Assembly (NCBI RefSeq): GCF_003234085.1
Contig: NZ_QKSD01000002.1
Span: forward strand, 186,001-250,000
DNA: 64,000 bases
Direction: 5' to 3'
Origin: Curtobacterium sp. MCPF17_052
GTDB lineage: Bacteria > Actinomycetota > Actinomycetes > Actinomycetales > Microbacteriaceae
Shown: positions 1 to 64,000 of the stretch, in pieces
Position numbering within the stretch: position 1 is the first letter of the stretch
Layout: every line of letters begins with the position of its first letter
Notes under the pieces: model-generated
Databases searched by the model: none
What the model was told of the DNA's origin: nothing
The model's input: only the letters and a program-made list of their open reading frames with translations
Program-made: the position numbers and the translations under genes

Positions 1-560
1 GCACGCAACTCCAGGTACAGCGACGTGATCGGCGCCCCCGACCGGTACTTCCACAACTTCACAAGTCGCACGAAATCCTTGGTCCGCGGGATCAGATCAC
101 GGGTGCCGTTGACGTACTCGTTGTGCTTCAACGGACTCGACTTCACCCACCCGGTGCCCTTCGGATCAGGGATCCAATAGTCATCATCGCTAGTGACGTG
201 CGCCGGCATGACCTCCGTTGACGGTCCACTGGGCCATTCGATGCGCACCCCGGGACGGTCGATCGTGACCGACCGTGCGGACCACCGAAGCTTGTCCGCC
301 AGGACGTTCTTGAGCTCCAGGATGTCCTCGTAGCTCTGGCTCGGACGGACATGCCGCATCGATGCGAAGTAGTCGACGTCGCTCCACACACGGAGGGCGG
401 TCCCATGGGACCAGGACCCAGTCTCAAAGATCCGAAACGCGTCCATTCCGGACACGACGGCATCCTGAATGGCGGTTCGATGGGCACTCGCGACCGTGCG
501 GTCCTCCGCTGAGGGCGTCATTGCAGCGACAGCATCATCCAAGTAGCTCTGAACGGTCAT
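1..560 (-). CDS. CD-NTase-family nucleotidyltransferase (partial, runs off left edge)
   Basis: Reading the minus strand from an ATG at 560 gives 186 codons with no stop before the window edge. The first 70 residues carry the polymerase-beta-type core of CD-NTase/SMODS enzymes: GSWSHGT (about 48-54) followed by SDVDYF, with Asp61 and Asp63 as the likely metal-binding pair and an acidic residue near 108 as a possible third ligand. A later KDFVRLVKLWK segment matches the helical region typical of the family. Such enzymes make cyclic (oligo)nucleotide second messengers on phage infection and activate a partner effector. The start overlaps the stop of the upstream SLATT gene (TGATG), so translation is probably coupled. 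The product nucleotide cannot be told from sequence. The C-terminal part is missing. Confidence 0.85.
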   Translation of the reverse strand, partial: MTVQSYLDDAVAAMTPSAEDRTVASAHRTAIQDAVVSGMDAFRIFETGSWSHGTALRVWSDVDYFASMRHVRPSQSYEDILELKNVLADKLRWSARSVTIDRPGVRIEWPSGPSTEVMPAHVTSDDDYWIPDPKGTGWVKSSPLKHNEYVNGTRDLIPRTKDFVRLVKLWKYRSGAPITSLYLELR

Positions 561-1069
561 CAGGCGTCCACCCGATGAGTCTGACCGCCGTCGCGCTCGA
601 TGTTCCGTTTCGCCCGGCGATAGGCCCACCGCGGCGTCGGGTCGGCCCGTTCACGCGCAGCGTCGAGCTGTGACGCAATCACATCAAGACGATCCCGGAG
701 AACCGAGTCGTCAGTCGACGTCAGCGCGTCGACGCGTCGTAACCGCCGTGCTCGGTCCTGGACCGAAAGGAACTGCACCGCAACTGATTGCGCACGTTCC
801 GCCCGCTTCGCAGGACGCAGCGTTCCGTGAACGCCCGTTGCTGCTGCTGCCAGTAACGCCAGCCCACCGGCGAGGTACTGCAACGCGTCCGTTGCGAACG
901 TCAGCACACCGCCGACAGCACTTCCCACAGCGATGACGCTTCCCAAACCCCAGCTCCATCCGGTCCACAGCTTCGCCGCTTCAAGGTTCCCCTGTTGCCC
1001 GAATGTCGCGTTCTCCTCGAGGCGATCAGCCTCAGCGCGGATCTCGTCGCGCACACCCCGATCAGCCAT
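560..1069 (-). CDS. SLATT-domain two-TM membrane effector
   Basis: A 169-residue protein with two adjacent hydrophobic helices (about 38-60 and 64-84), then a charged helical tail ending in YRRAKRNIERDGG, which resembles the C-terminal end of SLATT domains. SLATT proteins are predicted pore-forming or membrane-disrupting effectors that accompany SMODS/CD-NTases, so together with the next gene this looks like a nucleotide-signalled defence operon; that role is an inference from family and pairing. The ATG at 1069 is preferred over an in-frame GTG at 1096 because a promoter ends seven bases upstream of it, which would give a leaderless mRNA. The stop overlaps the CD-NTase start. Confidence 0.8.
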   Translation of the reverse strand: MADRGVRDEIRAEADRLEENATFGQQGNLEAAKLWTGWSWGLGSVIAVGSAVGGVLTFATDALQYLAGGLALLAAAATGVHGTLRPAKRAERAQSVAVQFLSVQDRARRLRRVDALTSTDDSVLRDRLDVIASQLDAARERADPTPRWAYRRAKRNIERDGGQTHRVDA

Positions 1070-1076
1070 GCGCAAG

Positions 1077-1106
1077 AATCTATGCGTCCTACGCACGTCC
1101 GTTCAA
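1077..1106 (-). promoter_or_regulatory. Promoter of SLATT/CD-NTase operon, leaderless
   Basis: On the minus strand TTGAAC (1106-1101) is followed after 18 bases by TAGATT (1082-1077). Seven bases later comes the ATG at 1069. This fits a housekeeping sigma promoter with transcription starting at or next to the start codon, as is common in actinobacteria. Confidence 0.5.
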
Positions 1107-1112
1107 CCAGTC

Positions 1113-1138
1113 TCGATAGTCGATCCGCTACCGGGCAC
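1113..1138. repeat. Dispersed cassette repeat, copy 1
   Basis: TCGATAGTCGATCCGCTACC followed by GGGCAC. Leftmost copy seen, 44 bases upstream of the SLATT start, in the common orientation (GATC-GCTACCGGGC on the plus strand). Confidence 0.7.
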
Positions 1139-1402
1139 CCGAATGGTCCCCTGATCGGTGTCCGTCCCCGGGAGAACGGACTCCGATCGTCCCCTTGAAG
1201 CAGGCACTCGCGGCGGCGCCAGGAGGAAACCTCGTCCTGACGGAGGACAGCGCTGTCGACAGAGGGAGACCAGGACTCATCGAAGCCCTCGGCAGCTGAC
1301 TCCTAACCCACTCGAATAGAGCTTCGACTCACGCTATCGCACCTGGGCGGCACCTGCGCACATGCAGCGGGACTGATCCTCCGAACCCTCAGCGGTGCTG
1401 AC
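1139..1402. other. Gene-free stretch left of the motif cluster
   Basis: No ORF with coding character is visible on either strand in this part of the 560-base gap between the SLATT gene and the first small gene of the array. It holds a second partial repeat half (CTGATCGGTGTCCGTCCCCG near 1151) and then unremarkable sequence up to the GACA motif cluster. Confidence 0.4.
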
Positions 1403-1590
1403 AACGCAGCACTACTTGTCAAAAGCGCGGTCTCGGACAATTTAGGTTGCGTGTTTGACACGTTGTTCCCGCAGCCACACGACACACGACTGTCGGCGGA
1501 GTCACTACTTGTCGCCGACTCCGCTCACGAGTCTCGGCGACGGCGCGCGTGTCACTCAATTCGACCAAACATCGTGTCGCCGCTTCGACG
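1403..1590. repeat. Left cluster of GACA-N7/8-TGCGA-like motifs
   Basis: Several related half-sites occur in both orientations: complement of 1404-1422 (TTGACAAGTAGTGCTGCG), 1435-1453 (GGACAATTTAGGTTGCGTG), 1455-1474 (TTGACACGTTGTTCCCGCAG) and complement of 1496-1514 (GGCGACAAGTAGTGACTCC). The 11-mer CACTACTTGTC occurs exactly twice, at 1410-1420 and 1503-1513. The same motif recurs more densely at 16.92-17.18 kb, on the other side of the array. Clustered degenerate sites in both orientations suggest binding sites for a DNA-binding protein or recombinase; the binder is unknown. Confidence 0.5.
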
Positions 1591-1602
1591 GCGCTAGGGC
1601 CG

Positions 1603-1632
1603 TCTCGATAGCCAATCCAGTACCGAACGAGA
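1603..1632. repeat. Dispersed cassette repeat, copy 2
   Basis: TCGATAGCCAATCCAGTACC core with outer arms GTCTCG and CGAGAC that are inverted repeats of each other. It lies about 25 bases beyond the stop of the small membrane-protein gene at 1656. Confidence 0.65.
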
Positions 1633-1655
1633 CGACCCAGCTCTCCGAGGGGCAG

Positions 1656-1802
1656 TCAGCGCTTGCGGCGAAGAAACATCGTGACTCCGACAGCGACGAT
1701 CGCCACGATCACGAGGACGAACGCCCACAGAGGAATCGTGGCGCCCGACTTCGGACTGACAGCAGCGGGCATGACGACCGCGGTTGCGACGAGTGCGTTC
1801 AT
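1656..1802 (-). CDS. Small single-helix membrane protein (48 aa)
   Basis: A short minus-strand frame that encodes a hydrophobic N-terminal stretch (NALVATAVVMPAAVS), then one clear membrane helix (PLWAFVLVIVAIVAVGVTMF) and a basic end RRKR. A second in-frame ATG at 1835 would add 11 polar residues and would place the start inside repeat copy 3. No known family was recognised. It sits between repeat copies 2 and 3 as a self-contained unit of the array. Coding is supported by the membrane profile and the positive-inside tail, but the size makes the call uncertain. Confidence 0.45.
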   Translation of the reverse strand: MNALVATAVVMPAAVSPKSGATIPLWAFVLVIVAIVAVGVTMFLRRKR

Positions 1803-1830
1803 GTGCCTGAGACTAGAGGGCGACCGCTGT

Positions 1831-1860
1831 CTCATAAGCCGATCGGCTACCGAGACGGAT
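1831..1860. repeat. Dispersed cassette repeat, copy 3
   Basis: ATAAGCCGATCGGCTACC with outer arms GTCTC and GAGAC. On the minus strand the TAG stop of the next gene (1849-1847) lies inside the repeat. Confidence 0.75.
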
Positions 1861-2098
1861 TTTGCGGCTCGCGTCGTGCTGCTCGTACGGATAGGAAGAT
1901 GCTGGCACCCCAGCAGACAACCCCGAGCAGGATCACCCCGCTACCGATCCAAATCGCAGTCGAGTGACCGAGCGCTGCATTGCTAGCGACGAGAGCGATG
2001 CCGGACAGTACGAGCGTGCCACTCACCACGTCGAGCAGGACGCGAGCCCATGATCGTCCTGTTCCTTCGAGGCCGAAGGTCTCTCTCAGGGTGCGCAT
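1847..2098 (-). CDS. Two-TM membrane protein, unknown function
   Basis: An 83-residue protein with a basic N-terminus, two hydrophobic helices (about 20-40 and 49-69) and a short basic tail (SVRAARREP). The family was not recognised. Its TAG stop is supplied by repeat copy 3, so the last codons (PSR) and the stop come from the repeat. It is one of several small membrane proteins in this array. A host-encoded or cassette-borne membrane function is possible, but nothing in the sequence fixes a role. Confidence 0.6.
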   Translation of the reverse strand: MRTLRETFGLEGTGRSWARVLLDVVSGTLVLSGIALVASNAALGHSTAIWIGSGVILLGVVCWGASIFLSVRAARREPQNPSR

Positions 2099-2154
2099 GA
2101 TTGGAGGGTACGCAGTCGTCTTGCTCCTGGCGCACCGGCGCCGTAGTGACCTGT

Positions 2155-2343
2155 TTAGAGGAATGGGAGCACGACAAGCATTCCGCCGATGAGGAGTACG
2201 AAGCCACCAGCCAGGATCCCGCCCGCTGCGAGGACCGAGACCGTGCCGGTCAGGAGTGCCAGCAGGCCGCCCAAGCCCACAACTTGCCCGACCGCGGTGC
2301 TGTTCCGGACGCTCTGAGTTCCACGGACGAAGAGTTCATCCAT
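2155..2343 (-). CDS. Small hydrophobic membrane protein (62 aa)
   Basis: An ATG at 2343 opens 62 codons: a polar N-terminus (MDELFVRGTQSVRNS) and then an almost uninterrupted hydrophobic stretch that could form two helices with a Gly-rich turn. The same frame is open well upstream, so a GTG about nine codons earlier is also possible. No family was recognised. The gene lies between two array repeats and on the same strand as its neighbours at 1656 and 1847. Confidence 0.5.
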   Translation of the reverse strand: MDELFVRGTQSVRNSTAVGQVVGLGGLLALLTGTVSVLAAGGILAGGFVLLIGGMLVVLPFL

Positions 2344-2402
2344 GTCGCTCGGGCCGTCGTCGGTGTGCACACGCCGAGCATCGCACGCTTGAGCCTCGTT
2401 GA

Positions 2403-2470
2403 AGGATCCCCTACCGGAACGTCCACGAGCGACCGAGACAGCGTTCGGTAGCCCACCGGCTATCGGACGC
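2403..2470. repeat. Long composite cassette repeat, inverted orientation
   Basis: Contains GGATCCCCTACCGGAAC, a central GAGCGACCGAGAC, then GTTCGGTAGCCCACCGGC. It is the reverse complement of the units at 6701-6762 and 8085-8177. CTACCGGAAC and GTTCGGTAG form imperfect inverted arms around a 22-base centre. Confidence 0.65.
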
Positions 2471-2640
2471 TGCTTCCGCGTCAGCTTCCTACGACCACTG
2501 CCGGCGATCCCCGCGCGGCGTCGGTCAGCGTCAGACCGGCCCCTAGCTGCCGGCCGGCAGTGTCCGGTTCGTCCGTCGGGCTCGCGGAAGGGGCTGACCG
2601 CCGCCGCGTGATTCGCTAGTTTCAACCGAGGGAGGCGGAG

Positions 2641-3009
2641 ATGACGAGTCCGGGGTGGTTGGGAACGGTCGGCTGCGCTCTGCTCGTGCTCCTCGTTGAC
2701 GCGGCGATCTGGGGTGTTGTGTCGATCGCGACGAATGGAATGGGTCGGAATCACGCGGCTGGCATTCGATTGCCGTCGCTGATGCGCAGCGACGAGGCCT
2801 GGCGAGCCGGCCATCTTGCCGCGCGGAGAGTCATGCGGCCGTTCTTGATCGCGGCGGCGATCGTCGTGGTCGTGTCGATCCCAGCGCAACTGGCGCCAGC
2901 GCTCTACGTCGTGCTGCTCGGGCTTTCCCTCGCCTGCACGCTGGCCGCTCTCGGGGCAGGTGCGCTGTCCGCGTCCCGGGCTGCTCGCCAAATCACTCGG
3001 GACGGCTGA
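2641..3009 (+). CDS. SdpI-like three-helix membrane protein
   Basis: A 122-residue integral membrane protein preceded by a very strong ribosome binding site (GGGAGGCGGAG). After a first helix, the NHAAGIRLPSLMRSDEAWRAGH segment (about 37-58) resembles the conserved loop of SdpI/YhfL-type proteins (N..GIR...S.eaW...H), followed by two more helices (about 68-85 and 90-107). SdpI in Bacillus gives immunity to a secreted toxin; the same role here is only a possibility. The gene is flanked by array repeats on both sides and points opposite to its neighbours. Confidence 0.7.
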   Translation: MTSPGWLGTVGCALLVLLVDAAIWGVVSIATNGMGRNHAAGIRLPSLMRSDEAWRAGHLAARRVMRPFLIAAAIVVVVSIPAQLAPALYVVLLGLSLACTLAALGAGALSASRAARQITRDG

Positions 3010-3194
3010 TGACCTGAGCCTCCTCGACACCCGTTGCGCGCGCTCAGCGACCTCGTTGCGTGACGCGGGGCATCTCCTAGAACTATCGGCACGCGAGACC
3101 GCGGTCGCGCCGGACTCGGCCTGATCCATCAGGCCGGCGATGGTCGATCACTTCCCGGGCGGCCGAGTCCGCATATGGATCGGCGGTTTCAAGG

Positions 3195-3210
3195 GGTCGT
3201 TGCAACGACC
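3195..3210. repeat. Perfect 16-bp palindrome
   Basis: GGTCGTTGCAACGACC reads the same on both strands and sits 11 bases before repeat copy 5, in the gap between the SdpI-like gene and the next membrane-protein gene. Function unknown; no T-run follows, so a classical terminator is unlikely. Confidence 0.4.
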
Positions 3211-3220
3211 AGCTGAACCC

Positions 3221-3243
3221 AAGATCGGCTACCGGGCGACCCG
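3221..3243. repeat. Dispersed cassette repeat, copy 5
   Basis: AAGATCGGCTACCGGGCGAC, common orientation, in the gap between two convergent small genes. Confidence 0.75.
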
Positions 3244-3295
3244 AGGTGGCTTGTCAAGGCGGGACCACCGCTGGAGGTCTCTACGGCCAATCACT

Positions 3296-3673
3296 TCACC
3301 GACGTGACTTCTCTGGTGCGGCAAGAGAGACCGCAGCGCTGACGACGAACAGTGCGCCGCCGAGTCCGATACCAGTGGCACGCCAGTCAGTCTCTGGTGA
3401 GAACACCGGCGGACCCGACCCGTCGTCGAACTCGCACGAAACGCCGAGAGGGATGACCGTGCGGTGAGCGATCCGCGGCCCCTCAGGCGGGTACCCGTCC
3501 GGAGCTCGCCGCTCTTGGCAGGTTGCCACACCGACACCATGATGAATGTCACTTCCGTAAGCGCAGAGCAGCGCAACGACGATCAACGCGCACCCGACCA
3601 CGCCGAGCAGAAGCACTCGTCCCCATCGAACCCGGCGACGAAACGGATACCCTGTCCCCGATCGCGTCGCCAT
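3296..3673 (-). CDS. Two-TM membrane protein with extracytoplasmic loop
   Basis: A 125-residue protein with a very basic N-terminus (RRRVRWGR), a helix at about 19-40, a polar loop of about 55 residues containing two cysteines that could pair outside the cell, and a second helix near 100-118 before a basic end. No family was recognised. It stands alone between repeat copies at 3221 and 3718, and its own TGA rather than a repeat supplies the stop. Confidence 0.55.
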   Translation of the reverse strand: MATRSGTGYPFRRRVRWGRVLLLGVVGCALIVVALLCAYGSDIHHGVGVATCQERRAPDGYPPEGPRIAHRTVIPLGVSCEFDDGSGPPVFSPETDWRATGIGLGGALFVVSAAVSLAAPEKSRR

Positions 3674-3717
3674 AACCGAACCCTAGGTGGAAAGCCGCAG
3701 CCCTTGTCCCAGGAGAC

Positions 3718-3733
3718 CATCCGGTACCGGACT
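3718..3733. repeat. Possible degenerate cassette repeat
   Basis: CATCCGGTACCGGACT keeps the outer CGGTA...TACCG arms of the repeat but lacks the central CCGATCGG. It lies exactly where a boundary between two single-gene units is expected. Confidence 0.3.
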
Positions 3734-3761
3734 CCATCTGGTCGCGCTTTCGACTTTCCGG

Positions 3762-3992
3762 TCACTCAGGGTGACCGAAGATGGACAGGAGTGTCCAGAC
3801 GATGCCGATCATCGCCAGCCCTGCAGCGAGCACACGGACGAGTCCCGGGGTCATCGCACCTTGCGGACCCCGGCTTCCCAGCTGGGCGTCGAGGAAGAAC
3901 TGGGAGATCGGCGCCGGACGTACGAACGCGGTGACCGCTACTGCAACGATTGCCGGCCCAGCGATCAGTCCGGGGATCCACATGAACTCCAC
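3762..3992 (-). CDS. Small two-TM membrane protein
   Basis: A 76-residue protein with two hydrophobic helices (about 7-25 and 52-71) joined by a polar segment with a QFFLDAQLGSRGPQ stretch. The second helix is followed by only a few residues. No family was recognised. It lies between the degenerate repeat at 3718 and repeat copies 6 and 7. Codon-position GC looks like that of real actinobacterial genes, but no strong ribosome binding site was seen. Confidence 0.5.
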   Translation of the reverse strand: MEFMWIPGLIAGPAIVAVAVTAFVRPAPISQFFLDAQLGSRGPQGAMTPGLVRVLAAGLAMIGIVWTLLSIFGHPE

Positions 3993-4032
3993 ACAACCAG
4001 GTCGACCTGATGGCGGTGGGGTGTAGCTGCCC

Positions 4033-4056
4033 GCTAGCGGATCGGCAACCGGACGG
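4033..4056. repeat. Dispersed cassette repeat, copy 6
   Basis: GCTAGCGGATCGGCAACC then GGACGG. It lies 48 bases from copy 7; paired copies like these also occur at 4624/4696 and 5441/5572, as if each neighbouring unit kept its own end. Confidence 0.6.
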
Positions 4057-4080
4057 GGCTGACGGCCCTGACCGTGTCCT

Positions 4081-4104
4081 GGATGACGATCGTCTACCGG
4101 GCGG
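4081..4104. repeat. Dispersed cassette repeat, copy 7
   Basis: GGATGACGATCGTCTACC then GGGCGG. The complement CCGGTAGAC carries the TAG stop of the GNAT gene. Confidence 0.7.
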
Positions 4105-4579
4105 CTAATGCTCGTTGGTAGAAGATGAGCGAGTCACGGCGCCCCGTCTCCGTGAAGCCGTTCCGCACGAGAACACGCTGTGATGCATCGTTGTCTTGGG
4201 CCGTGTCTGCGGTCGCGACGGTGGCGCCGCAGTCGCGGGCGCGTTCGAGGGCCAGCTTCACCGCCTCGGTCGCTAGCCCCTTGCCGCGGGCCGCCGGCAC
4301 CAGGCCGTAGCCGAATTCGACCACCCCCTGCTCGTCGGGCGGGCCGAAAAAGCCAAAGCCGCCTACTGCCAGACCATCCGAGGTACGGCGAATCATGTAC
4401 ATCGTGAAGTCCGGGTCAGGCTTTGGCGCGTCAGCGAGTGATCGGAGTGGGTCGAGCTCGTCGGGGTAGGGGTACTCCGGATGCCAATCGTCTCCGGGAC
4501 GCTCGTCCCGAGCGACGATGCGCCGTGCAAGCTCTGGCGAGATCGGCTCGAGGACCACATGAACGTTCCGAAGGATCAT
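4094..4579 (-). CDS. GNAT-family N-acetyltransferase (RimJ/RimL-like)
   Basis: A 161-residue acetyltransferase. The central VEFGYGLVPAARGKGLATEA segment is the GNAT motif A (R/Q-x-x-G-x-G/A), where the acetyl-CoA pyrophosphate binds, followed by a NDASQRVLVRNGF motif B typical of the RimJ/RimL branch that acetylates N-termini or small molecules. The start at 4579 is preferred over an upstream in-frame ATG at 4600 because it matches the usual family N-terminus (ILRNVHVVLEPI). Substrate unknown. Stand-alone GNATs are frequent cargo of mobile gene-cassette arrays. Its TAG stop lies within repeat copy 7. Confidence 0.85.
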   Translation of the reverse strand: MILRNVHVVLEPISPELARRIVARDERPGDDWHPEYPYPDELDPLRSLADAPKPDPDFTMYMIRRTSDGLAVGGFGFFGPPDEQGVVEFGYGLVPAARGKGLATEAVKLALERARDCGATVATADTAQDNDASQRVLVRNGFTETGRRDSLIFYQRALAAR

Positions 4580-4623
4580 GAACCGATCCTCGCAGGGCAA
4601 CGCCAGAGGATGCAGCGCTTGTG

Positions 4624-4650
4624 CCCGGTAGCCGATCGTTCACCGGGACC
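4624..4650. repeat. Dispersed cassette repeat, copy 8
   Basis: CGGTAGCCGATCGTTCACCG with flanking CCC and GGACC; common orientation, 45 bases upstream of the GNAT start. Confidence 0.75.
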
Positions 4651-4695
4651 GCTCCGACCGCCTCGCTTCCACTCTGCGTGCGGTGCCTACCTTTG

Positions 4696-4720
4696 CAGTT
4701 GCCCGGTGAACCCCTACAAG
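4696..4720. repeat. Dispersed cassette repeat, copy 9 (inverted)
   Basis: Complement reads TTGTAGGGGTTCACCGGG. Divergent copy in the opposite orientation; its TAG is the stop of the hydrolase gene. Confidence 0.5.
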
Positions 4721-5388
4721 GCGTCAGCGGCGCCCGGATGATCCTGTGGCCGATGTCCGTAGCCGGTGAGAGTCATCCGTCGGGCACGGTGCAGCTGCGA
4801 AGCAATTGCTTCGTACTCCTCGTTCCAGCCTCCGGTGATCACGAGCATCGGCACGTCGACGTCCGACGGCGTATCCAGGGTCCACGGCCCAGGGAGCCTG
4901 CGCTGCCGATCGGCAGCCAGGAGTTCGTCCGGGCTCACCGGCGATGTCCCGGCAATGCCAGTGAGGGCTGTTGCGAACGCGACGGCGAACTGCGCGGTGT
5001 CGATTTCGGCCGCGGTATCGAGCACTGGTTGTACGCGGTCGATGTGCGCCTCGACTGCCGCGTTGCCTCGAGCCAGCGCGTACGCAGCAGGCTCAAAGAG
5101 CACCAGCCCTGCGATCAGGTCGGGCCGGTGAGCTGCGGCGCGCATTGCGATCGGCCCACCGTACGAGTGTGCGACGACGACAGCGCCTGGTGAGCAAGTG
5201 CCGATGAGCGTCGACTCCCAGGCATCTTGCTCGAAGGCGACAGCTGCGCCGTCCCCGTAACCAGGCATCACCGCAAACCGAGCGTGCTCGATGTGAGCCG
5301 CGATGGGCCAGGCGCGGTCGAAGGTCCGGTTCGATCCGTGCAGGAAGACGACCGCTCTCTCGCGGTTCCCGGGAAGGGCGTCTGCCAT
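4714..5388 (-). CDS. Alpha/beta hydrolase
   Basis: A 224-residue alpha/beta-fold hydrolase. The oxyanion region VVFLHGSN (about 13-20) is followed by the nucleophile elbow AHSYGG (Ser near 74) and a C-terminal GYGHRPQDHP that supplies the catalytic His; an acid near the VITGGWNEEYE segment completes the probable triad. The enzyme would act in the cytoplasm on an ester or lactone; the substrate cannot be read. The gene is a single unit between repeats 9 and 10 and takes its TAG stop from repeat 9. Confidence 0.8.
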   Translation of the reverse strand: MADALPGNRERAVVFLHGSNRTFDRAWPIAAHIEHARFAVMPGYGDGAAVAFEQDAWESTLIGTCSPGAVVVAHSYGGPIAMRAAAHRPDLIAGLVLFEPAAYALARGNAAVEAHIDRVQPVLDTAAEIDTAQFAVAFATALTGIAGTSPVSPDELLAADRQRRLPGPWTLDTPSDVDVPMLVITGGWNEEYEAIASQLHRARRMTLTGYGHRPQDHPGAADAL

Positions 5389-5440
5389 GACTGAAACGCT
5401 AGCAACCGTGGCTCCGCTCGTTGCAGCGGAGCACGCCCGA

Positions 5441-5463
5441 TCAAGGATCGGCTACCGGGCGGG
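5441..5463. repeat. Dispersed cassette repeat, copy 10
   Basis: TCAAGGATCGGCTACCGGGC followed by GGG, common orientation, upstream of the hydrolase start. Confidence 0.75.
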
Positions 5464-5571
5464 CTCGGCCGCAACAGCTACCCCGCTGCGTGCTCGAGCT
5501 GTTCGGTTGCTGCGCGGCCCCACCCGTTGGGGTCGTCCCCGGGGGGCACAACGGCCATGGAGTACCAGCAC

Positions 5572-5593
5572 ACGAGGACCGGCTACCAACGGA
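5572..5593. repeat. Dispersed cassette repeat, copy 11
   Basis: ACGAGGACCGGCTACCAACG. The complement TTGGTAGCCGGTC supplies the TAG stop of the phosphotransferase-like gene. Confidence 0.55.
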
Positions 5594-6322
5594 GTTCCTC
5601 GTCCGTGAGGGTTTGAACTGCTTGGTATCCGTCTAGAAAATGCTCCCGAACGGACACTGAGACCGGTCCCCAGTCCCGGAAGAGTGTGCCGAGCATGACC
5701 GCTGAACGAGCGAGTTCAACGATTCGATGGTCAAGTCGAAGCTCTTCGAAGTCGAGAACGCCGACGACTTCAGTGCCTGCGCATAAGATGTTCGCCGCGC
5801 GGTAGTCGCCCTGCACGATCTGCATGGGCGGAAGGTCCGCCGGCACTCGTTCGAGCATCTGCCCGAGGACGTCGCGGGTCTGCGGGGACACCGTGGACGG
5901 CTCGGAGGCGAGCCAGCCCGATACCTGCTGGGTGAGCGGTGCCGGCGGCGACAGGACCTCGTGTTGCGCGTCGCGCATCGGGTACGAGCGCAACGCATCG
6001 TGCAGCCGAGCAAGCGTCGCCCCCGCTGCCCGAACCTGATCGGCGTCCTCAACGCTGAGATGGACTCCATCGATGATGCCCTGCACGCCCATCGATACGC
6101 CGTCGTTCGTCACCTGAACCTCACCCGCGAGCGTCGGCAGCGGAGCAGACACCGGCAATCCCTGTGCCCCGAGCCAAGCAGTGAGCTCGGCTGCGAAGGC
6201 GAGCCGTTCGAACCGGTCGGATGCGACCGACCACTTCAACAGCAGACGCTCGTCGTCTCTGCGAACCCATGCAAGCGCGTTGCTGTCACTCAGCACCACG
6301 CGCTCCGGGAACCCGACCCGAA
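5583..6322 (-). pseudogene. Aminoglycoside phosphotransferase-family gene, 5' end lost to an IS3 fragment
   Basis: The minus strand encodes most of an APH/choline-kinase-type domain: the catalytic loop VQGDYRAANIL (the usual HGD has become QGD, the Asp is kept) and the metal-binding LDFEEL. The N-terminal lobe starts abruptly at about 6322 (GFPERVVLSD), where the sequence turns into the 3' part of an IS3-type orfA. The open frame continues upstream into the transposase in another frame, so a fused product from an internal start is possible, but the normal first strand and nucleotide loop are missing. Flanked by repeats 11 and 12; TAG stop from repeat 11. Confidence 0.65.
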
Positions 6323-6609
6323 CCCGGCAGGTTCGCCTGCGACAGATACGCCGCCGCTCGGCGCAGCACCTCGACTTCCTGCTCGAGGAGCCGGTTCCGC
6401 CGCCGCAACTCACGGACTTCGTCGGACTCGGCACGCGTCGTTCCGGGACGCTCCCCGTCTTCGACGGCAGCGCGGCGCAGCCACTTCGTCAACGTCATCG
6501 GGTGGACACCGAAGTCGGCGGCGATCTGCTCGATTGTCACTCCCGGCTCACGGCTCCGAGCAACACGCACGACATCGTCGCGGAACTCCTGCGGGTAGGG
6601 CTTGGGCAC
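6322..6609 (-). pseudogene. IS3-family transposase OrfA remnant
   Basis: A GTG at 6609 opens a frame that starts PKPYPQEFRDDVVRVARS and continues through a helix-turn-helix (VTIEQIAADFGVHPMTLTKW) and a leucine-rich coiled region (ELRRRNRLLEQEVEVLRRA) to AYLSQANLP, the usual C-terminal end of IS3-type OrfA proteins. No OrfB catalytic (DDE) part follows; the sequence changes directly into the phosphotransferase-like gene. No terminal inverted repeats were found. This is a fragment left by an insertion and deletion, and it marks disruption of one cassette. Confidence 0.7.
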
Positions 6610-6700
6610 GATGGCATCCTTCCAGGCTGCCCTCCCGGGCAAGCCAGATCAGACGTCACCTATCCGTGCAGCAGACCCCTGGAGTCGGTGTCCCGCTTGA

Positions 6701-6762
6701 CGGTGGGCTACCGAACGCTGGCTCAATCGCTCTTGATCGTTCCGGTAGGGGATCGGTGAGCG
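6701..6762. repeat. Long composite cassette repeat
   Basis: GGTGGGCTACCGAAC, a centre containing CTCAATCGCTCTTG, then GTTCCGGTAGGGGATCGG. The arms CTACCGAAC and GTTCCGGTAG pair imperfectly. It matches 2403-2470 (inverted) and 8101-8177. Confidence 0.7.
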
Positions 6763-6819
6763 GACGCCTTCGTATCAGAGGCCACGACCTCGGCGCAGCG
6801 CGAGTGAGACACTGCCGGA

Positions 6820-7260
6820 GTGATCAAGAACATCCAGGTAGAGTTGAACATCCATGGACAACGAGGCTCTTCGGTGCATGTGACACAACTCTTGGGCGTC
6901 GCACCAGACGAGCAGTACGAAATCGGCGACCTCAAGGGAGACGGTCCCCGCGTCTTCGACGTATCGATATGGAACCTATTCAGCAACCGTCACGTTGACG
7001 AGATCCGCACAGAGCACGGGCGAGACCCTTGGGGGCGTGTGCAGTGGATGCTGCCGGAAAACTCGGCGGAGCTATTCGCGGGTCTACGCGACGAGGGCTA
7101 CGGGGCCAACCTGTCTGTGTCCCTCATCACCGACCACAAGGAGAACACCTTCACGGTGCCGGCGGAGGTGTTGCGGCAGGTGGCAGCCGCTGGGCTCGAT
7201 CTCGAGCTGTCACCCGTATCGACCAAGCACATGGACATCTCGTACCGCGACTTCTGGTGA
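6820..7260 (+). CDS. DUF4279-like protein
   Basis: A 146-residue soluble protein from a GTG at 6820. The N-terminal HVTQLLGVAPDEQYEIGD followed by a strand with WNLFS, and the later AGLRDEGYGANLSVSLIT and VPAEVLRQVAAAGLDLEL segments, fit the DUF4279 pattern (a small alpha/beta fold often seen beside polymorphic-toxin immunity genes). No catalytic residues are apparent. An immunity role is a guess from the family's usual company; no toxin gene is adjacent. It shares a repeat-bounded unit with the membrane-protein gene at 7346, 85 bases downstream. Confidence 0.65.
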   Translation: MIKNIQVELNIHGQRGSSVHVTQLLGVAPDEQYEIGDLKGDGPRVFDVSIWNLFSNRHVDEIRTEHGRDPWGRVQWMLPENSAELFAGLRDEGYGANLSVSLITDHKENTFTVPAEVLRQVAAAGLDLELSPVSTKHMDISYRDFW

Positions 7261-7345
7261 TCCCGACGCCGTCAGCGGGACACGCTCAGAACCGTCCGAT
7301 GACGGGTCGGCTGTCGGACGCAGGCCCCGGTCTACGCTGGATGCT

Positions 7346-7591
7346 ATGACCAGGCCAGACCCAGGGAAGTCGGCGGATGAGATGAGTCGGTCAGGCTCAG
7401 TGGCGATGCTTGTGTTCGGAGTGATTTCGCTTGGAGTCGCTCTTCTGTTTGTGACTACCGCGAGCCCTTTTGAGCCGGCCGGCCGCAGCCAGCTTCCCGC
7501 AATTGTCCTCGCAGGCGTCGCTGCCTTGGCTGGGATTGGTTGCATCGTGCTCGGGGCCCGACAGCTCGTACGCCTCCGGAACACACGCTGA
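7346..7591 (+). CDS. Small two-TM membrane protein
   Basis: An 81-residue protein with a polar N-terminus (TRPDPGKSADEMSRSG), two hydrophobic helices (about 18-37 and 49-71) and the basic end RQLVRLRNTR. No family was recognised; it resembles the many short uncharacterised actinobacterial membrane proteins. It follows the DUF4279-like gene in the same direction and is closed by repeat copy 13. Confidence 0.55.
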   Translation: MTRPDPGKSADEMSRSGSVAMLVFGVISLGVALLFVTTASPFEPAGRSQLPAIVLAGVAALAGIGCIVLGARQLVRLRNTR

Positions 7592-7650
7592 AGGACAACG
7601 AGCCGCGCGACCAATAGTCGGCCCTACGCTCGATGTCACTTCCACGTATC

Positions 7651-7675
7651 GGATGACGATCGTTCACCGAGACGG
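7651..7675. repeat. Dispersed cassette repeat, copy 13
   Basis: GGATGACGATCGTTCACCGA then GACGG; 59 bases after the stop of the membrane-protein gene. Confidence 0.7.
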
Positions 7676-7756
7676 AAGCAATGCTCCGGTGAGCGGGCAG
7701 ACGGGCGTAGCGTCGAGGTCGCGAAGTAGCTTCGCACTGCCCACCGAAGGAGCCCC

Positions 7757-8074
7757 ATGCCACAGGTTGTCGTAGGCGTTCCGCTGGCGAAGGTGCCGGA
7801 GCTCTTCCGCCAGGCGGTTCACGCCGTGCAAGGTGCCACCCTCATCGAGGTCCTTGAAGACCGCGCTCTCGTCGGCCGCCGTACTACCTTCGCAGTACGA
7901 TCCGAGACGACCCGCTTCACGTTCCATGCCCGGTCGGAGTCGACATCTGAGATACGCGCCGAGTCCACCAACGGTGGAGTATTCGGCATCGCCACCTATC
8001 GCGGAGCGGTCCTCGAAATTGGTCGCGCTGTACTCAAGGAACTAGAACGCGCCTCTGCGCCGAACCAGGGCTGA
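7757..8074 (+). CDS. Hypothetical soluble protein (105 aa)
   Basis: A strong ribosome binding site (GAAGGAG) precedes the ATG at 7757. The 105-residue product has no membrane helix or signal peptide and is rich in alternating hydrophobic strands (TTFAVRSETTRFTFHARSES), ending in a helix (AVLEIGRAVLKELERAS). No family was recognised. Its stop is followed 10 bases later by the composite repeat at 8085, so it forms a clean single-gene unit between repeat copies. Confidence 0.6.
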   Translation: MPQVVVGVPLAKVPELFRQAVHAVQGATLIEVLEDRALVGRRTTFAVRSETTRFTFHARSESTSEIRAESTNGGVFGIATYRGAVLEIGRAVLKELERASAPNQG

Positions 8075-8084
8075 TCCTCCAACT

Positions 8085-8177
8085 GCCGATCGGCTACCCC
8101 TCCGATAGCCGGTGGGCTACCGAACACCGCCTCGGTCGCTCTTGGTTGTTCCAGAAGGGGATCGGCTGCCGGGCGGT
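8085..8177. repeat. Long composite cassette repeat
   Basis: Starts with GCCGATCGGCTACCCC, then CCGATAGCCGGTGGGCTACC, a centre with CTCGGTCGCTCTTGG, and GTTCCAGAAGGGGATCGGC, and ends in TGCCGGGCGG. It looks like a complete composite of short copies on both sides of the longer imperfect hairpin. Confidence 0.7.
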
Positions 8178-8536
8178 TCCGTGCGGATGCGTTCTCAATG
8201 ATCGAGCGTGGGCCACTCCTGCGATCGTAAGAAACGTGGACGCGGAGGATTGGCTCGTCATCATCCATGGAGCGGGGCTCGGTGATCACTGCGATCTGAC
8301 CCAGGTCGGTGTACGACGTTGCGGTGGCATCCCGGCCCGTGCTGCCCTCGGGCCAGCTGCCGGGGGCTGTGCTCAACTGGGTGGTCCTCGCTGTGGTGCT
8401 CGCGCTGACGTGGGTCCCGTCGCTGTGGGCCCGAAGCGCAGCATCGCGCCGACAGGGACAGCACGACCACAGCGCCAGCGATGGTGACGATCGCTGCGGC
8501 GGCGAGCACCCACCGGCCCACGTGCAGGAGCCGCAT
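8178..8536 (-). pseudogene. Frameshifted gene for an exported or membrane-anchored protein
   Basis: An ATG at 8536 overlaps the HxlR stop (TGATG) and begins RLLHVGRWVLAAAAIVTIAG, a good signal anchor. After about 31 residues the coding character moves to another frame, which reads DAALRAHSDGTHVSAST, then PGSWPEGSTGRDATATSYTD and ITEPRSMDDDEPILRVHVSY. The first frame instead turns into an Arg/His-rich shadow sequence. I therefore read one gene broken near 8440. The second frame stays open through the composite repeat, so the original stop cannot be placed; the end given is the repeat boundary. Family unknown. Confidence 0.4.
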
Positions 8537-8931
8537 CAGTGCGACTGCAGCCGATTGAGCGAGTCCACGTGCTCGACGTGCTCCTCTGCCCACTCCCGCA
8601 GTACCTCGAGCGGTCTGCTCAGGGACATCCCTAGCGGTGTGAGTTGGTAGTAGACGCGAGGGGGAACGGAGTCCTCAACACGGCGGTCCACGAGCCCGTC
8701 TCGGACAAGCCCCTGCAGTGTCACCGAGAGCATCTTGTGCGAGACCCCGGGCATGCCGCGGTTCAACTGCGCGAATCCCATCTCGGCGAAGTCGTTCTCC
8801 GCCAGAAGCGCGATGACCATCGACACCCACTTGCCACCGATCCGGTCAAGGAGAACCCGGGTCGGGCAGTCTTTTGAGAAGAGGTCTCCGCGCTGACTGC
8901 GCTGCCCAACGGTCGTTGACTCGGTTACCAC
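8536..8931 (-). CDS. HxlR-family transcriptional regulator (QorR-like)
   Basis: A 131-residue winged-helix protein of the HxlR group: the N-terminal DCPTRVLLDRIGGKWVSMVI matches the C(P)...L..iGgKW start of the family, with a Cys in the position used for redox or electrophile sensing, followed by the wHTH (ELNRGMPGVSHKMLSVTLQGL-type segment). The GTG at 8931 is chosen because GGAGG lies eight bases upstream; longer in-frame starts would cover the divergent promoter. It is divergent from a QorB-like quinone/NAD(P) oxidoreductase, the same arrangement as qorR/qorB, so it probably represses that gene and itself until quinones or electrophiles appear. Confidence 0.8.
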   Translation of the reverse strand: MVTESTTVGQRSQRGDLFSKDCPTRVLLDRIGGKWVSMVIALLAENDFAEMGFAQLNRGMPGVSHKMLSVTLQGLVRDGLVDRRVEDSVPPRVYYQLTPLGMSLSRPLEVLREWAEEHVEHVDSLNRLQSH

Positions 8932-8988
8932 GGGGTTACCTCCGATCGACGAAGTGCGTTCTTCCGCGCTCCTCCGGCTTGAGCATAC

Positions 8989-9003
8989 GGTGACCACGTC
9001 ACC
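8989..9003. promoter_or_regulatory. Candidate HxlR operator
   Basis: GGTGACCACGTCACC is a perfect inverted repeat (6-bp arms, 3-bp centre) in the middle of the divergent region between the HxlR regulator and the oxidoreductase gene. Its position suits autorepression and control of the partner; binding is inferred. Confidence 0.45.
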
Positions 9004-9029
9004 ATTCGTTACCTCGCGAAAGTACGGTT

Positions 9030-9884
9030 ATGACCCTCTCCCTTATTGGCGCCACTGGACAGCTCGGCGGCCACGCGATCGACGCCCTCCTGGGCCGCGG
9101 AACTGCCCCGCGGGACGTGCTCGCGCTCGGTCGGAACCGCCGCCGGCTCATCGAACTAGCCGAGCGCGGCTTGTCCGTCGCTGAACTCGACCTCGATGAC
9201 GAGGTTGCGACGGCCGCGTCGCTTGAGGGCAGCGACGTGCTCGTGCTCATTTCCGTCGGCGGGATGTCTGGTGGATTGGCGCCGCGGACCGCTGCCCTCC
9301 GCGCCGCAAAGGCCGCCGGTGTCGGGAGGGTGGTGTACACGTCGGTACTGCGGGCGTCGACGACTCGTCTCGAGATCGCTGCTGACCACAGGGCAACAGA
9401 GAAAGCGATCGAGGCTTCCGGGATCCCGTACACGATTTTGCGGAACGGCTGGTACACGGAGAACCAGCGTCCTGAGTTCGGTGCGGCGCGTAGTGGCGGC
9501 GCGATCGCGAACAGTATCGGCCAGGGCCGGATCGCTTCCGCGCCGCGACGCGAGTACGGAGAAGCCATCGCGGTCACCTCGACGACGGCCGGACACGAGG
9601 GGGTTGTGTACGAGCTCTCCGGTGACACGGCGTGGTCGTTCGCGGAGTTTGCGGCGGCGTCCGCTGAAGTGCTCGGCGCGTCCGTCCGCTACGAAACCCT
9701 GACGGCAGACCAACAACACGCGGCCCTGATCGCTACGGGTCTTGACGAGGATACTGCTTGGCTTTTCGGCCGCGCCTACGCCGACATGGCAGCCGGCGAG
9801 CTCGACGCCGTCTCAGGAGACCTGGCGCGCCTCATCGGTCACCCGACGGAACCGCTCCGCACCACGCTCCAGAGCTGGCTCTGA
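9030..9884 (+). CDS. NmrA/QorB-like NAD(P)-dependent oxidoreductase
   Basis: A 284-residue atypical short-chain dehydrogenase. The dinucleotide-binding loop GATGQLGG (residues about 7-14) opens the Rossmann fold, and GRNRRRLIEL (about 34-43) supplies the basic patch for NADP. The middle YTSVLRAS and RNGWYTEN segments are characteristic of NmrA-like quinone oxidoreductases such as YtfG/QorB, which reduce quinones with NADPH. The divergent HxlR regulator supports a redox-stress role. No array repeat separates it from its regulator, so the pair moved or evolved as a unit. Confidence 0.8.
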   Translation: MTLSLIGATGQLGGHAIDALLGRGTAPRDVLALGRNRRRLIELAERGLSVAELDLDDEVATAASLEGSDVLVLISVGGMSGGLAPRTAALRAAKAAGVGRVVYTSVLRASTTRLEIAADHRATEKAIEASGIPYTILRNGWYTENQRPEFGAARSGGAIANSIGQGRIASAPRREYGEAIAVTSTTAGHEGVVYELSGDTAWSFAEFAAASAEVLGASVRYETLTADQQHAALIATGLDEDTAWLFGRAYADMAAGELDAVSGDLARLIGHPTEPLRTTLQSWL

Positions 9885-9964
9885 CCACGCACCCGCATTG
9901 CAACAGAAAGCGCTCCTGGATACGGCCGGGAGCTGGGGCGCGCCGACTGCCTCGCAGTGCTCGG

Positions 9965-10309
9965 TCACGCGCTCGTGATCAGCGCATCCAGGAGGCCGGG
10001 GAATCGTTGCTCAAAGTCCCATCGGCGAAGTTGCACGCGGTGGGAGCGTCCCTCCGCGAACGTTCGTGTCAGACCGACTTCTCGGAGGATGCGGAAGTGG
10101 TGCGACATGGTCGCTCTCGACAGGTCGCATCCCCAGTCCGTCGTGCTCTTGTTCAGTGCCTCACCAGAAGCAAGGACCTTCACGATCTGCAACCGGACCG
10201 GGTCGACGAGGGCTTTGAGCACGTCGACCAGCTCGACACGAGCCAGATCCGCCACCGGGTACTCATCGGTATCGGGCGCAAGATCCGTGCGTAGGTCCGT
10301 CGCGTGCAT
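9965..10309 (-). CDS. ArsR-family winged-helix regulator
   Basis: A 114-residue ArsR/SmtB-type repressor. LVDVLKALVDPVRLQIVKVL (about 28-47) is the typical first helices, followed by the recognition region SRATMSHHFRILREVGL and a wing EGRSHRVQLR. The metal-binding ELCVC box of ArsR is absent, so the ligand is probably an organic compound exported by the divergent MFS pump. It is closely paralleled by a second ArsR/MFS pair at 14.4-16.0 kb. Confidence 0.8.
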   Translation of the reverse strand: MHATDLRTDLAPDTDEYPVADLARVELVDVLKALVDPVRLQIVKVLASGEALNKSTTDWGCDLSRATMSHHFRILREVGLTRTFAEGRSHRVQLRRWDFEQRFPGLLDALITSA

Positions 10310-10362
10310 GTGCTGATTGTACGACGATGACCGAACGAAACGTCGGCGCTTTGGTGGATTGG

Positions 10363-10391
10363 TTGACGGTCATCTAACAGTGCGGTAGCGT
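10363..10391 (+). promoter_or_regulatory. Promoter of MFS gene, leaderless
   Basis: TTGACG (10363-10368) and TAGCGT (10386-10391) are separated by exactly 17 bases. The ATG at 10399 follows seven bases after the -10 box and has no ribosome binding site, so the mRNA is probably leaderless. Confidence 0.6.
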
Positions 10392-10398
10392 CCACTGC

Positions 10399-11634
10399 AT
10401 GACGTCGATCGAACAATCAAGGTCCCCGCGCGGCCCGTACCTCCGCCTCGGAGTCCTGGCGGCGGCGCTCTTCGTCGTCGGCACGAACGCCTTCGTCGTC
10501 GCGGGTGTCCTCCCTCAGATCGCTGCAACTCTGCACGTCAACACGGCACAAGTCGGCTACACCATCACCGTGTACGGAATCGTCGTAGCGATCGTCTCCC
10601 CGGTAATCGCAACGATCTTCGCGAAGGTGCCACGCGCTGCACTGATGGCTGTGGGGCTCGCGGTGATCACGGTAGGTGTCGCCGTCACGGCCGCATCCAC
10701 CACCATCGGATCCTTCACGGTCGGACGCTTGGTGGCGGCTCTGGGGGGTGCCGCGCTCGTGCCCGCAGCGACCGCCGTGGCACCACGGCTCCTTCCGCCC
10801 GAGCGCCGCGGTCGAGCATTGACCGCGGTAGGCCTGGGCTTCACCCTGGCGACCGCGCTCGGGGCACCCGCCGGGACGGCGCTTGCTGCGGTGACGAGTT
10901 GGCGGGTGCCGTTGGTGGCCGTGACCATCGTGTCCGCCGTCCTGGCCGTTCTCGTCGCCGTCAGCCTGCGCCGCGCACCGACCGACGCGCCTCTCTCCGC
11001 CCGAGCTCGCCTCGGAGTGCTGAGGGAGCGCCGGGTCGCCGCTGCCTTGTTGACGACGGTGTTCCTCTGCTTGTCCTTCAACATCGTTTACTTCTTCAGC
11101 TCCGCCGTCTCGGCTCCTGTGACGCACGGGAACGGGTCACGCCTGGCTGTCCTGCTGCTCCTGTACGGCATCGGCGGGATCGTCGGCACGCTTCTTGCCG
11201 GCCCTATCACCGACAGGTTCGGCAGCGGGGCCATCTTCACCGCCGCGATTACCGTCGAGGTAGTCGTCTTCGTGCTGCTGACACTCGCCGGCAACTCATT
11301 CGCTGAGGCCGCTGTCCTGTTCGCCTTCTGGGGACTCGCGGGCTTCGGCGCAGGCATCCCCCTCCAGCACCGTCTGGTGAGCATCAACCCGGCCACCGCA
11401 GGAATCGCCCTGTCCTGGTACAACACGGCCCTCTACGTCGCCATCGCGCTGGCTCCGATCCTGGGCGGCCTCGTCGTGGACGCGCACGCTCAGGCTTTGC
11501 CGCTGATTGGCGACGGAGCGGCTGTGCTTGCGCTCGTGGTCTTCACCTTCACCCGAGACGGCCGGCCGAACACGCACACGGCCACCCTGAACCGGCCCGC
11601 AACCCAAACCACCCCTCCCGGAGGACAGAAATGA
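10399..11634 (+). CDS. MFS multidrug/arabinose-type efflux transporter
   Basis: A 411-residue major-facilitator protein with about 12 membrane helices. The first helix contains LFVVGTNAFVVAGVLPQIA, the signature of the DHA1 (AraJ/Cmx-like) exporters, and the loop after helix 2 has the RAALMAVGLA form of motif A. It is divergently transcribed from an ArsR regulator and overlaps the next gene by ATGA. The physiological role is probably export of a toxic organic compound sensed by the regulator. About half of the residues in helix 1 are the same in the second MFS protein at 14437-15636. Confidence 0.85.
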   Translation: MTSIEQSRSPRGPYLRLGVLAAALFVVGTNAFVVAGVLPQIAATLHVNTAQVGYTITVYGIVVAIVSPVIATIFAKVPRAALMAVGLAVITVGVAVTAASTTIGSFTVGRLVAALGGAALVPAATAVAPRLLPPERRGRALTAVGLGFTLATALGAPAGTALAAVTSWRVPLVAVTIVSAVLAVLVAVSLRRAPTDAPLSARARLGVLRERRVAAALLTTVFLCLSFNIVYFFSSAVSAPVTHGNGSRLAVLLLLYGIGGIVGTLLAGPITDRFGSGAIFTAAITVEVVVFVLLTLAGNSFAEAAVLFAFWGLAGFGAGIPLQHRLVSINPATAGIALSWYNTALYVAIALAPILGGLVVDAHAQALPLIGDGAAVLALVVFTFTRDGRPNTHTATLNRPATQTTPPGGQK

Positions 11635-12110
11635 CCAACTCAAACACCGAACCGTCCGACGTCCAACTGCTCCTCGACCAAACGGCGATAACACAGCTCG
11701 TCTACCGGATTGCCCGTGCGATGGACGCGCGGGACTGGGCGCTCCTCAGTGACTGCTTCACCCCGGACGCAGTCGGCGACTTCGCAAACGGCGACGCCGA
11801 TGGCTTGGACGCGATCCTGACGCAGTACCGGAACTTCCTCAACCCGCTCGAGGTCACACAACACCTCGTCAGCAACGTCGAACCTGCTGTCAGCGGCGAC
11901 ACCGCAACCGCCCACACGACGTTTCAGGCCCAGCACCTCCGCACGACCGACGGCACCGGCCAGTACCTCCTCGGCGGAAACTACGACGACGAGCTCATCA
12001 AGACCACGGCGGGCTGGAAGATCCAGAAGCGACGCGTTCGGGGCCTTTGGAGCGCTGGCGACGCCACCGTCTTCGCTCGACCTCTCACGCGTCCCAGCGC
12101 CTCGAACTGA
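11631..12110 (+). CDS. SnoaL-like/NTF2-fold protein
   Basis: A 159-residue protein of the nuclear-transport-factor-2 fold. The opening ITQLVYRIARAMDARDWALL followed by DCFTPDAVGDF is the classic start of SnoaL-like domains, and a QAQHLRTTDGTGQYLLGG strand pair lies in the second half. These domains bind or isomerise small hydrophobic molecules. The ATGA overlap with the MFS gene places it in the same transcript, so it may modify or sequester the exported compound; no catalytic residue assignment is possible. Confidence 0.75.
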   Translation: MTNSNTEPSDVQLLLDQTAITQLVYRIARAMDARDWALLSDCFTPDAVGDFANGDADGLDAILTQYRNFLNPLEVTQHLVSNVEPAVSGDTATAHTTFQAQHLRTTDGTGQYLLGGNYDDELIKTTAGWKIQKRRVRGLWSAGDATVFARPLTRPSASN

Positions 12111-12358
12111 CCGTCGGACCACCACCGCAAGCGGCCCTGGCGCGGTCGAACGAGAGCGGTCAGTTGTCCGCCTCGTCCGCCCGTGAGGGCGTGCGGACGA
12201 TGGCGACCTGCTGCTCAGCGTGCCCTTCGCAGGCCCATGATGTCTCGGAACCGGCGTGATCTCGACCGGCGACGTCTGACCACGAACAAACACCCGCAGA
12301 ATTCGCCGCCGTGCCATGGTTCGCTCGAGCGGCGGGGCCGTCTGTAGGGCGTCGTCTC

Positions 12359-13126
12359 TTACTCCTCGAAGTGCTCTCCGGTCCTACGCCGCCGGGCTGA
12401 AGCACCGCTCGTTGCCAAGTTGTCTACCCACTCGCGAAGGAGTGCGCTCGTCGCCCCAGGGCAATCTCGGTGAGGACTGTGCCCTGCCCCGGCCACCGTC
12501 TCGTACCGCACACGTGAGTTCGCGCCCAGCACCTCCCGCGCGATGGACGGGCCGAAGACCGTGAAGACCTTTGGATCGCCAGCGATGATGAGAGTCGGAG
12601 CACGCAAAGCCGCAACGTCGGCAAGCCGGTCCCAGGGATCGTTGTCGTCAAACGTTGCAGCGACGGCGGCTGGGTCGGCGGCCTGAAGGCCTACGAATCG
12701 CTCGGCATGGTCTCGAGCATCCCAATGAGGCTGCTCGGCCACGACCTGCTCAAGCGAGCTCTCAAGAGCGATGAGCTCTTGACGACGGGTATCGGCCCTG
12801 ACGCCCTCGTCGAGCCGGAGAACAGGATCGATCAGCACAAGCTGGCGCGCCCAACTGGTGTCTCTTGCCGCGGCACGGACAGCGATCGCGCCCCCAAGCG
12901 AGTGCCCGACGACGACATCCCAAGGACCGGAGGCCGGCCGCAGCGCAAGTACGTCGTCCGCGTAGTCATCATGGCGAGACGCACCACCACGCGTCCCCGC
13001 ACCGTGGCCCCGAAGATCAGGCGCGGCTACGGACCAGCCCATTGCCTGCAACTCTTCCTCGAAACGCCACCACGTGCCGGCCGCGCTGCCAAGACCGTGC
13101 ACGAGCAGCGCGCTGCGATTCGTCAT
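12359..13126 (-). CDS. Alpha/beta hydrolase
   Basis: A 255-residue alpha/beta hydrolase. The oxyanion strand ALLVHGLGSAAGTWW, a DLRGHGAG loop, the nucleophile elbow GHSLGG (Ser near 75) and a C-terminal AGAGHSPHRD (catalytic His) are all present; the probable acid lies in LIIAGDPKVF. The C-terminal 20 residues are unusually Arg/Ser rich. Substrate unknown. It is downstream of and antiparallel to the SnoaL-like gene, with a 248-base gap in which no convincing gene was seen on either strand. Confidence 0.8.
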   Translation of the reverse strand: MTNRSALLVHGLGSAAGTWWRFEEELQAMGWSVAAPDLRGHGAGTRGGASRHDDYADDVLALRPASGPWDVVVGHSLGGAIAVRAAARDTSWARQLVLIDPVLRLDEGVRADTRRQELIALESSLEQVVAEQPHWDARDHAERFVGLQAADPAAVAATFDDNDPWDRLADVAALRAPTLIIAGDPKVFTVFGPSIAREVLGANSRVRYETVAGAGHSPHRDCPGATSALLREWVDNLATSGASARRRRTGEHFEE

Positions 13127-13312
13127 GGCACCACGCTATCGGCCCCGACGGAGACTGAAGGTAACGACCGCCCCGCCATCCGTGCATTACGCGAGCCCTC
13201 CACCGGACCGTACGGGAAGGTCCGCAATTACTCATTCTGGACGCGGAGGACGCGCGACCGACGCGGAAGACCGCCGCAGAGCGCATCCAAGGAGAGCTCC
13301 TGCGGCCGTAGC

Positions 13313-13340
13313 GCCCGGTAGACGATCGGTCAGCGGACGA
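13313..13340. repeat. Dispersed cassette repeat, copy 15
   Basis: GCCCGGTAGACGATCGGTCA then GCGGACG; common orientation, upstream of the small membrane-protein gene. Confidence 0.65.
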
Positions 13341-13371
13341 AGCCATCGAGCGTTCATATAGCGTCATTCGC

Positions 13372-13623
13372 GTGACCGACATGCAGCAGCGCAGCCTCCT
13401 TGAACGACTTGTCGGGAAGCCAAGACCGTGGGTCGTCTGGGCATATGCCGGCCTTGCCGTTATCTGGGACCTCCTCGCCATCATCGATCCGTCCAGGCTT
13501 CACACCTTCATGGCAATCGCGTGGACGATCCTCGCCGGGCTCCAGATCGGCTCCGCCCGCTACGTCCGCCGGCAGGAGCGAAGCCGCGCTCACAACGCAG
13601 ACAGAGGTGACGTCGCCCACTGA
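13372..13623 (+). CDS. Small two-TM membrane protein
   Basis: An 83-residue protein with two helices (about 20-38 and 46-63) separated by the turn DPSRLHTF and a basic tail (RYVRRQERSR). No family was recognised beyond a general resemblance to short actinobacterial membrane proteins. It forms a minimal unit between repeats 15 and 16: 30 bases separate repeat 15 from the start and about 10 bases separate the stop from repeat 16. Confidence 0.6.
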   Translation: MTDMQQRSLLERLVGKPRPWVVWAYAGLAVIWDLLAIIDPSRLHTFMAIAWTILAGLQIGSARYVRRQERSRAHNADRGDVAH

Positions 13624-13634
13624 CCTCAACGGCG

Positions 13635-13663
13635 CGTCCGGTAGCCGATCGGCTACCGGGACG
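13635..13663. repeat. Dispersed cassette repeat, copy 16 (best palindrome)
   Basis: CGGTAGCCGATCGGCTACCG, a perfect 20-bp palindrome, extended outward by CGTC and GGACG. This copy is the closest to the consensus. Confidence 0.85.
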
Positions 13664-13682
13664 ACAAAGGACGAACTCGCTA

Positions 13683-14035
13683 TCAGCCCGTCGTGTTGAC
13701 GGGTGCGGATGGTTCGTCGGGTTCGTCGGGTCCGTCGGCAACGAACTCCATCGTGATGAGGTCCAACAGGTCCCGTGACAGCACGGCGGTAACGATGCGT
13801 CCGTCGGGCAGCGGCGCACCGACCCCGACCACGAACGCATCCGTGTCGATCATCATCCCGCCATCAGCGACAGCCCCATCGACGATGACGTCCGCTGACT
13901 GCACCGCAGACTGCTGCACCAGGGGTGTCCACGGTTCTTCGGTCGGATCACCGAGCCCGTAGTCGCGACGAAACGAATTGTGAAGGACGTAGTCGACATG
14001 CTCGGTGAGCAACGTCGGCAGGTCTGCGGTCGTTG
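13683..14035 (-). pseudogene. 3' fragment of an unrecognised gene
   Basis: The minus strand encodes about 115 residues of good coding quality (TEHVDYVLHNSFRRDYGL, SADVIVDGAVADGGMMIDTD, LLDLITMEFVADGP) ending with a TGA at 13683. Upstream of about 14035 the same frame turns into sequence antisense to a hydrolase fragment, so the 5' part has been lost. No family was recognised for the remaining part. It lies just inside repeat copy 16. Confidence 0.45.
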
Positions 14036-14224
14036 CGTCGGGTGCTGACCAGCACCACGTTCTCCTACTCCGACGGTCTGGCCCTGTGGGAGAAGGCGCC
14101 CAACGCCAAGGACTTCGACGTCGTCGAGGGTGCTGGGCACTACGAGATGTACGACGAGGCGGAGTACGTCGACGAAGCAGTCGAGACCCTGCATGCCTTC
14201 TACCGGGAGCACCTCGCCGACTGA
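14036..14224 (+). pseudogene. C-terminal fragment of an alpha/beta hydrolase
   Basis: About 60 residues on the plus strand match the end of dienelactone-type hydrolases: SYSDGLALWEKAP followed by VEGAGHYEMYDEAEYVDEAV, with the catalytic His in GAGHYEMYD, and an end HAFYREHLAD. The nucleophile part is missing. Its left end abuts the fragment at 13683-14035, so the junction near 14035 is a recombination scar. Probably not functional. Confidence 0.6.
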
Positions 14225-14436
14225 ATCGCTCGACAGCATCTTCCGCGGATGACGAATGGGCACCGCCGCTTGTAGATCTCCAGGGCTTGGCAGCGGCCAC
14301 GGGACGATCGGCCGCTGAGACGAGACCACCCGAGCAGAGAGGGTGTCCATCGGCGCTCTGGTCCGCTGATCCACGTTGAGCGTTCTCGTAGATCGTTTCG
14401 ACGCTGATCCCAACCGAAACCTGATGCACGTGCGAC

Positions 14437-15636
14437 TCATCGCGCCGATCGGCGTTTCCCGGTCCGCGTCGAGACGGCGACGAGTGCGAGCGCGACGAGT
14501 GCGGCGATGCCCGCCACGAGGAGCACCGCCCACGTGCCGAGGTGGAGTGCTGCCGCACCGAGGACGGGAGCGACGGCGATGCCGACGTACGTCGCGGTTG
14601 AGTACCACGACAGTGAGACGCCGATCTCTGCCGGGTTCGCCGCGACGAGGACGGCCTGGATCCCGATCTGCGGGGCGATGGCGACGAGGCCCCAGACGGC
14701 GTAGAGGGCGATCGCGCCGGGGAGGGAGTCGGTGGATGCCGAGAGCGCCGCGTAGACCGCGGCCATCGCGAGGAGGCCGAGCACTGTGGCCCACACGCCG
14801 CTTTGACGATCCACCGCGACGCCACCGAGCCAGGTGCCCACCAGGGTTGCGAGCCCGAAGGAGAGCAGCACGACGGCGAGCAAGGCGGGGCGCCCGCCGA
14901 CGACCGGCTCGAGGACCTCGGAGGTGAAGACGTAGAGCACGTTGAACGACACCATGTAGGACACCATCGCGACCAGCGCGAGGAGGATCCGGCGATCCGC
15001 GAGGACGCTGAAGCGCTCCCGCAGCGACCGCGCGGCAGCGCCGGGGATACCCGTCATCGTCGACCCGAGCGTGAGCGCGAGGAGGCCGGCGAGCACCGCG
15101 ATGCCGACGAGCGCGGCCCGCCACCCGATCCCCGCAGCGACCGCGGCGCCGAGCGGCGACCCGAACGCGATCGCGCCGGCGAATCCTGCGGTGACGATCG
15201 CGATCGCGCGTCCACGGTGGTGCGGCTCGACGAGCGTCGGGGCAGCGGCGGTGGCGGGCGGCACTAGGGCCGCGCCGCCGAGCGCGGCGACGATCCGGCC
15301 GACGATGAAGACGTCGACGTTCCCAGCGACCGCCGTGACCGCGGTGCCGATCGCGACCAACGCCATCCCGGTTGTCAGTAGGCCCCGGCGTGGGACCACC
15401 GCCAGGAACGTCGCGACCACCGGCGACGCGAGCGCGACGACGGCGGCGTACCAGGTGATCGCCGTGGCGACCGTCGCGGTGGAGGTGCGCAGTCCCTCGG
15501 CGAGGTCCGGTAGGACGCCGGCGATCACGAACGCGTTCGTCCCGACCACGAACAGTGCAGCAGCGAGGACCCACAGGCGTGCCAGTGCAGGAGCGCCCAT
15601 GCCACGAGCCGGATACGATCGTTCGAAGGATGTCAT
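14437..15636 (-). CDS. MFS efflux transporter (second copy type)
   Basis: A 399-residue 12-helix major-facilitator protein starting MTSFERSYPARG. Helix 1 (VLAAALFVVGTNAFVIAGVL) is nearly the same as in the MFS at 10399-11634, and helix 4-5 boundaries (FIVGRIVAALGGAALVPPA) also match closely. It is divergent from an ArsR regulator, repeating the arrangement at 10 kb, which argues for duplication or repeated acquisition. Likely a drug or metabolite exporter. Loss of a SnoaL-like partner distinguishes this locus. Confidence 0.85.
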   Translation of the reverse strand: MTSFERSYPARGMGAPALARLWVLAAALFVVGTNAFVIAGVLPDLAEGLRTSTATVATAITWYAAVVALASPVVATFLAVVPRRGLLTTGMALVAIGTAVTAVAGNVDVFIVGRIVAALGGAALVPPATAAAPTLVEPHHRGRAIAIVTAGFAGAIAFGSPLGAAVAAGIGWRAALVGIAVLAGLLALTLGSTMTGIPGAAARSLRERFSVLADRRILLALVAMVSYMVSFNVLYVFTSEVLEPVVGGRPALLAVVLLSFGLATLVGTWLGGVAVDRQSGVWATVLGLLAMAAVYAALSASTDSLPGAIALYAVWGLVAIAPQIGIQAVLVAANPAEIGVSLSWYSTATYVGIAVAPVLGAAALHLGTWAVLLVAGIAALVALALVAVSTRTGKRRSAR

Positions 15637-15676
15637 ACGGACACGCTAGTGGACCGTTAGGCTTTTATCGAACGAT
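15618..15676. promoter_or_regulatory. Candidate ArsR operator pair
   Basis: ATCGTTCGA (15618-15626, within the first MFS codons) and ATCGAACGAT (15667-15676, just before the arsR-type start) are reverse complements around the divergent promoters. Symmetric short sites flanking both promoters fit an ArsR-family autorepressor; inferred only. Confidence 0.35.
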
Positions 15677-15686
15677 TGGATGCGCA

Positions 15687-15998
15687 ATGCCCGAGTACCC
15701 GAGTGCCGACCTCGCGGACATCCCGCTCGAGACGGTCCTGAAGGCGCTCGGCGATCCCACACGCCTCGAGATCGTCCGGATGCTCGCCGACGGCGCGCCG
15801 TTGCCGAAGAACGACGTCTGGGCGGCGTTCGCCGCGTCGAAGGCGACCTGTTCGTACCACTTCAAGACCCTCCGCGAGGCGGGCGTGGTGGTGTACGAGG
15901 TGCACGGCCGCACGCACGACATCCGCCTGCGTGTGAACGAGCTCAACCTGCGGTTCCCTGGCCTGCTGCTGGCTGTGACATCGGGCCCGCATCGCTGA
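15687..15998 (+). CDS. ArsR-family winged-helix regulator
   Basis: A 103-residue repressor with LETVLKALGDPTRLEIVRML, the ArsR N-terminal helices, a recognition region KATCSYHFKTLREAGV and the wing GRTHDIRLR. It lacks the ArsR metal box; a single Cys in the recognition helix (TCSYH) might matter for sensing. It is divergent from the MFS gene and resembles the ArsR at 9965-10309, including the shared end NLRFPGLL/EQRFPGLL. Confidence 0.8.
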   Translation: MPEYPSADLADIPLETVLKALGDPTRLEIVRMLADGAPLPKNDVWAAFAASKATCSYHFKTLREAGVVVYEVHGRTHDIRLRVNELNLRFPGLLLAVTSGPHR

Positions 15999-16144
15999 GG
16001 TCACCGGAACAATGCCTTGACGCACCGCATACGCCGCGATCGACGCTGCCATTGGCGTCGTCGACGCTGACTGCTTGAATCGCGCAGGAGTGCAGCCCGA
16101 CGGGATCGCCGCCCTTCGCGCTCGGTTTAGCTCCGACGCAACCC

Positions 16145-16175
16145 CGTCTCAGTAACCGATCCTTTCCTGGTCACT
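16145..16175. repeat. Dispersed cassette repeat, copy 17 (degenerate)
   Basis: CGTCTCAGTAACCGATCC followed by TTTCCTGG. It keeps the GTCTC outer arm and the GTAACCGATC half but has lost the right half. Confidence 0.4.
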
Positions 16176-16203
16176 GGACTTGAAGAGCGAGGAAGCTCGA
16201 GCG

Positions 16204-16521
16204 GTGCAAGCGAACATCAGATCGGTGACGGTGCAGGGCCGGGCTCAGGACCGTGACGCCGACCTCGACCGTGTACAGCAGTTCGAAGTTGAGACCGATA
16301 CGGGTCACCGTTATGTGGTCACCTGCGAAGGCCCACCGGTTGGGTCTCCCTCGGACTGGAAGGTGACTAGCGCCGATGATGGTCACCTGGTCGGTAGTGT
16401 CCGGTTACTTGGCGCAGGCATGCCTGGCGCGACCAACTACCGGTACAAGAGAGCCGGCGCGCTCCTCGCGGGCGGTAAGCAGTTCGATCTGTGGAACGCG
16501 GTGCAGTCCCTGTTGCGGTGA
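16204..16521 (+). CDS. Hypothetical soluble protein (105 aa)
   Basis: A GTG at 16204 preceded by GAGGAAG is preferred; a TTG eight codons upstream is also in frame. The product is a small soluble protein rich in charged strands (FEVETDTGHRYVVTCEG, PSDWKVTSADDGHLVGSVRL) with no membrane segment. No family was recognised. It is the last single-gene unit of the array, between repeats 17 and 18. Confidence 0.5.
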   Translation: MQANIRSVTVQGRAQDRDADLDRVQQFEVETDTGHRYVVTCEGPPVGSPSDWKVTSADDGHLVGSVRLLGAGMPGATNYRYKRAGALLAGGKQFDLWNAVQSLLR

Positions 16522-16580
16522 TGGCCCCTGCTGGCCGGGCATACAACCAGCGCTCGGCCACTTCGCGGAGCTCTTGAGCG

Positions 16581-16610
16581 TGTCCGATAGCCGGTCGTCC
16601 ACCGGTACAC
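16581..16610. repeat. Dispersed cassette repeat, copy 18 (rightmost)
   Basis: TGTCCGATAGCCGGTCGTCC followed by ACCGGTACAC. Its outer arms TGTCC and the ACCGGTACA end partly pair. No further copies were seen to its right. Confidence 0.6.
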
Positions 16611-16915
16611 GGTTGGCGGCGACAACTACGACAACTTACCCGTCTCCTGCTTGACCTGGGGATTCCCGTATGACTGTCCCGCGAAAATGCCCGGTGAAGG
16701 GGCGCTAAACGCAACACCGTCCACGTACCCGAGCAAGGGTGCGGCACTTCCAGTCGGGTGACGCCAGCGCGGGGACCAGATCGCTGCGCGTCCCGCTCGA
16801 GCACGTCCCTGCCGAACGCCGTGTTCACCTCGCCAGCGACCTAGCGCGCACAGCACGCTGCTCCTGACTCGCCGGGAGACGACCCCTGACGGAGGCAGCA
16901 CCGAGGAACGCGCTC
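16611..16915. other. Gene-free stretch
   Basis: No ORF with convincing coding character on either strand and no array repeat. It lies between the last repeat copy and the right-hand motif cluster. It may be decayed array DNA. Confidence 0.4.
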
Positions 16916-16917
16916 CG

Positions 16918-17182
16918 GCGACAAGTTGTGTGCGAAAAAGACAGGTTATTCGCGCGGCGACAGTATGTTCGCAATCGATCTCGTCGCTCGGGCCCTCGCT
17001 CGGTTGCGTTCGCAGTTAATCCTGTCGCTGACCGCCTTCGCGACAAGTTCGGCTGCGAGCGCGACAAGATCGGCTGCGGACGACAACAACTGTGAGTGTC
17101 ATCGCAATGTGTCGCGTACCTCCGCCTGACATCGCCGATTGCAGCTTGCTTGTCGCCGAACTTTTGCAGAGTTTCGTGTCGC
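16918..17182. repeat. Right cluster of GCGACA-N7/8-TGCGA motifs
   Basis: At least eight related sites in 265 bp, in both orientations: 16918 (GCGACAAGTTGTGTGCGAA), 16957 (GCGACAGTATGTTCGCAA), complement of 17009-17028 (GCGACAGGATTAACTGCGAA), 17040 (GCGACAAGTTCGGCTGCGAG), 17061 (GCGACAAGATCGGCTGCGGA), complements of 17139-17156 (GCGACAAGCAAGCTGCAA) and 17163-17182 (GCGACACGAAACTCTGCAAA), with weaker ones near 16940 and 17103. Two tandem sites at 17040/17061 are 21 bp apart. The same motif family is present at 1403-1590 on the far side of the array. It looks like a multi-site binding region such as an attachment or regulatory site; no recombinase gene is in the window. Confidence 0.55.
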
Positions 17183-17422
17183 CTGAGCGAAACCCCCGGT
17201 CAGAAGGAACGGTCCTCATGGACGGTTGCCTGGTGCCCGCCGGCAGATGGCTTCAAAATCCGGAGCTCGCAGTCCCGGAGCTGAGTGTGCGCTTCGTATT
17301 CCGCGAAGTTGCGTGAAAACAGGCAGGTCTAGGGAGAGCGCAGCTGTCTCCCCTGCGAGACATGACCTTGACCCTTTGTGGGGACCTGACGATGTCGAAG
17401 CTTCGGGCTACGGTCAGCTCCT

Positions 17423-18871
17423 GTGGAGCAGTCCTTCGTCTTCGACCACGCAGCGCTGCTAGCGGCGTTTCAAAAGGACGGCGATCCCAGGTTCCTGTGG
17501 GGCCTCGACCGGAGCACCGGTGGCCTTTTCTACCTCGAGGACAACCAGGCCCACGAGCGGCGCGACCACGTCGTTGCGAACGTGACGTGCCCTGTACCCG
17601 GATGCGACGCACAACTCACCACCGTCCACAGCACCGTCAAACGCGATCACCTGCGCCATCTGTCCTCCGCCGGCGGACACGGGCACGAATCGCTTTCCCA
17701 CTCCCAGGGCTGCGCCTTGATCGAAGAGTGGCTCCGGCTGAAGTACCCGCAGTGCCGCGTCAAACGCGAGGAGTACATCAGCCCGGAGGGCGAGAGCCGC
17801 GCCGACGTTCTCATCACGCATCCGTCAGGTGAGCGCGTTGCGTTCGAGGTGCAGTACTCGCCGCTCACCGCCGACGCTTGGAACGAGCGACACGAGCGCT
17901 ACCGTGCCCGCGGCGTCCGCGACGTATGGCTCTTCGGCCACACCAGGAAGCAGCTCAAGCTCGACAACGCAGGCCGGCTGCAGTCGAACCCCGCCCTTGC
18001 TGCTGTCGCGGCGACGGGAGTTCCGCTGCTCTTCATCAATCCTGAGGCGCGGCAGGTCGCGCTTGCGACTTCCTGGGTGTCGTCCTTTTCCGCTGAGATC
18101 GGCGCTGTGACCCTGCCGCCGGACGTTCCCGTGCTTGGCGGCGCTGACGGAGCAGTCCTCGAGGTGTACCCGCTTAAGCACTTCCGCCTCGGTCGTCCCG
18201 CGTTGACCTCGGACCGAATCGCGTGGCTGCTCGACAACGCGCGCGAGCTGCCGGTCTACAACGAACGGCAGCGCCAGCTGTACGCCGAGCGGCTTGAACG
18301 CGATCGCCTCCGAGAACAGGCCCGGCGCGCGCAGCAGGCAGAGCAGTGGGGACGCGGTCGCAAGCGCCGCGAGGCTCAGGTCGAGGCCATCCGCACTGCG
18401 CTGCAGGTGATCGCGCCTTGGAATACATCGCACCCGGTGGTACCGCTCATCGAGCAGTTTCTCGACGGTCGCAGACCGCGGGATCTTGGTCGGACGGGCA
18501 ACCTCGAACAGTGGAAGTGCATTGCATACTTCTTCCACATCGCCGGCCAACTCGAGGTCCGCTTCGGCGTTAAGGACGTTGCTGACTCGCTCTACCGACA
18601 CCGCATCCAACTTGGCCAAGGGACTTACAAGACGATCGGTCGCTGGCTTAACGAGCTCGTCTACGAGGAGTTCCTCTACGAGGGCCGAGGCACCGACGGG
18701 TTCCCCATCTATAAGCCGCACTTCACCGGCACCTGGTGGTGGCCGCACGTCCGCCCCTCGGTGAGGTGGGCGCGTGAGCTCCGACGCACTCGACCGTTCA
18801 ACCCTCGTCCGTGCTGTGCACGAGGCGCGGGACCGACGCCTGCGCCTGGTGCACGTCACCATCGCGACTGA
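17423..18871 (+). CDS. CoiA-like nuclease protein
   Basis: A 482-residue protein from a GTG. Residues about 50-110 hold a zinc-finger-like part (CPVPGC, then DHLRHL and a SHSQGCALIEEWL helix), followed by a PD-(D/E)xK-type nuclease core: SRADVLI (Asp128), VAFEVQYSP (Glu142-x-Gln144) and NERHERYRARGV-RDVWLFG. This order matches the competence protein CoiA, in which the ExK Lys is Gln. The C-terminal third is helical and basic and has no assigned domain; a single-helix linker rich in Arg and Gln lies near 285-310. CoiA proteins bind or process incoming DNA, and CoiA-like nucleases are also found in defence loci. Start-stop overlaps with two small downstream ORFs suggest an operon. Confidence 0.75.
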   Translation: MEQSFVFDHAALLAAFQKDGDPRFLWGLDRSTGGLFYLEDNQAHERRDHVVANVTCPVPGCDAQLTTVHSTVKRDHLRHLSSAGGHGHESLSHSQGCALIEEWLRLKYPQCRVKREEYISPEGESRADVLITHPSGERVAFEVQYSPLTADAWNERHERYRARGVRDVWLFGHTRKQLKLDNAGRLQSNPALAAVAATGVPLLFINPEARQVALATSWVSSFSAEIGAVTLPPDVPVLGGADGAVLEVYPLKHFRLGRPALTSDRIAWLLDNARELPVYNERQRQLYAERLERDRLREQARRAQQAEQWGRGRKRREAQVEAIRTALQVIAPWNTSHPVVPLIEQFLDGRRPRDLGRTGNLEQWKCIAYFFHIAGQLEVRFGVKDVADSLYRHRIQLGQGTYKTIGRWLNELVYEEFLYEGRGTDGFPIYKPHFTGTWWWPHVRPSVRWARELRRTRPFNPRPCCARGAGPTPAPGARHHRD

Positions 18872-18974
18872 GGACGGCGACGGCTACCCGTCGTTCTACG
18901 TCGACCGCTGGGTCACTGCGGTGAGTGTGCCGCTCACGAACAACCAGGCCAGGGCTGACCAGTCGCGCGGGTGA
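18774..18974 (+). CDS. Small ORF overlapping the CoiA-like 3' end
   Basis: A GTG at 18774 opens 66 codons in a different frame from the CoiA-like gene and overlaps its last 98 bases. The product (SSDALDRSTLVRAVHEARDR, then VTIATEDGDGYPSFYVDRWV) has a plausible soluble-protein composition, unlike the CoiA-like tail, which becomes Pro/Arg-rich here. Either the two genes truly overlap or the end of the nuclease gene has shifted frame. Family unknown. A GTGA overlap joins it to the next small ORF. Confidence 0.4.
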   Translation: MSSDALDRSTLVRAVHEARDRRLRLVHVTIATEDGDGYPSFYVDRWVTAVSVPLTNNQARADQSRG

Positions 18975-19112
18975 GGGCGTTCACCGTCCGCGTGCCCGAC
19001 GAGATCGACGCGATCGTCGAGGCGCTGCAGGCCTCCGTCGCCCAGGGCTCGCAGTCGAAGCAGCAAGGTGACGGGCGCCGCGCCCTGGCTGTCGTCGAGG
19101 CCCCGTTAGCGG
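18971..19112 (+). pseudogene. Truncated small ORF at the helicase junction
   Basis: A GTG in a GTGA overlap begins RAFTVRVPDEIDAIVEALQ, which looks like the start of a real protein, continuing to about ALAVVEAPLAARNGG. It then runs on antisense to the 3' end of the helicase gene, where coding character is lost. I read it as a 5' fragment cut off by the recombination that joined this operon to the convergent Gabija-like locus. Confidence 0.3.
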
Positions 19113-20794
19113 CTCGCAACGGCGGCCCAGTCTGCATGCTTGAACCATTCAACCATCCCCGCGGCGTCCGTGAGCTGGGCCCGAAGTTTCGCCGTGAGGA
19201 AGCGAGACGGGTCTTTCGACCACACAGCGCCGTTCAGCGCCGGAACCGCAGTCGCGTGACTCAATACCAAACCGTGACGGGCACGGGACATCATGACCGA
19301 GAGCACCCGCGCCTCTTCGAGGAGCGCGTCTGGGGTCTTCGCCTCGAAGAACGGCACGCTTCCGTCTTCGACACCGATCACGAACACCCAATCGAACTGC
19401 TGTCCTTTGCCGGCGTGTCCAGAGAGGAGATGAACGCCCGGACGTGTGAGGAGAGTGGAGTTATCGCCGACTCGAACTCGTCTAGCGATTTCAGTGGGAT
19501 GCGATGCTTGACTGAGAAGTTCCAGCACCCAACTAAGCGCATCAGCGAGCGCAAGTCGGTTGGCAGGATCTTGAAGCTCGTCGAAGCCCGCAAGGTCGCG
19601 TAGAGCTTCGATCGGATCCTTCGAATTGAGCACCGCCGCGCTATCGATGTTTGCAAGTATGGACCGTACGCGACGAGCCGTCTCGGTGTCGAGGACGCCG
19701 TCGTCCCAGCGATGCACCTCGAACTCTGACTTCGCAGTGAAAGCGGCATCAGCGAACCGGCGGCGGGAGCCGATACGCGAAATTACACCGACCCGGTGAC
19801 CTGGAGCGTGCGTGAGGATCGCTCTCGCTACTTTCACGAGCCACTGGGCCTCAGTGTCTGCAGACTGGTGATGAACCTCTGCGGCGACCCCGCCAGAAGG
19901 CCAGGTGTCCGGCGCCGCACAAGTGAGTTCGGACCCGAGAGTGAGCGGGGTGACGGCGTTGACAGCCGCAAGCACCGCGGGCGAGGAGCGGTGCGACTCA
20001 TTCAACTCAATCACAGTGTCGACCTCGGCCAGGATGGCAGCGTGGATCTTCTCCGGGTCCGCGCCAGCGAATCCGTAAATCCCTTGAGCGAGGTCGCCCG
20101 CGTAGGTTGTGCGCTTCGCTCCGATTCGGTTGATGATCCGGAGCTGCTGCGGAGTGAGGTCCTGGAACTCGTCCACTACGACCGCAGCAAAGTGGGCGAT
20201 GTATAAGGTGGCGACCGCGGGATTGGCGAGGATTAGCTCTGCCATCCGAGGAAGGTCGTCGTAGGTCAACCGCCGCTCCCTTACGCGAAGGCTTTCCACC
20301 TCGATTGCGTCCAGGTTACCCACAGCGGTCAGACGCTGCATCACCTCATCGTCATCGACCATATCCCGCTTAGCGTTTCGGAGCGCCTTGTCGACGGCCG
20401 AGATTTGGCCGTATCTCAGCCCCATACGCTGGCACTGTTCCTTCACCCAATCGTTTTCCGGTAGCTTCCATTCGGGGTCGAGTCCGATCGCAGCAGCATG
20501 GGAGCGGTAGAGACGCGAAGCTAGTCCATGAAAGTTGATGATGGTAACCTTGTCGCGAAGCTCGACCGTAGTCAGATAGCTTCGAAGGCGCTCGCGGATG
20601 TTGTCCTTTGCGCGGTTGGAGAAGGTCGCAACGAGAATGCGACGCGGGCCGCTTGCGACACCGCGATGAATCATGCCTTGGACTCGCAGCGCCAGCGCCT
20701 CGCTCTTCCCGCAACCCGCGGGTGCGACGACAAGCAGCCCGAGTTCCAAGGTGTCGCGAACTCTCAGCTGCAGAGCTGTGGGTTCGACGCTCAC
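19106..20794 (-). CDS. UvrD/PcrA-type helicase, GajB-like
   Basis: A 562-residue superfamily 1A helicase. Walker A APAGCGKS (about 24-31), motif Ia VATFSNRA, Walker B VVVDEFQDLTP, motif III YAGDLAQGIYGFAGA, motif IV NESHRS, motif V SGHAGKGQQFDWVFVIG and motif VI ARVLSVMMSRARHG are all intact. It is shorter than housekeeping UvrD (about 720), as usual for GajB. Its GTG start overlaps the stop of the ATPase/TOPRIM gene (GTGA), so the two are a translationally coupled pair. In Gabija the helicase responds to DNA ends and cooperates with GajA to nick phage DNA; that activity is inferred here from family and pairing. Confidence 0.85.
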   Translation of the reverse strand: MSVEPTALQLRVRDTLELGLLVVAPAGCGKSEALALRVQGMIHRGVASGPRRILVATFSNRAKDNIRERLRSYLTTVELRDKVTIINFHGLASRLYRSHAAAIGLDPEWKLPENDWVKEQCQRMGLRYGQISAVDKALRNAKRDMVDDDEVMQRLTAVGNLDAIEVESLRVRERRLTYDDLPRMAELILANPAVATLYIAHFAAVVVDEFQDLTPQQLRIINRIGAKRTTYAGDLAQGIYGFAGADPEKIHAAILAEVDTVIELNESHRSSPAVLAAVNAVTPLTLGSELTCAAPDTWPSGGVAAEVHHQSADTEAQWLVKVARAILTHAPGHRVGVISRIGSRRRFADAAFTAKSEFEVHRWDDGVLDTETARRVRSILANIDSAAVLNSKDPIEALRDLAGFDELQDPANRLALADALSWVLELLSQASHPTEIARRVRVGDNSTLLTRPGVHLLSGHAGKGQQFDWVFVIGVEDGSVPFFEAKTPDALLEEARVLSVMMSRARHGLVLSHATAVPALNGAVWSKDPSRFLTAKLRAQLTDAAGMVEWFKHADWAAVASR

Positions 20795-22398
20795 AGCTCG
20801 GCTTCAATCTGCGCGAGCATCCCCTCGATGCTGGTGATGTTGCGTGCCTCAGTCTCACCCATCATTGTCACAGCAACGAGCGCGGATTGTACTTTCTTCG
20901 TGCGGCAGAACGTGGCCACATCAGCCACCGTAAAGGCCCCATCCGAGCCAGAAGCCTTGAGCGACGCAAGCTCGTTCGGTTTGAAAAGTGTAGACGTCTG
21001 GAGCGCTGTCGCGAGGGCACTTGCGCCGATGGCTCGGACGTACTCATCCTCGAGATCGGAACGGGAGACCCACACGAAGCTGGCGTTGAGATCCCTTACC
21101 GCTATACCTAGGCGATTGGCGACCTTTTTCTCAGCGTCCTCGTCAATCAGCATAGAAACGGGCACATCGAAACCGTCTTTGCCGAATAGGGTGTCGATGG
21201 CTCCCATGTCGCCGAAACCGTTGGCTTCGAGGAGGGAAACCCCGAGACGGTCGAGCGTGCGGTCTGTGAGATCTGCGGCCCGTTCGACGATGATCCGGTC
21301 GGCTAGGCCTTCTACAGCGATCACTCGAGAGGCCGTGAGGGGCTCGAGGCGGTCACGCACCCACCATCGCACCGTAGTGCGCTCGTCGTGCGAAAGAAAT
21401 CCGGCCTTTGGCTGCACAATTCGTCCTCCGGGGCGCACCACCACGATTGAGTCCGAGTCGAACGCGCCGACGATGTCCGGCGAGTGAGTGGCAACGACCT
21501 TCTGACTGCCGCTGCCCTTCAGAAGGTGCGCCAGGCTGCGCTGGCTAGTGGGGTGAAGATGGATCTCTGGCTCGTCGATACCTACGACGTTCGCGCCGGC
21601 GCTGGTCAGGTCGTAAAGCGCGATTGCGTAAAGTGCGCGCATTCCATCCGACTGGGCCGCCAGGTCGCGAGGAGTGCCGTCTTTCTGCACTTGCAGCCGG
21701 ACGTCGCTCAGCGGGTCCTTATCTACGCTCGACCCGGGAACGAAGGCGAAGTCCTTCGTCTTGAGTCTGCTCGGTAGAGCCTTGGTCATCTGAGAAGCGA
21801 GGTCGTGGCGGACCCGTTTGAGGATTTTCGAGTCGGCAAGGGTGTTGGTCAGGGTCTCGACCGCCTTATCGAAGTCAGTCTGCTCGGCTCCGAGTTCAAC
21901 CGCCGCGAGGAACTCAGTGAGGGCGGAGCGACGGTCGCTTCGGAGGTCTCTCGACTGCGATGTCGCGCCAAGGAATCGCCAGCCGATCGTTTCGAGTTGC
22001 AAACGCGACAACTGGCGGCGATTGCCGACTCCCACCGCTGTACGCTCGATGCTCATCGTGTCTTCGGAGTCGATGGAGGCGGCTAGCCGGATGGTCATCG
22101 TAGCTGGGCCGCCGTCCGGATCCACGTTGATCTCGTCAGGAAACGCAGCCTCCTCGTCCCGGGAGAAATCGGTGAGCGCGACCTCGATGACGAGGTCCTG
22201 TCCCGCGTCACGAAAGTCTTCGCTCGTGATTTGTGCGTAGAGCTGCGCGGTGGAGGCTCCGAGCGCAAGCTGAAGGCAGCGGAGCACGGAACTCTTGCCG
22301 ACGTCGTTCGCGCCAACGAGCACAAGATGCTCGCGCACTTCGATTTCGACGTCCGTCAACCGGTCATGGTTCTCGATGCGCAGCTTGCTCAGTCGCAT
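20791..22398 (-). CDS. OLD-family ATPase with TOPRIM nuclease domain, GajA-like
   Basis: A 535-residue protein. ABC-type ATPase: Walker A GANDVGKS (29-36), signature region AAQSDGMRALY (about 248-257), Walker B VVGIDEPEIHLHP (Asp275, Glu276) and H-loop VATHSPD (His305). C-terminal TOPRIM: Glu363 in AVEGLAD and the D-x-D at 419-421 (IDEDAEK), the metal ligands of OLD nucleases. Followed with a 4-bp overlap by the UvrD-type helicase, the hallmark of Gabija and class 2 OLD systems. It probably acts as an ATP-regulated DNA-nicking complex triggered when phage depletes nucleotides; this is known for Gabija and inferred here. Confidence 0.85.
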   Translation of the reverse strand: MRLSKLRIENHDRLTDVEIEVREHLVLVGANDVGKSSVLRCLQLALGASTAQLYAQITSEDFRDAGQDLVIEVALTDFSRDEEAAFPDEINVDPDGGPATMTIRLAASIDSEDTMSIERTAVGVGNRRQLSRLQLETIGWRFLGATSQSRDLRSDRRSALTEFLAAVELGAEQTDFDKAVETLTNTLADSKILKRVRHDLASQMTKALPSRLKTKDFAFVPGSSVDKDPLSDVRLQVQKDGTPRDLAAQSDGMRALYAIALYDLTSAGANVVGIDEPEIHLHPTSQRSLAHLLKGSGSQKVVATHSPDIVGAFDSDSIVVVRPGGRIVQPKAGFLSHDERTTVRWWVRDRLEPLTASRVIAVEGLADRIIVERAADLTDRTLDRLGVSLLEANGFGDMGAIDTLFGKDGFDVPVSMLIDEDAEKKVANRLGIAVRDLNASFVWVSRSDLEDEYVRAIGASALATALQTSTLFKPNELASLKASGSDGAFTVADVATFCRTKKVQSALVAVTMMGETEARNITSIEGMLAQIEAEL

Positions 22399-22684
22399 GT
22401 GACGAGCTTTCTTCCCCTTGGCGAGACAGAGGGCTCCCCTGCCCGAGCCGCGTCTTGCGACTCTCAGGCCAATTGTCGTTCACGTTCCAACCTGGAAGGG
22501 CGGGGCGCGCCGATCCGAAGGGCTTGCAGAGCCCGACCGGTCGACCGAGCGAGTCACCTCTTGCGACCATCTCGTTGCATTCGCCGCGAGGACACTCACC
22601 GCGACGATCGAAGCGAATGCTGCGGCATGCACGATGTCCTCAGGACCACGCCTCGCCTTCGAACAGCCGTTATCTCGTTGGTTG

Positions 22685-24592
22685 TCATGCGGACGCTTCC
22701 CGCGTCTTCGTACGCCCTCGGCGATATGCCTTGGTCGCGGCCGACGGCGTAGCAACGTTTGCCTGGATCCGGATGCCTGTGAGCGCGTACGCGCGCTGGA
22801 CTTCAGGGAGGGAGTGCGAGGTAGTCCAAATGGCGGTGTCCAGGTCCAGCCGGGTGACTCGGCGACTGTAGTCGAGCAGCGCGAGGAAGGTGATTGGCTC
22901 CGACGTGACCGCGTACTGCGCCGCCTGATCTCCATAGTGAGCAGCGGCCGCGCCGTCCTCCTCGGTGGACAGAATGCGTTTGACTTCTACGTAGAACCGG
23001 CACCCGGGGAACGTGACTCGAACATCGGCTCTGTCACCTGCGATAGCTTGCGGCTCGACTTCGGCGGTCAGGCCTGCTCCAAGTAGCCAGCCACAGATAG
23101 AATCCGCGAGAAAGGCTTCGTTCCGGTTCTTGCCTTCCTCAGTCACGGAGGGTCCCAAGAATGGCAGCAGGCGCGGCCCCGTTTGCGGCTGGTTCGTCAC
23201 CCACCCCGCGAAGCGCACAAGTGCCAGCACCAATGCGGCCAGTTCCGGTCCGCAATCCGAAACCGCGTCCGGCGCGATCCTCGAGATGTCCCCGATGATG
23301 CGGCGTACGAGACGGATGTCGGAACGATCGGGAGTCGGGACCGCTGCCGCGGCGTCCCGAATGATCTGCGCGATGGAGGCGGCATGGGCGTTGTCGTCCG
23401 TTCCGCCTTCAGCTTTTGGGCCAGACCTCGCTTCAAGGTCCGCGCGAAGCTGCCGAACACCGTCGATGAGGTCCTGACTCTGACCGGTCGAGACGGATGC
23501 GAGCCACGTGTCGAGGAAAACCTCGGCCGGTTGATGCGCGGCGAACGCCTCCGCGAGGCGAGGGCGGACTAGCGCGCTGATGCCACGTTGGGCGGCATCG
23601 CCCTTGTCGCGAACAACGAGTTCGATGCTGGTCTCGGCCGAGTACAAGGTCCCAGCCGCAGAGATGACTGTCGCAGGAGCGAACCAGTGTTGATCGTCGG
23701 CGGATGCCGCCGCCGCCAGTAAGTCGGTCAGCTGCACCCAGCCGGAACAGACGTCCGCGTGGCCCTGGCGCCAGTGGCGACGAAGTCCCCGGTAGCCGCG
23801 AATGTAGTCATTGACTCTGAAACGTGCAGCGGCAACATCGTCATCCGTGACGACCCCTCCGTCGGCGAATCGCAGCAGCGCACGGACGGTGGCCAAGTAG
23901 GCGGCAGCATCGACCCTGCCGTCGTGCCGTTCCGCGGATTCAAATCGCGCAACCGCATCACGAAGGTGCGCCAGCGCTTCGTCCGTGCCCTGGGCAGTTC
24001 CCACCGCAGCGAGCGACCGCAACGCTAACTCGAACTGCACGTCGCCTTCGAACGCGTCCAATTCTCCGAGCGCCTGCATCGTCGGCAACAGTTCGACGTC
24101 GTCCCATCCGTTGACTGCCGCAGCGACGGCGCGGACGAGATGAATCGATGCTGATGCGCCAACCTGCGCGACTCGCTGCTGCAAGTGGCCGCGGACACTG
24201 TATGAAGAACACCAATCGCCAAGCGCCAAGCGTGTCCACGTCTCTGACGCGATGTCACCGAACAGACCGTCTGTGGTTGCCTGTTCTGCGACGACGACAA
24301 TGAGCTGGTCGGCGATTGCGGTCAAAACCTCGGGGTTACCTAGTAGCACGTCGTGGACAGCGTCGATCTCAGGGTCAACGGCTGCAGCGGCACCGGTTAG
24401 AGCTGCAACCGCGCGGTCCCCGAAGGTCGAGAACTCGCTCCAGTAGGTGCAGACCACCTCTGTGACGGTCAACGGATCGACACCGATGAGCCGCTCGACG
24501 TCGTCGAGGAACGGACCTGCGCCTCCGAAGTCGGCAAGAGCGACGTCTTCGTCCTGCATCCATCGCTCGAGGAGTGCATCATCGATCGGCAT
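22685..24592 (-). CDS. Large protein with C-terminal PD-(D/E)xK nuclease signature (putative effector)
   Basis: A 635-residue protein with AAGGAG upstream of the ATG. The first 450 residues are an acidic, Ala/Leu-rich all-helical region without recognised domain. The C-terminal region has ADVRVTFPGC-RFYVEVKR: Asp523 and Glu536-x-Lys538 form a PD-(D/E)xK endonuclease site, preceded by NEAFLADSICGWLLGAG, the usual first helix. It lies 57 bp downstream of the SMC-like ATPase gene, so it is likely the nuclease effector of that three-gene system. A 286-bp gap separates it from the Gabija-like pair; no gene is visible there and it may hold the pair's promoter. Confidence 0.7.
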   Translation of the reverse strand: MPIDDALLERWMQDEDVALADFGGAGPFLDDVERLIGVDPLTVTEVVCTYWSEFSTFGDRAVAALTGAAAAVDPEIDAVHDVLLGNPEVLTAIADQLIVVVAEQATTDGLFGDIASETWTRLALGDWCSSYSVRGHLQQRVAQVGASASIHLVRAVAAAVNGWDDVELLPTMQALGELDAFEGDVQFELALRSLAAVGTAQGTDEALAHLRDAVARFESAERHDGRVDAAAYLATVRALLRFADGGVVTDDDVAAARFRVNDYIRGYRGLRRHWRQGHADVCSGWVQLTDLLAAAASADDQHWFAPATVISAAGTLYSAETSIELVVRDKGDAAQRGISALVRPRLAEAFAAHQPAEVFLDTWLASVSTGQSQDLIDGVRQLRADLEARSGPKAEGGTDDNAHAASIAQIIRDAAAAVPTPDRSDIRLVRRIIGDISRIAPDAVSDCGPELAALVLALVRFAGWVTNQPQTGPRLLPFLGPSVTEEGKNRNEAFLADSICGWLLGAGLTAEVEPQAIAGDRADVRVTFPGCRFYVEVKRILSTEEDGAAAAHYGDQAAQYAVTSEPITFLALLDYSRRVTRLDLDTAIWTTSHSLPEVQRAYALTGIRIQANVATPSAATKAYRRGRTKTREASA

Positions 24593-24649
24593 CGGCTACT
24601 CCTTCCTTGTGAACCACAATGCGGCCAATCGTCGACCCCCGGCCGATTG

Positions 24650-26771
24650 CTACCAGAGAAGTTGCTGCCCGGGTCTGGGTTCGCGCACCGCGGCAGGTTT
24701 GAGGATGTCGAGCATCAACTCTGCATTCGCGGAGCTCGCGATCACCTGCAGACCTGTCTCCTCAGCAATGCGCGCGAGTTCCGCCATCATCTGCCGAACG
24801 TCGTCGTGGTCCATCTCTTCGCTGGCCGGCGAGTCGATGACCAGCAGCCCGGGATGGCGCCCGACGCCGGCGCGGCTGCCGACGCGGAGCAACGCGATGA
24901 CCACGGCAATCTTCATCCGCAGCTTTTCGCCGTCGGTGAGGTCGCCGAAGTTGGCGCGTTCTCCACCCTTGACGACGGGGAGGTGCCCGTTTCCCTTGAG
25001 GGTGGCTTCCTCCAGCTCACGGAAACCGAGTCGCTTGCCGAGTTCGACCAGGTGCGATGACACCGCGTCGAGGAGATCACCTCGTTCCATGCCGCGCAGC
25101 CGCTCCGCTTCCTTTTCAGTTGCTTTCAGCACAGCTATCATGTGGTCTACCCGCGCAAGGTCGTCGGCGCGGACGACGGTCTTCGACCGCTCGTCGATTC
25201 GTGCCTGCAACGTGGCAATGCGCAATTCCAGCGCCCGCACGGTGGCGGGATTCACGGTGTGGGTCGTTATCTGTGTACGGAGTTCCGCGACGCGACCCCG
25301 GAGTTCATCGCGGATAGAGCGGGCGGATTCCGCATCCGTGTCAGCAGCGGTCAGCGACATCACGAGCCGGTCAACTCGGTCGTCGACGAGGTGTTGTTCG
25401 TCGGTGGAGTCGTCGTCGGACCCATCGTCGACCGTCGCGACCACGGTCGTAGCCGTTTCGGCGGTCAAGTCCAGCGGTGAGTCGCATAGCGAGCACTGCC
25501 CGTCGTCTTCACGAGCCCAACGAGCCGCATCGACCTGCGCGTCGCATCGAGGGCAGCAGGACGGCTTCAATGCGTGCCAGAACTTGTCCGTCAACGCCGC
25601 CTCACGGATGGCAACTCGGTCGGCTTCGGCGACGGCCACTTCGCCGCGGAGGCGGGCAGCGAGGGCGAGGGCGTCCGCATACCTGACTTCTGCGTCCGCG
25701 AGCTCCGACGCCGCCGAGCTGAGGTCTGCGCTAGCACGGTCAAGTTCGTCGATAGCATTGAGCTCCGGCAATCCTGCGCGCTCAGCGAATGCTTCGTTCA
25801 GCTCCTGTTGCAACGCCTCTGAAGCGCCGCGCTGCTGCTCATCGTCGCGTCGAAATGCCCGACGCGCGCTCGCGGTCTCCGCGTCCAGGTTCATCCACCG
25901 GGCGTGTGCGGCAGCTTTGGCCGGCCCCCATGTTGTACCTAGGTAGGTCTCCATCACGAACGCGGCGGTCGCGGGATCGGATCCGAGTGTGGTGGTGATG
26001 GTCTTCTTCGGGATGACAAGCGCTTGAGACCACAGCGGCCAGGAGTGCGTCACCATCCCTCCGTCGGCGTTGTCGCTCGCGTTGTTGTTCTTGCGGAAGA
26101 CGTCCAGTCGCTCGAATCCGAGGCGCTCGCTCATGAATGCGGAGACCGCGTTCTGGAACGTCCCGGCGTCCGAGAATCGGGCGTTGATCACGCCTCCTGC
26201 CGCCAGGACAGCGTTCAGAGCGTCGTCCCATGCTTCGGTCTGCGGATCACCGTCCGCATCTTCTCGCATCTGCTTCAACGCTTGCTCGTCGAGCGCCGCC
26301 CAGTCGATGTCATATGAGTCGGGCAGGGTGATGATCAGCCCGGCAGGCTCTTGACCGGTGATGGTCCACGCCACCAGCACGTCGTCCTCGCCGACTCGGA
26401 GGGCGACGAGTACGTGCCGGGTCCACGCTCGAACATCCACAGCCACATCAGCCACACCTCGCACTGCCCAGAGAATCATCTCCAGGACGCTGGACTTCCC
26501 GGCGTCGTTGCGCCCCCGCGTCGCGAACGCCGTCAAAGGCTCCGTGAGCGTGTGCGTGAAGCTGAATGGCTCGAGTTCGCGGGTCTGCTCGTCGGACGCG
26601 AGGCGGTTCTTCACGCCGGCGAAGTGAACTGTGTTGACGCGCAGGCGCTTGCGCGACGCAAGAGCGCGCGGGCCCGGTACCGCCTGCGCGTCGCAGGATC
26701 CCGGCAATTTCGGCTTCGGACGTTCCGGTCTTTTTCGCGATCCGCTGGTGCCATTCAGTCGTGTCGGTCAT
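24650..26771 (-). CDS. SMC-like ATPase with zinc-hook-type motif; apparent +1 frameshift near the N-terminus
   Basis: Downstream of a frame change the frame encodes Walker A ATRGRNDAGKSS, two coiled-coil stretches around CCPRC-(15)-CSLC (a Rad50-like zinc-hook motif), the signature FGDLTDGEKLRM and Walker B LLVIDSPASEEM. The natural start is the ATG at 26771, which overlaps the upstream stop (ATGA) and reads TDTTEWHQRIAKKTGTSEAE. That frame must move by +1 near 26670-26690 to join LASRKRLRVNTVHFAGVK. A TTG at 26707 is an alternative internal start. It could be a sequencing error, a mutation or a slippery site (GGGCCCG). Related ATPases (Lamassu, ABC-3C) sense foreign DNA and license a nuclease. 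Confidence 0.75.
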
Positions 26772-27451
26772 GCGTCCTCCTCGAGAAGACTGAGCCGTGT
26801 GGCGCGCTCGCGGACACGGTCAAAGATTGCCGGGATGTCGCTTCCGAGCGGCGCATCTCGGTATTCGGGCTGTTCGTACTGGCGTTGCTTTGCGGTCGAT
26901 CCGACGTAGGCGTCACGCAGGTACGCGACCGCTTCGGCCTGCTGCTCCCACCAGCTCAGGGTCGTCACGGTCGCTCTCATGTCGGCGAAAACTTCCTCGC
27001 CTCGTTTGAGGAGGTAGTAATCGTGCCGTGCGCGGTCGCCGGTGTCCGCGCCGCGCCGATGCATGATCAGTGCATACGCGCGGAGTTTCGCGAGCGCGTT
27101 GTCAACCGGCTCGTACGCGCCGTACTTGTATCGCATCATCGGGTAGTGGTGGCCTGCCGCCTGGGCACCGAGCATGCGAGACACGTGCGCTCGAACGACC
27201 GGTTCAGGTAGCTCGTGCTCCTCGTACTCGGTCATGAGTTCGTCCGCGAGGTAGTCGGGATTCCGCATCCAGAAGTCAAGCTTCTCAAGTCTGGTGAGCG
27301 ACGTCACTACCTTCACTGCGTCCACAACGTCGCAGTCATCGTCGACGGGCACGCCAAGGACGTTCATCAGTACGAGCAACCGCGCCGCGGTTTGCGCGGA
27401 CGTGCCCCCTCGGAAACGCGGTGGCCGTGTCACAGCCGTCGTTGTCGCCAC
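26768..27451 (-). CDS. Putative middle component of the SMC/nuclease system
   Basis: A 227-residue protein. The GTG at 27451 is chosen because GGAGG lies just upstream and a good promoter 25 bases before that; the frame is open further upstream but would run over this promoter. Sequence is helical and basic, with PMMRYKYGAYEPVDNALAKL and DYYLLKRGEEVFADMRATV, the look of a winged-helix adaptor such as the middle components of ABC-3C systems. No firm family match can be claimed. First gene of the operon; its stop overlaps the ATPase start (ATGA), which supports a shared complex. Confidence 0.6.
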   Translation of the reverse strand: MATTTAVTRPPRFRGGTSAQTAARLLVLMNVLGVPVDDDCDVVDAVKVVTSLTRLEKLDFWMRNPDYLADELMTEYEEHELPEPVVRAHVSRMLGAQAAGHHYPMMRYKYGAYEPVDNALAKLRAYALIMHRRGADTGDRARHDYYLLKRGEEVFADMRATVTTLSWWEQQAEAVAYLRDAYVGSTAKQRQYEQPEYRDAPLGSDIPAIFDRVRERATRLSLLEEDA

Positions 27452-27475
27452 AATCCTCCGCTCGTGTGCGTACTC

Positions 27476-27505
27476 ATTGTAAGTAGCGCGCACCCGCAAT
27501 GTGAG
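27476..27505 (-). promoter_or_regulatory. Promoter of the SMC/nuclease operon
   Basis: On the minus strand CTCACA (27505-27500) and TACAAT (27481-27476) are 18 bases apart, and the GTG start follows after a short leader containing GGAGG. Confidence 0.5.
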
Positions 27506-27536
27506 CCTCCGTCGTGTGCACGAGCGGGCGCTGGGC

Positions 27537-27608
27537 ACTGCTGCAGGCTTCGTTGACTCCTTCGTTTAGGCGGCGTACCTGTCAGGAGTCAACCGAACCT
27601 GCAGCAGT
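27537..27608. repeat. Long imperfect inverted repeat at the island/core border
   Basis: Arms of 24 bp (27537-27560 and 27585-27608), ACTGCTGCAGG... and its complement ...CCTGCAGCAGT, with about three mismatches and a 24-base spacer. It sits just beyond the promoter of the defence operon. It may be a transcription barrier or the scar of a mobile element; no T-tract follows. Confidence 0.5.
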
Positions 27609-28041
27609 CCCGCGCCGCGACTTGTCTGTTCGGTCAGGAGGAGCTCGGCGCTCCAGGCGCGCAGGCTCCACTCGACGGCTGGTACACGCAAGGACGAAAC
27701 TCGAACGCATGCGCAAGCGCTTCGCGCTCCAGGGTCGGCCATTGCTCGTCGCCGCTCGGCTACTCGGGAACCAGGGGAGGGTTGCTGACATCCATGATCT
27801 TCTCCTGTTCACGAGTTCCTCGCAGTCGGAAGAGGCGCCGACGCGCCTGCAACCTACGTCCGCACCGCGATCAGGTCAACGAACCGGCGTCAGGTCCTCA
27901 ACGACACGCACCTAGCATTACCGCGGCAGGAGACAGCTGCGGCGGGTCCTTCAAACAGATGCCGACGGTGGAGGAGACAGCCGGACGGGCGCAGCGTATG
28001 GGAGACACCCCTGGTTTCCGACAGATGCAGTAATGATCGAC
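27609..28041. other. Gene-free stretch
   Basis: About 430 bases without a credible ORF or RNA gene on either strand. It separates the lower-GC defence island from core-like chromosome. No tRNA or direct repeat that could mark an integration point was recognised. Confidence 0.4.
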
Positions 28042-28084
28042 GAGGACCCCCGGTCTCCCGTGTGAGGGGAGACCGGGGGTCCTC
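28042..28084. terminator. Strong hairpin terminator
   Basis: An 18-bp perfect stem (28042-28059 with 28067-28084; arms GAGGACCCCCGGTCTCCC and complement) and a 7-base loop, 25 bases after the stop of the oxidoreductase gene that reads leftward. Confidence 0.8.
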
Positions 28085-28108
28085 GGTGTCGGCGTGCTGG
28101 CCGGACGG

Positions 28109-28765
28109 TCAGCGGGCGACGGCGATCGCGAAGGGCACGAAGCCGACCGACCCGAGCAGACTCGGCACCAGGAGCGCCACCGCCTCGGTGCCCCGAGCGG
28201 TGCTGATGTCACCGAGGTCGACCACCCAGTCGTCCTGCCATCCGAGGCTGCTCAGGACGGTCCGCACCAGGTCCTTCGCGTCGGGGTCGTCGCCGGAGAG
28301 GAACACAGTGGGTGGGTTCCGGAGCACACCGGGACTCGTCATGACGGAGAACAGCATCGTGTTCAGGCCCTTGACGACCTTCGTCGCCGGGAGTGCTGCC
28401 TGCAGGAGCTCACCGAGACTCGTGTCCCGGTGGAGGAGCCCACCGGGGAGGCCGTCGGCGCTCCGGACGGTGGCGTTCGAGACGTCCAGGAGCACCTTGC
28501 CGGCGAGTGCCTCACGGTGGCCGGTGAGACGTTCGAGCGAACCGTCGCCCGGGGTCGCGTTGATGACGAGATCGCTGTTCGCGATCGCGGTCGCGACGTC
28601 CGAGACGCTGGCGTCGCTCCGGGCCGCGGCGGTGCCCGGGTCGCGGACCCCGAGCGTGACCCGGTGGCCCGCGGCGGCCAGCCCGGCTGCGAGGGTCGTG
28701 CCGACGCGCCCGGCGCCGAGGACGGCGATGGTGCTCGTCGTGGTCGTGGTGGTGTTCATGGTCAT
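28109..28765 (-). CDS. NADPH-dependent F420 reductase-family protein
   Basis: A 218-residue Rossmann protein. AGGAG stands five bases before the ATG at 28765. After a short Thr-rich start, IAVLGAGRVGTTLAAGLAAAGH (about 9-30) is the dinucleotide loop, followed by TLGVRDPG, the NADP-selecting end of strand 2, and DLVINATPGDG. This is the pattern of NADP-binding F420 reductases/coordinate oxidoreductases, in which many members use NADPH on unknown substrates. It follows the IMPase-like gene by 40 bases and closes the operon at the terminator. The LysR regulator on the other side probably controls both. Confidence 0.8.
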   Translation of the reverse strand: MTMNTTTTTTSTIAVLGAGRVGTTLAAGLAAAGHRVTLGVRDPGTAAARSDASVSDVATAIANSDLVINATPGDGSLERLTGHREALAGKVLLDVSNATVRSADGLPGGLLHRDTSLGELLQAALPATKVVKGLNTMLFSVMTSPGVLRNPPTVFLSGDDPDAKDLVRTVLSSLGWQDDWVVDLGDISTARGTEAVALLVPSLLGSVGFVPFAIAVAR

Positions 28766-28805
28766 GGGGACTCCTTGTCCTGAGGAAGCTGCGGGGCGAC
28801 CGGCG

Positions 28806-29618
28806 TCAGCGGAGAACCGCGGCGATGCCCGATGCCAGGCCGAGGGTGGTGGCGATGAAGTCGTCGCTGGCGAGGGTCCACGGCGCGCCGGTGGAGTCGA
28901 TGACGGCGCCGTGGGCCTCCTGCACGAGCAGTGCGCCGGCGACGAGACCGGACCGGACCTGGCCGTACTGCCAGAACGCGTCGGTGTGCCCTGCGGCGAC
29001 CTGCACGAGCTGCAGGGTCGCGGGGACGGTGGCGGACACGAGCAGTGCGGCGCCGAGCATCCGGTCGATCGACGCACTCATGCGGCGGCGGGCGTCGGCT
29101 GCCTCGCCGGGCGCGGCCTGCCCGGTGCCGACGAGTGCGGCGGCCAGGTCGGACTTCGCGGACACCGCGAGGGGTGAACCGTTCAGGGACGCCCCTGCGC
29201 CTCGGACCGCGGTGAAGGTCTGGCCGAGGGCGGGCAGGAACACCGCGGTGACGACGGGGACGTCGTCGCGGACGAGTGTCGCGGTGACTCCCCAGTCGAC
29301 CCGGCCGTGGATGTGGTTCACGTTGCCCTCGGCGGCGTCCGTGACCCACCACTCTCCGGCACCCAGGGAGCCGCGACCTTCTTCGTCGTCGTCCCACCGG
29401 GCCTCCGGACGGAGCCGCTCGAGTGCCGGGCGGAGCACCGCGACCGAAGCGGCGTCGTTGTCGCCGATGGCCGCGAGGAGCGTGTCGAGGTCGTCGACGC
29501 GGTCCTCGGTCGAGAAGCGGCCGAGCAACACGGTCCCTGCTTCGGTGACCGCGGCCGTGAGGCCGGCGAGCAGCGCGACGTCCTCGACCGTCTGCGCAGA
29601 GTTGGTCGTGTCATCCAT
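28806..29618 (-). CDS. Inositol-monophosphatase-family protein with altered metal motifs
   Basis: A 270-residue protein of the IMPase/FBPase fold, with AAGGAG before the ATG. The family's DPIDGT motif is here TDAAEGNVNHIHG (first Asp kept, second position changed), and the C-terminal W-D-x-A-A motif is replaced by RSGLVAGALLVQEAHG, so the usual third metal ligand is missing. Activity as a standard Mg-dependent phosphatase is therefore doubtful; it could be a divergent hydrolase or a binding protein. First gene of a two-gene operon with the NADP oxidoreductase, divergent from a LysR regulator. Confidence 0.7.
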   Translation of the reverse strand: MDDTTNSAQTVEDVALLAGLTAAVTEAGTVLLGRFSTEDRVDDLDTLLAAIGDNDAASVAVLRPALERLRPEARWDDDEEGRGSLGAGEWWVTDAAEGNVNHIHGRVDWGVTATLVRDDVPVVTAVFLPALGQTFTAVRGAGASLNGSPLAVSAKSDLAAALVGTGQAAPGEAADARRRMSASIDRMLGAALLVSATVPATLQLVQVAAGHTDAFWQYGQVRSGLVAGALLVQEAHGAVIDSTGAPWTLASDDFIATTLGLASGIAAVLR

Positions 29619-29695
29619 GGGTTCTTCTCCTTCGCCGCGGCGTTCCTCGTCGCTGTGGTGGCAACGGTAGGAGCGGGCGGTGATGCGCACAAATA

Positions 29696-29717
29696 CAATC
29701 CGTGCACATGTAGATTG
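29696..29717. promoter_or_regulatory. Candidate LysR operator
   Basis: CAATC-N12-GATTG, an interrupted dyad centred on GTGCAC, in the 105-base divergent region and immediately before the LysR start, as expected for an autoregulated LysR site. Confidence 0.4.
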
Positions 29718-29723
29718 CGTTTC

Positions 29724-30632
29724 GTGCAACTGGACCTGAACCTCCTGACTGCGTTGGATGCGTTGCTCGACGAGGAGAGCGTCACCGGTGCCGCAGACCG
29801 ACTGCACCTGTCCGCCCCCGCGATGAGCCGCACCCTCGGTCGGATCCGCCAGGCGACCGGGGACCAGATCCTCGTCCGTGCGGGTCGCGTCATGCGGCCG
29901 ACCCCGCGTGCGATCGCGCTGCGGGACGAGGTGCGAGCCCTGGTCCTGCGGAGTGCTGCCGTGTTGACACCGGAACGGGAGTTGCACCTCGACGCGCTGC
30001 AGCGTGTGTTCACGATCCAGGCGCACGACGCCCTGACGACGGCACTGGCGCCCGTTCTCGTGCAGCGGGTGGCGACGGTCGCGCCCGGTGTCCGGGTGCG
30101 GTTCCTCGGTGAGGCGTCCGGCGGGAACACCGAACTCGGACGTGGGGTGGTCGATCTGGAGATCGGATCAGCGGCGCCGGTGTCACCGTCGATCGACCAC
30201 GAGGCCGTCGGCACGGACGAGCTCGTCGGAGTGGCCCGTGCCGGTCATCCGATGCTCTCGGCACCGATCGACCTCGAGCAGTGGGTCGCGGTGCCGCACG
30301 TGGTGGTGTCGCGCCGAGGCCGGTTGCGGGACCGCGTCGACGATCACCTGGAGTCGGTCGGCCGGTCGCGGACGGTCGTGTCGTCCCTGGCGGCGACCGG
30401 CGCGGCGATCGATGTCGTCCGGTCGACCGACGCCGTCGCCGTCGTGCCAGCCTCCGTGGCAGCACGGCTGGACGACGGAGTGGGGTCGTTCCGGCTGCCG
30501 GTCGCTCTCCCGCCGGTACCGATCGTCCTCGCGTGGCACCGTCAGTTCACCGCCGACGTAGGGCACCGGTGGTTCCGCGCCCTCACCGGGGACGTGCTGC
30601 GCTCCGGGCGGGATCCACGCCGTCAGTCATGA
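29724..30632 (+). CDS. LysR-family transcriptional regulator
   Basis: A 302-residue LysR protein from a GTG. N-terminal wHTH: LNLLTALDALLDEESVTGAADRLHLS-type start with recognition helix SAPAMSRTLGRIR, then the linker helix and a substrate-binding domain of the PBP2 fold. Upstream in-frame codons would run through the divergent promoter and are not used. It lies divergent to the IMPase/oxidoreductase operon and probably activates it in response to an unknown small ligand. Its TGA overlaps the start of a 39-codon ORF. Confidence 0.85.
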   Translation: MQLDLNLLTALDALLDEESVTGAADRLHLSAPAMSRTLGRIRQATGDQILVRAGRVMRPTPRAIALRDEVRALVLRSAAVLTPERELHLDALQRVFTIQAHDALTTALAPVLVQRVATVAPGVRVRFLGEASGGNTELGRGVVDLEIGSAAPVSPSIDHEAVGTDELVGVARAGHPMLSAPIDLEQWVAVPHVVVSRRGRLRDRVDDHLESVGRSRTVVSSLAATGAAIDVVRSTDAVAVVPASVAARLDDGVGSFRLPVALPPVPIVLAWHRQFTADVGHRWFRALTGDVLRSGRDPRRQS

Positions 30633-30748
30633 TCGGGTTCACGGACCTCGGACCGTCCCCGCACCAGACCGTGCGGCAACTCGAGCGCTGGTCCGAAGCG
30701 CACCGGGACGACGTGTCACCGAACCAGGCCCGGTTCGACGCCCGGTGA
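30629..30748 (+). CDS. Short ORF after LysR (39 aa)
   Basis: An ATG overlapping the LysR stop (ATGA) opens 39 codons: IGFTDLGPSPHQTVRQLERW followed by SEAHRDDVSPNQARFDAR. The composition is soluble and charged. The overlap suggests coupling, but the length gives little support and no family was recognised. Confidence 0.3.
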   Translation: MIGFTDLGPSPHQTVRQLERWSEAHRDDVSPNQARFDAR

Positions 30749-30857
30749 ACCGCCGGGCGGCGACGAGTGCCCGATGCGCGCACCACGGCGCTGACCCCTA
30801 GGCTCGGACGCGGACTCGCCGGTGCACGGGGCGCACGGCGGAGGCAAGGGGGAACGC

Positions 30858-31514
30858 ATGTCCATCACGTCCAGGATCAGCAGCGTGGGCGCGGCAACGG
30901 TCATCGCAGTCATCGCGTTGTCCGGGTGCGCAGGACCCGGCAGCACTGCGCCGGCCAGCCAGCGTCCAACGTCGCAGGCATCATCGCCGAGCGCGTCGTC
31001 GACACCGGACGCATCGCCGACACCGACCGCCGACGCCGCAGGACCGACCGACCTGACGTTCGAGGACGGCACTGCGCTCTCGACGACAGAGCTGCCGGCG
31101 TTCAGCCTCGAGATCTCCGCGCTCGGCGACTGGAAGCAGACCGGCGAGGACTCCGCCACGGGGACGCGGGAGTACACGAAGTCGGACGGGTCGGTCGCGA
31201 CGATCACGCAGCAGCGGATCACCGACCTCGATCCGTCGATCGGGGACCGCGCGGCCACGGAGCAGCTGTTCACGGCTGCCGGGCTGCCCGCCGAGCAGCT
31301 CGAGGAGCAGCTCCTGCCGACCATGACCGACGGGACGGCGCAGTTCCTGTCGATCGCGGGCCACAACTCCGACGGATCGTGGTCAGCCACGGTGGCACGC
31401 GCGTTCGCGAAGCCGGGAGCGGCGCTCATCGTGAAGGTGAAGACCTCCTCACAGGAGGCGCTGCGTCCCGACCTGCACGACATCCTCGTCCACGCGAAGG
31501 TCGTCATCGTCTGA
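30858..31514 (+). CDS. Secreted lipoprotein (LpqN/LpqT-like)
   Basis: AAGGGGGA precedes the ATG. The 218-residue product has a signal peptide with lipobox ALSGC (Cys near 24), then a Ser/Thr/Pro/Ala-rich linker of about 40 residues and a folded domain of about 150 residues with alternating strands (FSLEISALGDWKQTGE, AQFLSIAGHNSDGSWSATVA). This architecture resembles the LpqN/LpqT-like lipoproteins of actinobacteria, which are membrane-anchored and extracytoplasmic with poorly known function. A mono-cistronic gene by spacing. Confidence 0.65.
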   Translation: MSITSRISSVGAATVIAVIALSGCAGPGSTAPASQRPTSQASSPSASSTPDASPTPTADAAGPTDLTFEDGTALSTTELPAFSLEISALGDWKQTGEDSATGTREYTKSDGSVATITQQRITDLDPSIGDRAATEQLFTAAGLPAEQLEEQLLPTMTDGTAQFLSIAGHNSDGSWSATVARAFAKPGAALIVKVKTSSQEALRPDLHDILVHAKVVIV

Positions 31515-31561
31515 GTCGGCGGTCCGGCCCCTCCACCGTCCACGCCGTCTAGGGTTGCCGC

Positions 31562-31978
31562 ATGGGGACCTGGAGCGCAGAACCGGTCGGCAACGACGCA
31601 GCGGCGGACTTCGTCGGCGATCTGGACGACGAGCGGGGGTGGACCGTCGTGGAGTCGGCACTCACCGCGGCGACGGAGGCCGGACCGGGGTTGGACAGCG
31701 ACGTCGCGGAACTCGCGATCGCCGCCGCCGAGGTCGTCGCGCACGGTCTCGGACGGCCGACGCAGGACGACGCCTACACCGCGACCATCGGGCAGTTCGT
31801 CGCCCGTGCCGGCCAGCCCGATGCGGGGCTCGTCCGACTGGCCGCGCAGGCCGTCGCCGCTGCCTCGGCTGGCGAGGGCGAACTCGCGGAACTGTGGGAC
31901 GACGCCGGTACGACCGAGCTCGCCGAGTGGCGTGGGTCGATCGCACGCCTGGGCGCGAACCTCCGCACCGACCAGTAG
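31562..31978 (+). CDS. DUF4259 protein
   Basis: A 138-residue helical protein beginning MGTWSAEPVGNDAAADFVGDL, which is the conserved opening of DUF4259 proteins (MG.W....fGNDdAlDf). No catalytic residues are known for this family. The following hydrolase gene starts 12 bases downstream, so the two probably share a transcript. Confidence 0.75.
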   Translation: MGTWSAEPVGNDAAADFVGDLDDERGWTVVESALTAATEAGPGLDSDVAELAIAAAEVVAHGLGRPTQDDAYTATIGQFVARAGQPDAGLVRLAAQAVAAASAGEGELAELWDDAGTTELAEWRGSIARLGANLRTDQ

Positions 31979-31989
31979 GGCGCATCCCC

Positions 31990-32814
31990 GTGCGCAGGGT
32001 GGAGGCCGTCGGTGCGGGATCGCTCCGCTGGTACCGACCGGAGGCGGAGGGCAGCAGCGCGGGTCCCACGCTGCTCTGGCTGCACGGCGGCGGGTTCTTC
32101 CGGGGGAGCCCTGCGCAACCCGAGGCCCACGACGTCGCCCGCGTCCTCGCCGACCAGGGCGTCACGGTGGTGACCGCGGCCTACCGCCTGGCGCCGTTCC
32201 CCGGCACAGGACCGCTGCGGCGGCGACCGGATGGTCCGGCGCGGCAACCGGAGCGCTTCCGGCTGCCACTCGAGGACGTCATCGCCGCGGCACGGGCCGT
32301 GTCGGCCGAGTCCCCGAAGGGCATCGTCCTCGGCGGCGCGAGCGCCGGGGCGTGTCTGGCTGCCGCCGCCGCCCTGCACGCGGTGGACGACGGCACCCCT
32401 CCGGTCGGAGCCGTCTTCGCGTACGGGTTCTTCCACGCCACGCACCCCCGGGACAGCGACCCAGCGCACCGCTCGCGCGGTCATCGTCGGATCACGCACG
32501 CGCCCTGGGCGCTCGACGTCGCGAACCGCAACCACGCGGGCACCCGGCGGGCGCTGGTGCACCGGTACGCGTTCCCCGGCGGCCACGACCTGACCGGTTT
32601 CCCGCCGACGCTCGTCGTGAACGCCGAGCGCGACACCATGCGGACCTCGGGCGATCGCTTCGCGGCCGAGCTCGCGGTCGCGGGCTCCGACGTGGAACGC
32701 CATGTGCTGCCGGGCAGTGCGCACGCCTTCCTGAACCGCCCGGGCCTCCCGGCCTTCGCCACGGGAACCGCGCTCATCGCCGAGTGGATGCGGCGCCGCC
32801 GGACTCCCGCGTGA
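31990..32814 (+). CDS. Alpha/beta hydrolase, hormone-sensitive-lipase type
   Basis: A 274-residue esterase/lipase from a GTG at 31990; upstream in-frame codons overlap DUF4259 and read as shadow sequence. LLWLHGGGFFRGS contains the HGGG oxyanion motif of HSL-type (family IV) esterases, GGASAGACLAA the nucleophile elbow (GxSxG), NAERDTMRTSG the catalytic Asp and GSAHAFLN the His. Cytoplasmic esterase with unknown substrate. Confidence 0.8.
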   Translation: MRRVEAVGAGSLRWYRPEAEGSSAGPTLLWLHGGGFFRGSPAQPEAHDVARVLADQGVTVVTAAYRLAPFPGTGPLRRRPDGPARQPERFRLPLEDVIAAARAVSAESPKGIVLGGASAGACLAAAAALHAVDDGTPPVGAVFAYGFFHATHPRDSDPAHRSRGHRRITHAPWALDVANRNHAGTRRALVHRYAFPGGHDLTGFPPTLVVNAERDTMRTSGDRFAAELAVAGSDVERHVLPGSAHAFLNRPGLPAFATGTALIAEWMRRRRTPA

Positions 32815-32940
32815 ACAGCCGGTGTCCGATCGGTCCGATCACTCGACCGGTCGCGCTGCTCCGCATCCCGAGGCCGACGCCCAGGACGACGTGACCGAAC
32901 CGTGTCCCACGGTCGGGACCGCCCGGTCCAGGATCGACGC

Positions 32941-33396
32941 ATGGGGACGGGGCGAGCGGCGGCCATCGGCGGGGCGGTAGCGCTCGTCGTCGCCCTCGGC
33001 CTCGACGGGTGCAGCGTCGGTCCGACCACCTGCACGGCGATCGGCTGGGCGAACGGCGTCGAAGTGACGCTCCTCGGCGACACCACCGACGTCGCCACCG
33101 TGACCGCGTGCGGCGGTGCCGGATGCGAGCCACCCGCAGCCGACGATCCGCCGCCCTTCCCACCGGAGGCGGACCCGGGGAACACATCGACACCCGTCGC
33201 CGGCGGCGACAGCCGGACGCTGTACCTGGGCATGGACACGCCGGAGCGCGGTGCGGTCGCCGTGTACGACCGTGCCGGCCACGTGCTCACCGAGCAGTCG
33301 GTGGCGCTGCGCTGGGAGAGTCCGCACGATGCGGAGCCGTGCGGCGGTCCGTCCTCCGGTCGCGTCACCGTCCGTCTTCCCGCGTCGCCCGGCTGA
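32941..33396 (+). CDS. Small secreted lipoprotein
   Basis: From the ATG at 32941 the 151-residue product has a short signal peptide with lipobox ALGLDGC, then a compact extracytoplasmic domain with three further Cys residues (TTCTAIG, TACGGAGC) that could form disulfides, and a Pro-rich middle (PPADDPPPFPPEADPG-like). An earlier in-frame ATG would remove the signal peptide from the N-terminus, so it is not used. Family not recognised. Confidence 0.6.
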   Translation: MGTGRAAAIGGAVALVVALGLDGCSVGPTTCTAIGWANGVEVTLLGDTTDVATVTACGGAGCEPPAADDPPPFPPEADPGNTSTPVAGGDSRTLYLGMDTPERGAVAVYDRAGHVLTEQSVALRWESPHDAEPCGGPSSGRVTVRLPASPG

Positions 33397-33414
33397 CCGC
33401 TGCGGCACCCGCCG

Positions 33415-33454
33415 GACGGGAGGCACGGTGCCGGCCCGCACCGCGCCTCCCGTC
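33415..33454. terminator. Hairpin terminator
   Basis: GACGGGAGGC (33415-33424) and GCCTCCCGTC (33445-33454) form a perfect 10-bp stem after the lipoprotein gene. Confidence 0.6.
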
Positions 33455-33531
33455 GCGTTGCCCGGCTGGGGAGTGACCGGACGGCCGCCGGACGAGCCGC
33501 GACGTCCCTGCCGCTGTCGTGCGGCAGGCGC

Positions 33532-33903
33532 TCAGGACGCCGGCCTGCTGAACAGGTTCACGACGTTGCCGTCGGGGTCGCGGACGAGCGCCGACCGGTT
33601 GCCCCACGGCATCGTCGTCGGCGCCAGGACGACGTCGCCGGGGTCAGGCTGCAGACGTTCGAACTCGCCGTCGACGTCCGCGACCTCGAACTCGATGAAC
33701 ACCGACCGGTTCGTCTGCGCGGACACGGCGTCCCCGAGCATCGCGACCGTGGCCGTGCTCGCGATGGCCAGGACCGCGCCGGAGCCGCTGAACTGCGCGA
33801 AGACCGGCGCGGGTCGTTCGGCGGGGCGGCCGGTGACACGCTCGTAGAAGGCGGCGAGACGGTCGACGTCCTCGGTCACGATGCGGATGGATGTGAACGA
33901 CAC
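33532..33903 (-). CDS. VOC/glyoxalase-fold protein
   Basis: A 123-residue protein of the vicinal-oxygen-chelate fold: IRIVTEDVDRLAAFYERVTG opens the first beta-alpha-beta-beta-beta unit, FIEFEVADVDGEFERL the second, and RDPDGNVVNLF is the usual C-terminal metal-ligand strand, here with N-V in place of a Glu ligand. Such proteins bind metals or antibiotics or catalyse isomerisations; the ligand is unknown. It lies just downstream of the WYL regulator, which may control it. Confidence 0.8.
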   Translation of the reverse strand: MSFTSIRIVTEDVDRLAAFYERVTGRPAERPAPVFAQFSGSGAVLAIASTATVAMLGDAVSAQTNRSVFIEFEVADVDGEFERLQPDPGDVVLAPTTMPWGNRSALVRDPDGNVVNLFSRPAS

Positions 33904-33999
33904 GGGTGCCTCCTGGAGCAGTGGTGATCTGGTCCGGCCAGCCTCCCCGACACCCGCGACACCGTCCTGTCGGTGTTTCCCGGATCCGGTCGCCTCCGG

Positions 34000-34701
34000 T
34001 CAGTCGACGTGCTCGGTGACGGATCGGAGGCGACCGTACGGGATGTCCAGGTCCTCGCGGCGGAGGGTCCGCGGCTGCGGACGCTCGTCGGTCAGTTCGA
34101 TCGACAGCACCCGGTCGCCCCGGAAGGCGCGGACACCGTCCCGCAGGCGGCACCAGGCGATCAGGTACCAGTCGCCGGCTTTGCCGATCGACCCCAGCGG
34201 TTCGACCTCCCGGACGGACTCCGACCCCGACCGGTCCCGGTACCGCAGCCGGACCACCCGGTCTGCCCGGAGTGCGGCGGCGAAGGCCGGCAGCACCGGT
34301 GCGTCGTCGGCGGGTTCGAGCAGGTGCACCCGTGACGCCAGGGCCCTGGCACGTCGAGCGTCGTCTTCCGGCATCACCGCGAGGACCTTCCGGACGGCGG
34401 TCGCGGCGGCCTGTCGGAAGGGCCCACGCTGCAGCGTCCCGAGCCCGACCAACACCGCGATCGCTTCGTCCGGTGTGAACCCGGTCGGTCCGAGCGTCGC
34501 GGTCGCGTCGATGACGTAGCCCCCGGTCCTGCCGGGCTCCGCCCAGATCGGGAGGCCCGACTGCTGCAACGCCGAGAGGTCGCGCTCGACGGTCCGCACC
34601 GACACCCCGAACCGCTCGGCGAGCCAGCGCGCGCTGCGGGCCCGGGGAGCGACAGCGCGCAACTCCTCGACGAGGGCGTAGAGGCGGTCGGTGCGGGTCA
34701 C
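34000..34701 (-). CDS. WYL-domain transcriptional regulator (YafY-like)
   Basis: From a GTG at 34701 the 233-residue product starts TRTDRLYALVEELRAVAPRA and contains an HTH_11 domain (RWLAERFGVSVRTVERDLSAL), then a WYL ligand-binding domain (VRLRYRDRSGSES, PLGSIGKAGDWYLIAWCRLR with the WYL motif as WYL). The longer in-frame ATG at 34752 would add 17 residues unlike the family start. WYL proteins bind nucleotides or small ligands and often repress neighbours; the VOC gene 97 bases downstream is the natural target. Confidence 0.8.
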   Translation of the reverse strand: MTRTDRLYALVEELRAVAPRARSARWLAERFGVSVRTVERDLSALQQSGLPIWAEPGRTGGYVIDATATLGPTGFTPDEAIAVLVGLGTLQRGPFRQAAATAVRKVLAVMPEDDARRARALASRVHLLEPADDAPVLPAFAAALRADRVVRLRYRDRSGSESVREVEPLGSIGKAGDWYLIAWCRLRDGVRAFRGDRVLSIELTDERPQPRTLRREDLDIPYGRLRSVTEHVD

Positions 34702-34897
34702 TCCACCATCATGCGACTCGGGAGTCGGCGCGGAGGCCACGATCTGGGACACGCCGGCGGCGGCCGAGCTCGACGAGCCCTGGCCCGGGTCCGGGAGTGA
34801 TCCGGCGGTGGACGTCTGTCCGCACTGCGGGGTCCGGGTTCGCTCCTGGCGGAATGGTTCCGGTGCGGAAGTTCATGCGGCTTTGATCGTCACATGA
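34691..34897 (+). CDS. Short ORF with a CxxC motif (doubtful)
   Basis: 68 codons ending in an ATGA overlap with the acyl-CoA synthetase start. The product has a CPHCG motif near the C-terminus. The first part overlaps the WYL start antisense and looks non-coding; only the overlap and the CxxC favour a real, perhaps shorter, gene. Confidence 0.25.
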   Translation: MRVTPPSCDSGVGAEATIWDTPAAAELDEPWPGSGSDPAVDVCPHCGVRVRSWRNGSGAEVHAALIVT

Positions 34898-36585
34898 GTG
34901 CAGATGGTCCCGACGTCCGACGTGCGTACGACCCGACCCGGCTGCGGGCGGTCTTCGAGCGGAACTTCACTTATGCCTCCGCCGTGGAGCGCAACGTGCA
35001 CCGGTTCGGCGGCAAGCCCGCTCTGAGCGACCCGGAGACCGGGCGGTCGTGGACGTACGCCCAGCTCGGCGCGGTCACCGGACACCTGGTCGGTGGCCTC
35101 GCACGCCACGGTGTGCAATCCGGCGACGTCGTCTGCTACCAGCTGATGAACCGGCCGGAGTTCGCGTTCCTCTACGTCGCGACCCAGGGCTTGCGTGCCG
35201 TGGGCTCGCCGATGAACTTCCGTCTTGCACCCGGGGAGACCGCACACATCCTCGACGACGCCGAGCCCGTGGTCTTCGTGTACGAAGCCGCTGCTTCCGC
35301 CGACGTCGCGACCGCGCTCGCACTGGCCTCCCATCGACCGGCCGTGCTGGTCGCGGTCGGAGAGCCGGTCGCTGACGTCGAGCCGTTGCCGGGCTCGATC
35401 ACCTTCGCGGAGTTGCTCGACACGTCGGCACCGTCGTTCCGAGCTCCCGAAGCCGGCACCGTCTGGGACGAGACCACCCGCCTCTACACCTCGGGCACCA
35501 CGGGCCGCCCGAAGGCCGTGCCCCTGTCGAGCCTCAACGAGACCCTGAGTGCGCACGACGTGATCATGCACCTGCCGCTCTCACCCCGGGACCGGACGCT
35601 CAACATGTCGCCCTGGTTCCACCGGGGCGGCGTGTACTGCGCGGGACCGAACCCGGTGTTCTACGTCGGGGCGGAAGCCGTCACCCTGCGGCAGTTCGAC
35701 CCGGTGCGTGTCCTCGACCTGATCGAGGAGTCGAGCCTGACGTTCGTCGTCGGAGCTCCGACGAACCTGGAGCGCCTGGCGGACGAGCAGGAGGCGCGGC
35801 CCCGTGACCTGTCGAGCCTCACCGGCATCGTCACGATGGGGGCACCCTTCGAACGGCAGGCTGCACTGCGGTACCAGCGGGTGCTCACCCCGAACATCTC
35901 GAACGGGTACGGCACGACCGAGACCTTCTGGAACACGTTCCTCCGCGGCTACGAACTGACCGCCAACGCGGGTGCCGCCGGACGCGCGAACATCGACGAC
36001 GACGTCGCCGTCGTGCAGGCCCTCGCCGGACGGCTCGCCGACCCGCGGGACCAGGTGGCCAAGGACGGCAAGGAGATCGGCGAGATCGCGATCCGGTCGA
36101 TCAAGTCCGGGTACGCCTACGTGCACGACCCGGCTGCCGAGCGCGCCAAGTTCCAGGACGGGTGGTTCTACCCGGGTGACCTCGCCACCTGGAACGAGGA
36201 CGAGGTCGTCACGATCGTCGGCCGGAAGGACGACATGCTCATCTCCGGCGGCGAGAACGTGCACCCCGTGCAGGTCGAGGAGGTCCTCGCCGGTCACGCC
36301 GGGGTCGCGGACTCGATCGTGGTGGGGAAGGCGGACCCCGAGTGGGGCCAGGTCGTCGTGGCGTACGTCGTCCGTCGCAGCGGACAGCTGACCGATCCCG
36401 CTTCCGCGGCTTCGGCTCTCGACGCGCACTGCCGGGCGAGCACCGACCTCGCCGACTTCAAGCGGCCGCGCCTCTACGCCTTCGTCGACGAGTTGCCCTA
36501 CACGGCAACCGGGAAGAAGCAGCACTTCGTGATGCAGCGCCGCACGTCCGACGACGCGGAAGCGGGCCTGTTCGTGCGCCCGTAG
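34894..36585 (+). CDS. AMP-forming acyl-CoA synthetase/ligase
   Basis: A 563-residue ANL-superfamily enzyme that activates a carboxylic acid with ATP and loads it on CoA. LYTSGTTGRPKAVPLS (about 195-210) is the AMP-binding P-loop, NGYGTTETFWN the A5 motif, GWFYPGDLATW A7, GRKDDMLISGGENVHP A8 and the conserved Lys in YTATGKKQHF (A10) are all present. Length is normal for the family. The substrate (fatty or aromatic acid) cannot be fixed from the sequence. Confidence 0.85.
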   Translation: MSADGPDVRRAYDPTRLRAVFERNFTYASAVERNVHRFGGKPALSDPETGRSWTYAQLGAVTGHLVGGLARHGVQSGDVVCYQLMNRPEFAFLYVATQGLRAVGSPMNFRLAPGETAHILDDAEPVVFVYEAAASADVATALALASHRPAVLVAVGEPVADVEPLPGSITFAELLDTSAPSFRAPEAGTVWDETTRLYTSGTTGRPKAVPLSSLNETLSAHDVIMHLPLSPRDRTLNMSPWFHRGGVYCAGPNPVFYVGAEAVTLRQFDPVRVLDLIEESSLTFVVGAPTNLERLADEQEARPRDLSSLTGIVTMGAPFERQAALRYQRVLTPNISNGYGTTETFWNTFLRGYELTANAGAAGRANIDDDVAVVQALAGRLADPRDQVAKDGKEIGEIAIRSIKSGYAYVHDPAAERAKFQDGWFYPGDLATWNEDEVVTIVGRKDDMLISGGENVHPVQVEEVLAGHAGVADSIVVGKADPEWGQVVVAYVVRRSGQLTDPASAASALDAHCRASTDLADFKRPRLYAFVDELPYTATGKKQHFVMQRRTSDDAEAGLFVRP

Positions 36586-36707
36586 ACGCTGTGGCACCCC
36601 ACCGCAGCTCCTGACCGCCAGCCGTGCCGTCCGCCAGCGCGGATGCCGGGTGGTCAGGCCGCTCACGGTGCACCATGATCGTCAGACACGACGGCAGGAG
36701 GTCGGCC

Positions 36708-37880
36708 ATGGCGAGCGCTCCCGACGCGGCGATCCGGCACGGTCGGCTGATCGCCAGCCTGGTGGGGCAGCGAACGGGCCCCGCAGCGGCGGCTCGCGCC
36801 ACCGCCCCGCTCGACGTCGTCCGGCATCTGGTCGCCGTGCAGGCGCAGGACCTCGGACAGTCCCTGTGGGCCATCGGCGCCCGGTCGCTCGGGACGACCC
36901 GTGCCGACGTCCTGACCGCGTTCGACCGAGGGCAGGTCGTGCGGTCCTGGCCGATGCGCGGCACCCTGCACACCACGACCCCGGACACGCTCCGCGTGCT
37001 GCTGTCCCTGACCGCGGTCCGCACGATGCGGACGCTGGTGAGCCGGTTCCGGCAGGTCGGCCTCGAGGCCGATGACGTCGACCGCGCCCGCGACGCCCTG
37101 GTGACGGCGCTCTCGGGTGGAGCGGTGCTCGACCGGGACGCTGCGATGCAGCGGCTCCGCGACGCCGGCGTCGACCCGGGCGACTCACGCGGCTACAACC
37201 TGCTGCTCCGCTTCGCCCAGGAGGCCCTCATCGCCTGGGGACCGAGCCGCCGCGTCGGGCAGGCACTCGTCCTGCTCGACGACTGGGCACCGGCGAGTGG
37301 ATCCGTCCGGGACCTCGTCGACGACGGCGAGGCGGCGCTCGAACACGTGCTCCTCGGCTACCTCCGCGGTCACGGCCCCGCGACGCTCGCCGACTTCGCG
37401 ACGTGGATCGGGCTGCCGCTCACCGCGGTCCGCCGTGCTCGTTCGCGCGCCGCGGGAGCGATCGTCGAGGTGGACGAAACACACCTGGCCGTCGAGGCGG
37501 CGGTGCCGCAGGGCAGCGGCGTCCCGAGGAGCACGGCGGCAGCGCACCTGCTCCCGGCGTTCGACGAGTACGTCCTCGGCTACGCCGACCGGTCGGCGCT
37601 CTTCGCCGACCCCGCGGACCGGGCGGCCAGCGGGAACGGCCTCGCGGCTCCGATCGCCGTGCTCCGCGGGACGATCGCCGGCACCTGGTCACGGCCGGGC
37701 ACGGACGGTACGACCACGCTGACGCCGTTCCGCCGGTTGAGCGAGACCGACGAACGGGCACTGCACCGGGCCGCGGACCGGGTGGGCCGGTTCCTGCAAC
37801 GCCCGACGAGCCTCCGGATCGGGTCCCCAGCCGGAGCCGACGGCGCGATCAGACCGGTGCCGGCAGCTCCAGGCCCTTGA
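36708..37880 (+). CDS. Winged-helix DNA-binding protein (AlkZ/HTH_42 family)
   Basis: AGGAGG lies seven bases before the ATG at 36708. The 390-residue product opens with AIRHGRLIASLVGQR and VVRHLVAVQAQDLGQSLWAI, the start of the HTH_42 family, whose members include the interstrand-crosslink glycosylase AlkZ. The QxQ catalytic motif of AlkZ appears as VAVQAQD, with both Gln present. LPAFDEYVLGYADR near the C-terminus is also diagnostic. Likely a DNA glycosylase or damage-binding protein. Its 3' end overlaps the convergent release-factor gene by 32 bases. Confidence 0.75.
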   Translation: MASAPDAAIRHGRLIASLVGQRTGPAAAARATAPLDVVRHLVAVQAQDLGQSLWAIGARSLGTTRADVLTAFDRGQVVRSWPMRGTLHTTTPDTLRVLLSLTAVRTMRTLVSRFRQVGLEADDVDRARDALVTALSGGAVLDRDAAMQRLRDAGVDPGDSRGYNLLLRFAQEALIAWGPSRRVGQALVLLDDWAPASGSVRDLVDDGEAALEHVLLGYLRGHGPATLADFATWIGLPLTAVRRARSRAAGAIVEVDETHLAVEAAVPQGSGVPRSTAAAHLLPAFDEYVLGYADRSALFADPADRAASGNGLAAPIAVLRGTIAGTWSRPGTDGTTTLTPFRRLSETDERALHRAADRVGRFLQRPTSLRIGSPAGADGAIRPVPAAPGP

Positions 37881-39441
37881 GCTCGCGCATCACCGAGTTG
37901 AGGTGCCACTGGTCGCGGAACAGCCCGTACCGGTCGCGGTCGGTGGTGACGATCTCCAGGTCGCGCCGCCGCTCGAGCAACGCGAGGTCGGAGTCCGTGA
38001 CGGTGCGGACCATCGTCCACGGCAGCGGTTCGACGCGGACGGCGGTGCCGAACTCCGCCGACAGGCGCGACGTCAGGACCTCGAGCTGCAGCGATCCGAT
38101 GACGCCGACCATCGGCGCCTGCGCGGTCCGACGCTCGGACTCGAGCAGCTGCACGACGCCCTCGCCGGCGAGCTGTTGCATGCCCTTGCGGAACTTCTTC
38201 GCGGTGCTCGGGTCGGTGGGCGCGACGGTGGCGAACATCTCCGGCGCGAACCGGGGGAGCGGCTCGAACTCGACGGCCTCGTCGCTGTACAGGGTGTCCC
38301 CGGGGTGCAGCATCGTCGCGTTCACCAGACCGACCACGTCGCCGGGCCAGGCGACGTCGACGGTGTCGCGCTCCCGACCGAACACGCTGAGCGCGTGCTT
38401 GGTGTTGAACCGTCGGCCGGACTGCGCGTGGGTCAGCATCATGCCGCGGTCGAACCGGCCCGAGCAGATGCGGACGAAGGCGACCTGGTCGTGGTGGGCG
38501 GGGTCCATGTTCGCCTGCACCTTGAACACCTGGGCTGCGAAGGGCTCGGTGACCGGACGGGGCGCGCCGTCCTCGGTGCGACGGGGGAGCGCGGCAGGGG
38601 CGGTGTCGCGCAGGAAGCGCAGCAGGTCGACCGTGCCGAGGTGCTTGGTGGCGACGCCGAAGAACACCGGCATGCTCACGCGGGCGTGGAAGTCTTCCTG
38701 GTCGGGCAGCCCACGGACCTCGCGGGTGAGCTCGACCTCTTCCAGCGCGGTCGCCCACGCACTGCCGAACAGTTCGGCGCCCTCGTCCGCCGAGCGCTCG
38801 GTCGCGACCGGCAGGTGCCCACCGCCGGTGGACTCGTACGTGGTCAGGGTCCCGGTCGTGGTGTCGACCAGTCCCTGCAGGTCACCGGCCTCGCCGACCG
38901 GCCAGGTGACCGGCGTCGGGGCACGTCCGGTGCGCTCCTCGAGCTCGTCGAGCAGGTCGAGGGCTTCACGGCCGGGGCGGTCCCACTTGTTGACGACGGC
39001 AATGACGGGGATGTCGCGGGTGCGGCAGACCTCGAACAGACGGATCGTCTGCGCCTCCATGCCCTTCGCGGCGTCGATCAGCATGACCGCGCAGTCGACG
39101 GCCGCGAGCGCGCGGTAGGTGTCCTCGGAGAAGTCGGCGTGGCCCGGGGTGTCGACGACGTTGATGAGCGTGCCGCCGGCGTCGAGTTGGACGACGGCAG
39201 AGCTGATCGAGATCCCGCGGCTCCGCTCGATCTCCATCCAGTCGGACACGGTCGCGCGCCGGGTGGCCTTGCCCTTGACCGCACCGGCCTCGTCGATGGC
39301 GGAGGCCGCCAGGGTCAGCGACTCGGTGAGCGTGGACTTGCCGGCGTCCGGGTGGGCGATCACGGCGACGGTCCGACGGCGTTCGGCTTCCCGCTCGATC
39401 GTGCCGGCGGCGGCGGTGTCCGCCGGGGACGGACCGGTCAC
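37849..39441 (-). CDS. prfC: Peptide chain release factor 3
   Basis: A 530-residue translational GTPase. G1 AHPDAGKST, G2 region with RGISISSAV, G3 DTPGHADF, G4 VNKWDRPG and the downstream EF-G-like domain II match RF3, which recycles RF1/RF2 from the ribosome with GTP. Length agrees with E. coli RF3 (529). It ends tail-to-tail with the AlkZ-like gene (32-base overlap). A long antisense frame over this gene has no coding character. Confidence 0.9.
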   Translation of the reverse strand: MTGPSPADTAAAGTIEREAERRRTVAVIAHPDAGKSTLTESLTLAASAIDEAGAVKGKATRRATVSDWMEIERSRGISISSAVVQLDAGGTLINVVDTPGHADFSEDTYRALAAVDCAVMLIDAAKGMEAQTIRLFEVCRTRDIPVIAVVNKWDRPGREALDLLDELEERTGRAPTPVTWPVGEAGDLQGLVDTTTGTLTTYESTGGGHLPVATERSADEGAELFGSAWATALEEVELTREVRGLPDQEDFHARVSMPVFFGVATKHLGTVDLLRFLRDTAPAALPRRTEDGAPRPVTEPFAAQVFKVQANMDPAHHDQVAFVRICSGRFDRGMMLTHAQSGRRFNTKHALSVFGRERDTVDVAWPGDVVGLVNATMLHPGDTLYSDEAVEFEPLPRFAPEMFATVAPTDPSTAKKFRKGMQQLAGEGVVQLLESERRTAQAPMVGVIGSLQLEVLTSRLSAEFGTAVRVEPLPWTMVRTVTDSDLALLERRRDLEIVTTDRDRYGLFRDQWHLNSVMRELKGLELPAPV

Positions 39442-39659
39442 GCGTCGCCCCGCTCGTGGCGTCGACCGACGGCGTGACCTGGGTGTTCCGACTTCTGCAC
39501 CCTCCGACGATACCGACTGCTCCGGACAGTCGACGAACCGGGGCCCTCCGGGAGGCCCGCCGCGTCCGGCGGGTTCCGGACGCCCGCGACCCCGCGACCG
39601 CCGCCGGGGTACCGCGACAGGGAACCCCTCTCCGGCACCTTCCGCCGTACCGTGGGCCC

Positions 39660-40589
39660 ATGCCGAACGAGAACGAGGTACGGGATTTCCTGATGTCGCG
39701 GCGCGCCCGCATCGCGCCGGAGTCGGTCGGACTCCCGGGCGGTGCCGGTCGGCGGGTCCCGGGCCTCCGACGCGGCGAGGTCGCGGTCCTCGCCGGGGTG
39801 AGCGCCGAGTACTACGCGCGGATCGAGCGGGGGAACCTGACCGGGGTCACCGACACCGTGCTCGACGCGATCGCCCGGACGCTGCGGTTCGACGAATCCG
39901 AGCGATCGCACCTGTTCGACCTGGCCCGGTCGGCGAACCTGTCACCGGTGCGCCGGGCCCGCACGAGCACCTCGGGGTCGGTCCGTCCGGGGCTCCGCTT
40001 CGCGCTCGAGGCGATGCGAGATGTCGTCGCCTTCGTGCAGAACTCCCGTCTCGACGTGGTGGCGATGAGCGACCTCGCCCGGGCGCTCTACAGCGACGTC
40101 GTCGAGACCGGAGGCGACCAGCCGAACTTCGCCCGGTTCGCGTTCCTGCACCAGGACCTGTCCCGCCGGCTCTACCCGGACTGGGAGGGAGCGGCGGACA
40201 TCTCGGTCGCGATGCTGCGGACCGCGGCCGGCCGGCACCCCGACGACCGCGGACTGCGGGACCTGATCGGCGAGCTGGCGACGCTCAGCCCGGAGTTCAG
40301 GCAGAAGTGGGCGGCGCACGAGGTCCGGTTGCACACCCACGGCGTCAAGACCTTCCACCACCACGCGGTCGGTGACGTCCGGCTCCACTTCGAGAACCTG
40401 ACGCCGGGCCTCGACAGCGAGCACAGTCTGCTCGTCTACGCGGCGGAGCCGGGCAGCACGGACGCCGAGTCCTTGCAGCTGCTGGCGAGCTGGGCCGCGA
40501 CACGGGCGGCGGACGGTGCCCGGGCGACCGGCGTGTCGGACGAGATGCGCGCCTCCCGGCCAGCTGGCGTCGACCGAGACGTGCCCTGA
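39660..40589 (+). CDS. XRE-family regulator with MmyB-like ligand domain
   Basis: From the ATG at 39660 the 309-residue product begins NEVRDFLMSRRARIAPESVG, a typical opening of actinobacterial MmyB-like regulators, then an HTH (RVPGLRRGEVAVLAGVSAEYYARIERG) and a C-terminal PAS-like fold containing DLVE-type and ALYSD segments (SDLARALYSD, FARFAFLHQDL). MmyB proteins sense fatty acids or small lipophilic ligands. The MFS gene starts 70 bases downstream in the same direction and is the likely target. Confidence 0.8.
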   Translation: MPNENEVRDFLMSRRARIAPESVGLPGGAGRRVPGLRRGEVAVLAGVSAEYYARIERGNLTGVTDTVLDAIARTLRFDESERSHLFDLARSANLSPVRRARTSTSGSVRPGLRFALEAMRDVVAFVQNSRLDVVAMSDLARALYSDVVETGGDQPNFARFAFLHQDLSRRLYPDWEGAADISVAMLRTAAGRHPDDRGLRDLIGELATLSPEFRQKWAAHEVRLHTHGVKTFHHHAVGDVRLHFENLTPGLDSEHSLLVYAAEPGSTDAESLQLLASWAATRAADGARATGVSDEMRASRPAGVDRDVP

Positions 40590-40659
40590 CAGGGCGTCCT
40601 CCGTCCGGTGGCCCCGCCGTACGGTCGATCCGGCCGCAGCACCGACAGGACGGACCCCG

Positions 40660-41850
40660 ATGACGACCACCGCACCCACCCCGACGACGGGGGGCACCCA
40701 GACCCGCATCCCGTGGAGCGCGCTCGTCGTCCTCGCCGCGATCGGGTTCCTGCTGCTGTCCGCCGAGACGATGCCGGCAGGGCTGCTGCCGCTGATGGCC
40801 CGCGACCTGGACACCGGCGAGGGTGTCATCGGTCAGTTCATCAGCGTCTGGGCGCTCGGCACCGTCGTGGTCACCGTGCCGGCCATCACGCTCACCCGCG
40901 GGATGCGCCGGAAGCCGCTGCTGCTCACGACCCTGACCTGCCTGGTGCTCGCGAACGCCGTGACCGCGATCTCGTCGGACGTCGTCGTCTCGCTCGCGTC
41001 CCGCTTCGTCGGCGGTGCGGCCACCGGCGTCCTGTGGGGGATGCTGGCCGCGTACGGGCGTCGGATCAGCCCGGCCTCCCGTGGTGGCCTGGCCCTGGCG
41101 ATCGTGTCGACGGGTGCGCCGGTCGGCTTCGCCCTCGGCACACCACTCGGCGCCTGGGTCGGTGGGGTGCTGGACTGGCGCTGGTCCTTCGCCGGCATCT
41201 CGGTGCTCGGCGTCGTGCTGCTCGTCCTGGTCACGCTCCTGGTGCCGGACGTCGCGGGACAGCCCGCCGGCGGACGCCTGCCGCTGCAGCGGGTGTTCCT
41301 CCTCCGCGGGGTGCCGGTCGTCCTCGCCGTCATCTTCGTGTGGATGCTGGGCCACAACACGATCTACACGTACATCGCGCCGTTCCTGCGGGACACCGAC
41401 ACGGGTCTCTCGGCGGACCTGGTGCTGCTGGTCTACGGGGTCTGCTCGATCGGTGGCGTCGTCCTGACGGCGGCCCTGATCGACCGGTACCCCCGGGGGC
41501 TGCTGTGGGCGAGCCTCGGCGGCTTCGTCGTCGCTGCGGTGCTGCTCGTCGTCGGGCACGGATCAGCCCCGGTCGTCCTCGGTGCGGCCGTGCTGTGGGG
41601 GCTGACCTTCGGCGGTGCGGCGCCACAGTTGCAGAGTGCACTGACGATCGCGGGCGGCACGGAGTCGGACCTGGCGAACGCGTTCCTGCCGGTGGCGTTC
41701 AACCTCGCGATCTCCGCCGCCGGTCTGGTCGGCGCGCTGCTCATCGCGGTCTCGGGCGGGCTGGTCCTCGCGGTGTCCATGGCCGTCCTCGGGGCCCTGG
41801 CGCTGGTCGTGACGGTGGTCGGCCGGCAGACCTTCGCCGGTCGTGCCTGA
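40660..41850 (+). CDS. MFS efflux transporter
   Basis: A 396-residue major-facilitator protein with about 12 helices. FLLLSAETMPAGLLPLMARDL in helix 1 and the GRRISPASRGGLALAIVSTG segment before helix 5 are typical of the DHA1 (Cmx/YdhP) drug exporters. The start MTTTAPTPTTGGTQ is a polar leader. With the MmyB-like regulator upstream it forms a sensing-export pair. It converges with the LCP gene with 12 bases between the stops. Confidence 0.85.
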   Translation: MTTTAPTPTTGGTQTRIPWSALVVLAAIGFLLLSAETMPAGLLPLMARDLDTGEGVIGQFISVWALGTVVVTVPAITLTRGMRRKPLLLTTLTCLVLANAVTAISSDVVVSLASRFVGGAATGVLWGMLAAYGRRISPASRGGLALAIVSTGAPVGFALGTPLGAWVGGVLDWRWSFAGISVLGVVLLVLVTLLVPDVAGQPAGGRLPLQRVFLLRGVPVVLAVIFVWMLGHNTIYTYIAPFLRDTDTGLSADLVLLVYGVCSIGGVVLTAALIDRYPRGLLWASLGGFVVAAVLLVVGHGSAPVVLGAAVLWGLTFGGAAPQLQSALTIAGGTESDLANAFLPVAFNLAISAAGLVGALLIAVSGGLVLAVSMAVLGALALVVTVVGRQTFAGRA

Positions 41851-41862
41851 ACGGAGCCCGGC

Positions 41863-43200
41863 CTAGTACTCCGACTTCGCCGCGCAGGTCACCGTGTCGG
41901 CGGTCTGGCCGGACACCGAGTCCGGCAGCTCAGCCGCGGACGCGCTCGCCCGGGGCGTCGCCGGAGGCGTCGTCGTGTTCCCGGAAACGGGCGGGGTGGT
42001 GGTGGTGGCTGATGGGCTGGCGGGAGCCGACGGCTTCGCGGTGGGCGCGTCGGGATCGCGCACGGCGGAACGGCCGAGGCTGTTCGGGGCGAGCTGCACC
42101 GGTTCGTCGGCCTGCAGCGCAGCCGTCAGGGTCTCCGCGGGCCCCTCGGACACCAGGACCCGAGCCGGGTCCTCGGGGTCGTCGACGACCGGGAACTGGA
42201 CGAACACCATGTTCGAGAGTCCGACGGTGTTGACCGCGAGGGCGAGGCGCGCCAGGGTCGCCGCGTCGTCGAGCGAATCCGACAGGACCATGTTCTTGAA
42301 GGCGGTGTCCGCGAGCCGCAGGACCTTCGCCGGGTTGGTGAGCGTGCCGGCGGAGACGGTCTGGCGGGCGAGGGCGGACATGAACGTCTGCTGGTTGCTG
42401 ATCCGGCCGAGGTCGCTCGCGTCGCCGACGCCGTGTCGCGACCGGAGGAACGCAGCGGCCTCGGCCCCTCGGAGCTCGCGGTTGCCGGGCTGCAGGTCGA
42501 GCGCCGGGGTGACGTCGTCGTCCTTGATCGGCGTGGCGAGGCAGACCGTGACACCGCCGACCGCGTCGGCCATCCGGACGACCCCGTCGAAGGTGATCTT
42601 GCCCGCGTAGGCGATCTGCAGGCCGGTGAGCTTGCCGATGGTGCTCGCGACGCAGGCCAGGCCGTGCTGCTCGCCGCCGCGGGAGAGCGCCGTGTTGAGC
42701 ATCGCGGCGGACGAGGCCGGGGTGACGGCACCGTCGTCGTTCGTGCACGCCGGGATCGGGACGACGAGGTCGCGCGGGAAGCTGATCACCGACATGTTCG
42801 AGTGGTCGGCCGAGATGTGCACGAGGATGTTGGTGTCGTTGTTGCCGACGCCGTTGCTGGCCCGCTGGTTGGCCGGGTCGTCGAACCCGGCACCCTGTCC
42901 GTCGCGGGTGTCGGTCGCGACGAGCAGCATGTTGACCTCGCCCGACTGGGCCGTCAGCGCGGGCGCCTTCTTCGCAGTGGTGCCGGGCATCGCGAGCGAG
43001 ACGGACGGCTGGGCGCCCTGCAGGACCTGCCAGGTGGCGATGGCGGCGATCGAACCGGACCCCACCACGGCGACCGCGGCGACGACGGCGATGCCGCGCA
43101 GCACGAACCCGAACGGACCGCGACGACGCAGCCTGCCGTGCCGGATGAGCGGTGACGGGCTCGTCGACTGGTCCGTGTGCGCTCGTCCGTCGTCCGACAT
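41863..43200 (-). CDS. LytR-CpsA-Psr (LCP) family cell-wall ligase
   Basis: A 445-residue protein with a basic cytoplasmic N-terminus, one membrane helix (about 35-57) and an extracytoplasmic LCP domain: NMLLVATDTRDGQ (the Asp-Arg phosphate-binding part), NDTNILVHISADHSNMSVISFPRDL with the conserved R-D-L, and a later EAAAFLRSRHG. The C-terminal about 80 residues are a Pro/Thr/Ser-rich, low-complexity tail ending in a Cys-containing motif. LCP enzymes attach polymers such as arabinogalactan or teichoic-like glycans to peptidoglycan. Confidence 0.85.
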   Translation of the reverse strand: MSDDGRAHTDQSTSPSPLIRHGRLRRRGPFGFVLRGIAVVAAVAVVGSGSIAAIATWQVLQGAQPSVSLAMPGTTAKKAPALTAQSGEVNMLLVATDTRDGQGAGFDDPANQRASNGVGNNDTNILVHISADHSNMSVISFPRDLVVPIPACTNDDGAVTPASSAAMLNTALSRGGEQHGLACVASTIGKLTGLQIAYAGKITFDGVVRMADAVGGVTVCLATPIKDDDVTPALDLQPGNRELRGAEAAAFLRSRHGVGDASDLGRISNQQTFMSALARQTVSAGTLTNPAKVLRLADTAFKNMVLSDSLDDAATLARLALAVNTVGLSNMVFVQFPVVDDPEDPARVLVSEGPAETLTAALQADEPVQLAPNSLGRSAVRDPDAPTAKPSAPASPSATTTTPPVSGNTTTPPATPRASASAAELPDSVSGQTADTVTCAAKSEY

Positions 43201-43290
43201 GCATCCCCCGGGGTCAGTCCGGGAGAGGTCCCGGTTCCGTCATCATGCCGGACCGCAGGGCTCCGCACCGTCGAGACACCTGAGAGACCG

Positions 43291-43695
43291 TCAGGCGGCG
43301 GCGCCCTCGTCCACCGCGAGCACGTCGGTCCGGAGCGCCGGGCAGTGCTCGGGACTCGGGTGCTCGGAGATGTGGATGACCTCGTCCAGCCGGTCCCGGG
43401 TCGCCGTCAGCTCGGCCAGCTGCGCGGTGATCCGGTCGCGTTCCTGCACGAGCAGGGCGAAGGACTCGGCCGTGGCTTCACCGGCGTCGACGCAGGGCAG
43501 GAGCCGGACGATGGTGCGGCTCGGCAGTCCGGCGGCGAAGAGCTGCTGCACCAGGCGGACCCGGTCCACGGCCTCCGTCCCGTAGGTCCGTTGCCCGGTG
43601 CCGGTCCGGGTGGCGGTGAGCATCCCCTGCTCCTCGTAGTAGCGGAGCGAGCGGACGCTCACCCCGGTCCGGGCAGCGAGGTCGCCGATGCGCAT
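43291..43695 (-). CDS. MerR-family regulator
   Basis: A 134-residue MerR protein: MRIGDLAARTGVSVRSLRYY is the wHTH, followed by EEQGMLTATRTGTGQRTY wing and a coiled coil, and a short C-terminus with two Cys that could bind a ligand. It is divergent from a short-chain dehydrogenase gene whose promoter has the long spacer that MerR proteins untwist. Likely activator of that gene. Confidence 0.85.
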   Translation of the reverse strand: MRIGDLAARTGVSVRSLRYYEEQGMLTATRTGTGQRTYGTEAVDRVRLVQQLFAAGLPSRTIVRLLPCVDAGEATAESFALLVQERDRITAQLAELTATRDRLDEVIHISEHPSPEHCPALRTDVLAVDEGAAA

Positions 43696-43713
43696 GTCGT
43701 CTCCGTTCGGGGC

Positions 43714-43745
43714 TTGCCCCTGACACTGATGTGAGGTCTTACCGT
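43714..43745 (+). promoter_or_regulatory. MerR-type promoter of the SDR gene
   Basis: TTGCCC (43714-43719) and TACCGT (43740-43745) are 20 bases apart, and the dyad CCTGACACTGATGTGAGG (43719-43736; CCTnACA and TGTnAGG) lies in the spacer. A long spacer with a central dyad is the hallmark of MerR-activated promoters. Confidence 0.6.
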
Positions 43746-43791
43746 AACCGAGCCGCAGCGGGACGGACCCGTTCGGCGGAAGGAAACCACC

Positions 43792-44493
43792 ATGGACATC
43801 ACCGGATCCGTCGCCCTCGTCACCGGTTCGAACCGCGGCATCGGACGACACTTCGTCGAACAGCTCCTCGAACGCGGCGCGTCGAAGGTCTACGCCACCG
43901 CCCGGCGTCCCGACCTCGTCGACGTCCCCGGGGTCGAGGTGCTCGCCCTCGACATCACCGACCCGGCCTCGGTCGCGGCGGCCGCCGCAGCAGCCGGCGA
44001 CGTCACGCTGCTGATCGACAACGCCGGCGTCTCGTCGTCCGGCTCGCTGCTCACCGACGACCTGGCGGACGCCCGCCGAGCCGTCGACACCCACCTCTGG
44101 GGAACGCTCGACATGGTCCGGGCGTTCGCGCCCGTCATCGAGCGGAACGGTGGGGGCGCCATCGTCAACGTCCTCTCCGCGCTCTCCTGGTTCTCGGCGC
44201 CGGGCGCGGGTGGGTACGCCATCGCGAAGGCCGCCGAGTGGAACATGACCAACGCCGTCCGGCTCGAGCTCGCCGGCCGGGGAGTCACCGTGCAGGGCCT
44301 CCACCTCGGCGCGGCCGACACCGACATGATGGCCGGCTACGACGGCCCGATGACCGACCCCGCGGACGTCGTCCGTGCGGCCCTCGACGGGGTCGAGCGG
44401 GACGCCACCGAGGTGCTGGTCGACGACTGGACCCGCCTGGTCAAGGCCTCCCTGGCGGGCGACCCGGTGGACTTCTCGGCGCAGATCGCCTGA
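43792..44493 (+). CDS. Short-chain dehydrogenase/reductase
   Basis: A 233-residue classical SDR. TGSNRGIG (about 11-18) is the cofactor loop, NAGVSS the structural NAG motif, and the catalytic triad is Ser in VLSALSWFS and Tyr-x3-Lys in GGYAIAKAAE. The RPDLVDVPG region after strand 2 suggests NADP. Substrate unknown; control by the adjacent MerR regulator suggests a stress or detoxification role. Confidence 0.85.
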   Translation: MDITGSVALVTGSNRGIGRHFVEQLLERGASKVYATARRPDLVDVPGVEVLALDITDPASVAAAAAAAGDVTLLIDNAGVSSSGSLLTDDLADARRAVDTHLWGTLDMVRAFAPVIERNGGGAIVNVLSALSWFSAPGAGGYAIAKAAEWNMTNAVRLELAGRGVTVQGLHLGAADTDMMAGYDGPMTDPADVVRAALDGVERDATEVLVDDWTRLVKASLAGDPVDFSAQIA

Positions 44494-44532
44494 CCCGGTC
44501 AGCGCGTGCCGACCGGCACCGGACCGGGGAGA

Positions 44533-44582
44533 CGACGGACGGGAGGCCCGTGGCGACACCGCCACGGGCCTCCCGTCCGTCG
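44533..44582. terminator. Bidirectional hairpin terminator
   Basis: A perfect 22-bp stem (44533-44554 with 44561-44582) and six-base loop between the convergent SDR and ABC-permease genes. Confidence 0.8.
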
Positions 44583-44610
44583 GGTGCATCAGTCCGCCAG
44601 CGCTGGTCGG

Positions 44611-45510
44611 TCAGCCCTTGAGGCCGGCGGAGGCCATCGTGGCGACGAACTGCTTCTGCGCGACGAGGAAGAGCAGGATCAGCGGCAGGGTCGCGACGAC
44701 GTTGCCCGCCATGAGGAGCGACCAGTCGGTGCGCCGCACGCCCTGGAAGTTCGTCAGGCCGAGCTGCAGCGTGAAGGCGTCCTCGTCGTTGATCGCGATG
44801 AGCGGCCAGACCAGGTCGTTCCAGGACCCGAGCAGTGTGAACACCGCCAGGGTGGCCAGGGCCGGACGGGCGAGTGGCAGCACGATCCGGAAGAAGACCT
44901 GCAGCCGGCTGCAGCCGTCGATCATGCCAGCCTCCTCGAGTTCGGCGGGCAGCGACAGGAAGAACTGCCGCATCAGGAAGATGCCGAACGCCGACGCGAG
45001 CCACGGCACGATCGCGGCACCCAGGTGGTCGACGAGGTGCAGCCGGGCGAACATGACGTAGGTGGGGATCATGAGCAGCTGCGACGGGATCATGATCGTG
45101 GCGAGGACGGCCAGGAACCCGAAGGTGCGGCCGGGGAAGCGCAGCCGGGCGAAGCCGTACCCGGCGAGCGAGCACAGGACCAGGTGCGAGACGATCGCCG
45201 ACGCCGACACGATGACGGTGTTGAGCAGCCAGTGCAGGACGTCGCTCTCGGCGAAGAGCCGCTCGTAGCCGGACAGGGTGAACTGCGTCGGGATGAAGGA
45301 CGGCGGGAACCTGTTGATCTCGGACGCGGGCTCGAGCGAGGTCGTGAACATCTCGATGAACGGCACCAGGAAGAGCAGCGAGATCGGCAGGAGCAGGAGG
45401 TGCCAGGGGCTGAACGGCAGGCGTCGCCGTCGCCGCGAGGTGGGTGCCCCGACGGCGTCGGCGCGGTCGGGACCGGGTACGAGGACGGGGACACGGGTCT
45501 CGGTGGACAT
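44611..45510 (-). CDS. ABC sugar transporter permease (MalG-type)
   Basis: A 299-residue permease with six helices. The EAA loop ELEEAGMIDGCSRLQVFFRIVLPLARP (about 198-223) is that of carbohydrate-uptake-1 permeases. A start overlap (TCAT region at 45510) joins it to the upstream permease. It imports oligosaccharides together with the binding protein and the MalF-type permease; no ATPase gene is adjacent, so a shared MsmK-like ATPase encoded elsewhere is likely. Confidence 0.85.
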   Translation of the reverse strand: MSTETRVPVLVPGPDRADAVGAPTSRRRRRLPFSPWHLLLLPISLLFLVPFIEMFTTSLEPASEINRFPPSFIPTQFTLSGYERLFAESDVLHWLLNTVIVSASAIVSHLVLCSLAGYGFARLRFPGRTFGFLAVLATIMIPSQLLMIPTYVMFARLHLVDHLGAAIVPWLASAFGIFLMRQFFLSLPAELEEAGMIDGCSRLQVFFRIVLPLARPALATLAVFTLLGSWNDLVWPLIAINDEDAFTLQLGLTNFQGVRRTDWSLLMAGNVVATLPLILLFLVAQKQFVATMASAGLKG

Positions 45511-46460
45511 CAGGGCGTGCTCCTTCCGGCGTGTCGCTGCGCGACCGTGACGATGACCGTGGTGACGAGGGTGAGGAAGAACAGGCCGTAGGCGATGGCG
45601 GAGCCGTAGCCGAACTGGAGGTTCTGGAACGCGACCTTCCAGAGGTGGTAGACGATCGTCTGCGTCGCGTCGAGCGGCCCTCCGCGGGTGGTCGCGTAGA
45701 CCAGGTCGAAGAGCTGGACCGCCTGCAGGGTCTGGTAGACGGCGACGAACGAGGTGACCGGCCGCAGCTGTGGCCAGACGACCCGCCAGAAGGTCTGCCA
45801 CGAGTTCGCGCCGTCGATCCGGGCGGCCTCGATGACCTCGCCGGGCACGTCCTGCAGTGCGGCGAGGTAGATCACCGTGGTGAACGCCGCCTGCCCCCAG
45901 AGCGACATCACGATGATGACGAGCATCGCCTCGCTCCGGTCCTCGAGCCAGCCCTGCTGCGGCAGGTGCAGGACCCGCAGGACGTTGTTCACGATGCCGA
46001 ACTGCGGGCTGAACAGGTACGTCGTGAGGATCCCGGTGGCGGCCGCGGATGCGACGAACGGCACGAAGACCGCCGTGCGGTAGAGCCCGATGAACCGGAT
46101 CTTGCGGTTGAGTGCCACCGCGAGGAACAGCCCGAGCAGGAGCGACGCCGGCACGAAGAGGACCGTGTAGAGCCCGGTGTGCAGGACGGCCGCTCCGAGC
46201 GAGGCATCGGTGGCCAGGTCCTGGTAGTTCTGCGTGCCGACGGCCGTCGCCGGGCTGAACCCGTCCCAGCTCTGGAACGAGAGCACGAGTGCCCACACGC
46301 CGGGGAAGATGGTCAGACCGAGGACGATGGCGAGCGCGGGGGCGACGAAGCCCCAGCCGGCTGCTGCCTCACGCCGGGACCGGGCGGACCGCCGACGGGC
46401 TGCGGCCTTCGCGGGCGTCTGCTCCCGCTGCCGGGGCGGCCGGATCGTGGAAGTGCTCAT
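45510..46460 (-). CDS. ABC sugar transporter permease (MalF-type)
   Basis: A 316-residue permease with a long basic, Ala/Arg-rich cytoplasmic N-terminus and six helices; EVIEAARIDGANSWQTFWRV-type EAA loop near residue 210. It pairs with the MalG-type permease whose start overlaps its stop. Part of an oligosaccharide uptake operon divergent from a DeoR regulator. Confidence 0.85.
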   Translation of the reverse strand: MSTSTIRPPRQREQTPAKAAARRRSARSRREAAAGWGFVAPALAIVLGLTIFPGVWALVLSFQSWDGFSPATAVGTQNYQDLATDASLGAAVLHTGLYTVLFVPASLLLGLFLAVALNRKIRFIGLYRTAVFVPFVASAAATGILTTYLFSPQFGIVNNVLRVLHLPQQGWLEDRSEAMLVIIVMSLWGQAAFTTVIYLAALQDVPGEVIEAARIDGANSWQTFWRVVWPQLRPVTSFVAVYQTLQAVQLFDLVYATTRGGPLDATQTIVYHLWKVAFQNLQFGYGSAIAYGLFFLTLVTTVIVTVAQRHAGRSTP

Positions 46461-46470
46461 GTCGTGGCTC

Positions 46471-47811
46471 CTAGCCCTGTCGCAGTGCCTTGTCGGCGGC
46501 GACGGTCGCCTGCCGCAGCGTCTCGGCCGGGGTCCCCTCGCCCTGGAGCACCCGCGCGACCCCGTTGCCGACGGCTTCGGACAGGCCGTTGTAGCCGGGC
46601 ACCGTCGGTCGCGCCTGTTCGGCGTTGGCGGAGTTCGCCTGCATGACGTCGAGCCCCGGCAACGCGGCGACCTGCTTCCGGAACGCGGCGCTGGAGGTCT
46701 CGCTCGAGCGGAGCGGCAGGTTGCCGACGGCGACGTTGAACCGCTCGTCCTGTTCCGCCGAGGTCAACCACCGGGTGAACTCGGTCGCCCAGTGCGCGCG
46801 GTTCACGTCCTCGTTGTCGAACACCGTCCAGAGGTCCGGGCCCGACACGGTCTGGTGGTCGCCGTCGGTGCCCGGCAGCTGGACGACGCCGTACGAGGTC
46901 TTCGCCGTCTGCAGGGCCGAGAGTTGCCACGGGCCGGAGGTGATCATCCCGATCCGGTCGCTCGCGAACAGCTGCGCGGCCTTCGTGTCGGTCTGGTCGA
47001 GGTACACGCTGCGGTCGTCGACCGCCATGGCGCGGAGGAACGTGACCGCCTCGACCCCGGCCTTCGAGTCGAAGGCGGACTGTTCGCCGTCCTCGCTGAG
47101 GATCGCGCCGCCGTTCTGCCAGAGGTGTGGCCAGAGCTGCCAGGTGGTCTCCTCGCTGCCGGAGACCGAGTAGCCGTACCCGTAGGTGTGGCTGTCCGCG
47201 TCCGTCAGTCGCTTCGCCGCACGCCGGAAGTCGGTCCAGGTCCAGTCCGCGGTCGGGTACGCGACGCCGGCCCGGTCGAACACGGTGGTGTTGTAGAGCA
47301 GCGAGATGTTGTCGACGACGGCGGGGAACCCGATCACCTTGCCGCCGGTCGGTTGCGCGGTCTCCCGGGCCGCCGACGAGAACTCGTCCCAACGGACCTC
47401 CGGATCGGACACCACGTCCCGGAGGTCGAGCGTCCGACCGGAGCGCTCGAGCTGGCTCGCCCAGGAACCGAACGTGTAGGAGATGTCGGGGGAGTCGTGG
47501 CCGGCGAACGACGCCGCGAGTTTCTGGAGGAGCTCCTCGGTCGACGAGGCACCGGAGGACATGTCGATCGTGACGTTCGGGTGCTCCTCCTCGAACTCCG
47601 CGACGAGGCGCTGCAGGAGCTTCTCGGCCTGGTCGCTCTGGCCGGACCACATGGTGATGGTGACCGGTGCGTCGGTGTCGAGCACGGTCGCCCCCGGGGA
47701 AGCGCAGCCGGCGACCATCGTCGTCGTGACCGCGAGGGCGACACCGAGCACGAGGCCCTTCAGCCGTCTGGTCGATGGTCGGAGGGTGGACGTCCGTCGT
47801 CGTGTCGGCAC
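46471..47811 (-). CDS. Extracellular sugar-binding lipoprotein
   Basis: A GTG at 47811 with AAGGAG seven bases upstream. The 446-residue product has a twin-Arg-poor signal peptide with lipobox MVAGC, then a SBP_bac_1 fold beginning VTITMWSGQSDQAEKLLQRL. It captures an oligosaccharide and delivers it to the permeases. The longer open frame upstream runs antisense to the DeoR gene and is not coding. Confidence 0.85.
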   Translation of the reverse strand: MPTRRRTSTLRPSTRRLKGLVLGVALAVTTTMVAGCASPGATVLDTDAPVTITMWSGQSDQAEKLLQRLVAEFEEEHPNVTIDMSSGASSTEELLQKLAASFAGHDSPDISYTFGSWASQLERSGRTLDLRDVVSDPEVRWDEFSSAARETAQPTGGKVIGFPAVVDNISLLYNTTVFDRAGVAYPTADWTWTDFRRAAKRLTDADSHTYGYGYSVSGSEETTWQLWPHLWQNGGAILSEDGEQSAFDSKAGVEAVTFLRAMAVDDRSVYLDQTDTKAAQLFASDRIGMITSGPWQLSALQTAKTSYGVVQLPGTDGDHQTVSGPDLWTVFDNEDVNRAHWATEFTRWLTSAEQDERFNVAVGNLPLRSSETSSAAFRKQVAALPGLDVMQANSANAEQARPTVPGYNGLSEAVGNGVARVLQGEGTPAETLRQATVAADKALRQG

Positions 47812-47929
47812 CGAGAACTCCTTCGTGATCGAACCGTGGGATGGGTCGTGGAGGCATACTGTGTGGTTTTGAGCAGTTGTCGCAATGAACGACCAGAAAC
47901 GCGCAGTCCAGTTGAGCGAAAGGGAATCC

Positions 47930-48754
47930 GTGACGCACTTCCTCGAGTCCGCCCCGATCCTCCGGACCGGGTCGTCGAAGCGGTCCAGCCGCAAGATCGC
48001 GATCATCACGGCCGTTCGCGAACGTCGGAGCGTCGGGCTCGACGACCTGGTGCGGGCGTTCGGGGTGTCCGCGGCGACGATCCGGCGAGACCTAGCGGAC
48101 CTCGAGGACCAGGGGCTCCTCGCCCGGACACACGGCGGAGCGCGGACCCTGTCACCGGCGTCCGAGGTCCCCGTCGGGCTGCGGGACTCCCAGTACCGCG
48201 ACGCGAAGCTGCTCATCGCCCGCTGCGCCGCGACCCTGCTGCCCGAGGGGCCCTGCGCCGTGGCGATCGGCGGTGGCACCACGGCCGCCGGGGTCGCGCG
48301 TGCGCTGATGTTCCGGGCAGACCTCACCGTGGTCACGAACTCGGTGACGACGGCGTCGGAGATCGGCGGCCGGCCGAACCTCACGGTGGTGGTCACCGGC
48401 GGCGTCGTCCGCGGGCACTCCCTCGAACTGGTCGGTGCGCTGGCGGAGAGCACCTTCAACGCCGTCACCGTGGGGACCGCGATCCTCGGCATGGACGGTG
48501 TCAGCGTCGCGGGCGGGGCGACGACGCACGACGGGACCGAGGCGCGGACGAACAGCGTCATGGCGCGTCGGGCTCACCGGGTCGTGGTGGTCGCCGACTC
48601 GTCCAAGATCGGCCGGGTCACCACGGCCCGGGTCGCCGACCTCGGCGACGTGGACGACCTGGTGACCGACGACGCGGCGGATCCCGACGAACTCGACCGC
48701 ATCCGGCGGCACGGCGTCCGCGTCCACACGGTCAGCGTGCCGCCGCCGCGCTGA
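47930..48754 (+). CDS. DeoR-family transcriptional regulator
   Basis: A GTG at 47930 is preferred because GAAAGGGA stands seven bases upstream; the ATG at 47885 has no ribosome binding site. The 274-residue product has the DeoR wHTH (AIITAVRERRSVGLDDLVRA, then SAATIRRDLADLEDQGLLARTHGG) and a DeoRC sugar-phosphate sensor domain (VAIGGGTTAAGVARAL, VTNSVTTASEI, VVVTGGVVRGHSLELVG). It is divergent from the sugar transport operon and probably represses it. Confidence 0.8.
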   Translation: MTHFLESAPILRTGSSKRSSRKIAIITAVRERRSVGLDDLVRAFGVSAATIRRDLADLEDQGLLARTHGGARTLSPASEVPVGLRDSQYRDAKLLIARCAATLLPEGPCAVAIGGGTTAAGVARALMFRADLTVVTNSVTTASEIGGRPNLTVVVTGGVVRGHSLELVGALAESTFNAVTVGTAILGMDGVSVAGGATTHDGTEARTNSVMARRAHRVVVVADSSKIGRVTTARVADLGDVDDLVTDDAADPDELDRIRRHGVRVHTVSVPPPR

Positions 48755-48814
48755 CCCGCACCGGGCCGACGCACGCACCCGTCGGCGCGCCCGGCAGCGT
48801 GCGCAGCGTGTCCG

Positions 48815-50326
48815 CTAGTGCCGCGCCTCGGTGAGGTGTTCGCGGCCCACGCGTGCCTCGCGCACGACCGGACCGAAGTCCACGGTGCATCCGTCGACGA
48901 TGAACCGGTCCCGCCCGGTCCGTTCGACGACCGGGTCCTCGGTGAGGAAGCGCCGCAGGGCCGCCTGTTCCTCGTCGTCGAGCCACCCCACCGGGTCGGA
49001 CGTCGACCGGAAGCCCGCCACGGTCGCGAGGTCGATGCCGACCTGTCGCTGCTCCGCCGACATCGTGGTCTCCCGCGACCGGAAGAACGCCACGTCGGGG
49101 TCGACCTGGTAGAGCTCGCGCATCCAGAGTCGCGGGAGCGAAGCGGCCGCGCCGTTCCGACCCCCCTCGTGACTGGGGTCGGCGACGCTCCCCGGCGGCG
49201 CCCAGTCCGAGGCCGTGTCCGGCCCGACGCGGACGCCGTCGAGGACCCCGATCGAGGGGAGCATGGGCGCACCGCACCCGAGCAGGTACACGTCGGGGCC
49301 GGCAGCGGTGCGGATCCGTTCCAGGGCCTCCCGGTACGCGCGCTCCCGTGGCACGTCCCGGTGTCGGACGCCCGGCAGGGCCCCGGCGTACAGGAAGTCG
49401 AGCTTCAGGTACCGGAAGCCCCAGCTGACGACCGTCCGGACCACGGCGTCCAGGTGCTCCTGCACGTCCGGCCGGGTGGTGTCGAGGGCGAAGTAGTGCG
49501 AGTCCCAGTTGTACCCGGCGACGAGCGCGCCGCCGGCGGGGTCCTGGACGAGCCACTCGGGGTGGTCGGTCGCCGTCCGCGACCCGGGGAGGCAGATGAG
49601 CGGCGCGAGCCAGAGACCCGGTCGCGAGCCCCGTGCGGCCACCTCCGCCGCGGTCGCGGCCATGCCGGACGGGAACCGGTCGTTCGGCACCCAGTCGCCG
49701 ACGATCTCCTCCCACCCGTCGTCGATCTGGACGACGTCCACCGGCAGGTCGCCGAGCCCGGCGGTCACGTCCGCGATCAGCCCCTCGTCGATGTCCTCGT
49801 AGGACGAGTACCAGCTGCACCAGAGCGTCGAGACGGGCGGGGCGGTCGGCGTCCCGAGGCGGGCGCGCAGGAGTTCGGCGTACCGGGCGAAGACGGCCGT
49901 CTCCGGTCCCACGCCCAGGAACCAGCCGTCGCCGTCGTCGCTCTCGACCGTGCCCCAGAGCGCGTTCGCCGCGCCGCCCACCCGCGGGGTACCGAGGCCC
50001 AGGGCGCCGAGGAGCAGGACCCGACCGTCGGGCAGGCCGAGCGCACCGAACCCGTTCCCCTCGTGCCGGTCCGCGGTGTCGTTCGCCGCGTCGTCCGCGG
50101 TCAGTCGTCGCTCGTCGTCACCCCAGATCCGCAGCGGGCTCTCGTCGAGCGGAGCCCAGCCGGTCGGCGACCACGAGTTCCAGCCGCCCCGGTGGAAGTC
50201 CGTCGCCGCGGAGCCGAGCAGGACACGGAGGTCACCGGCACCGACGAGCCATCCGAGTCGGGTCGCGACGACACCGTCGCCCACCGGGACCGCCGACCCG
50301 TCGAAGTGCACTTCCCTCGTCGCCAC
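48815..50326 (-). CDS. Alpha-galactosidase (GH36-type)
   Basis: A 503-residue glycosidase. WCSWYSSYEDI and the two catalytic acids in YLKLDFLYAG (nucleophile Asp) and GPDTASDW (acid/base Asp) match GH36/GH-D alpha-galactosidases, which cleave alpha-galactosides such as melibiose or raffinose. The start is uncertain: a GTG at 50326 was chosen, with another two codons upstream. It is shorter than classical GH36 (about 700) and lacks most of the N-terminal beta-sandwich. Next to the DeoR/ABC operon it gives a likely alpha-galactoside use locus, with no signal peptide, so the enzyme is cytoplasmic. Confidence 0.75.
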   Translation of the reverse strand: MATREVHFDGSAVPVGDGVVATRLGWLVGAGDLRVLLGSAATDFHRGGWNSWSPTGWAPLDESPLRIWGDDERRLTADDAANDTADRHEGNGFGALGLPDGRVLLLGALGLGTPRVGGAANALWGTVESDDGDGWFLGVGPETAVFARYAELLRARLGTPTAPPVSTLWCSWYSSYEDIDEGLIADVTAGLGDLPVDVVQIDDGWEEIVGDWVPNDRFPSGMAATAAEVAARGSRPGLWLAPLICLPGSRTATDHPEWLVQDPAGGALVAGYNWDSHYFALDTTRPDVQEHLDAVVRTVVSWGFRYLKLDFLYAGALPGVRHRDVPRERAYREALERIRTAAGPDVYLLGCGAPMLPSIGVLDGVRVGPDTASDWAPPGSVADPSHEGGRNGAAASLPRLWMRELYQVDPDVAFFRSRETTMSAEQRQVGIDLATVAGFRSTSDPVGWLDDEEQAALRRFLTEDPVVERTGRDRFIVDGCTVDFGPVVREARVGREHLTEARH

Positions 50327-50487
50327 GACCACCGTCCGTCCTGCCCCGCGACGTGCGGCGCGGAGACGATCGTAGGAGCAGCTCCGGCACCGATGACGGA
50401 AGCGAGCACCGCGACTGCGCGGCGCCGGTGGTGCGTCGTCGGGGGTCGGCGGTCCGATGTCCACGAGGTCCGGGGGAGAATGAGCCC

Positions 50488-50706
50488 GTGGACGGTCAGG
50501 GACAGCAGCCGCGATGGCGGAAGACGTGGTCGACGGTGCAGGTCGGGGTGTTGTCTGCGGCCGTGGTCGGGTGCATCGTGCTCCTGCTGACCGGGGACGG
50601 AACGCTCGACCGGGTCTACGCGGTCGCGCTCGTGTTCTTCGGCATCGCCCTGCTCGGACACGTCACCTTCCTGGTGCTCACGGCGCGGGCCGAGCGGGGA
50701 CGCTGA
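50488..50706 (+). CDS. Small two-TM membrane protein
   Basis: A GTG at 50488 preceded by GGGGGAG opens 72 codons: a polar start (DGQGQQPRWRKTWST), two helices (about 18-37 and 42-64) and a basic end (TARAERGR). No family was recognised. It lies between the divergent alpha-galactosidase and the Na+/H+ antiporter, 50 bases before the latter in the same direction. Confidence 0.55.
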   Translation: MDGQGQQPRWRKTWSTVQVGVLSAAVVGCIVLLLTGDGTLDRVYAVALVFFGIALLGHVTFLVLTARAERGR

Positions 50707-50756
50707 GCGGACGACCGCGCACACGTCGACCCGCACCCTGTCAGGCTGGACTCCCC

Positions 50757-52346
50757 ATGGAACTCATCGCGCCCGAACTCGTCGTCGTGCTCGTGGTCGC
50801 GATCGCCGTCGCCACCGCCGTCTCGAACCGGCTGCGCGTCGCGCCCCCGGTCCTCCTGCTCGCCTTCGGGGCCGCGATCGCCTTCATCCCGGCGTTCGGG
50901 AAGCTGGAGCTGCCCGCCGACGTGGTGCTCTTCCTGTTCCTGCCGGCACTGCTCTACTGGGAGAGCCTGACGATCTCGCTCCGGGAGATCCGGAACAACC
51001 TGCGCGGCATCGTCCTGATGGGCACGCTCCTGGTCGTGCTCACCGCCGGCGGTGTGGCGACGCTGCTGCACCTGCTCGGGATGCCCTGGGGCCCGGCGTG
51101 GGTGCTCGGTGCGGCGGTCGCGCCGACGGACGCCACCGCGGTCGGTGCGCTGACCCGGTCGCTGCCACGTCGGAACACGACCGTCCTGCGCGCGGAGTCC
51201 CTGGTGAACGACGGGACGACGCTCGTCATCTACGGCATCGCGGTCGCGGTCACGGCGGGGGAGCAGGAGCTCACCGTCTGGAACGTGTCCGGCATGCTGC
51301 TCCTGTCCTACGTCGGTGGGATCGCGGCCGGACTCGTGACGTCGTGGCTCGGGATGCTCGTCCTCCGTCGGATCCACGCGGTCGTGCTCGAGAACCTGCT
51401 GACGCTGCTGGTGCCGTTCGCGGCCTTCCTCGCCGCCGAGGCGGTGGGCGCCTCCGGCGTCCTCGCGGTCGTGGTGGCAGGGCTCGTCGTCAGCCAGGTC
51501 GCGCCGAAGCTCGACCGAGCCGAGACGCGCCAGCAGGTGCGGTCGTTCTGGTCCTTCAGCACCTTCCTGCTCAACGGCGCCCTGTTCGTGCTGGTCGGTA
51601 TCGAGGCGACGATCGCCGTCCGGGAACTCGCCGGCAGTGAGATCGCGATCGGCCTCGGGCTCATCGGCGCCGTCTCCGTCGCCGTCGTCGTGCTGCGGTT
51701 CGCGTTCCTCAACCTCTCGTGGGGCACGATCCGTCTCGTCACGCTGCGGACGGGAGGCTCGCCCCGCGAAGGACACCGCGACCGGCTGGTGAGTGGGTTG
51801 ACCGGGTTCCGCGGCGCTGTCTCGCTCGCCGCCGCCGTGGCCGTCCCGCGGCTGGTCGAGAGCGGTGGCGCGTTCCCGGACCGTGACCTCATCGTGTTCG
51901 TCACCGCGGGCGTCGTGGTGGTCACCATCGTCGGGCAGTCGCTCGTGCTGCCGGCCGTCGTGCGCTGGGCGTCCTTCGACGGCAGCGGCGAGGTCCTCGA
52001 GGAGCGCCGATCCGCTGAGCGCACGGCACTCGAGGAAGCCCTCGACGCGCTGCCGCGGTTGGCCCGGAAGACCGGTGCCGAGGCGGAGATCGTCGACCGC
52101 ATCCGCGAGGACTACGAGGGTCACCTGGCGCTCGTCAAGGCCGAGGAGAGCGACGACGACGAGCACCCGCTGCTGGTCCAGCGCGGCGCGGCGGTCGAAC
52201 TCGAGCTCGCACTCGTCCGGCTGAAGGCGGCGACGGTCCTGCGGTTGCGCGACCAGGGTGAGATCGACGACTTGGTCCTGCGACAGGTCCGCGCCGAGTA
52301 CGACGCCGAGGAGACCCGATTGCTCCGGCTCGACCAGCGCGGCTGA
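50757..52346 (+). CDS. Na+/H+ antiporter (CPA1/NhaP type)
   Basis: A 529-residue protein with about 12 helices. ALLYWESLTISLREIRNN and PTDATAVGALTRS, then RAESLVNDGTTLVIY (the ND pair of helix 5) are the family motifs, followed by a GFRGAVSLAAAVAVP stretch. The C-terminal 130 residues are a charged cytoplasmic tail, as in NhaP. Exchanges Na+ or K+ for H+ across the membrane. It ends 124 bases before the flagellar operon and is not part of it by function. Confidence 0.85.
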   Translation: MELIAPELVVVLVVAIAVATAVSNRLRVAPPVLLLAFGAAIAFIPAFGKLELPADVVLFLFLPALLYWESLTISLREIRNNLRGIVLMGTLLVVLTAGGVATLLHLLGMPWGPAWVLGAAVAPTDATAVGALTRSLPRRNTTVLRAESLVNDGTTLVIYGIAVAVTAGEQELTVWNVSGMLLLSYVGGIAAGLVTSWLGMLVLRRIHAVVLENLLTLLVPFAAFLAAEAVGASGVLAVVVAGLVVSQVAPKLDRAETRQQVRSFWSFSTFLLNGALFVLVGIEATIAVRELAGSEIAIGLGLIGAVSVAVVVLRFAFLNLSWGTIRLVTLRTGGSPREGHRDRLVSGLTGFRGAVSLAAAVAVPRLVESGGAFPDRDLIVFVTAGVVVVTIVGQSLVLPAVVRWASFDGSGEVLEERRSAERTALEEALDALPRLARKTGAEAEIVDRIREDYEGHLALVKAEESDDDEHPLLVQRGAAVELELALVRLKAATVLRLRDQGEIDDLVLRQVRAEYDAEETRLLRLDQRG

Positions 52347-52362
52347 CGATCCTTCCGCCTCC

Positions 52363-52389
52363 TTACGGCCGGCGGGCGTCCGCCGATAG
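52363..52389 (+). promoter_or_regulatory. Candidate SigD/WhiG-type flagellar promoter
   Basis: GCCGATAG (52382-52389) matches seven of eight bases of the flagellar sigma -10 consensus GCCGATAA. TTAC (52363-52366) lies exactly 15 bases upstream where TAAA is expected but matches only half. Position 80 bases before the first flagellar gene supports it. Confidence 0.4.
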
Positions 52390-52470
52390 TGCGTACTGAC
52401 CACCCACGGACGGGCGGTCGAACACCTGCCCCACGGACGGCGGCGGGTCGATCGAGAACCAGGACGGGCC

Positions 52471-52752
52471 ATGATCGTCGTCACGCGACTGAACGGCAGC
52501 GGATTCGCTGTGAACCCCGATCTCGTGGAGCGCATCCAGGAGACGCCGGACACGACGCTCATCATGGTCGACGGGGCGAAGTACATCGTCCGCGAGTCGC
52601 TGGCCGAGGTCATCGACCGCATCGCCGGGTACCGGGCACGCATCGTCAGCATGGCGTACGGCACCGACCTGCCCGTCGGCCGCGACGGCACCGGCCCACA
52701 GCCGACCCTCGCCCCGGTCGCTCCGCTCCGCATCCAGGACGGAGGTCGCTGA
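52471..52752 (+). CDS. flbD: FlbD-family flagellar protein
   Basis: A 93-residue protein beginning MIVVTRLNGSGFAVNPDLVE and continuing TTLIMVDGAKYIVRESLAEV, which is the FlbD/swarming-motility family pattern. Its function is poorly known, but it is usually placed just before motA, as here. The last 25 residues are a Pro-rich tail. The motA start follows one base after the stop. Confidence 0.8.
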   Translation: MIVVTRLNGSGFAVNPDLVERIQETPDTTLIMVDGAKYIVRESLAEVIDRIAGYRARIVSMAYGTDLPVGRDGTGPQPTLAPVAPLRIQDGGR

Positions 52753-52753
52753 C

Positions 52754-53566
52754 GTGGACATCGCGACCATCATCGGCATCCTCCTGGCCTTCGGCGCACT
52801 CTTCGGCATGGTCGAGATGGAGCACGTCGAACTCGGCGGTCTGTTCCTCCCCGCGCCGATGCTCCTGGTGTTCGGCGCCACCATCGGCTGCGGCATCGCG
52901 AGCACGACGCTGAAGGACGCCCTCTCGGCGTTCACGTCCGCGCCGAAGGCGTTCACCGGCAAGGTCACCCCGCCGCAGGCCGTGATCGACGACGTCGTCG
53001 GACTGGCCGAGACCGCCCGCTCGAACGGCCTGCTCGCGCTCGAGCAGGAGGCCGACAAGCACGACGACCCGTTCATGAAGAAGGCGCTGCAGAACATCGC
53101 CGACGGCACCGACGGCGATGAGCTGCGGATCCTGCTCGAGGACGAGATCGAGTCGAACGCCGCGCCGATGCGGAGCGCGAGCGCGTTCTTCATGGGGCTC
53201 GGCGGCTTCGCCCCGACCGTCGGCATCATCGGCACCGTCGTCTCGCTGACCCACGTCCTGGCGAACCTCGGCAAGCCGGACGAGCTCGGCCCGCTCATCG
53301 CCAGTGCCTTCGTCGCGACGCTGTGGGGCCTGCTCACCGCCAACTTCCTCTGGCTGCCGATCGGCGGGAAGCTCCGGAAGCTCGCCCAGCTCGAGTCGGA
53401 CCGGCAGACACTGCTGATGGAGGGCCTCCTGGCCGTGCAGGCCGGCAGCCAGCCACGGCTCCTCGGTGAGCGCCTCACCGCGATGGTGCCGCCGAGTGCC
53501 CGTGGTGCCTCGGGCAAGAGCGCCAAGGTCAAGGCCGGCGCCGACGACCAGCAGCTGGCGGCCTGA
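52754..53566 (+). CDS. motA: Flagellar stator protein MotA
   Basis: A 270-residue proton (or sodium) channel subunit from a GTG. Helix 1 IATIIGILLAFGALFGMVEM, a long cytoplasmic loop and the MotA/TolQ domain with FFMGLGGFAPTVGIIGTVVSL and FVATLWGLLTANFLWLP are all present. It surrounds MotB and couples ion flow to rotor torque. Two bases separate it from motB. Confidence 0.9.
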   Translation: MDIATIIGILLAFGALFGMVEMEHVELGGLFLPAPMLLVFGATIGCGIASTTLKDALSAFTSAPKAFTGKVTPPQAVIDDVVGLAETARSNGLLALEQEADKHDDPFMKKALQNIADGTDGDELRILLEDEIESNAAPMRSASAFFMGLGGFAPTVGIIGTVVSLTHVLANLGKPDELGPLIASAFVATLWGLLTANFLWLPIGGKLRKLAQLESDRQTLLMEGLLAVQAGSQPRLLGERLTAMVPPSARGASGKSAKVKAGADDQQLAA

Positions 53567-53568
53567 GC

Positions 53569-54498
53569 ATGAGCGCCAACCCCCGGGGGCGCGGGCGCGG
53601 TCGCAAGAAGGGCGGCCACGACGAGGCCGAACACCCCGACGAGCGCTGGATGGCCTCGTACATGGACATGATCACGGTCCTGATGTGCATGTTCCTCGTG
53701 CTGTTCGCCATGTCCACCGTGGACCAGGAGAAGTACATGGCGCTGAAGAACTCGCTCGCCACCGGGTTCGGCGAGGTGAAGTCGCAGAAGGTCGACACCG
53801 CCTCCGGCACCGTCGTGACGAAGGACCAGGTCGAGGACGGCTCCGGCTACTCGACCGACAAGGCGCAGGCGGACCACTCCACCGCGGCCTCGGGCGCGAA
53901 GGACACCAACGTCGACCCGGCGTCCACCGTCGTCCCGAAGACCGCGACCGAGGCGGACGTCAAGGCCGCGCAGCAGGAGCTCGACGACCTCGAGGCGATC
54001 GAGGCCGCGATCAAGGGCAACCTCGACAAGGCGGGTCAGAGCTCGAACGTGCAGTTCACGGTCGACGCCCGCGGACTCACCGTCCGGCTGATCGGCAGCG
54101 AGACGTACTTCGGCACGAACAGCGCCGACCTGTCGGACCAGGCGAAGCGGATCATGGACGCCATCGCCCCGGTCCTCCGCGGCGCCGACCACGACGTCAG
54201 CGTGGAGGGACACGCCGACAGCCGGAACTCCACCGCCCCGTACGCCACGAACTGGGAGCTCAGTGCCGCCCGCGCGACCGGGGTGCTCCGCGACCTCGTC
54301 GAACGGGGCGGGATGCCGGCCGCCCGGATCCAGTCCGTCGGCTTCGGGTCCAGCCGGCCGCTCGCGAAGGGCTCCACGGACACCGACCTCGCGTTGAACC
54401 GCCGCGTCGACATCGTGGTCCTGTCGAACGCCGACCAGGACGTCAGCGCCCTCATGCCGAGTCTCGCGAAGGCGCAGGACGGAGCCCGCTCCGGGTAG
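53569..54498 (+). CDS. motB: Flagellar stator protein MotB
   Basis: A 309-residue stator subunit with a basic N-terminus and a single helix, RWMASYMDMITVLMCMFLVL, in which Asp33 is the ion-carrying residue. A long polar linker is followed by an OmpA-like peptidoglycan-binding domain (FGTNSADLSDQAKRI, VSVEGHADSRNS, NRRVDIVVL). Pairs with MotA in the stator. A 68-base gap follows before fliM. Confidence 0.9.
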   Translation: MSANPRGRGRGRKKGGHDEAEHPDERWMASYMDMITVLMCMFLVLFAMSTVDQEKYMALKNSLATGFGEVKSQKVDTASGTVVTKDQVEDGSGYSTDKAQADHSTAASGAKDTNVDPASTVVPKTATEADVKAAQQELDDLEAIEAAIKGNLDKAGQSSNVQFTVDARGLTVRLIGSETYFGTNSADLSDQAKRIMDAIAPVLRGADHDVSVEGHADSRNSTAPYATNWELSAARATGVLRDLVERGGMPAARIQSVGFGSSRPLAKGSTDTDLALNRRVDIVVLSNADQDVSALMPSLAKAQDGARSG

Positions 54499-54566
54499 GC
54501 GCGACCGTCGCCCCAGAAGAGGGGCCAGAGCTGACGGCCGTCCACCGGCGGCCGAGAGTACGACTC

Positions 54567-55448
54567 GTGACCGAGACCCTGACCGCGCCCGAGGTGTACG
54601 ACTTCGCGCGCCCGTCGACGCTCGCTCGCGAGCACGCCCGGGTCCTCGAGCTGGCCTTCGAGACCTTCGCGCGGCAGTGGGGCACGCAGCTGACCGCGAA
54701 GGTCCGTGTCCTCAGCCAGGTCGCGTGCGAGCAGGTCGCGATGATGACCTACGACGAGTACGCGGCGTCGTTGCCCGCGCTCACCGGGATGGTGCTGCTG
54801 CCGATCGAGGGCGTCACCGCCAAGGGCGTCCTGCAGGTCCCGCTCGACGCCGCCCTGACCTGGGTGTCACACTCGCTCGGCGCCTCGAAGCCGCTGCCGA
54901 CACCCGAGCGGACGTTCACCCCGATCGAGCAGGCCCTCGTGCGCCGCCTGGTCGAGGACGCCCTCGACGACCTCCGCTACTCCCTCGGCGGGCTGCTCGA
55001 CCAGCCCGTCACCGCCGGCGCCTTCCAGTTCAACAGCCAGTTCGCCCAGGCCGCCCAGAAGTCCGACCTGATGATCGTCGCGTCGTTCGAGATCCGGGTG
55101 GGGGAGCGCATCGCCGCCGGCACACTCGCCCTGCCCGCCGAGGCCGTCCTGCCCCAGCTCGTCGACCGCCCGGCCGACGTCTCGACCGCCGACGCGAAGG
55201 CACTGCTCGACGCGCAGCTCGCGTCGGTGCCGGTCGGCGTCTCGCTCCGCTTCGCCCCGGCCACCGTCCTGCCGGCACAGGTCCTCGGCCTCGCCGTCGG
55301 CGACGTCCTGCCGCTGCCACACCCGCAGCACCGCCCACTCACCATCTCCGTCGACGGTGAACCCGTCGGCACCGCCGCCGTCGGCGCGAACGGCTCGCGG
55401 CTCGCGGGCGTCGTCGTCACCACCACCGCATCGGAGCCGTCCGCATGA
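54567..55448 (+). CDS. fliM: Flagellar motor switch protein FliM
   Basis: A 293-residue protein from a GTG; no strong ribosome binding site is seen, so the start could lie slightly upstream. The order is FliM: N-terminal segment, middle CheC-like domain (HARVLELAFETFARQWGTQL, LDDLRYSLGG) and a C-terminal SpoA domain (LRFAPATVLPAQVLGLAVGD, LTISVDGEPVGTAAVG). Binds CheY-P and sets rotor direction. Its stop overlaps fliN by four bases. Confidence 0.85.
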   Translation: MTETLTAPEVYDFARPSTLAREHARVLELAFETFARQWGTQLTAKVRVLSQVACEQVAMMTYDEYAASLPALTGMVLLPIEGVTAKGVLQVPLDAALTWVSHSLGASKPLPTPERTFTPIEQALVRRLVEDALDDLRYSLGGLLDQPVTAGAFQFNSQFAQAAQKSDLMIVASFEIRVGERIAAGTLALPAEAVLPQLVDRPADVSTADAKALLDAQLASVPVGVSLRFAPATVLPAQVLGLAVGDVLPLPHPQHRPLTISVDGEPVGTAAVGANGSRLAGVVVTTTASEPSA

Positions 55449-56158
55449 CCGTCGTCACCGCCACCCTGCACACGACCGCCGCCGAGGCGCTCGCCAGCGC
55501 ACTGCCCACCGCCGTCCCGCTCGTGGCCGTCGCCCAGCCGGGAGGCCCGTCCGCCGACCTGCAGGCACGTGCCGCCGACGCCGTTGTCGCCTCCTTCGTC
55601 GGTGGCGTCTCCGCGGACCTCGCCGTGGTGCTGCTCGACCTCGCCGCCATCACGGCAGCGGGCGGCGTCGACTCCGGCCTCGTGTCCGTCGCCGACGTCC
55701 TCCGCCCGTCCCTCGAGGCCGCGGTCGCCCCGTTCGGTGCCGGCGTGCTCGGTGAGGGCCGCCGCGACTCCGCCGTCGCCCTGGTCGCCGACCCGGAGGC
55801 CGTGGTGTTCGCCCTGACCGCCGCCGGGCAGCCGATGGGCTGGATCGCGATCCGGATCCGCGAGAACGGCACCGTCGCCGAGCCGATCGCGGCCGCGCCG
55901 GTGTTGTCCGCCGGCAACCTCGGCCGCATCAACAGCGTCGAGATGACCCTCACGGTCGAGATCGGTCGCACCCGGATGTCGGTGCGGGACGTGCTCGGCA
56001 TGGAGCCCGGTGCCGTCGTCGAACTCGACCGCTCCGCCGGTGCCCCTGCCGACGTGCTCCTCAACGGGCGGCTCATCGCGCACGGCGAGGTCGTCGTCGT
56101 CGACCAGGACTACGCCGTCCGCATCACCAAGATCCTCGACGTCGCCGAGACGGTCTGA
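55445..56158 (+). CDS. fliN: Flagellar motor switch protein FliN
   Basis: A 237-residue protein overlapping fliM by ATGA. The C-terminal 80 residues are the SpoA domain (VEMTLTVEIGRTRMSVRDVL, LDRSAGAPADVLLNGRLIAH). The N-terminal 150 residues form an extra CheC/FliY-like region, longer than in enteric FliN (137). Part of the C-ring and a docking site for export cargo. Confidence 0.85.
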   Translation: MTVVTATLHTTAAEALASALPTAVPLVAVAQPGGPSADLQARAADAVVASFVGGVSADLAVVLLDLAAITAAGGVDSGLVSVADVLRPSLEAAVAPFGAGVLGEGRRDSAVALVADPEAVVFALTAAGQPMGWIAIRIRENGTVAEPIAAAPVLSAGNLGRINSVEMTLTVEIGRTRMSVRDVLGMEPGAVVELDRSAGAPADVLLNGRLIAHGEVVVVDQDYAVRITKILDVAETV

Positions 56159-56162
56159 CCCG

Positions 56163-56714
56163 GTGGACACGCTCGTCATCGCACTCCGCGTCGCACTCTC
56201 CCTCGGTGTCGTGCTCGCCCTCATGTGGGTGCTGCACCGCCGTATGCAGAAGGGGCAGTTCGGCGCGGGACGGACCCGGGGGCGTCGTTCGGCGTCTCTC
56301 GAGGTCGTCGCCCGTCAGGGCATCGGCGGCAAGGCGAGCGTGGTCGTGGTCGACGTCGACGGGGAGCGGCTCGTCCTCGGCGTGGCCGAGCACGGTGTGA
56401 CGCTCCTCACGAGCGGCCAGGCGCCCGCGCCGGAGCTCACGATCGTGACCGGTCCGGTCGCGCTGCCGACGGCGGACGCGTTCCGTGCGGAGCTGGACCG
56501 ACAGGACGAGGGCCGGTCGGGCCTCCAGTCCGAGGCTGTCACCGACACCGACACCGACGCCGCCGAGTCGCTGCCGCTGCGGCCGCGCGGCCGACGTGCC
56601 GCCCCGCGGACGAACGCGGTCGTCCCGACCGCCACGCAGCTGCAGGGCTCGGTCCTCTCCGCGGACACCTGGCGCCAGGCGGCGTCGGCGCTCCGCTCCC
56701 GGCGGACCGGGTGA
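56163..56714 (+). CDS. fliO: Flagellar biosynthesis protein FliO
   Basis: A 183-residue protein from a GTG with one N-terminal membrane helix (VIALRVALSLGVVLALMWVL) and a cytoplasmic part with VVARQGIGGKASVVVVDVDG and LVLGVAEHGVTLL, the FliO pattern. A disordered Asp/Thr-rich tail ends the protein. FliO helps assemble FliP. The stop overlaps the fliP start (GTGA). Confidence 0.8.
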   Translation: MDTLVIALRVALSLGVVLALMWVLHRRMQKGQFGAGRTRGRRSASLEVVARQGIGGKASVVVVDVDGERLVLGVAEHGVTLLTSGQAPAPELTIVTGPVALPTADAFRAELDRQDEGRSGLQSEAVTDTDTDAAESLPLRPRGRRAAPRTNAVVPTATQLQGSVLSADTWRQAASALRSRRTG

Positions 56715-57538
56715 GCGCGGCCCGCACGGGCAGGGTGCTGCTGTTCGTCCTCCTCGGACTGACGATGGTGGCCGGCTTCCTGATGCTCACCACGACCGGC
56801 GCCCACGCGGCCGGTGTGGTCCAGCCGACCGCCCCCGCGGCGCCGACCGCCCCGCCGACGCCGTCCACCGGCGGCTTCAGCGTCGACGTCAACGGCCCCG
56901 ACGGCACGCCGTCCTCCGCCGTCGTCACCCTGATCGGGATCACGCTGCTCAGCGTCGCCCCGGCGCTGCTGCTGATGATGACCTCGTTCACCAAGATCTT
57001 CGTCGTCCTCGCCATGACCCGGAACGCGCTCGGGCTGCAGTCGATCCCGCCGAACCAGGTGATCGCCGGACTCGCGCTGTTCCTGTCGCTGTTCGTGATG
57101 GCACCCGTCATCGGGCACGTCAACGACGACGCCCTGCAGCCGTACCTGGCCGGGCACCTCGACTTCCAGCAGGCCGTCGAGATCGGCACCAAGCCGCTCC
57201 GGACGTTCATGCTGCACCAGACCCGCGACGAGGACGTCGCCCTCATCACCCGGGCTGCCGGTCAGGCGAACCCGAAGGACATGTCCGCCGTGCCGATGAC
57301 GACGGTCATCCCGGCGTTCATCATCTCGGAGCTCCGCAGCGCGTTCATCATCGGGTTCGTCATCTTCATCCCGTTCCTGGTGATCGACCTCGTCGTCTCC
57401 GCAGCCCTGATGTCGATGGGCATGATGATGCTCCCGCCGGTCATGATCTCGCTGCCGTTCAAGATCCTGCTCTTCGTGCTCGTCGACGGCTGGGGTCTCA
57501 TCATCACGTCGCTCATCGAGAGCTACCACGTTGTCTAG
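56711..57538 (+). CDS. fliP: Flagellar export gate protein FliP
   Basis: A 275-residue protein with a cleavable signal-like N-terminus, then the FliP domain: LSVAPALLLMMTSFTKIFVVL, NQVIAGLALFLSLFVMAP, and PAFIISELRSAFIIGFVIF with SAALMSMGMMMLPPVMISLP at the end. Forms the export gate with FliQ and FliR. fliQ starts 42 bases later. Confidence 0.9.
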   Translation: MSAARTGRVLLFVLLGLTMVAGFLMLTTTGAHAAGVVQPTAPAAPTAPPTPSTGGFSVDVNGPDGTPSSAVVTLIGITLLSVAPALLLMMTSFTKIFVVLAMTRNALGLQSIPPNQVIAGLALFLSLFVMAPVIGHVNDDALQPYLAGHLDFQQAVEIGTKPLRTFMLHQTRDEDVALITRAAGQANPKDMSAVPMTTVIPAFIISELRSAFIIGFVIFIPFLVIDLVVSAALMSMGMMMLPPVMISLPFKILLFVLVDGWGLIITSLIESYHVV

Positions 57539-57580
57539 CCGCACCTCGCTGCTCGGCGGAGCACTGCCCGGGAGGCACGC

Positions 57581-57856
57581 GTGAACCAGCAGGCGGTCAT
57601 CGACCTCACCCTCCAGGCGCTCCTCGTCGCCGGCAAGCTCGCGGCACCCGTGCTCATCACCTCGCTCGTCGTCGGCTTCGCGATCTCGCTGTTCCAGTCC
57701 GTGACGCAGATCCAGGAGGTCACGCTCTCGTTCGTGCCGAAGGCCCTGGCCGTGGCGATCGCCCTGGTCGTCTGCGGCAACTGGATGATCTCCGAGATGA
57801 TCGCCTTCACCCACGTGGCGTTCGACATGATCCCGAAGCTGCTCGGGAGCGGCTGA
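57581..57856 (+). CDS. fliQ: Flagellar export gate protein FliQ
   Basis: A 91-residue two-helix protein from a GTG: IDLTLQALLVAGKLAAPVLI and the conserved SLFQSVTQIQEVTLSFVPK loop. Standard length. Overlaps fliR by one base (TGATG). Confidence 0.9.
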   Translation: MNQQAVIDLTLQALLVAGKLAAPVLITSLVVGFAISLFQSVTQIQEVTLSFVPKALAVAIALVVCGNWMISEMIAFTHVAFDMIPKLLGSG

Positions 57857-58617
57857 TGGACCTGGTCTTCGACGCCGCCCGACTCGAGGGCACGATGCTC
57901 GCCGGCGTCCGGCTCGTCGCGTTCTTCGTGGTCGCCCCGCCGTTCTCGTACAAGGCGTTCCCCGGCGTCGTGAAGGTGATCCTCGGCCTGGGGCTCGCGA
58001 TCGGCGTCGCCCCGAAGGTCACCGCCGGGTACGAGCAGCTCGACACGGCCGCGTTCCTCGTCGCCCTCGTCACCCAGCTGCTCGTCGGACTGGTGCTCGG
58101 CTTCATGGTGTACCTGGTGTTCGCGGCCGTGCAGTCCGCGGGCGCGCTCGTCGACCTCTTCGGCGGGTTCACGCTCGCGCAGGCGTACGACCCGCAGTCG
58201 CAGGTGAACGGCGCCCAGTTCACCCGGCTGTTCCAGATGGCCTCGCTCGCGCTGCTGTTCGCCTCCGGCGGGTACCAGCTGATCATCGGCGGGCTGGTCC
58301 GGTCCTTCGACGGTGTGCCGCTCGTGGACGGCCGGTTCCCGATCGACGGGATCGCGCCGATGCTCGTCGCGGCGTTCGGGCAGATGTTCCTCGCGGCACT
58401 GCAGATCGCCGGCCCGCTCGTCGTCGTGCTGTTCCTCGCCGACGTCGGCCTGGGCCTGCTCACCCGCGTCGCCCCCGCCCTGAACGCGTTCCAGATGGGC
58501 TTCCCGATCAAGATCGGCCTCACCGTCCTGTTCGCCGGCGCGCTCTTCATGGCCCTGCCGAGCGTCGTGTCGTCCCTCACGGGTGACGCCGTCCAGGCGA
58601 TCACGGGCAGGGGGTGA
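57856..58617 (+). CDS. fliR: Flagellar export gate protein FliR
   Basis: A 253-residue protein with about six helices; GGFTLAQAYDPQSQVNGAQF and LTRVAPALNAFQMGFPIKIG are FliR hallmarks. Starts within the fliQ stop and is followed by flhB after four bases. Confidence 0.9.
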   Translation: MDLVFDAARLEGTMLAGVRLVAFFVVAPPFSYKAFPGVVKVILGLGLAIGVAPKVTAGYEQLDTAAFLVALVTQLLVGLVLGFMVYLVFAAVQSAGALVDLFGGFTLAQAYDPQSQVNGAQFTRLFQMASLALLFASGGYQLIIGGLVRSFDGVPLVDGRFPIDGIAPMLVAAFGQMFLAALQIAGPLVVVLFLADVGLGLLTRVAPALNAFQMGFPIKIGLTVLFAGALFMALPSVVSSLTGDAVQAITGRG

Positions 58618-58621
58618 CGGC

Positions 58622-59821
58622 ATGTCGGACAGTGGAGAACGCTCCGAACAGGCATCCGACAAGCGGATGCGCGAGGTGCACCGCAAGGGGCAGCTCGGCC
58701 GGTCGCAGGACCTCAGCGCCTGGATCGGCATCGCCGTCGCCGCGCTGATGGTCCCGTCCACGATCGGGCACGCCTCGGCGGCCGGGCAGCAGCAGCTGCA
58801 CGCCGTGACCCTCGTCATCGCTGACCCGAGCATCGGCACCATGCGGCACGTCCTCGACGACGCCCTCGCCTCGATCGGCAGCACGATCGGCCCGATGCTC
58901 GCCGTCGTCGCCGTCGCGGTGCTCGCCGTCGCGGTCGCCCAGGGTGGGGTGCACATCAAGAAGCTCACCCCGGAGCCGGACCACTTCGATCCCGTGGCCG
59001 GCGTGAAGCGGGTGTTCGGTACGCAGGCGCTCTGGAACGGGGTGAAGGCACTGCTGAAGACGGCGGTCGTCGGTCTCGTGCTGTGGTTCGCCGTGCAGGG
59101 ACTCGTCCCCGTGCTCATGTCGAGCGGCTCGCTGCCGCTGACGAGCGTCCTCGAAGCTGCCGGAGCCGGCGCGGGCACCCTGCTCCGTGCCGCGATCGCC
59201 GCCGGGCTCGTCCTCGCCGCGCTCGACGTGTTCGTCGTCATCCGCCGGAACCGCAAGCGGACGATGATGACCAAGCGCGAGGTCAAGGACGAGAACAAGC
59301 AGGCCGAGGGTGACCCGCTCGTGAAGTCGCAGCGTCGCTCCCGCCAACTCGCCGCCAGCCGGAACCGGATGATCGCCGCGATCGGCACCGCCGACGTCGT
59401 GATGACCAACCCGACGCACTACGCCGTCGCGATCAGGTACGAGGCCGGCAAGTCCGCACCCCGGGTCGTGGCGAAGGGCGCCGGACCCGTCGCCGACGCC
59501 ATCCGCCTGAAGGCCACCGAGGAACGGGTGCCGATGGTCCAGGACATCCCGCTCACCCGTGCCCTGCACGCCGCGTGCGAGCTCGGGCAGGAGATCCCCG
59601 TCGACCTCTACACACCCGTCGCCCGCGTCCTGTCGTTCGTGATGACGCTCGCCGCCCGCGGTGCCACCGCGGGCACGCACACCCCGCCCCGCCCCACCAC
59701 CCCGGAGGAGGTCGCCACCGTGCTCGACCCGACCACGCTCAGCGGCGACGTCCGACCTCGCAAGCTCCGGACTCCGCGTCCCGTCACCGAACCCACTCCC
59801 GGAGAGGCCCTCCCCGCATGA
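58622..59821 (+). CDS. flhB: Flagellar export switch protein FlhB
   Basis: A 399-residue protein opening SGERSEQASDKRMREVHRKG, four helices and a cytoplasmic domain with the autocleavage motif NPTH at 263-266 (VVMTNPTHYAVAIRYE). Cleavage there switches export from hook to filament substrates. The C-terminal 50 residues are a Pro/Thr-rich tail beyond the usual length. Overlaps flhA by four bases. Confidence 0.9.
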   Translation: MSDSGERSEQASDKRMREVHRKGQLGRSQDLSAWIGIAVAALMVPSTIGHASAAGQQQLHAVTLVIADPSIGTMRHVLDDALASIGSTIGPMLAVVAVAVLAVAVAQGGVHIKKLTPEPDHFDPVAGVKRVFGTQALWNGVKALLKTAVVGLVLWFAVQGLVPVLMSSGSLPLTSVLEAAGAGAGTLLRAAIAAGLVLAALDVFVVIRRNRKRTMMTKREVKDENKQAEGDPLVKSQRRSRQLAASRNRMIAAIGTADVVMTNPTHYAVAIRYEAGKSAPRVVAKGAGPVADAIRLKATEERVPMVQDIPLTRALHAACELGQEIPVDLYTPVARVLSFVMTLAARGATAGTHTPPRPTTPEEVATVLDPTTLSGDVRPRKLRTPRPVTEPTPGEALPA

Positions 59822-61872
59822 AGCGCGCCGACCTGCCGAAGTTCGCCGTACCGGTGCTCATCGTCGGCATCATCCTGCTGTTGATCCTGCCGGTGCCACC
59901 GTTCCTGCTGGACGTCCTCATCATCTGCAACATCCTGCTGGCGCTGGTGATCCTGCTCACCACGCTGTTCGTGAAGAAGCCGCTCGACTTCTCGGTGTTC
60001 CCGTCGCTGCTGCTCGTCGCGACGCTGTTCCGGCTCGGGCTCAACGTCGCCTCGACCCGCCTCGTGCTCGCGCAGGGCTTCGCGGGCGACGTCATCCAGG
60101 CTTTCGGGCACGTCGCCGTGGCCGGCTCGGTCATCATCGGCGCGGTGATCTTCCTCATCCTCGTGGTGATCCAGTTCGTCGTCGTCACGAAGGGCGCCGA
60201 GCGCGTCGCCGAGGTCGGTGCGCGCTTCACCCTCGACGCGATGCCCGGCAAGCAGATGGCCATCGACGCCGACCTCAACGCCGGACTCATCACGGACGAG
60301 CAGGCCAAGGAGCGCCGCGCGTCGGTGTCCGCCGAGGCCGACTTCTACGGCGCGATGGACGGCGCGTCGAAGTTCGTCAAGGGCGACGCGATCGCCGGCA
60401 TCCTGATCCTCGTCATCAACCTCGTCGGCGGCATCGCGATCGGCATGCTGCAGAACGGCATGTCGATCACGGACGCGCTGTCGCACTACGGCATCCTCAC
60501 CATCGGTGACGGCCTGGTGTCACAGATCCCCGCGCTCCTGATGGCCGTGTCGACCGGCATGATCGTCACCCGCTCCGGGGCTGAGTCCGACATCGGCACG
60601 TCGGCCTCCGACCAGCTGTCGCAGTCCCGGACCGCCCTGATGATCGCCGGCGCTGCCGCGATCGCGATGGGGTTCATCCCCGGCATGCCGATCCTGCCGT
60701 TCCTGCTCATCGGCGCGACCCTGCTCTTCACCGGGTGGCGGATCGGTCAGAACGCGAAGCGTGCCGCCGCCACGGCCGCCGAGCAGCAGGCACTCGCGGC
60801 CGCCGCCCCGGCGAGCGACACCCCCGAGGACCTCCTCGAGCAGATGCGCGTGCACGCCCTCGAGATCCTGCTCGCCCCCGACCTCGTCGACATGGTCTCC
60901 GGCGCCTCCGACGACCTCCTCGGCCGGGTCCGCGCACTCCGCCGCAAGATCGCCATCGACATGGGGATCGTCGTCCCGCCGGTCCGGACCCGGGACAGCA
61001 TCGACCTGCCGCCCGCCACCTACGCCATCCGGATCGCCGGGGTCGAGGCCGGTCGCGGCACCGCGCCCGCGCGGAGCGTCCTGGCCCTCGGCGAACAGCT
61101 CGACGGCCTGCCCGGTGACCCCACCGTCGAGCCGGTGTTCGGCCTCGCCGGCAAGTGGGTCCCCGCGGAACTCCGGCACGCCGCCGAGATGACCGGCGCG
61201 ACCGTCATCGACCGCGTGTCCGTGCTGGTCACCCACCTGCAGGCCGTGATCGGCGACAACGCTGCGCGGCTGCTCACCCGCGAGGACGTCAAGGTCCTGG
61301 CCGAGGGGGTCAAGCAGGTCAACCCAGCCGCCGTCGAGGAGCTCGTCCCCGGGATGCTCTCGATGGCCGAACTGCAGCGCGTCCTGCAGGGGCTGCTCGC
61401 CGAGCGGGTGCCGATCAACGACCTCGGCCGGATCTGCGAGGCGCTGACCCTCCGCGCGAAGGTCTCCACCGACCCCGAGGGCCTGGTCGAGTCGGCTCGC
61501 GCCTCGCTCGGTCCGGCACTGGCCGCCCGACACCTCGACGGCACGGTGCTCCGTGTCATCATGATCGACCCGGTGCTCGAGCAGGCGATGCTCGAGGGGC
61601 TCCGGCCGTCCGAGCAGGGCAGCCAGATCCTCCTCGACGCGCACCGGATCGAACAGGTCCTGGGCTCCGTCCGGGACTCGGTCCGCGCCGTCGAGGACCA
61701 GGGCCTGTCCGCCGTCCTGGTCTGTGCACCCCAGCTCCGCCCGGCCGTGCACCGCATGGTGTCGGCGCAGGCGAACGGGCTGCCGGTGCTGTCGTACCAG
61801 GAGGCGACCGCCGCGGGCTCCACCATCGAGACCGTGGGGGTGGTCCGTGCCGCCGATCCGATCGCAGCGTAG
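59818..61872 (+). CDS. flhA: Flagellar export ion channel protein FlhA
   Basis: A 684-residue protein with about eight helices, the FHIPEP-region equivalent KQMAIDADLNAGLITDEQAK and a large cytoplasmic domain (VNPAAVEELVPGMLSMAELQ, LLAERVPINDLGRICEAL). It couples the proton gradient to substrate export. The start overlaps flhB (ATGA). Confidence 0.9.
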   Translation: MKRADLPKFAVPVLIVGIILLLILPVPPFLLDVLIICNILLALVILLTTLFVKKPLDFSVFPSLLLVATLFRLGLNVASTRLVLAQGFAGDVIQAFGHVAVAGSVIIGAVIFLILVVIQFVVVTKGAERVAEVGARFTLDAMPGKQMAIDADLNAGLITDEQAKERRASVSAEADFYGAMDGASKFVKGDAIAGILILVINLVGGIAIGMLQNGMSITDALSHYGILTIGDGLVSQIPALLMAVSTGMIVTRSGAESDIGTSASDQLSQSRTALMIAGAAAIAMGFIPGMPILPFLLIGATLLFTGWRIGQNAKRAAATAAEQQALAAAAPASDTPEDLLEQMRVHALEILLAPDLVDMVSGASDDLLGRVRALRRKIAIDMGIVVPPVRTRDSIDLPPATYAIRIAGVEAGRGTAPARSVLALGEQLDGLPGDPTVEPVFGLAGKWVPAELRHAAEMTGATVIDRVSVLVTHLQAVIGDNAARLLTREDVKVLAEGVKQVNPAAVEELVPGMLSMAELQRVLQGLLAERVPINDLGRICEALTLRAKVSTDPEGLVESARASLGPALAARHLDGTVLRVIMIDPVLEQAMLEGLRPSEQGSQILLDAHRIEQVLGSVRDSVRAVEDQGLSAVLVCAPQLRPAVHRMVSAQANGLPVLSYQEATAAGSTIETVGVVRAADPIAA

Positions 61873-62788
61873 CGGCGCGACGCTCGACGAGGTCCGCGCC
61901 GGCGTCCTCGCCGAGTTCGGCCCCGGCGCGCGCATCGTCTCCGCCGAACGCGTCACCACGGGCGGCGTGGCCGGGCTGTTCCGGAAGGCCCATGTCGAGG
62001 CCGTCGTCGAGGTCCCCGACCCGCTCGACCCGCCGACCGCCCGCGTCGCGATCGCCTCCTCCCCGGCCAAGCGAGCGGGCATCGCGGCGCTCCTCGCCGA
62101 CGCCGAGGCAGCCGAGTCCCGCATCGCCGACTCCGACGGCACCGCCACCGTCCGAGCGGACGCCTTCGCGTCGGTCCTCGACGGCTTCGCCGCGGACGGA
62201 CTGGCCCCGCCGCGCCGGGCCGCCGCCCGACCCGCCGGGGTCGAGCCGGGCCTCCCGTCCGCGACCGACGGTGCGGTGCCGTCCGTGACCAGCCTGCCGG
62301 GAGGCCCGGACACCGACCCCTGGGCCGACCTGCGCGCCGAGCTGCTCGCCGCCGCGACCAGCGGCGTCCCCGCCGCTCCGGCGCCCGCACCCGCGGTCCG
62401 CTCGGCAGACGGTGACCTCGTCCTGCTCGTCGGCCGCGCCACCGACGTCGACGCCGCCGCCGGGGTGTTCGCGAGCCGGCACGGCCTGCGTGCCACAGCG
62501 GCCTCGGACCGGCGGAGCGGCATCCTCGCCCGCGCCGACGCCGTACGCGACGGCGCCGCACTGCTCGCGGTCGCGGCGTGGACCGACGTCGCGACCACCA
62601 CGTCCCTCGCGCCGGACCAGGTGTGGGTCGTCGTCGACGTCGGGCGGAAGCACGAGGACGCGGTCACGATGCTCCGGGCCGTGGTCGAGGTGGGTGTCCC
62701 GATCGCGGGCGTCCTGGCGATCGGCGCCGAGGAGACGAGCACGCCGGAGACCGTCCGCCTGCTCGGGGTCCCGGTCCGGACGCTCTGA
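61847..62788 (+). CDS. FlhF-like protein lacking a GTPase P-loop
   Basis: A 313-residue protein from a GTG inside the flhA 3' end (26-base overlap). The N-terminal LDEVRAGVLAEFGPGARIVSAERVTTGGVAG matches the FlhF B-domain start. Where FlhF has the SRP-GTPase P-loop (GxTGxGKTT), this protein has VLLVGRATDVDAAAG, and the later G-motifs are also absent, although the fold-like segments (WVVVDVGRKHEDA, PIAGVLAIGAEE) remain. It is also shorter than FlhF. It may keep a scaffolding role in placing flagella or have lost function; the position between flhA and csrA is the usual one for flhF. Confidence 0.7.
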   Translation: MPPIRSQRSGATLDEVRAGVLAEFGPGARIVSAERVTTGGVAGLFRKAHVEAVVEVPDPLDPPTARVAIASSPAKRAGIAALLADAEAAESRIADSDGTATVRADAFASVLDGFAADGLAPPRRAAARPAGVEPGLPSATDGAVPSVTSLPGGPDTDPWADLRAELLAAATSGVPAAPAPAPAVRSADGDLVLLVGRATDVDAAAGVFASRHGLRATAASDRRSGILARADAVRDGAALLAVAAWTDVATTTSLAPDQVWVVVDVGRKHEDAVTMLRAVVEVGVPIAGVLAIGAEETSTPETVRLLGVPVRTL

Positions 62789-62857
62789 CCGATCCTCGCA
62801 GCCGCCTGGTGCTCGTCGCTGCCGGGCTGGCGGCGGGGGAGTCGCTAGGCTGGCGCG

Positions 62858-63109
62858 GTGCTGGTACTCACGCGGAAGGTCGGCGAGCGGATCCTCATCG
62901 GTGACGACATCGTCATCACGGTGCTCGACTCCCGCGGTGACGGCGTCCGCATCGGGATCGACGCCCCTCGTGGCGTGAAGATCCAGCGCGAAGAGGTCGT
63001 CCGTGCCGTCGCCGAGGCGAACGTCGCCGCTGCCGCAGGCGCCGATGACGACGCCGAAGCACGCCTGCGGGCCGCACTCGGCGCCCCGCGGCCCCCCGCT
63101 GCCGACTGA
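62858..63109 (+). CDS. csrA: Carbon storage regulator CsrA
   Basis: An 83-residue protein from a GTG. LVLTRKVGERILIGDDIVIT, then VRIGIDAPRGVKIQREEV, is the CsrA/RsmA fold with the conserved RNA-binding Arg and the VKI strand. The C-terminus has an Ala-rich extension of about 20 residues beyond the usual 61-70. In flagellated Gram-positives CsrA represses flagellin translation by binding GGA motifs in the leader. Last gene of the flagellar operon. Confidence 0.9.
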   Translation: MLVLTRKVGERILIGDDIVITVLDSRGDGVRIGIDAPRGVKIQREEVVRAVAEANVAAAAGADDDAEARLRAALGAPRPPAAD

Positions 63110-63130
63110 CGCGCTGCGGCCTGCTGCCGC

Positions 63131-63677
63131 GGCGCCGCCCGGCTGCGCCCAACGGCATCCGGCTCGAACCGCGGTGTCCCGCGGTTCGCCCGGGTTCCTG
63201 TTGTGCGGGTCCTCGCCGCGCCAGCTGGCGGCAGCCCGGCGGTACCCCGGCGGCAGTGCCGCCCGCCCGCCGGCCGGGCGCGGCGCCGTTCGGCTGCGCC
63301 CAACGGCATCCGGCCCGAACCGCGGTGTCCCGCGGTTCGGGCCGGTTCCTGTTGTGCGGATCCTCGCCGCGCCAGCTGGCGGCAGCCCGGCGGTACCCCG
63401 GCGGCAGTGCCGCCCGCCGGCCGGCCGGGCGCGGCGCCGTTCGGCTGCGCCCAGCGGCATCCGGCCCGAACCGCGGTGTAGCGCGGTTCGGGCCGGTTCC
63501 TGTTGTGCGGGTCCTCGCCGCGCCAGCTGGCGGCAGACTGGCGGCAGCCCGGCGGCAGTGCCGCCCGCCCGCCGGCCGGGCGCGGCGCCGTTCGGCTGCG
63601 CCCAACGGCATCCGGCCCGAACCGCGGTGTAGCGCGGTTCGGGCCGGTTCCTGTTGTGCGGGTCCTCGCCGCGCCGG
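63131..63677. repeat. 151-bp tandem repeat, about 3.6 copies, with internal hairpins
   Basis: The anchor AACGGCATCCGG recurs at 63151, 63302, 63453 (with one change) and 63604, exactly 151 bp apart. Each unit holds a hairpin with arms CGAACCGCG and CGCGGTTCG around GTGTCC or GTGTAG (first at 63165-63188; in copies 2-4 the stem extends outward by GGCC), and the palindrome CGCCAGCTGGCG. Units are nearly identical apart from small changes in the last. It fills the space between csrA and a gene on the opposite strand, so the hairpins may act as bidirectional terminators. Confidence 0.85.
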
Positions 63678-63723
63678 GCGCTGCGCGCGCCGCGCGCGCC
63701 GCGCCGGGCGCCGCGCCGCGCGC

Positions 63724-64000
63724 CTACGGCCGGGGCTTCTTCTCCTGCTCGGGGAGCCGACCCGCAGCACGCTCGGCGGCGTACCACGCGCGGGCCTCGT
63801 CCTGCCGTGCCTGCTCGGCACCGGCAGCGATGGGGGAGCGGACGTGCGCCGGCTCGTACCCGAAGGACTCGATGAGCTGCGGGACGACCGGACGGATCCG
63901 CGCCACGAGCCGGTCGACGTACGCCGAGACCGCTCGGGCACGCTGCGCCGAGAGCCGACCGTGCAGCAGGTGCCAGTCGAGGTGCTGCTCGATCAGCCCG
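63724..64000 (-). CDS. Acyl-CoA oxidase/dehydrogenase, C-terminal part
   Basis: The minus strand from the window edge encodes LIEQHLDWHLLHGRLSAQRA and continues RAVSAYVDRLVARIRPVVPQ to a Lys/Pro-rich end and TAG at 63724. This resembles the C-terminal end of actinobacterial acyl-CoA oxidase/dehydrogenase-type enzymes of fatty-acid oxidation. The flavin and active-site parts are outside the window, so the assignment rests on about 90 residues. Confidence 0.55.
   Translation of the reverse strand, partial: GLIEQHLDWHLLHGRLSAQRARAVSAYVDRLVARIRPVVPQLIESFGYEPAHVRSPIAAGAEQARQDEARAWYAAERAAGRLPEQEKKPRP

Follow-up and report, generated by a model that had tools for sequence, protein, structure and literature searches.

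Cassettes and repeats in the window

The window (the whole 64-kb stretch of Curtobacterium DNA that was analyzed) carries, between 1.1 and 16.6 kb, a row of mostly small genes interspersed with 21 copies of a near-palindrome of about 31 bp, CGGTAGCCGA joined at its centre to TCGGCTACCG. With the repeat profile, the 21 sites scoring at least 9 bits were confined to positions 1,114–16,604, and none was found elsewhere in the 64-kb window. The best covariance-model match inside 1.1–16.6 kb had E = 3.5e-10 and the best outside it E = 0.47, and the repeat core was present with at most 3 mismatches at 7 places (1 exact), compared with 0 in 100 dinucleotide-preserving shuffles. The initial annotation had counted about nineteen copies in this interval and none in the other 47 kb, and both statements agree well with the profile. 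Its claim that most copies share one orientation was not borne out, given that the site is nearly symmetric and that the better-scoring strand was plus for 7 of 21 and minus for 14 of 21. GGGCGG or GAGACGG on the right forms the outer portion of one half-site, mirrored on the left by GCGTC, GTCTC or GCCC.

The array begins with site 1 (1114..1133, 30.9 bits), to the left of which the DNA matches locus L094 (92.8%) as far as a site in L094, and continues with site 2 (1606..1625, 25.6 bits) and site 3 (1833..1852, 29.6 bits). Sites 4 (2397..2416, 14.1 bits) and 5 (2446..2465, 31.3 bits) form the two ends of a 49-bp mini-cassette, a unit with no gene in it. Beyond an SdpI family gene on the plus strand (2641..3009, PF13630 1.6e-8), sites 6 (3710..3729, 18.3 bits) and 7 (4032..4051, 24.9 bits) enclose a cassette (3719..4043) with homologues in two other genomes (88.3% and 88.6% identity; L119 10026–10350 and L123 5446–5130), which is bounded by sites in all three loci; the homology with L119 and L123 starts at site 6, and that with L119 ends at site 7. 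Three minus-strand genes follow, encoding a GNAT acetyltransferase (4094..4600, PF13302 3.2e-18), an alpha/beta hydrolase (4714..5388, PF12697 9.1e-11) and a protein of the phosphotransferase (APH) family (5583..6434, PF01636 1.7e-19), and the same stretch has sites 8 (4080..4099, 23.0 bits), 9 (4626..4645, 30.9 bits) and 10 (5438..5457, 23.5 bits).

A second mini-cassette copy lies between sites 11 (6694..6713, 27.6 bits) and 12 (6743..6762, 24.9 bits), and a third between sites 16 (8103..8122, 25.1 bits) and 17 (8152..8171, 24.0 bits), the former adjoined by the weak site 15 (8080..8099, 10.1 bits). Positions 2405–2467 are an inverted match to 8163–8101, and 2405–2466 to 6754–6693, both orientations of the unit being present in the window. 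Between the second and third copies we found a DUF4279 gene on the plus strand (6820..7260, PF14106 3.7e-6) and sites 13 (7297..7316, 23.1 bits) and 14 (7650..7669, 16.1 bits). The interval from site 17 to site 18 (13316..13335, 27.6 bits) spans 5.2 kb with no internal site and contains genes for an HxlR regulator, an NmrA-like oxidoreductase, an MFS transporter, a SnoaL-like protein and an alpha/beta hydrolase (8536..13126). Site 19 (13639..13658, 42.6 bits) has a perfect palindromic core with 0 mismatches; to its right lie another MFS transporter gene on the minus strand (14437..15636, PF07690 3.3e-31), the weak site 20 (16150..16169, 18.1 bits) and, closing the array on the right, site 21 on the plus strand (16585..16604, 30.4 bits), which is attI-like and has the centre GG/TC, the slash marking the midpoint. 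We do not claim a role in defence for the cassettes: among the nine longer cassette proteins examined with PADLOC, one gave a DrmA-like match and the remaining matches were weak, one other protein showing weak desaturase-type and E1-E2 matches.

Two further sites precede the window start by about 3.5 and 3.2 kb (L036 16,492 and 16,764), as detected in a scan whose shuffle control preserved base content alone. The source genome has 25 repeat places at no more than 3 mismatches (reversed control, 2), with 11 on contig C7, 7 on C12, 4 on C1 and 1 each on C3, C6 and C27. Other Curtobacterium species also possess arrays of the repeat, which was present in 66 of 66 genomes of the genus at a loose cut-off (E ≤ 0.3). 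The profile employed was a fixed one built from 28 repeat copies of the source genome; an iterated weight matrix with no stop rule was abandoned because it drifted towards codon-like sequence.

Cassette borders and point of exchange

A comparison covering 51 array regions gave 834 homology ends, of which 261 lay within 20 bp of a site centre, compared with 1.9% for random positions, and 573 lay away from any site; pairs were counted from both sides, and segments shorter than 150 bp or below 75% identity were left out. A site was present at both ends in both loci for 42 homologous segments, with identity up to 99.7%. Homologous cassettes from different arrays were alike inward of the exact repeat centre, and outward of it they resembled each other no more than unrelated sites do. 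We quantified this in 86 junction pairs, which were selected for identity at +11 to +30, excluded those with inner identity below 80% and included some with a common cassette. Outside the centre, from -30 to -2, identity remained within 0.1 of the random-pair baseline, and inside, from +3 to +8, it was 0.85–0.94 versus 0.42–0.73 for the baseline. By these comparisons the exchange would fall between -2 and +3, with the shift in identity at the palindrome centre GA/TC.

The arms of 368 distinct sites paired at 73.9% of positions versus 75.1% in shuffles (997 of 1000 shuffles reached at least the observed value), and neither arm covariation nor compensatory hairpin changes were found among these sites or among the 28 model sites. 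Since the arms do not covary, the repeat is not a selected hairpin. Comparison of the arrays at this level demonstrates the cassette borders, an exchange at the centre and the independence of the two half-sites. Among 17 insertion-like pairs, all three ends coincided with sites in 4 and not all of them did in the other 13.

Shared cassettes are not accompanied by a conserved gene order. All of the 66 shared single cassettes lacked a shared neighbour (the near-identical pair L121/L122 was left out), and 166 segments ended at a site with no site spanned, compared with 4 that spanned one, including 2 from one near-identical pair. The initial annotation had named two patterns that would speak against a cassette array, a gene order conserved across relatives and a genome-wide, REP-like scatter of the repeat. 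Neither was observed, the sites being clustered, and the same genes were indeed encountered in other places and genomes with repeats at their borders, as it had anticipated. Two-cassette comparisons between arrays (n = 5) gave the same orientation in 4 cases and a flipped one in 1, which lends thin support to a free orientation between arrays; better support comes from the mini-cassette that lies both ways in the window.

A serine recombinase family associated with the site

The candidate enzyme, found in relatives, is a serine recombinase of the resolvase/invertase family of about 190 aa, with a resolvase catalytic domain (PF00239 1.2e-41) and a C-terminal helix-turn-helix (PF02796 3.7e-11). 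Arg7, Ser9, Arg45, Asp67, Arg68 and Arg71, residues with catalytic roles, were invariant in 8 of 8 aligned family members. Its closest solved chains were the DNA-invertases 4m6f (2.7e-32) and 3uj3, both Gin, followed by gamma-delta resolvase.

A site was located no more than 200 bp upstream of 31 of 54 family recombinases, in 25 of those 31 at -119 to -138, and the remaining 23 of the 54 had no scored upstream site. None of 17 other serine recombinases had such a site, and 200-bp stretches drawn at random from the same loci contained one in 8.7% of cases. The association was also observed for 23 of 41 recombinases fetched through the protein alone. Among 299 genomes of the family Microbacteriaceae, the recombinase was present in 15 of 26 repeat-bearing and in 33 of 273 repeat-free genomes (Fisher p = 3.2e-7, relatedness ignored). 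Within Curtobacterium, only 21 of 66 genomes had a match to the recombinase family that reached both 150 residues and 68% identity, with fragments in 3 more. PF00239 by itself was rejected as an enzyme marker, as it occurred in 9 of 12 genomes and was missing from three with repeats (G067, G087 and G015); the enzyme was thus identified on the basis of gene-to-site distances and not of PF00239 presence. A recombinase gene co-occurring with the repeat, which the initial annotation had suggested looking for, was found, often at a fixed distance from the site, and this co-localization is evident in the sequence itself.

On plasmid D35 of Curtobacterium MCBD17_035, a site lies 131 bp upstream of the recombinase gene, with a row of 10 sites of at least 14 bits (5391 to 14869) on the 5' side of the latter. 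Base -1 was G at 21 of 24 scored sites preceding subfamily-A recombinase genes, and the centre of array sites was AT in 329 of 368; the overlaps of attI-like and array sites are consequently mismatched, whereas simple serine-recombinase rules would require them to agree. In 4 of 10 subfamily-B Curtobacterium loci, the recombinase gene is itself placed between two scored sites.

Where the window array ends on the right, the segment at 16649..16716 on the plus strand corresponds to the leader that precedes the recombinase gene in relatives; it is 80.9–86.2% identical to L141, L142, L143, L144, L154 and L157 and occupies the same position relative to the site centre (+55 to +122). The recombinase gene, which should start at about 16,725, is absent, with no recombinase match in L037, and no family recombinase was found at E ≤ 1e-30 in the window's own assembly (76.6% complete). 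Because this gene is missing behind the attI-like site, the window array is, judged from its sequence, an orphan that retains the attI-like site and the leader and would need the enzyme in trans. The initial annotation had offered two options, an integrase-less array and a non-integron cassette system, and both apply: the site-linked enzyme is a serine recombinase, and its gene is lacking here.

In some other genera, the enzyme is accompanied by a diverged site with a non-palindromic centre (AA or GA in 41 of 42) and by arrays that run mostly in one direction: 11 of 11, 11 of 11, 8 of 8 and 5 of 5 sites pointed one way in four regions, and a fifth was divided 4 to 3. The combination of a non-palindromic centre with mostly one-way arrays is as serine-recombinase chemistry predicts. 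A 1,201-bp segment was 98.75% identical between two genera, with three of its four ends 1–5 bp from a site centre and the remaining one 76 bp short of a site. The Pseudarthrobacter plasmid L230 has an array beside a recombinase gene and an attI-type site, similarly to D35 but with weaker sites. The Arthrobacter U41 plasmid encodes the enzyme, with no such site found near its recombinase gene, and a Kocuria plasmid stretch contained one site only.

Proposed mechanism, rival explanations and known systems

We consider it highly probable (roughly 85%), on these comparisons, that the array was assembled by the small resolvase/invertase-family serine recombinase, whose substrates would be double-stranded near-palindromes of about 31 bp. 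Most cassettes would comprise one small gene, and some several, with a half-site at each end reading inward TCGGCTAYCGG; excision of a cassette would give a circle with one complete site, and recombination of this site with an array site, or with the attI-like site before the recombinase gene, would insert it. Strand exchange would take place at or beside the central dinucleotide. The mostly AT centre of Curtobacterium sites is its own complement, so that cassettes could lie either way round, and AA or GA centres would hold the sites of an array mostly in one direction. We infer the exchanging role of the recombinase, the circular intermediate and the part played by the central dinucleotide. 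Several observations count against this mechanism: the homology ends that lie away from sites, the insertion-like pairs whose ends do not all coincide with sites, the family recombinases with no scored upstream site, the Curtobacterium genomes (the window's own among them) that lack a sizeable family member, the single flipped pair between arrays and the mismatch between attI-like and array overlaps.

It is unlikely that the cassettes are real but moved by another recombinase, for example XerC/XerD or the 481-aa tyrosine integrase to the left of the array, with the serine recombinase gene as a passenger. Such a passenger could account for the subfamily-B genes enclosed between two scored sites. 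Moreover, PF00589 matches occurred in 12 of 12 genomes tested (2–7 each), including G067, G087 and G015, which have repeats and lack PF00239, and a tyrosine recombinase gene (L036 12257–13702) lies about 3 kb from the first site. However, the stereotyped distance between the site and the serine recombinase gene, which also holds in loci fetched through the protein alone, and the joint divergence of site and enzyme in other genera argue against it. A short, nearly symmetric site that is exchanged at its centre fits serine recombinases, and the 481-aa protein scored far below the Xer model cut-offs.

Two other readings are each rated as quite improbable. Shuffling by homologous recombination or by illegitimate joining at short repeats, with no dedicated enzyme, would be compatible with the 45 of 66 Curtobacterium genomes that carry the repeat and have no sizeable family recombinase; nevertheless, general recombination should leave junctions anywhere in the repeat, in contrast to the change in identity at the centre in the 86 junction pairs, and does not predict the enzyme-site association. 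MITE-like transposition, in which units with terminal inverted repeats are inserted next to each other by a DDE transposase, is suggested by the abutting inverted ends and by the mini-cassette, which resembles an empty unit, but the enzyme family linked to the site is a serine recombinase. We give least credence of all to terminators or REP-like hairpins at which homology stops as intergenic DNA diverges fast. The near-palindromic form and the scarcity of sites inside predicted genes (13 of 318, by a crude prediction with 155 of 256 intervals gene-less at the threshold) would suit them, yet pairing between the arms falls slightly short of that in shuffles, the two arms change independently and segments up to 99.7% identical end abruptly at the centre.

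Integrons, the textbook route of single-gene collection in bacteria, consist of IntI, attI and attC sites, the latter being imperfect hairpins with exchange in a GTT triplet. The proposed recombinase-built arrays resemble them in the lining up of mostly small genes, with a site wherever two units join, in a recombinase gene preceded by a special site with the array on its other side (on plasmid D35, not in the window), in cassettes common to arrays and species, and in orphan arrays lacking the recombinase. Unlike integrons, the enzyme is a serine recombinase of about 190 aa instead of a tyrosine integrase, the site is short and near-symmetric with central exchange instead of a folded single-stranded attC, and each Curtobacterium cassette has a half-site at both ends. 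No IntI-type integrase was found at the array: the nearby tyrosine recombinase scored far below four Xer-type cut-offs and reached 28.4 bits (cut-off, 220) with the "tyrosine recombinase/integron integrase" model. Nor were attC features detected in the junctions and arms, with the change in identity at GA/TC and no covariation of the arms. On sequence grounds, the system would work like an integron but fail the IntI and attC tests.

The dif consensus is AT-rich, unlike the GC-rich Curtobacterium site. Acinetobacter plasmids carry dif (pdif) modules, whose genes are flanked by recombination sites and shuffled as modules, and experimental inversions and deletions as well as plasmid pairs differing by one module have been reported (PMC13141974, PMC12907356). 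That system depends on XerC/XerD and dif-type sites on Acinetobacter plasmids, unlike the single serine recombinase, nearly symmetric sites, chromosomal as well as plasmid arrays and attI-like site at the enzyme gene proposed here.

DNA invertases and Tn3/gamma-delta resolvases act within a single molecule, where they invert or resolve a segment, and the multi-site Min system of p15B comes nearest in spirit; none building rows of single-gene cassettes was found in the literature among the matches listed. SCC elements can be stacked in tandem by CcrA/B/C, which are large serine recombinases, and are much larger than the cassettes of the small enzyme considered here; four recombinases scanned with the Ccr models scored 26–40 bits against cut-offs of 700–900. 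Among the papers listed in PMC, none described a serine recombinase that builds cassette arrays, or arrays of this kind in Curtobacterium.

We think it reasonably likely, with less assurance than for the mechanism as such, that this is a "serine integron" that evolved independently in Actinobacteria, capturing cassettes with a small serine recombinase and an attI-like site on chromosomes and plasmids of Microbacteriaceae and on at least one Micrococcaceae plasmid, with the central dinucleotide setting one-way versus free orientation and a recombinase gene that can itself travel as a cassette. If so, gene collection in Curtobacterium and its relatives would follow a second route, unrelated to that of integrons, which would offer an explanation for the variable low-GC islands in these genera, make cassette borders predictable from sequence and provide a small enzyme that uses a short site. 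The contrast between AT-centred sites and the mostly one-way AA- or GA-centred arrays would allow natural populations to be used for testing a basic rule of serine recombination.

Cassette borders and the point of exchange

Comparisons between loci indicate that the arrays bounded by the approximately 31-bp near-palindromic repeat (the site) constitute a cassette system. Within array regions, 261 of 834 homology ends, with every pair counted from both sides, fell within 20 bp of a site centre, compared with 1.9% of random positions; the other 573 lay away from sites. Both ends coincided with sites in both loci for 42 segments, with identities ranging from 70.7 to 99.7%. A 2,343-bp stretch (99.1% identity) was present at two places of one genome (L113 and L114) and also in a different species (L100), and two arrays in the genome that contains the window (L038 and L041) had 541 bp in common at 98.3%. 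Segments ending at a site without spanning one numbered 166, as opposed to four that spanned a site in both loci, including two from the near-identical pair L121/L122. No neighbour was shared in any of the 66 shared single cassettes (identity of at least 75%, at least half of both covered, L121/L122 excluded). All three ends were located at sites in 4 of 17 insertion-like pairs, one of these four being 609 bp in L091 against a single site in L101. Diverged relatives (68–79% identity) of the window cassettes at 13357–13660 and 4072–4594 were found in the arrays of several other genomes; therefore, the cassette pool is shared, and not exclusively recent.

With regard to the exchange point, the same kind of comparison places it at the site centre. 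Here, we analyzed 86 junction pairs, preselected for an identity of 80% or more over +11 to +30 (counted from the site centre, + being inward into the shared cassette and − outside), with a cassette common to some pairs; because of this preselection, the test is limited to inner positions up to +10. Identity at −30 to −2 deviated by no more than 0.1 from the baseline obtained with random site pairs (0.97 vs. 0.96 at −10, 0.43 vs. 0.39 at −8), whereas at +3 to +8 it reached 0.85–0.94 against a baseline of 0.42–0.73. Position −1 gave 0.95 vs. 0.86, and +1 and +2 were uninformative. Given this jump at the centre, each cassette owns a half-site at both ends, inward TCGGCTAYCGG, and a junction comprises half-sites from two cassettes. 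In keeping with such ownership by different cassettes, no covariation was observed between the arms: pairing was 73.9% of cells vs. 75.1% after shuffling in 368 distinct sites, and 78.6% vs. 80.7% in 28 model sites, which argues against a selection-kept hairpin.

All 16 genome-contig stretches with the exact long form of the repeat belonged to Curtobacterium. At a loose cut-off (E ≤ 0.3), the repeat was detected in all 66 Curtobacterium genomes, with 7–84 matches each (one site can count on both strands), and at E ≤ 0.001 in 26 (including seven Curtobacterium) of 299 sampled Microbacteriaceae genomes, spread over 13 of 85 genera. Across 51 regions that were fetched (0.95 Mb in total), almost all of them selected for their repeats, 410 sites scored at least 10 bits against the repeat profile, compared with 3 in 0.37 Mb of shuffled sequence. 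The median site-to-site interval was 708 bp (n = 256, limited to 150–3,000 bp). Among 80 proteins selected out of 110 randomly drawn predicted cassette genes, GNAT acetyltransferases (Acetyltransf_1, nine) and alpha/beta hydrolases (five) were found, along with tautomerases, oxidoreductases, MFS transporters and two zeta-toxin-like ATPases; the window contains GNAT, APH-family, DUF4279, SdpI-like, MFS and NmrA-like proteins and two hydrolases. An array interval of L108 (12904–14121) encodes a protein that matches DrmA of the DISARM defence system with partial model coverage.

A serine recombinase and its upstream site

PF00239 serine-recombinase genes are located near several arrays, and protein comparison revealed a single family (identity of at least 66%) in eight regions chosen for their repeats (L092, L102, L107, L117, L123, L152, L154 and L157). 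Domain composition and residues identify the enzyme as a small serine recombinase. In 31 of 54 distinct members (identity of at least 70% to one of two queries), a site scoring 8 bits or more was present within 200 bp upstream, compared with 0 of 17 other serine recombinases and 8.7% of random 200-bp stretches from the same loci. For 25 of these 31 members, the site lay between −119 and −138, and for the remaining six between −49 and −80. Members fetched via protein alone had an upstream site in 23 of 41 cases, and three of four similar copies in genome G302 were preceded by one at 130 bp. In the closest group (14 genes, at least 93% identity), the gene-facing half-site was TCGTTCATCGGGACAC in 11 genes and a near match to it in three, whereas the opposite half-site varied by locus, as expected if cassettes attach on that side. 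In subfamily B, four of ten Curtobacterium genes had scored sites at about −50 (one also at −80) and at +625 to +700, so that the recombinase gene itself could lie in a cassette.

In the 299-genome survey, the enzyme was found in 15 of 26 genomes with the repeat vs. 33 of 273 without it (p = 3.2e-7), and, with Curtobacterium excluded, in 12 of 19 vs. 33 of 273 (p = 1.0e-6), both p values being flattered by the separate counting of related genomes. In Curtobacterium sp. MCBD17_035, plasmid D35 carries a site 131 bp ahead of the recombinase, and nine further sites of at least 14 bits extend over the following 9.5 kb in the 5' direction; GNAT, desaturase, nucleotidyltransferase and hypothetical genes are located between them. 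A Pseudarthrobacter plasmid, from a second family (Micrococcaceae), has a similar layout; a Kocuria plasmid carries a single site ahead of the gene, with no array in the stretch examined, and on the Arthrobacter U41 plasmid, which encodes the enzyme, such a site was not found.

A motif near TGTCCCGCAAAAATGCCCGGTGA is conserved between site and recombinase start (window 16649–16716; leaders in L141–L144, L154 and L157; partly in L092, L102 and L152). Visual inspection suggests a resemblance to two direct outer half-sites, with a possible function as accessory binding site or operator. In genome G017, two partial serine-recombinase frames (L087 11929–12171 and 13382–13789) are separated by about 1.2 kb and lie near two strong cassette sites, the intervening DNA looking insertion-sequence-like by eye. 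Recombinase relatives, at best about 75% identical, also occur in 33 Clavibacter plasmid records.

The orphan array of the window and its surroundings

The window covers 186,001–250,000 of contig C12, in a 3.54-Mb assembly of 31 contigs with a completeness estimate of 76.6%. The profile search located 21 sites at 1,114–16,604 and none in the rest of the window, where the top covariance-model match outside the array had E = 0.47. A 49-bp mini-cassette is present three times (2,406–2,455, inverted relative to the other two, 6,703–6,752 and 8,112–8,161), and similar elements occur in L038 and L043.

This array is an orphan, i.e., it has no recombinase gene. The centre of its last site, at 16,594, is the attI-like GG|TC, and 16,649–16,716 matches the pre-recombinase leader of six loci (80.9–86.2% identity) at +55 to +122 from the site, as in L142. 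The recombinase gene expected near 16,725 is absent, with no recombinase match in the region and no family member at E ≤ 1e-30 in the incomplete assembly. A similar array end was observed in the genome's second array (L038) and in another species (L113), with 90 and 87% identity over about 375 bp, and there a recombinase match was likewise not found.

GC content per 2-kb step was 60–69% over the first 28 kb of the window and 69–78% over the remainder. The low-GC island runs on to the right of the array (17423–26707), with genes for a CoiA-like nuclease-domain protein and an OLD/AbiEii-like ATPase, as well as for long proteins that no Pfam model clearly matched. To the left, a 481-aa tyrosine recombinase (L036 12257–13702, C12:178257–179702) adjoins a flagellar hook/rod-type gene and may be the integrase by which the entire variable island was inserted; SIR2-like and PIN-domain genes come next, together with a transposase that carries rve and HTH_21 domains.

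Known systems and diverged enzymes

Recombination is deduced here from comparisons of arrays. The likeness to integrons lies in the way of working, but the two defining features that were tested, a tyrosine integrase and attC-type sites (judged from the exchange point and the arms), are lacking. Nor is this a Ccr system. Among the papers listed by searches of PMC, which did not extend to preprints, no description of cassette arrays of this type was found. A sizeable family member was present in only 21 of 66 Curtobacterium genomes; therefore, many arrays are orphans or rely on enzymes that come and go. Relatives of the enzyme occur on plasmids, in 553 records at E ≤ 1e-40, and identity was lower than 60% in 276 of these. 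The enzyme's family is very large (at least 3,507 proteins at E ≤ 1e-70 among 8,000 candidates scored), and only part of it need have a cassette role. The G at −1 in 21 of 24 subfamily-A attI-like sites is not explained by a simple matching-overlap rule.

Enzyme and site differ together. A diverged site pattern was searched in ten genomes whose enzymes are more distant, and four of these genomes provided the seven regions that were read. Sites were one-directional in four regions (11/11, 11/11, 8/8 and 5/5), split four and three by direction in a fifth, and single in the other two. The diverged-site profile, trained on these same regions from a seed that allowed A or T at +1, gave 0 matches in 95 kb of shuffled sequence from the first five regions. 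Serine recombinases join half-sites via a 2-bp overlap, AT being without polarity and AA and GA with polarity; the centre was AA or GA in 41 of 42 diverged sites, and AT in 329 of 368 Curtobacterium-type sites. A 1,201-bp segment (98.75% identity) common to two genera is internal in one array and adjoins the recombinase-front site in the other; three of its four ends were located 1–5 bp from a site centre, and the remaining end stopped 76 bp short.
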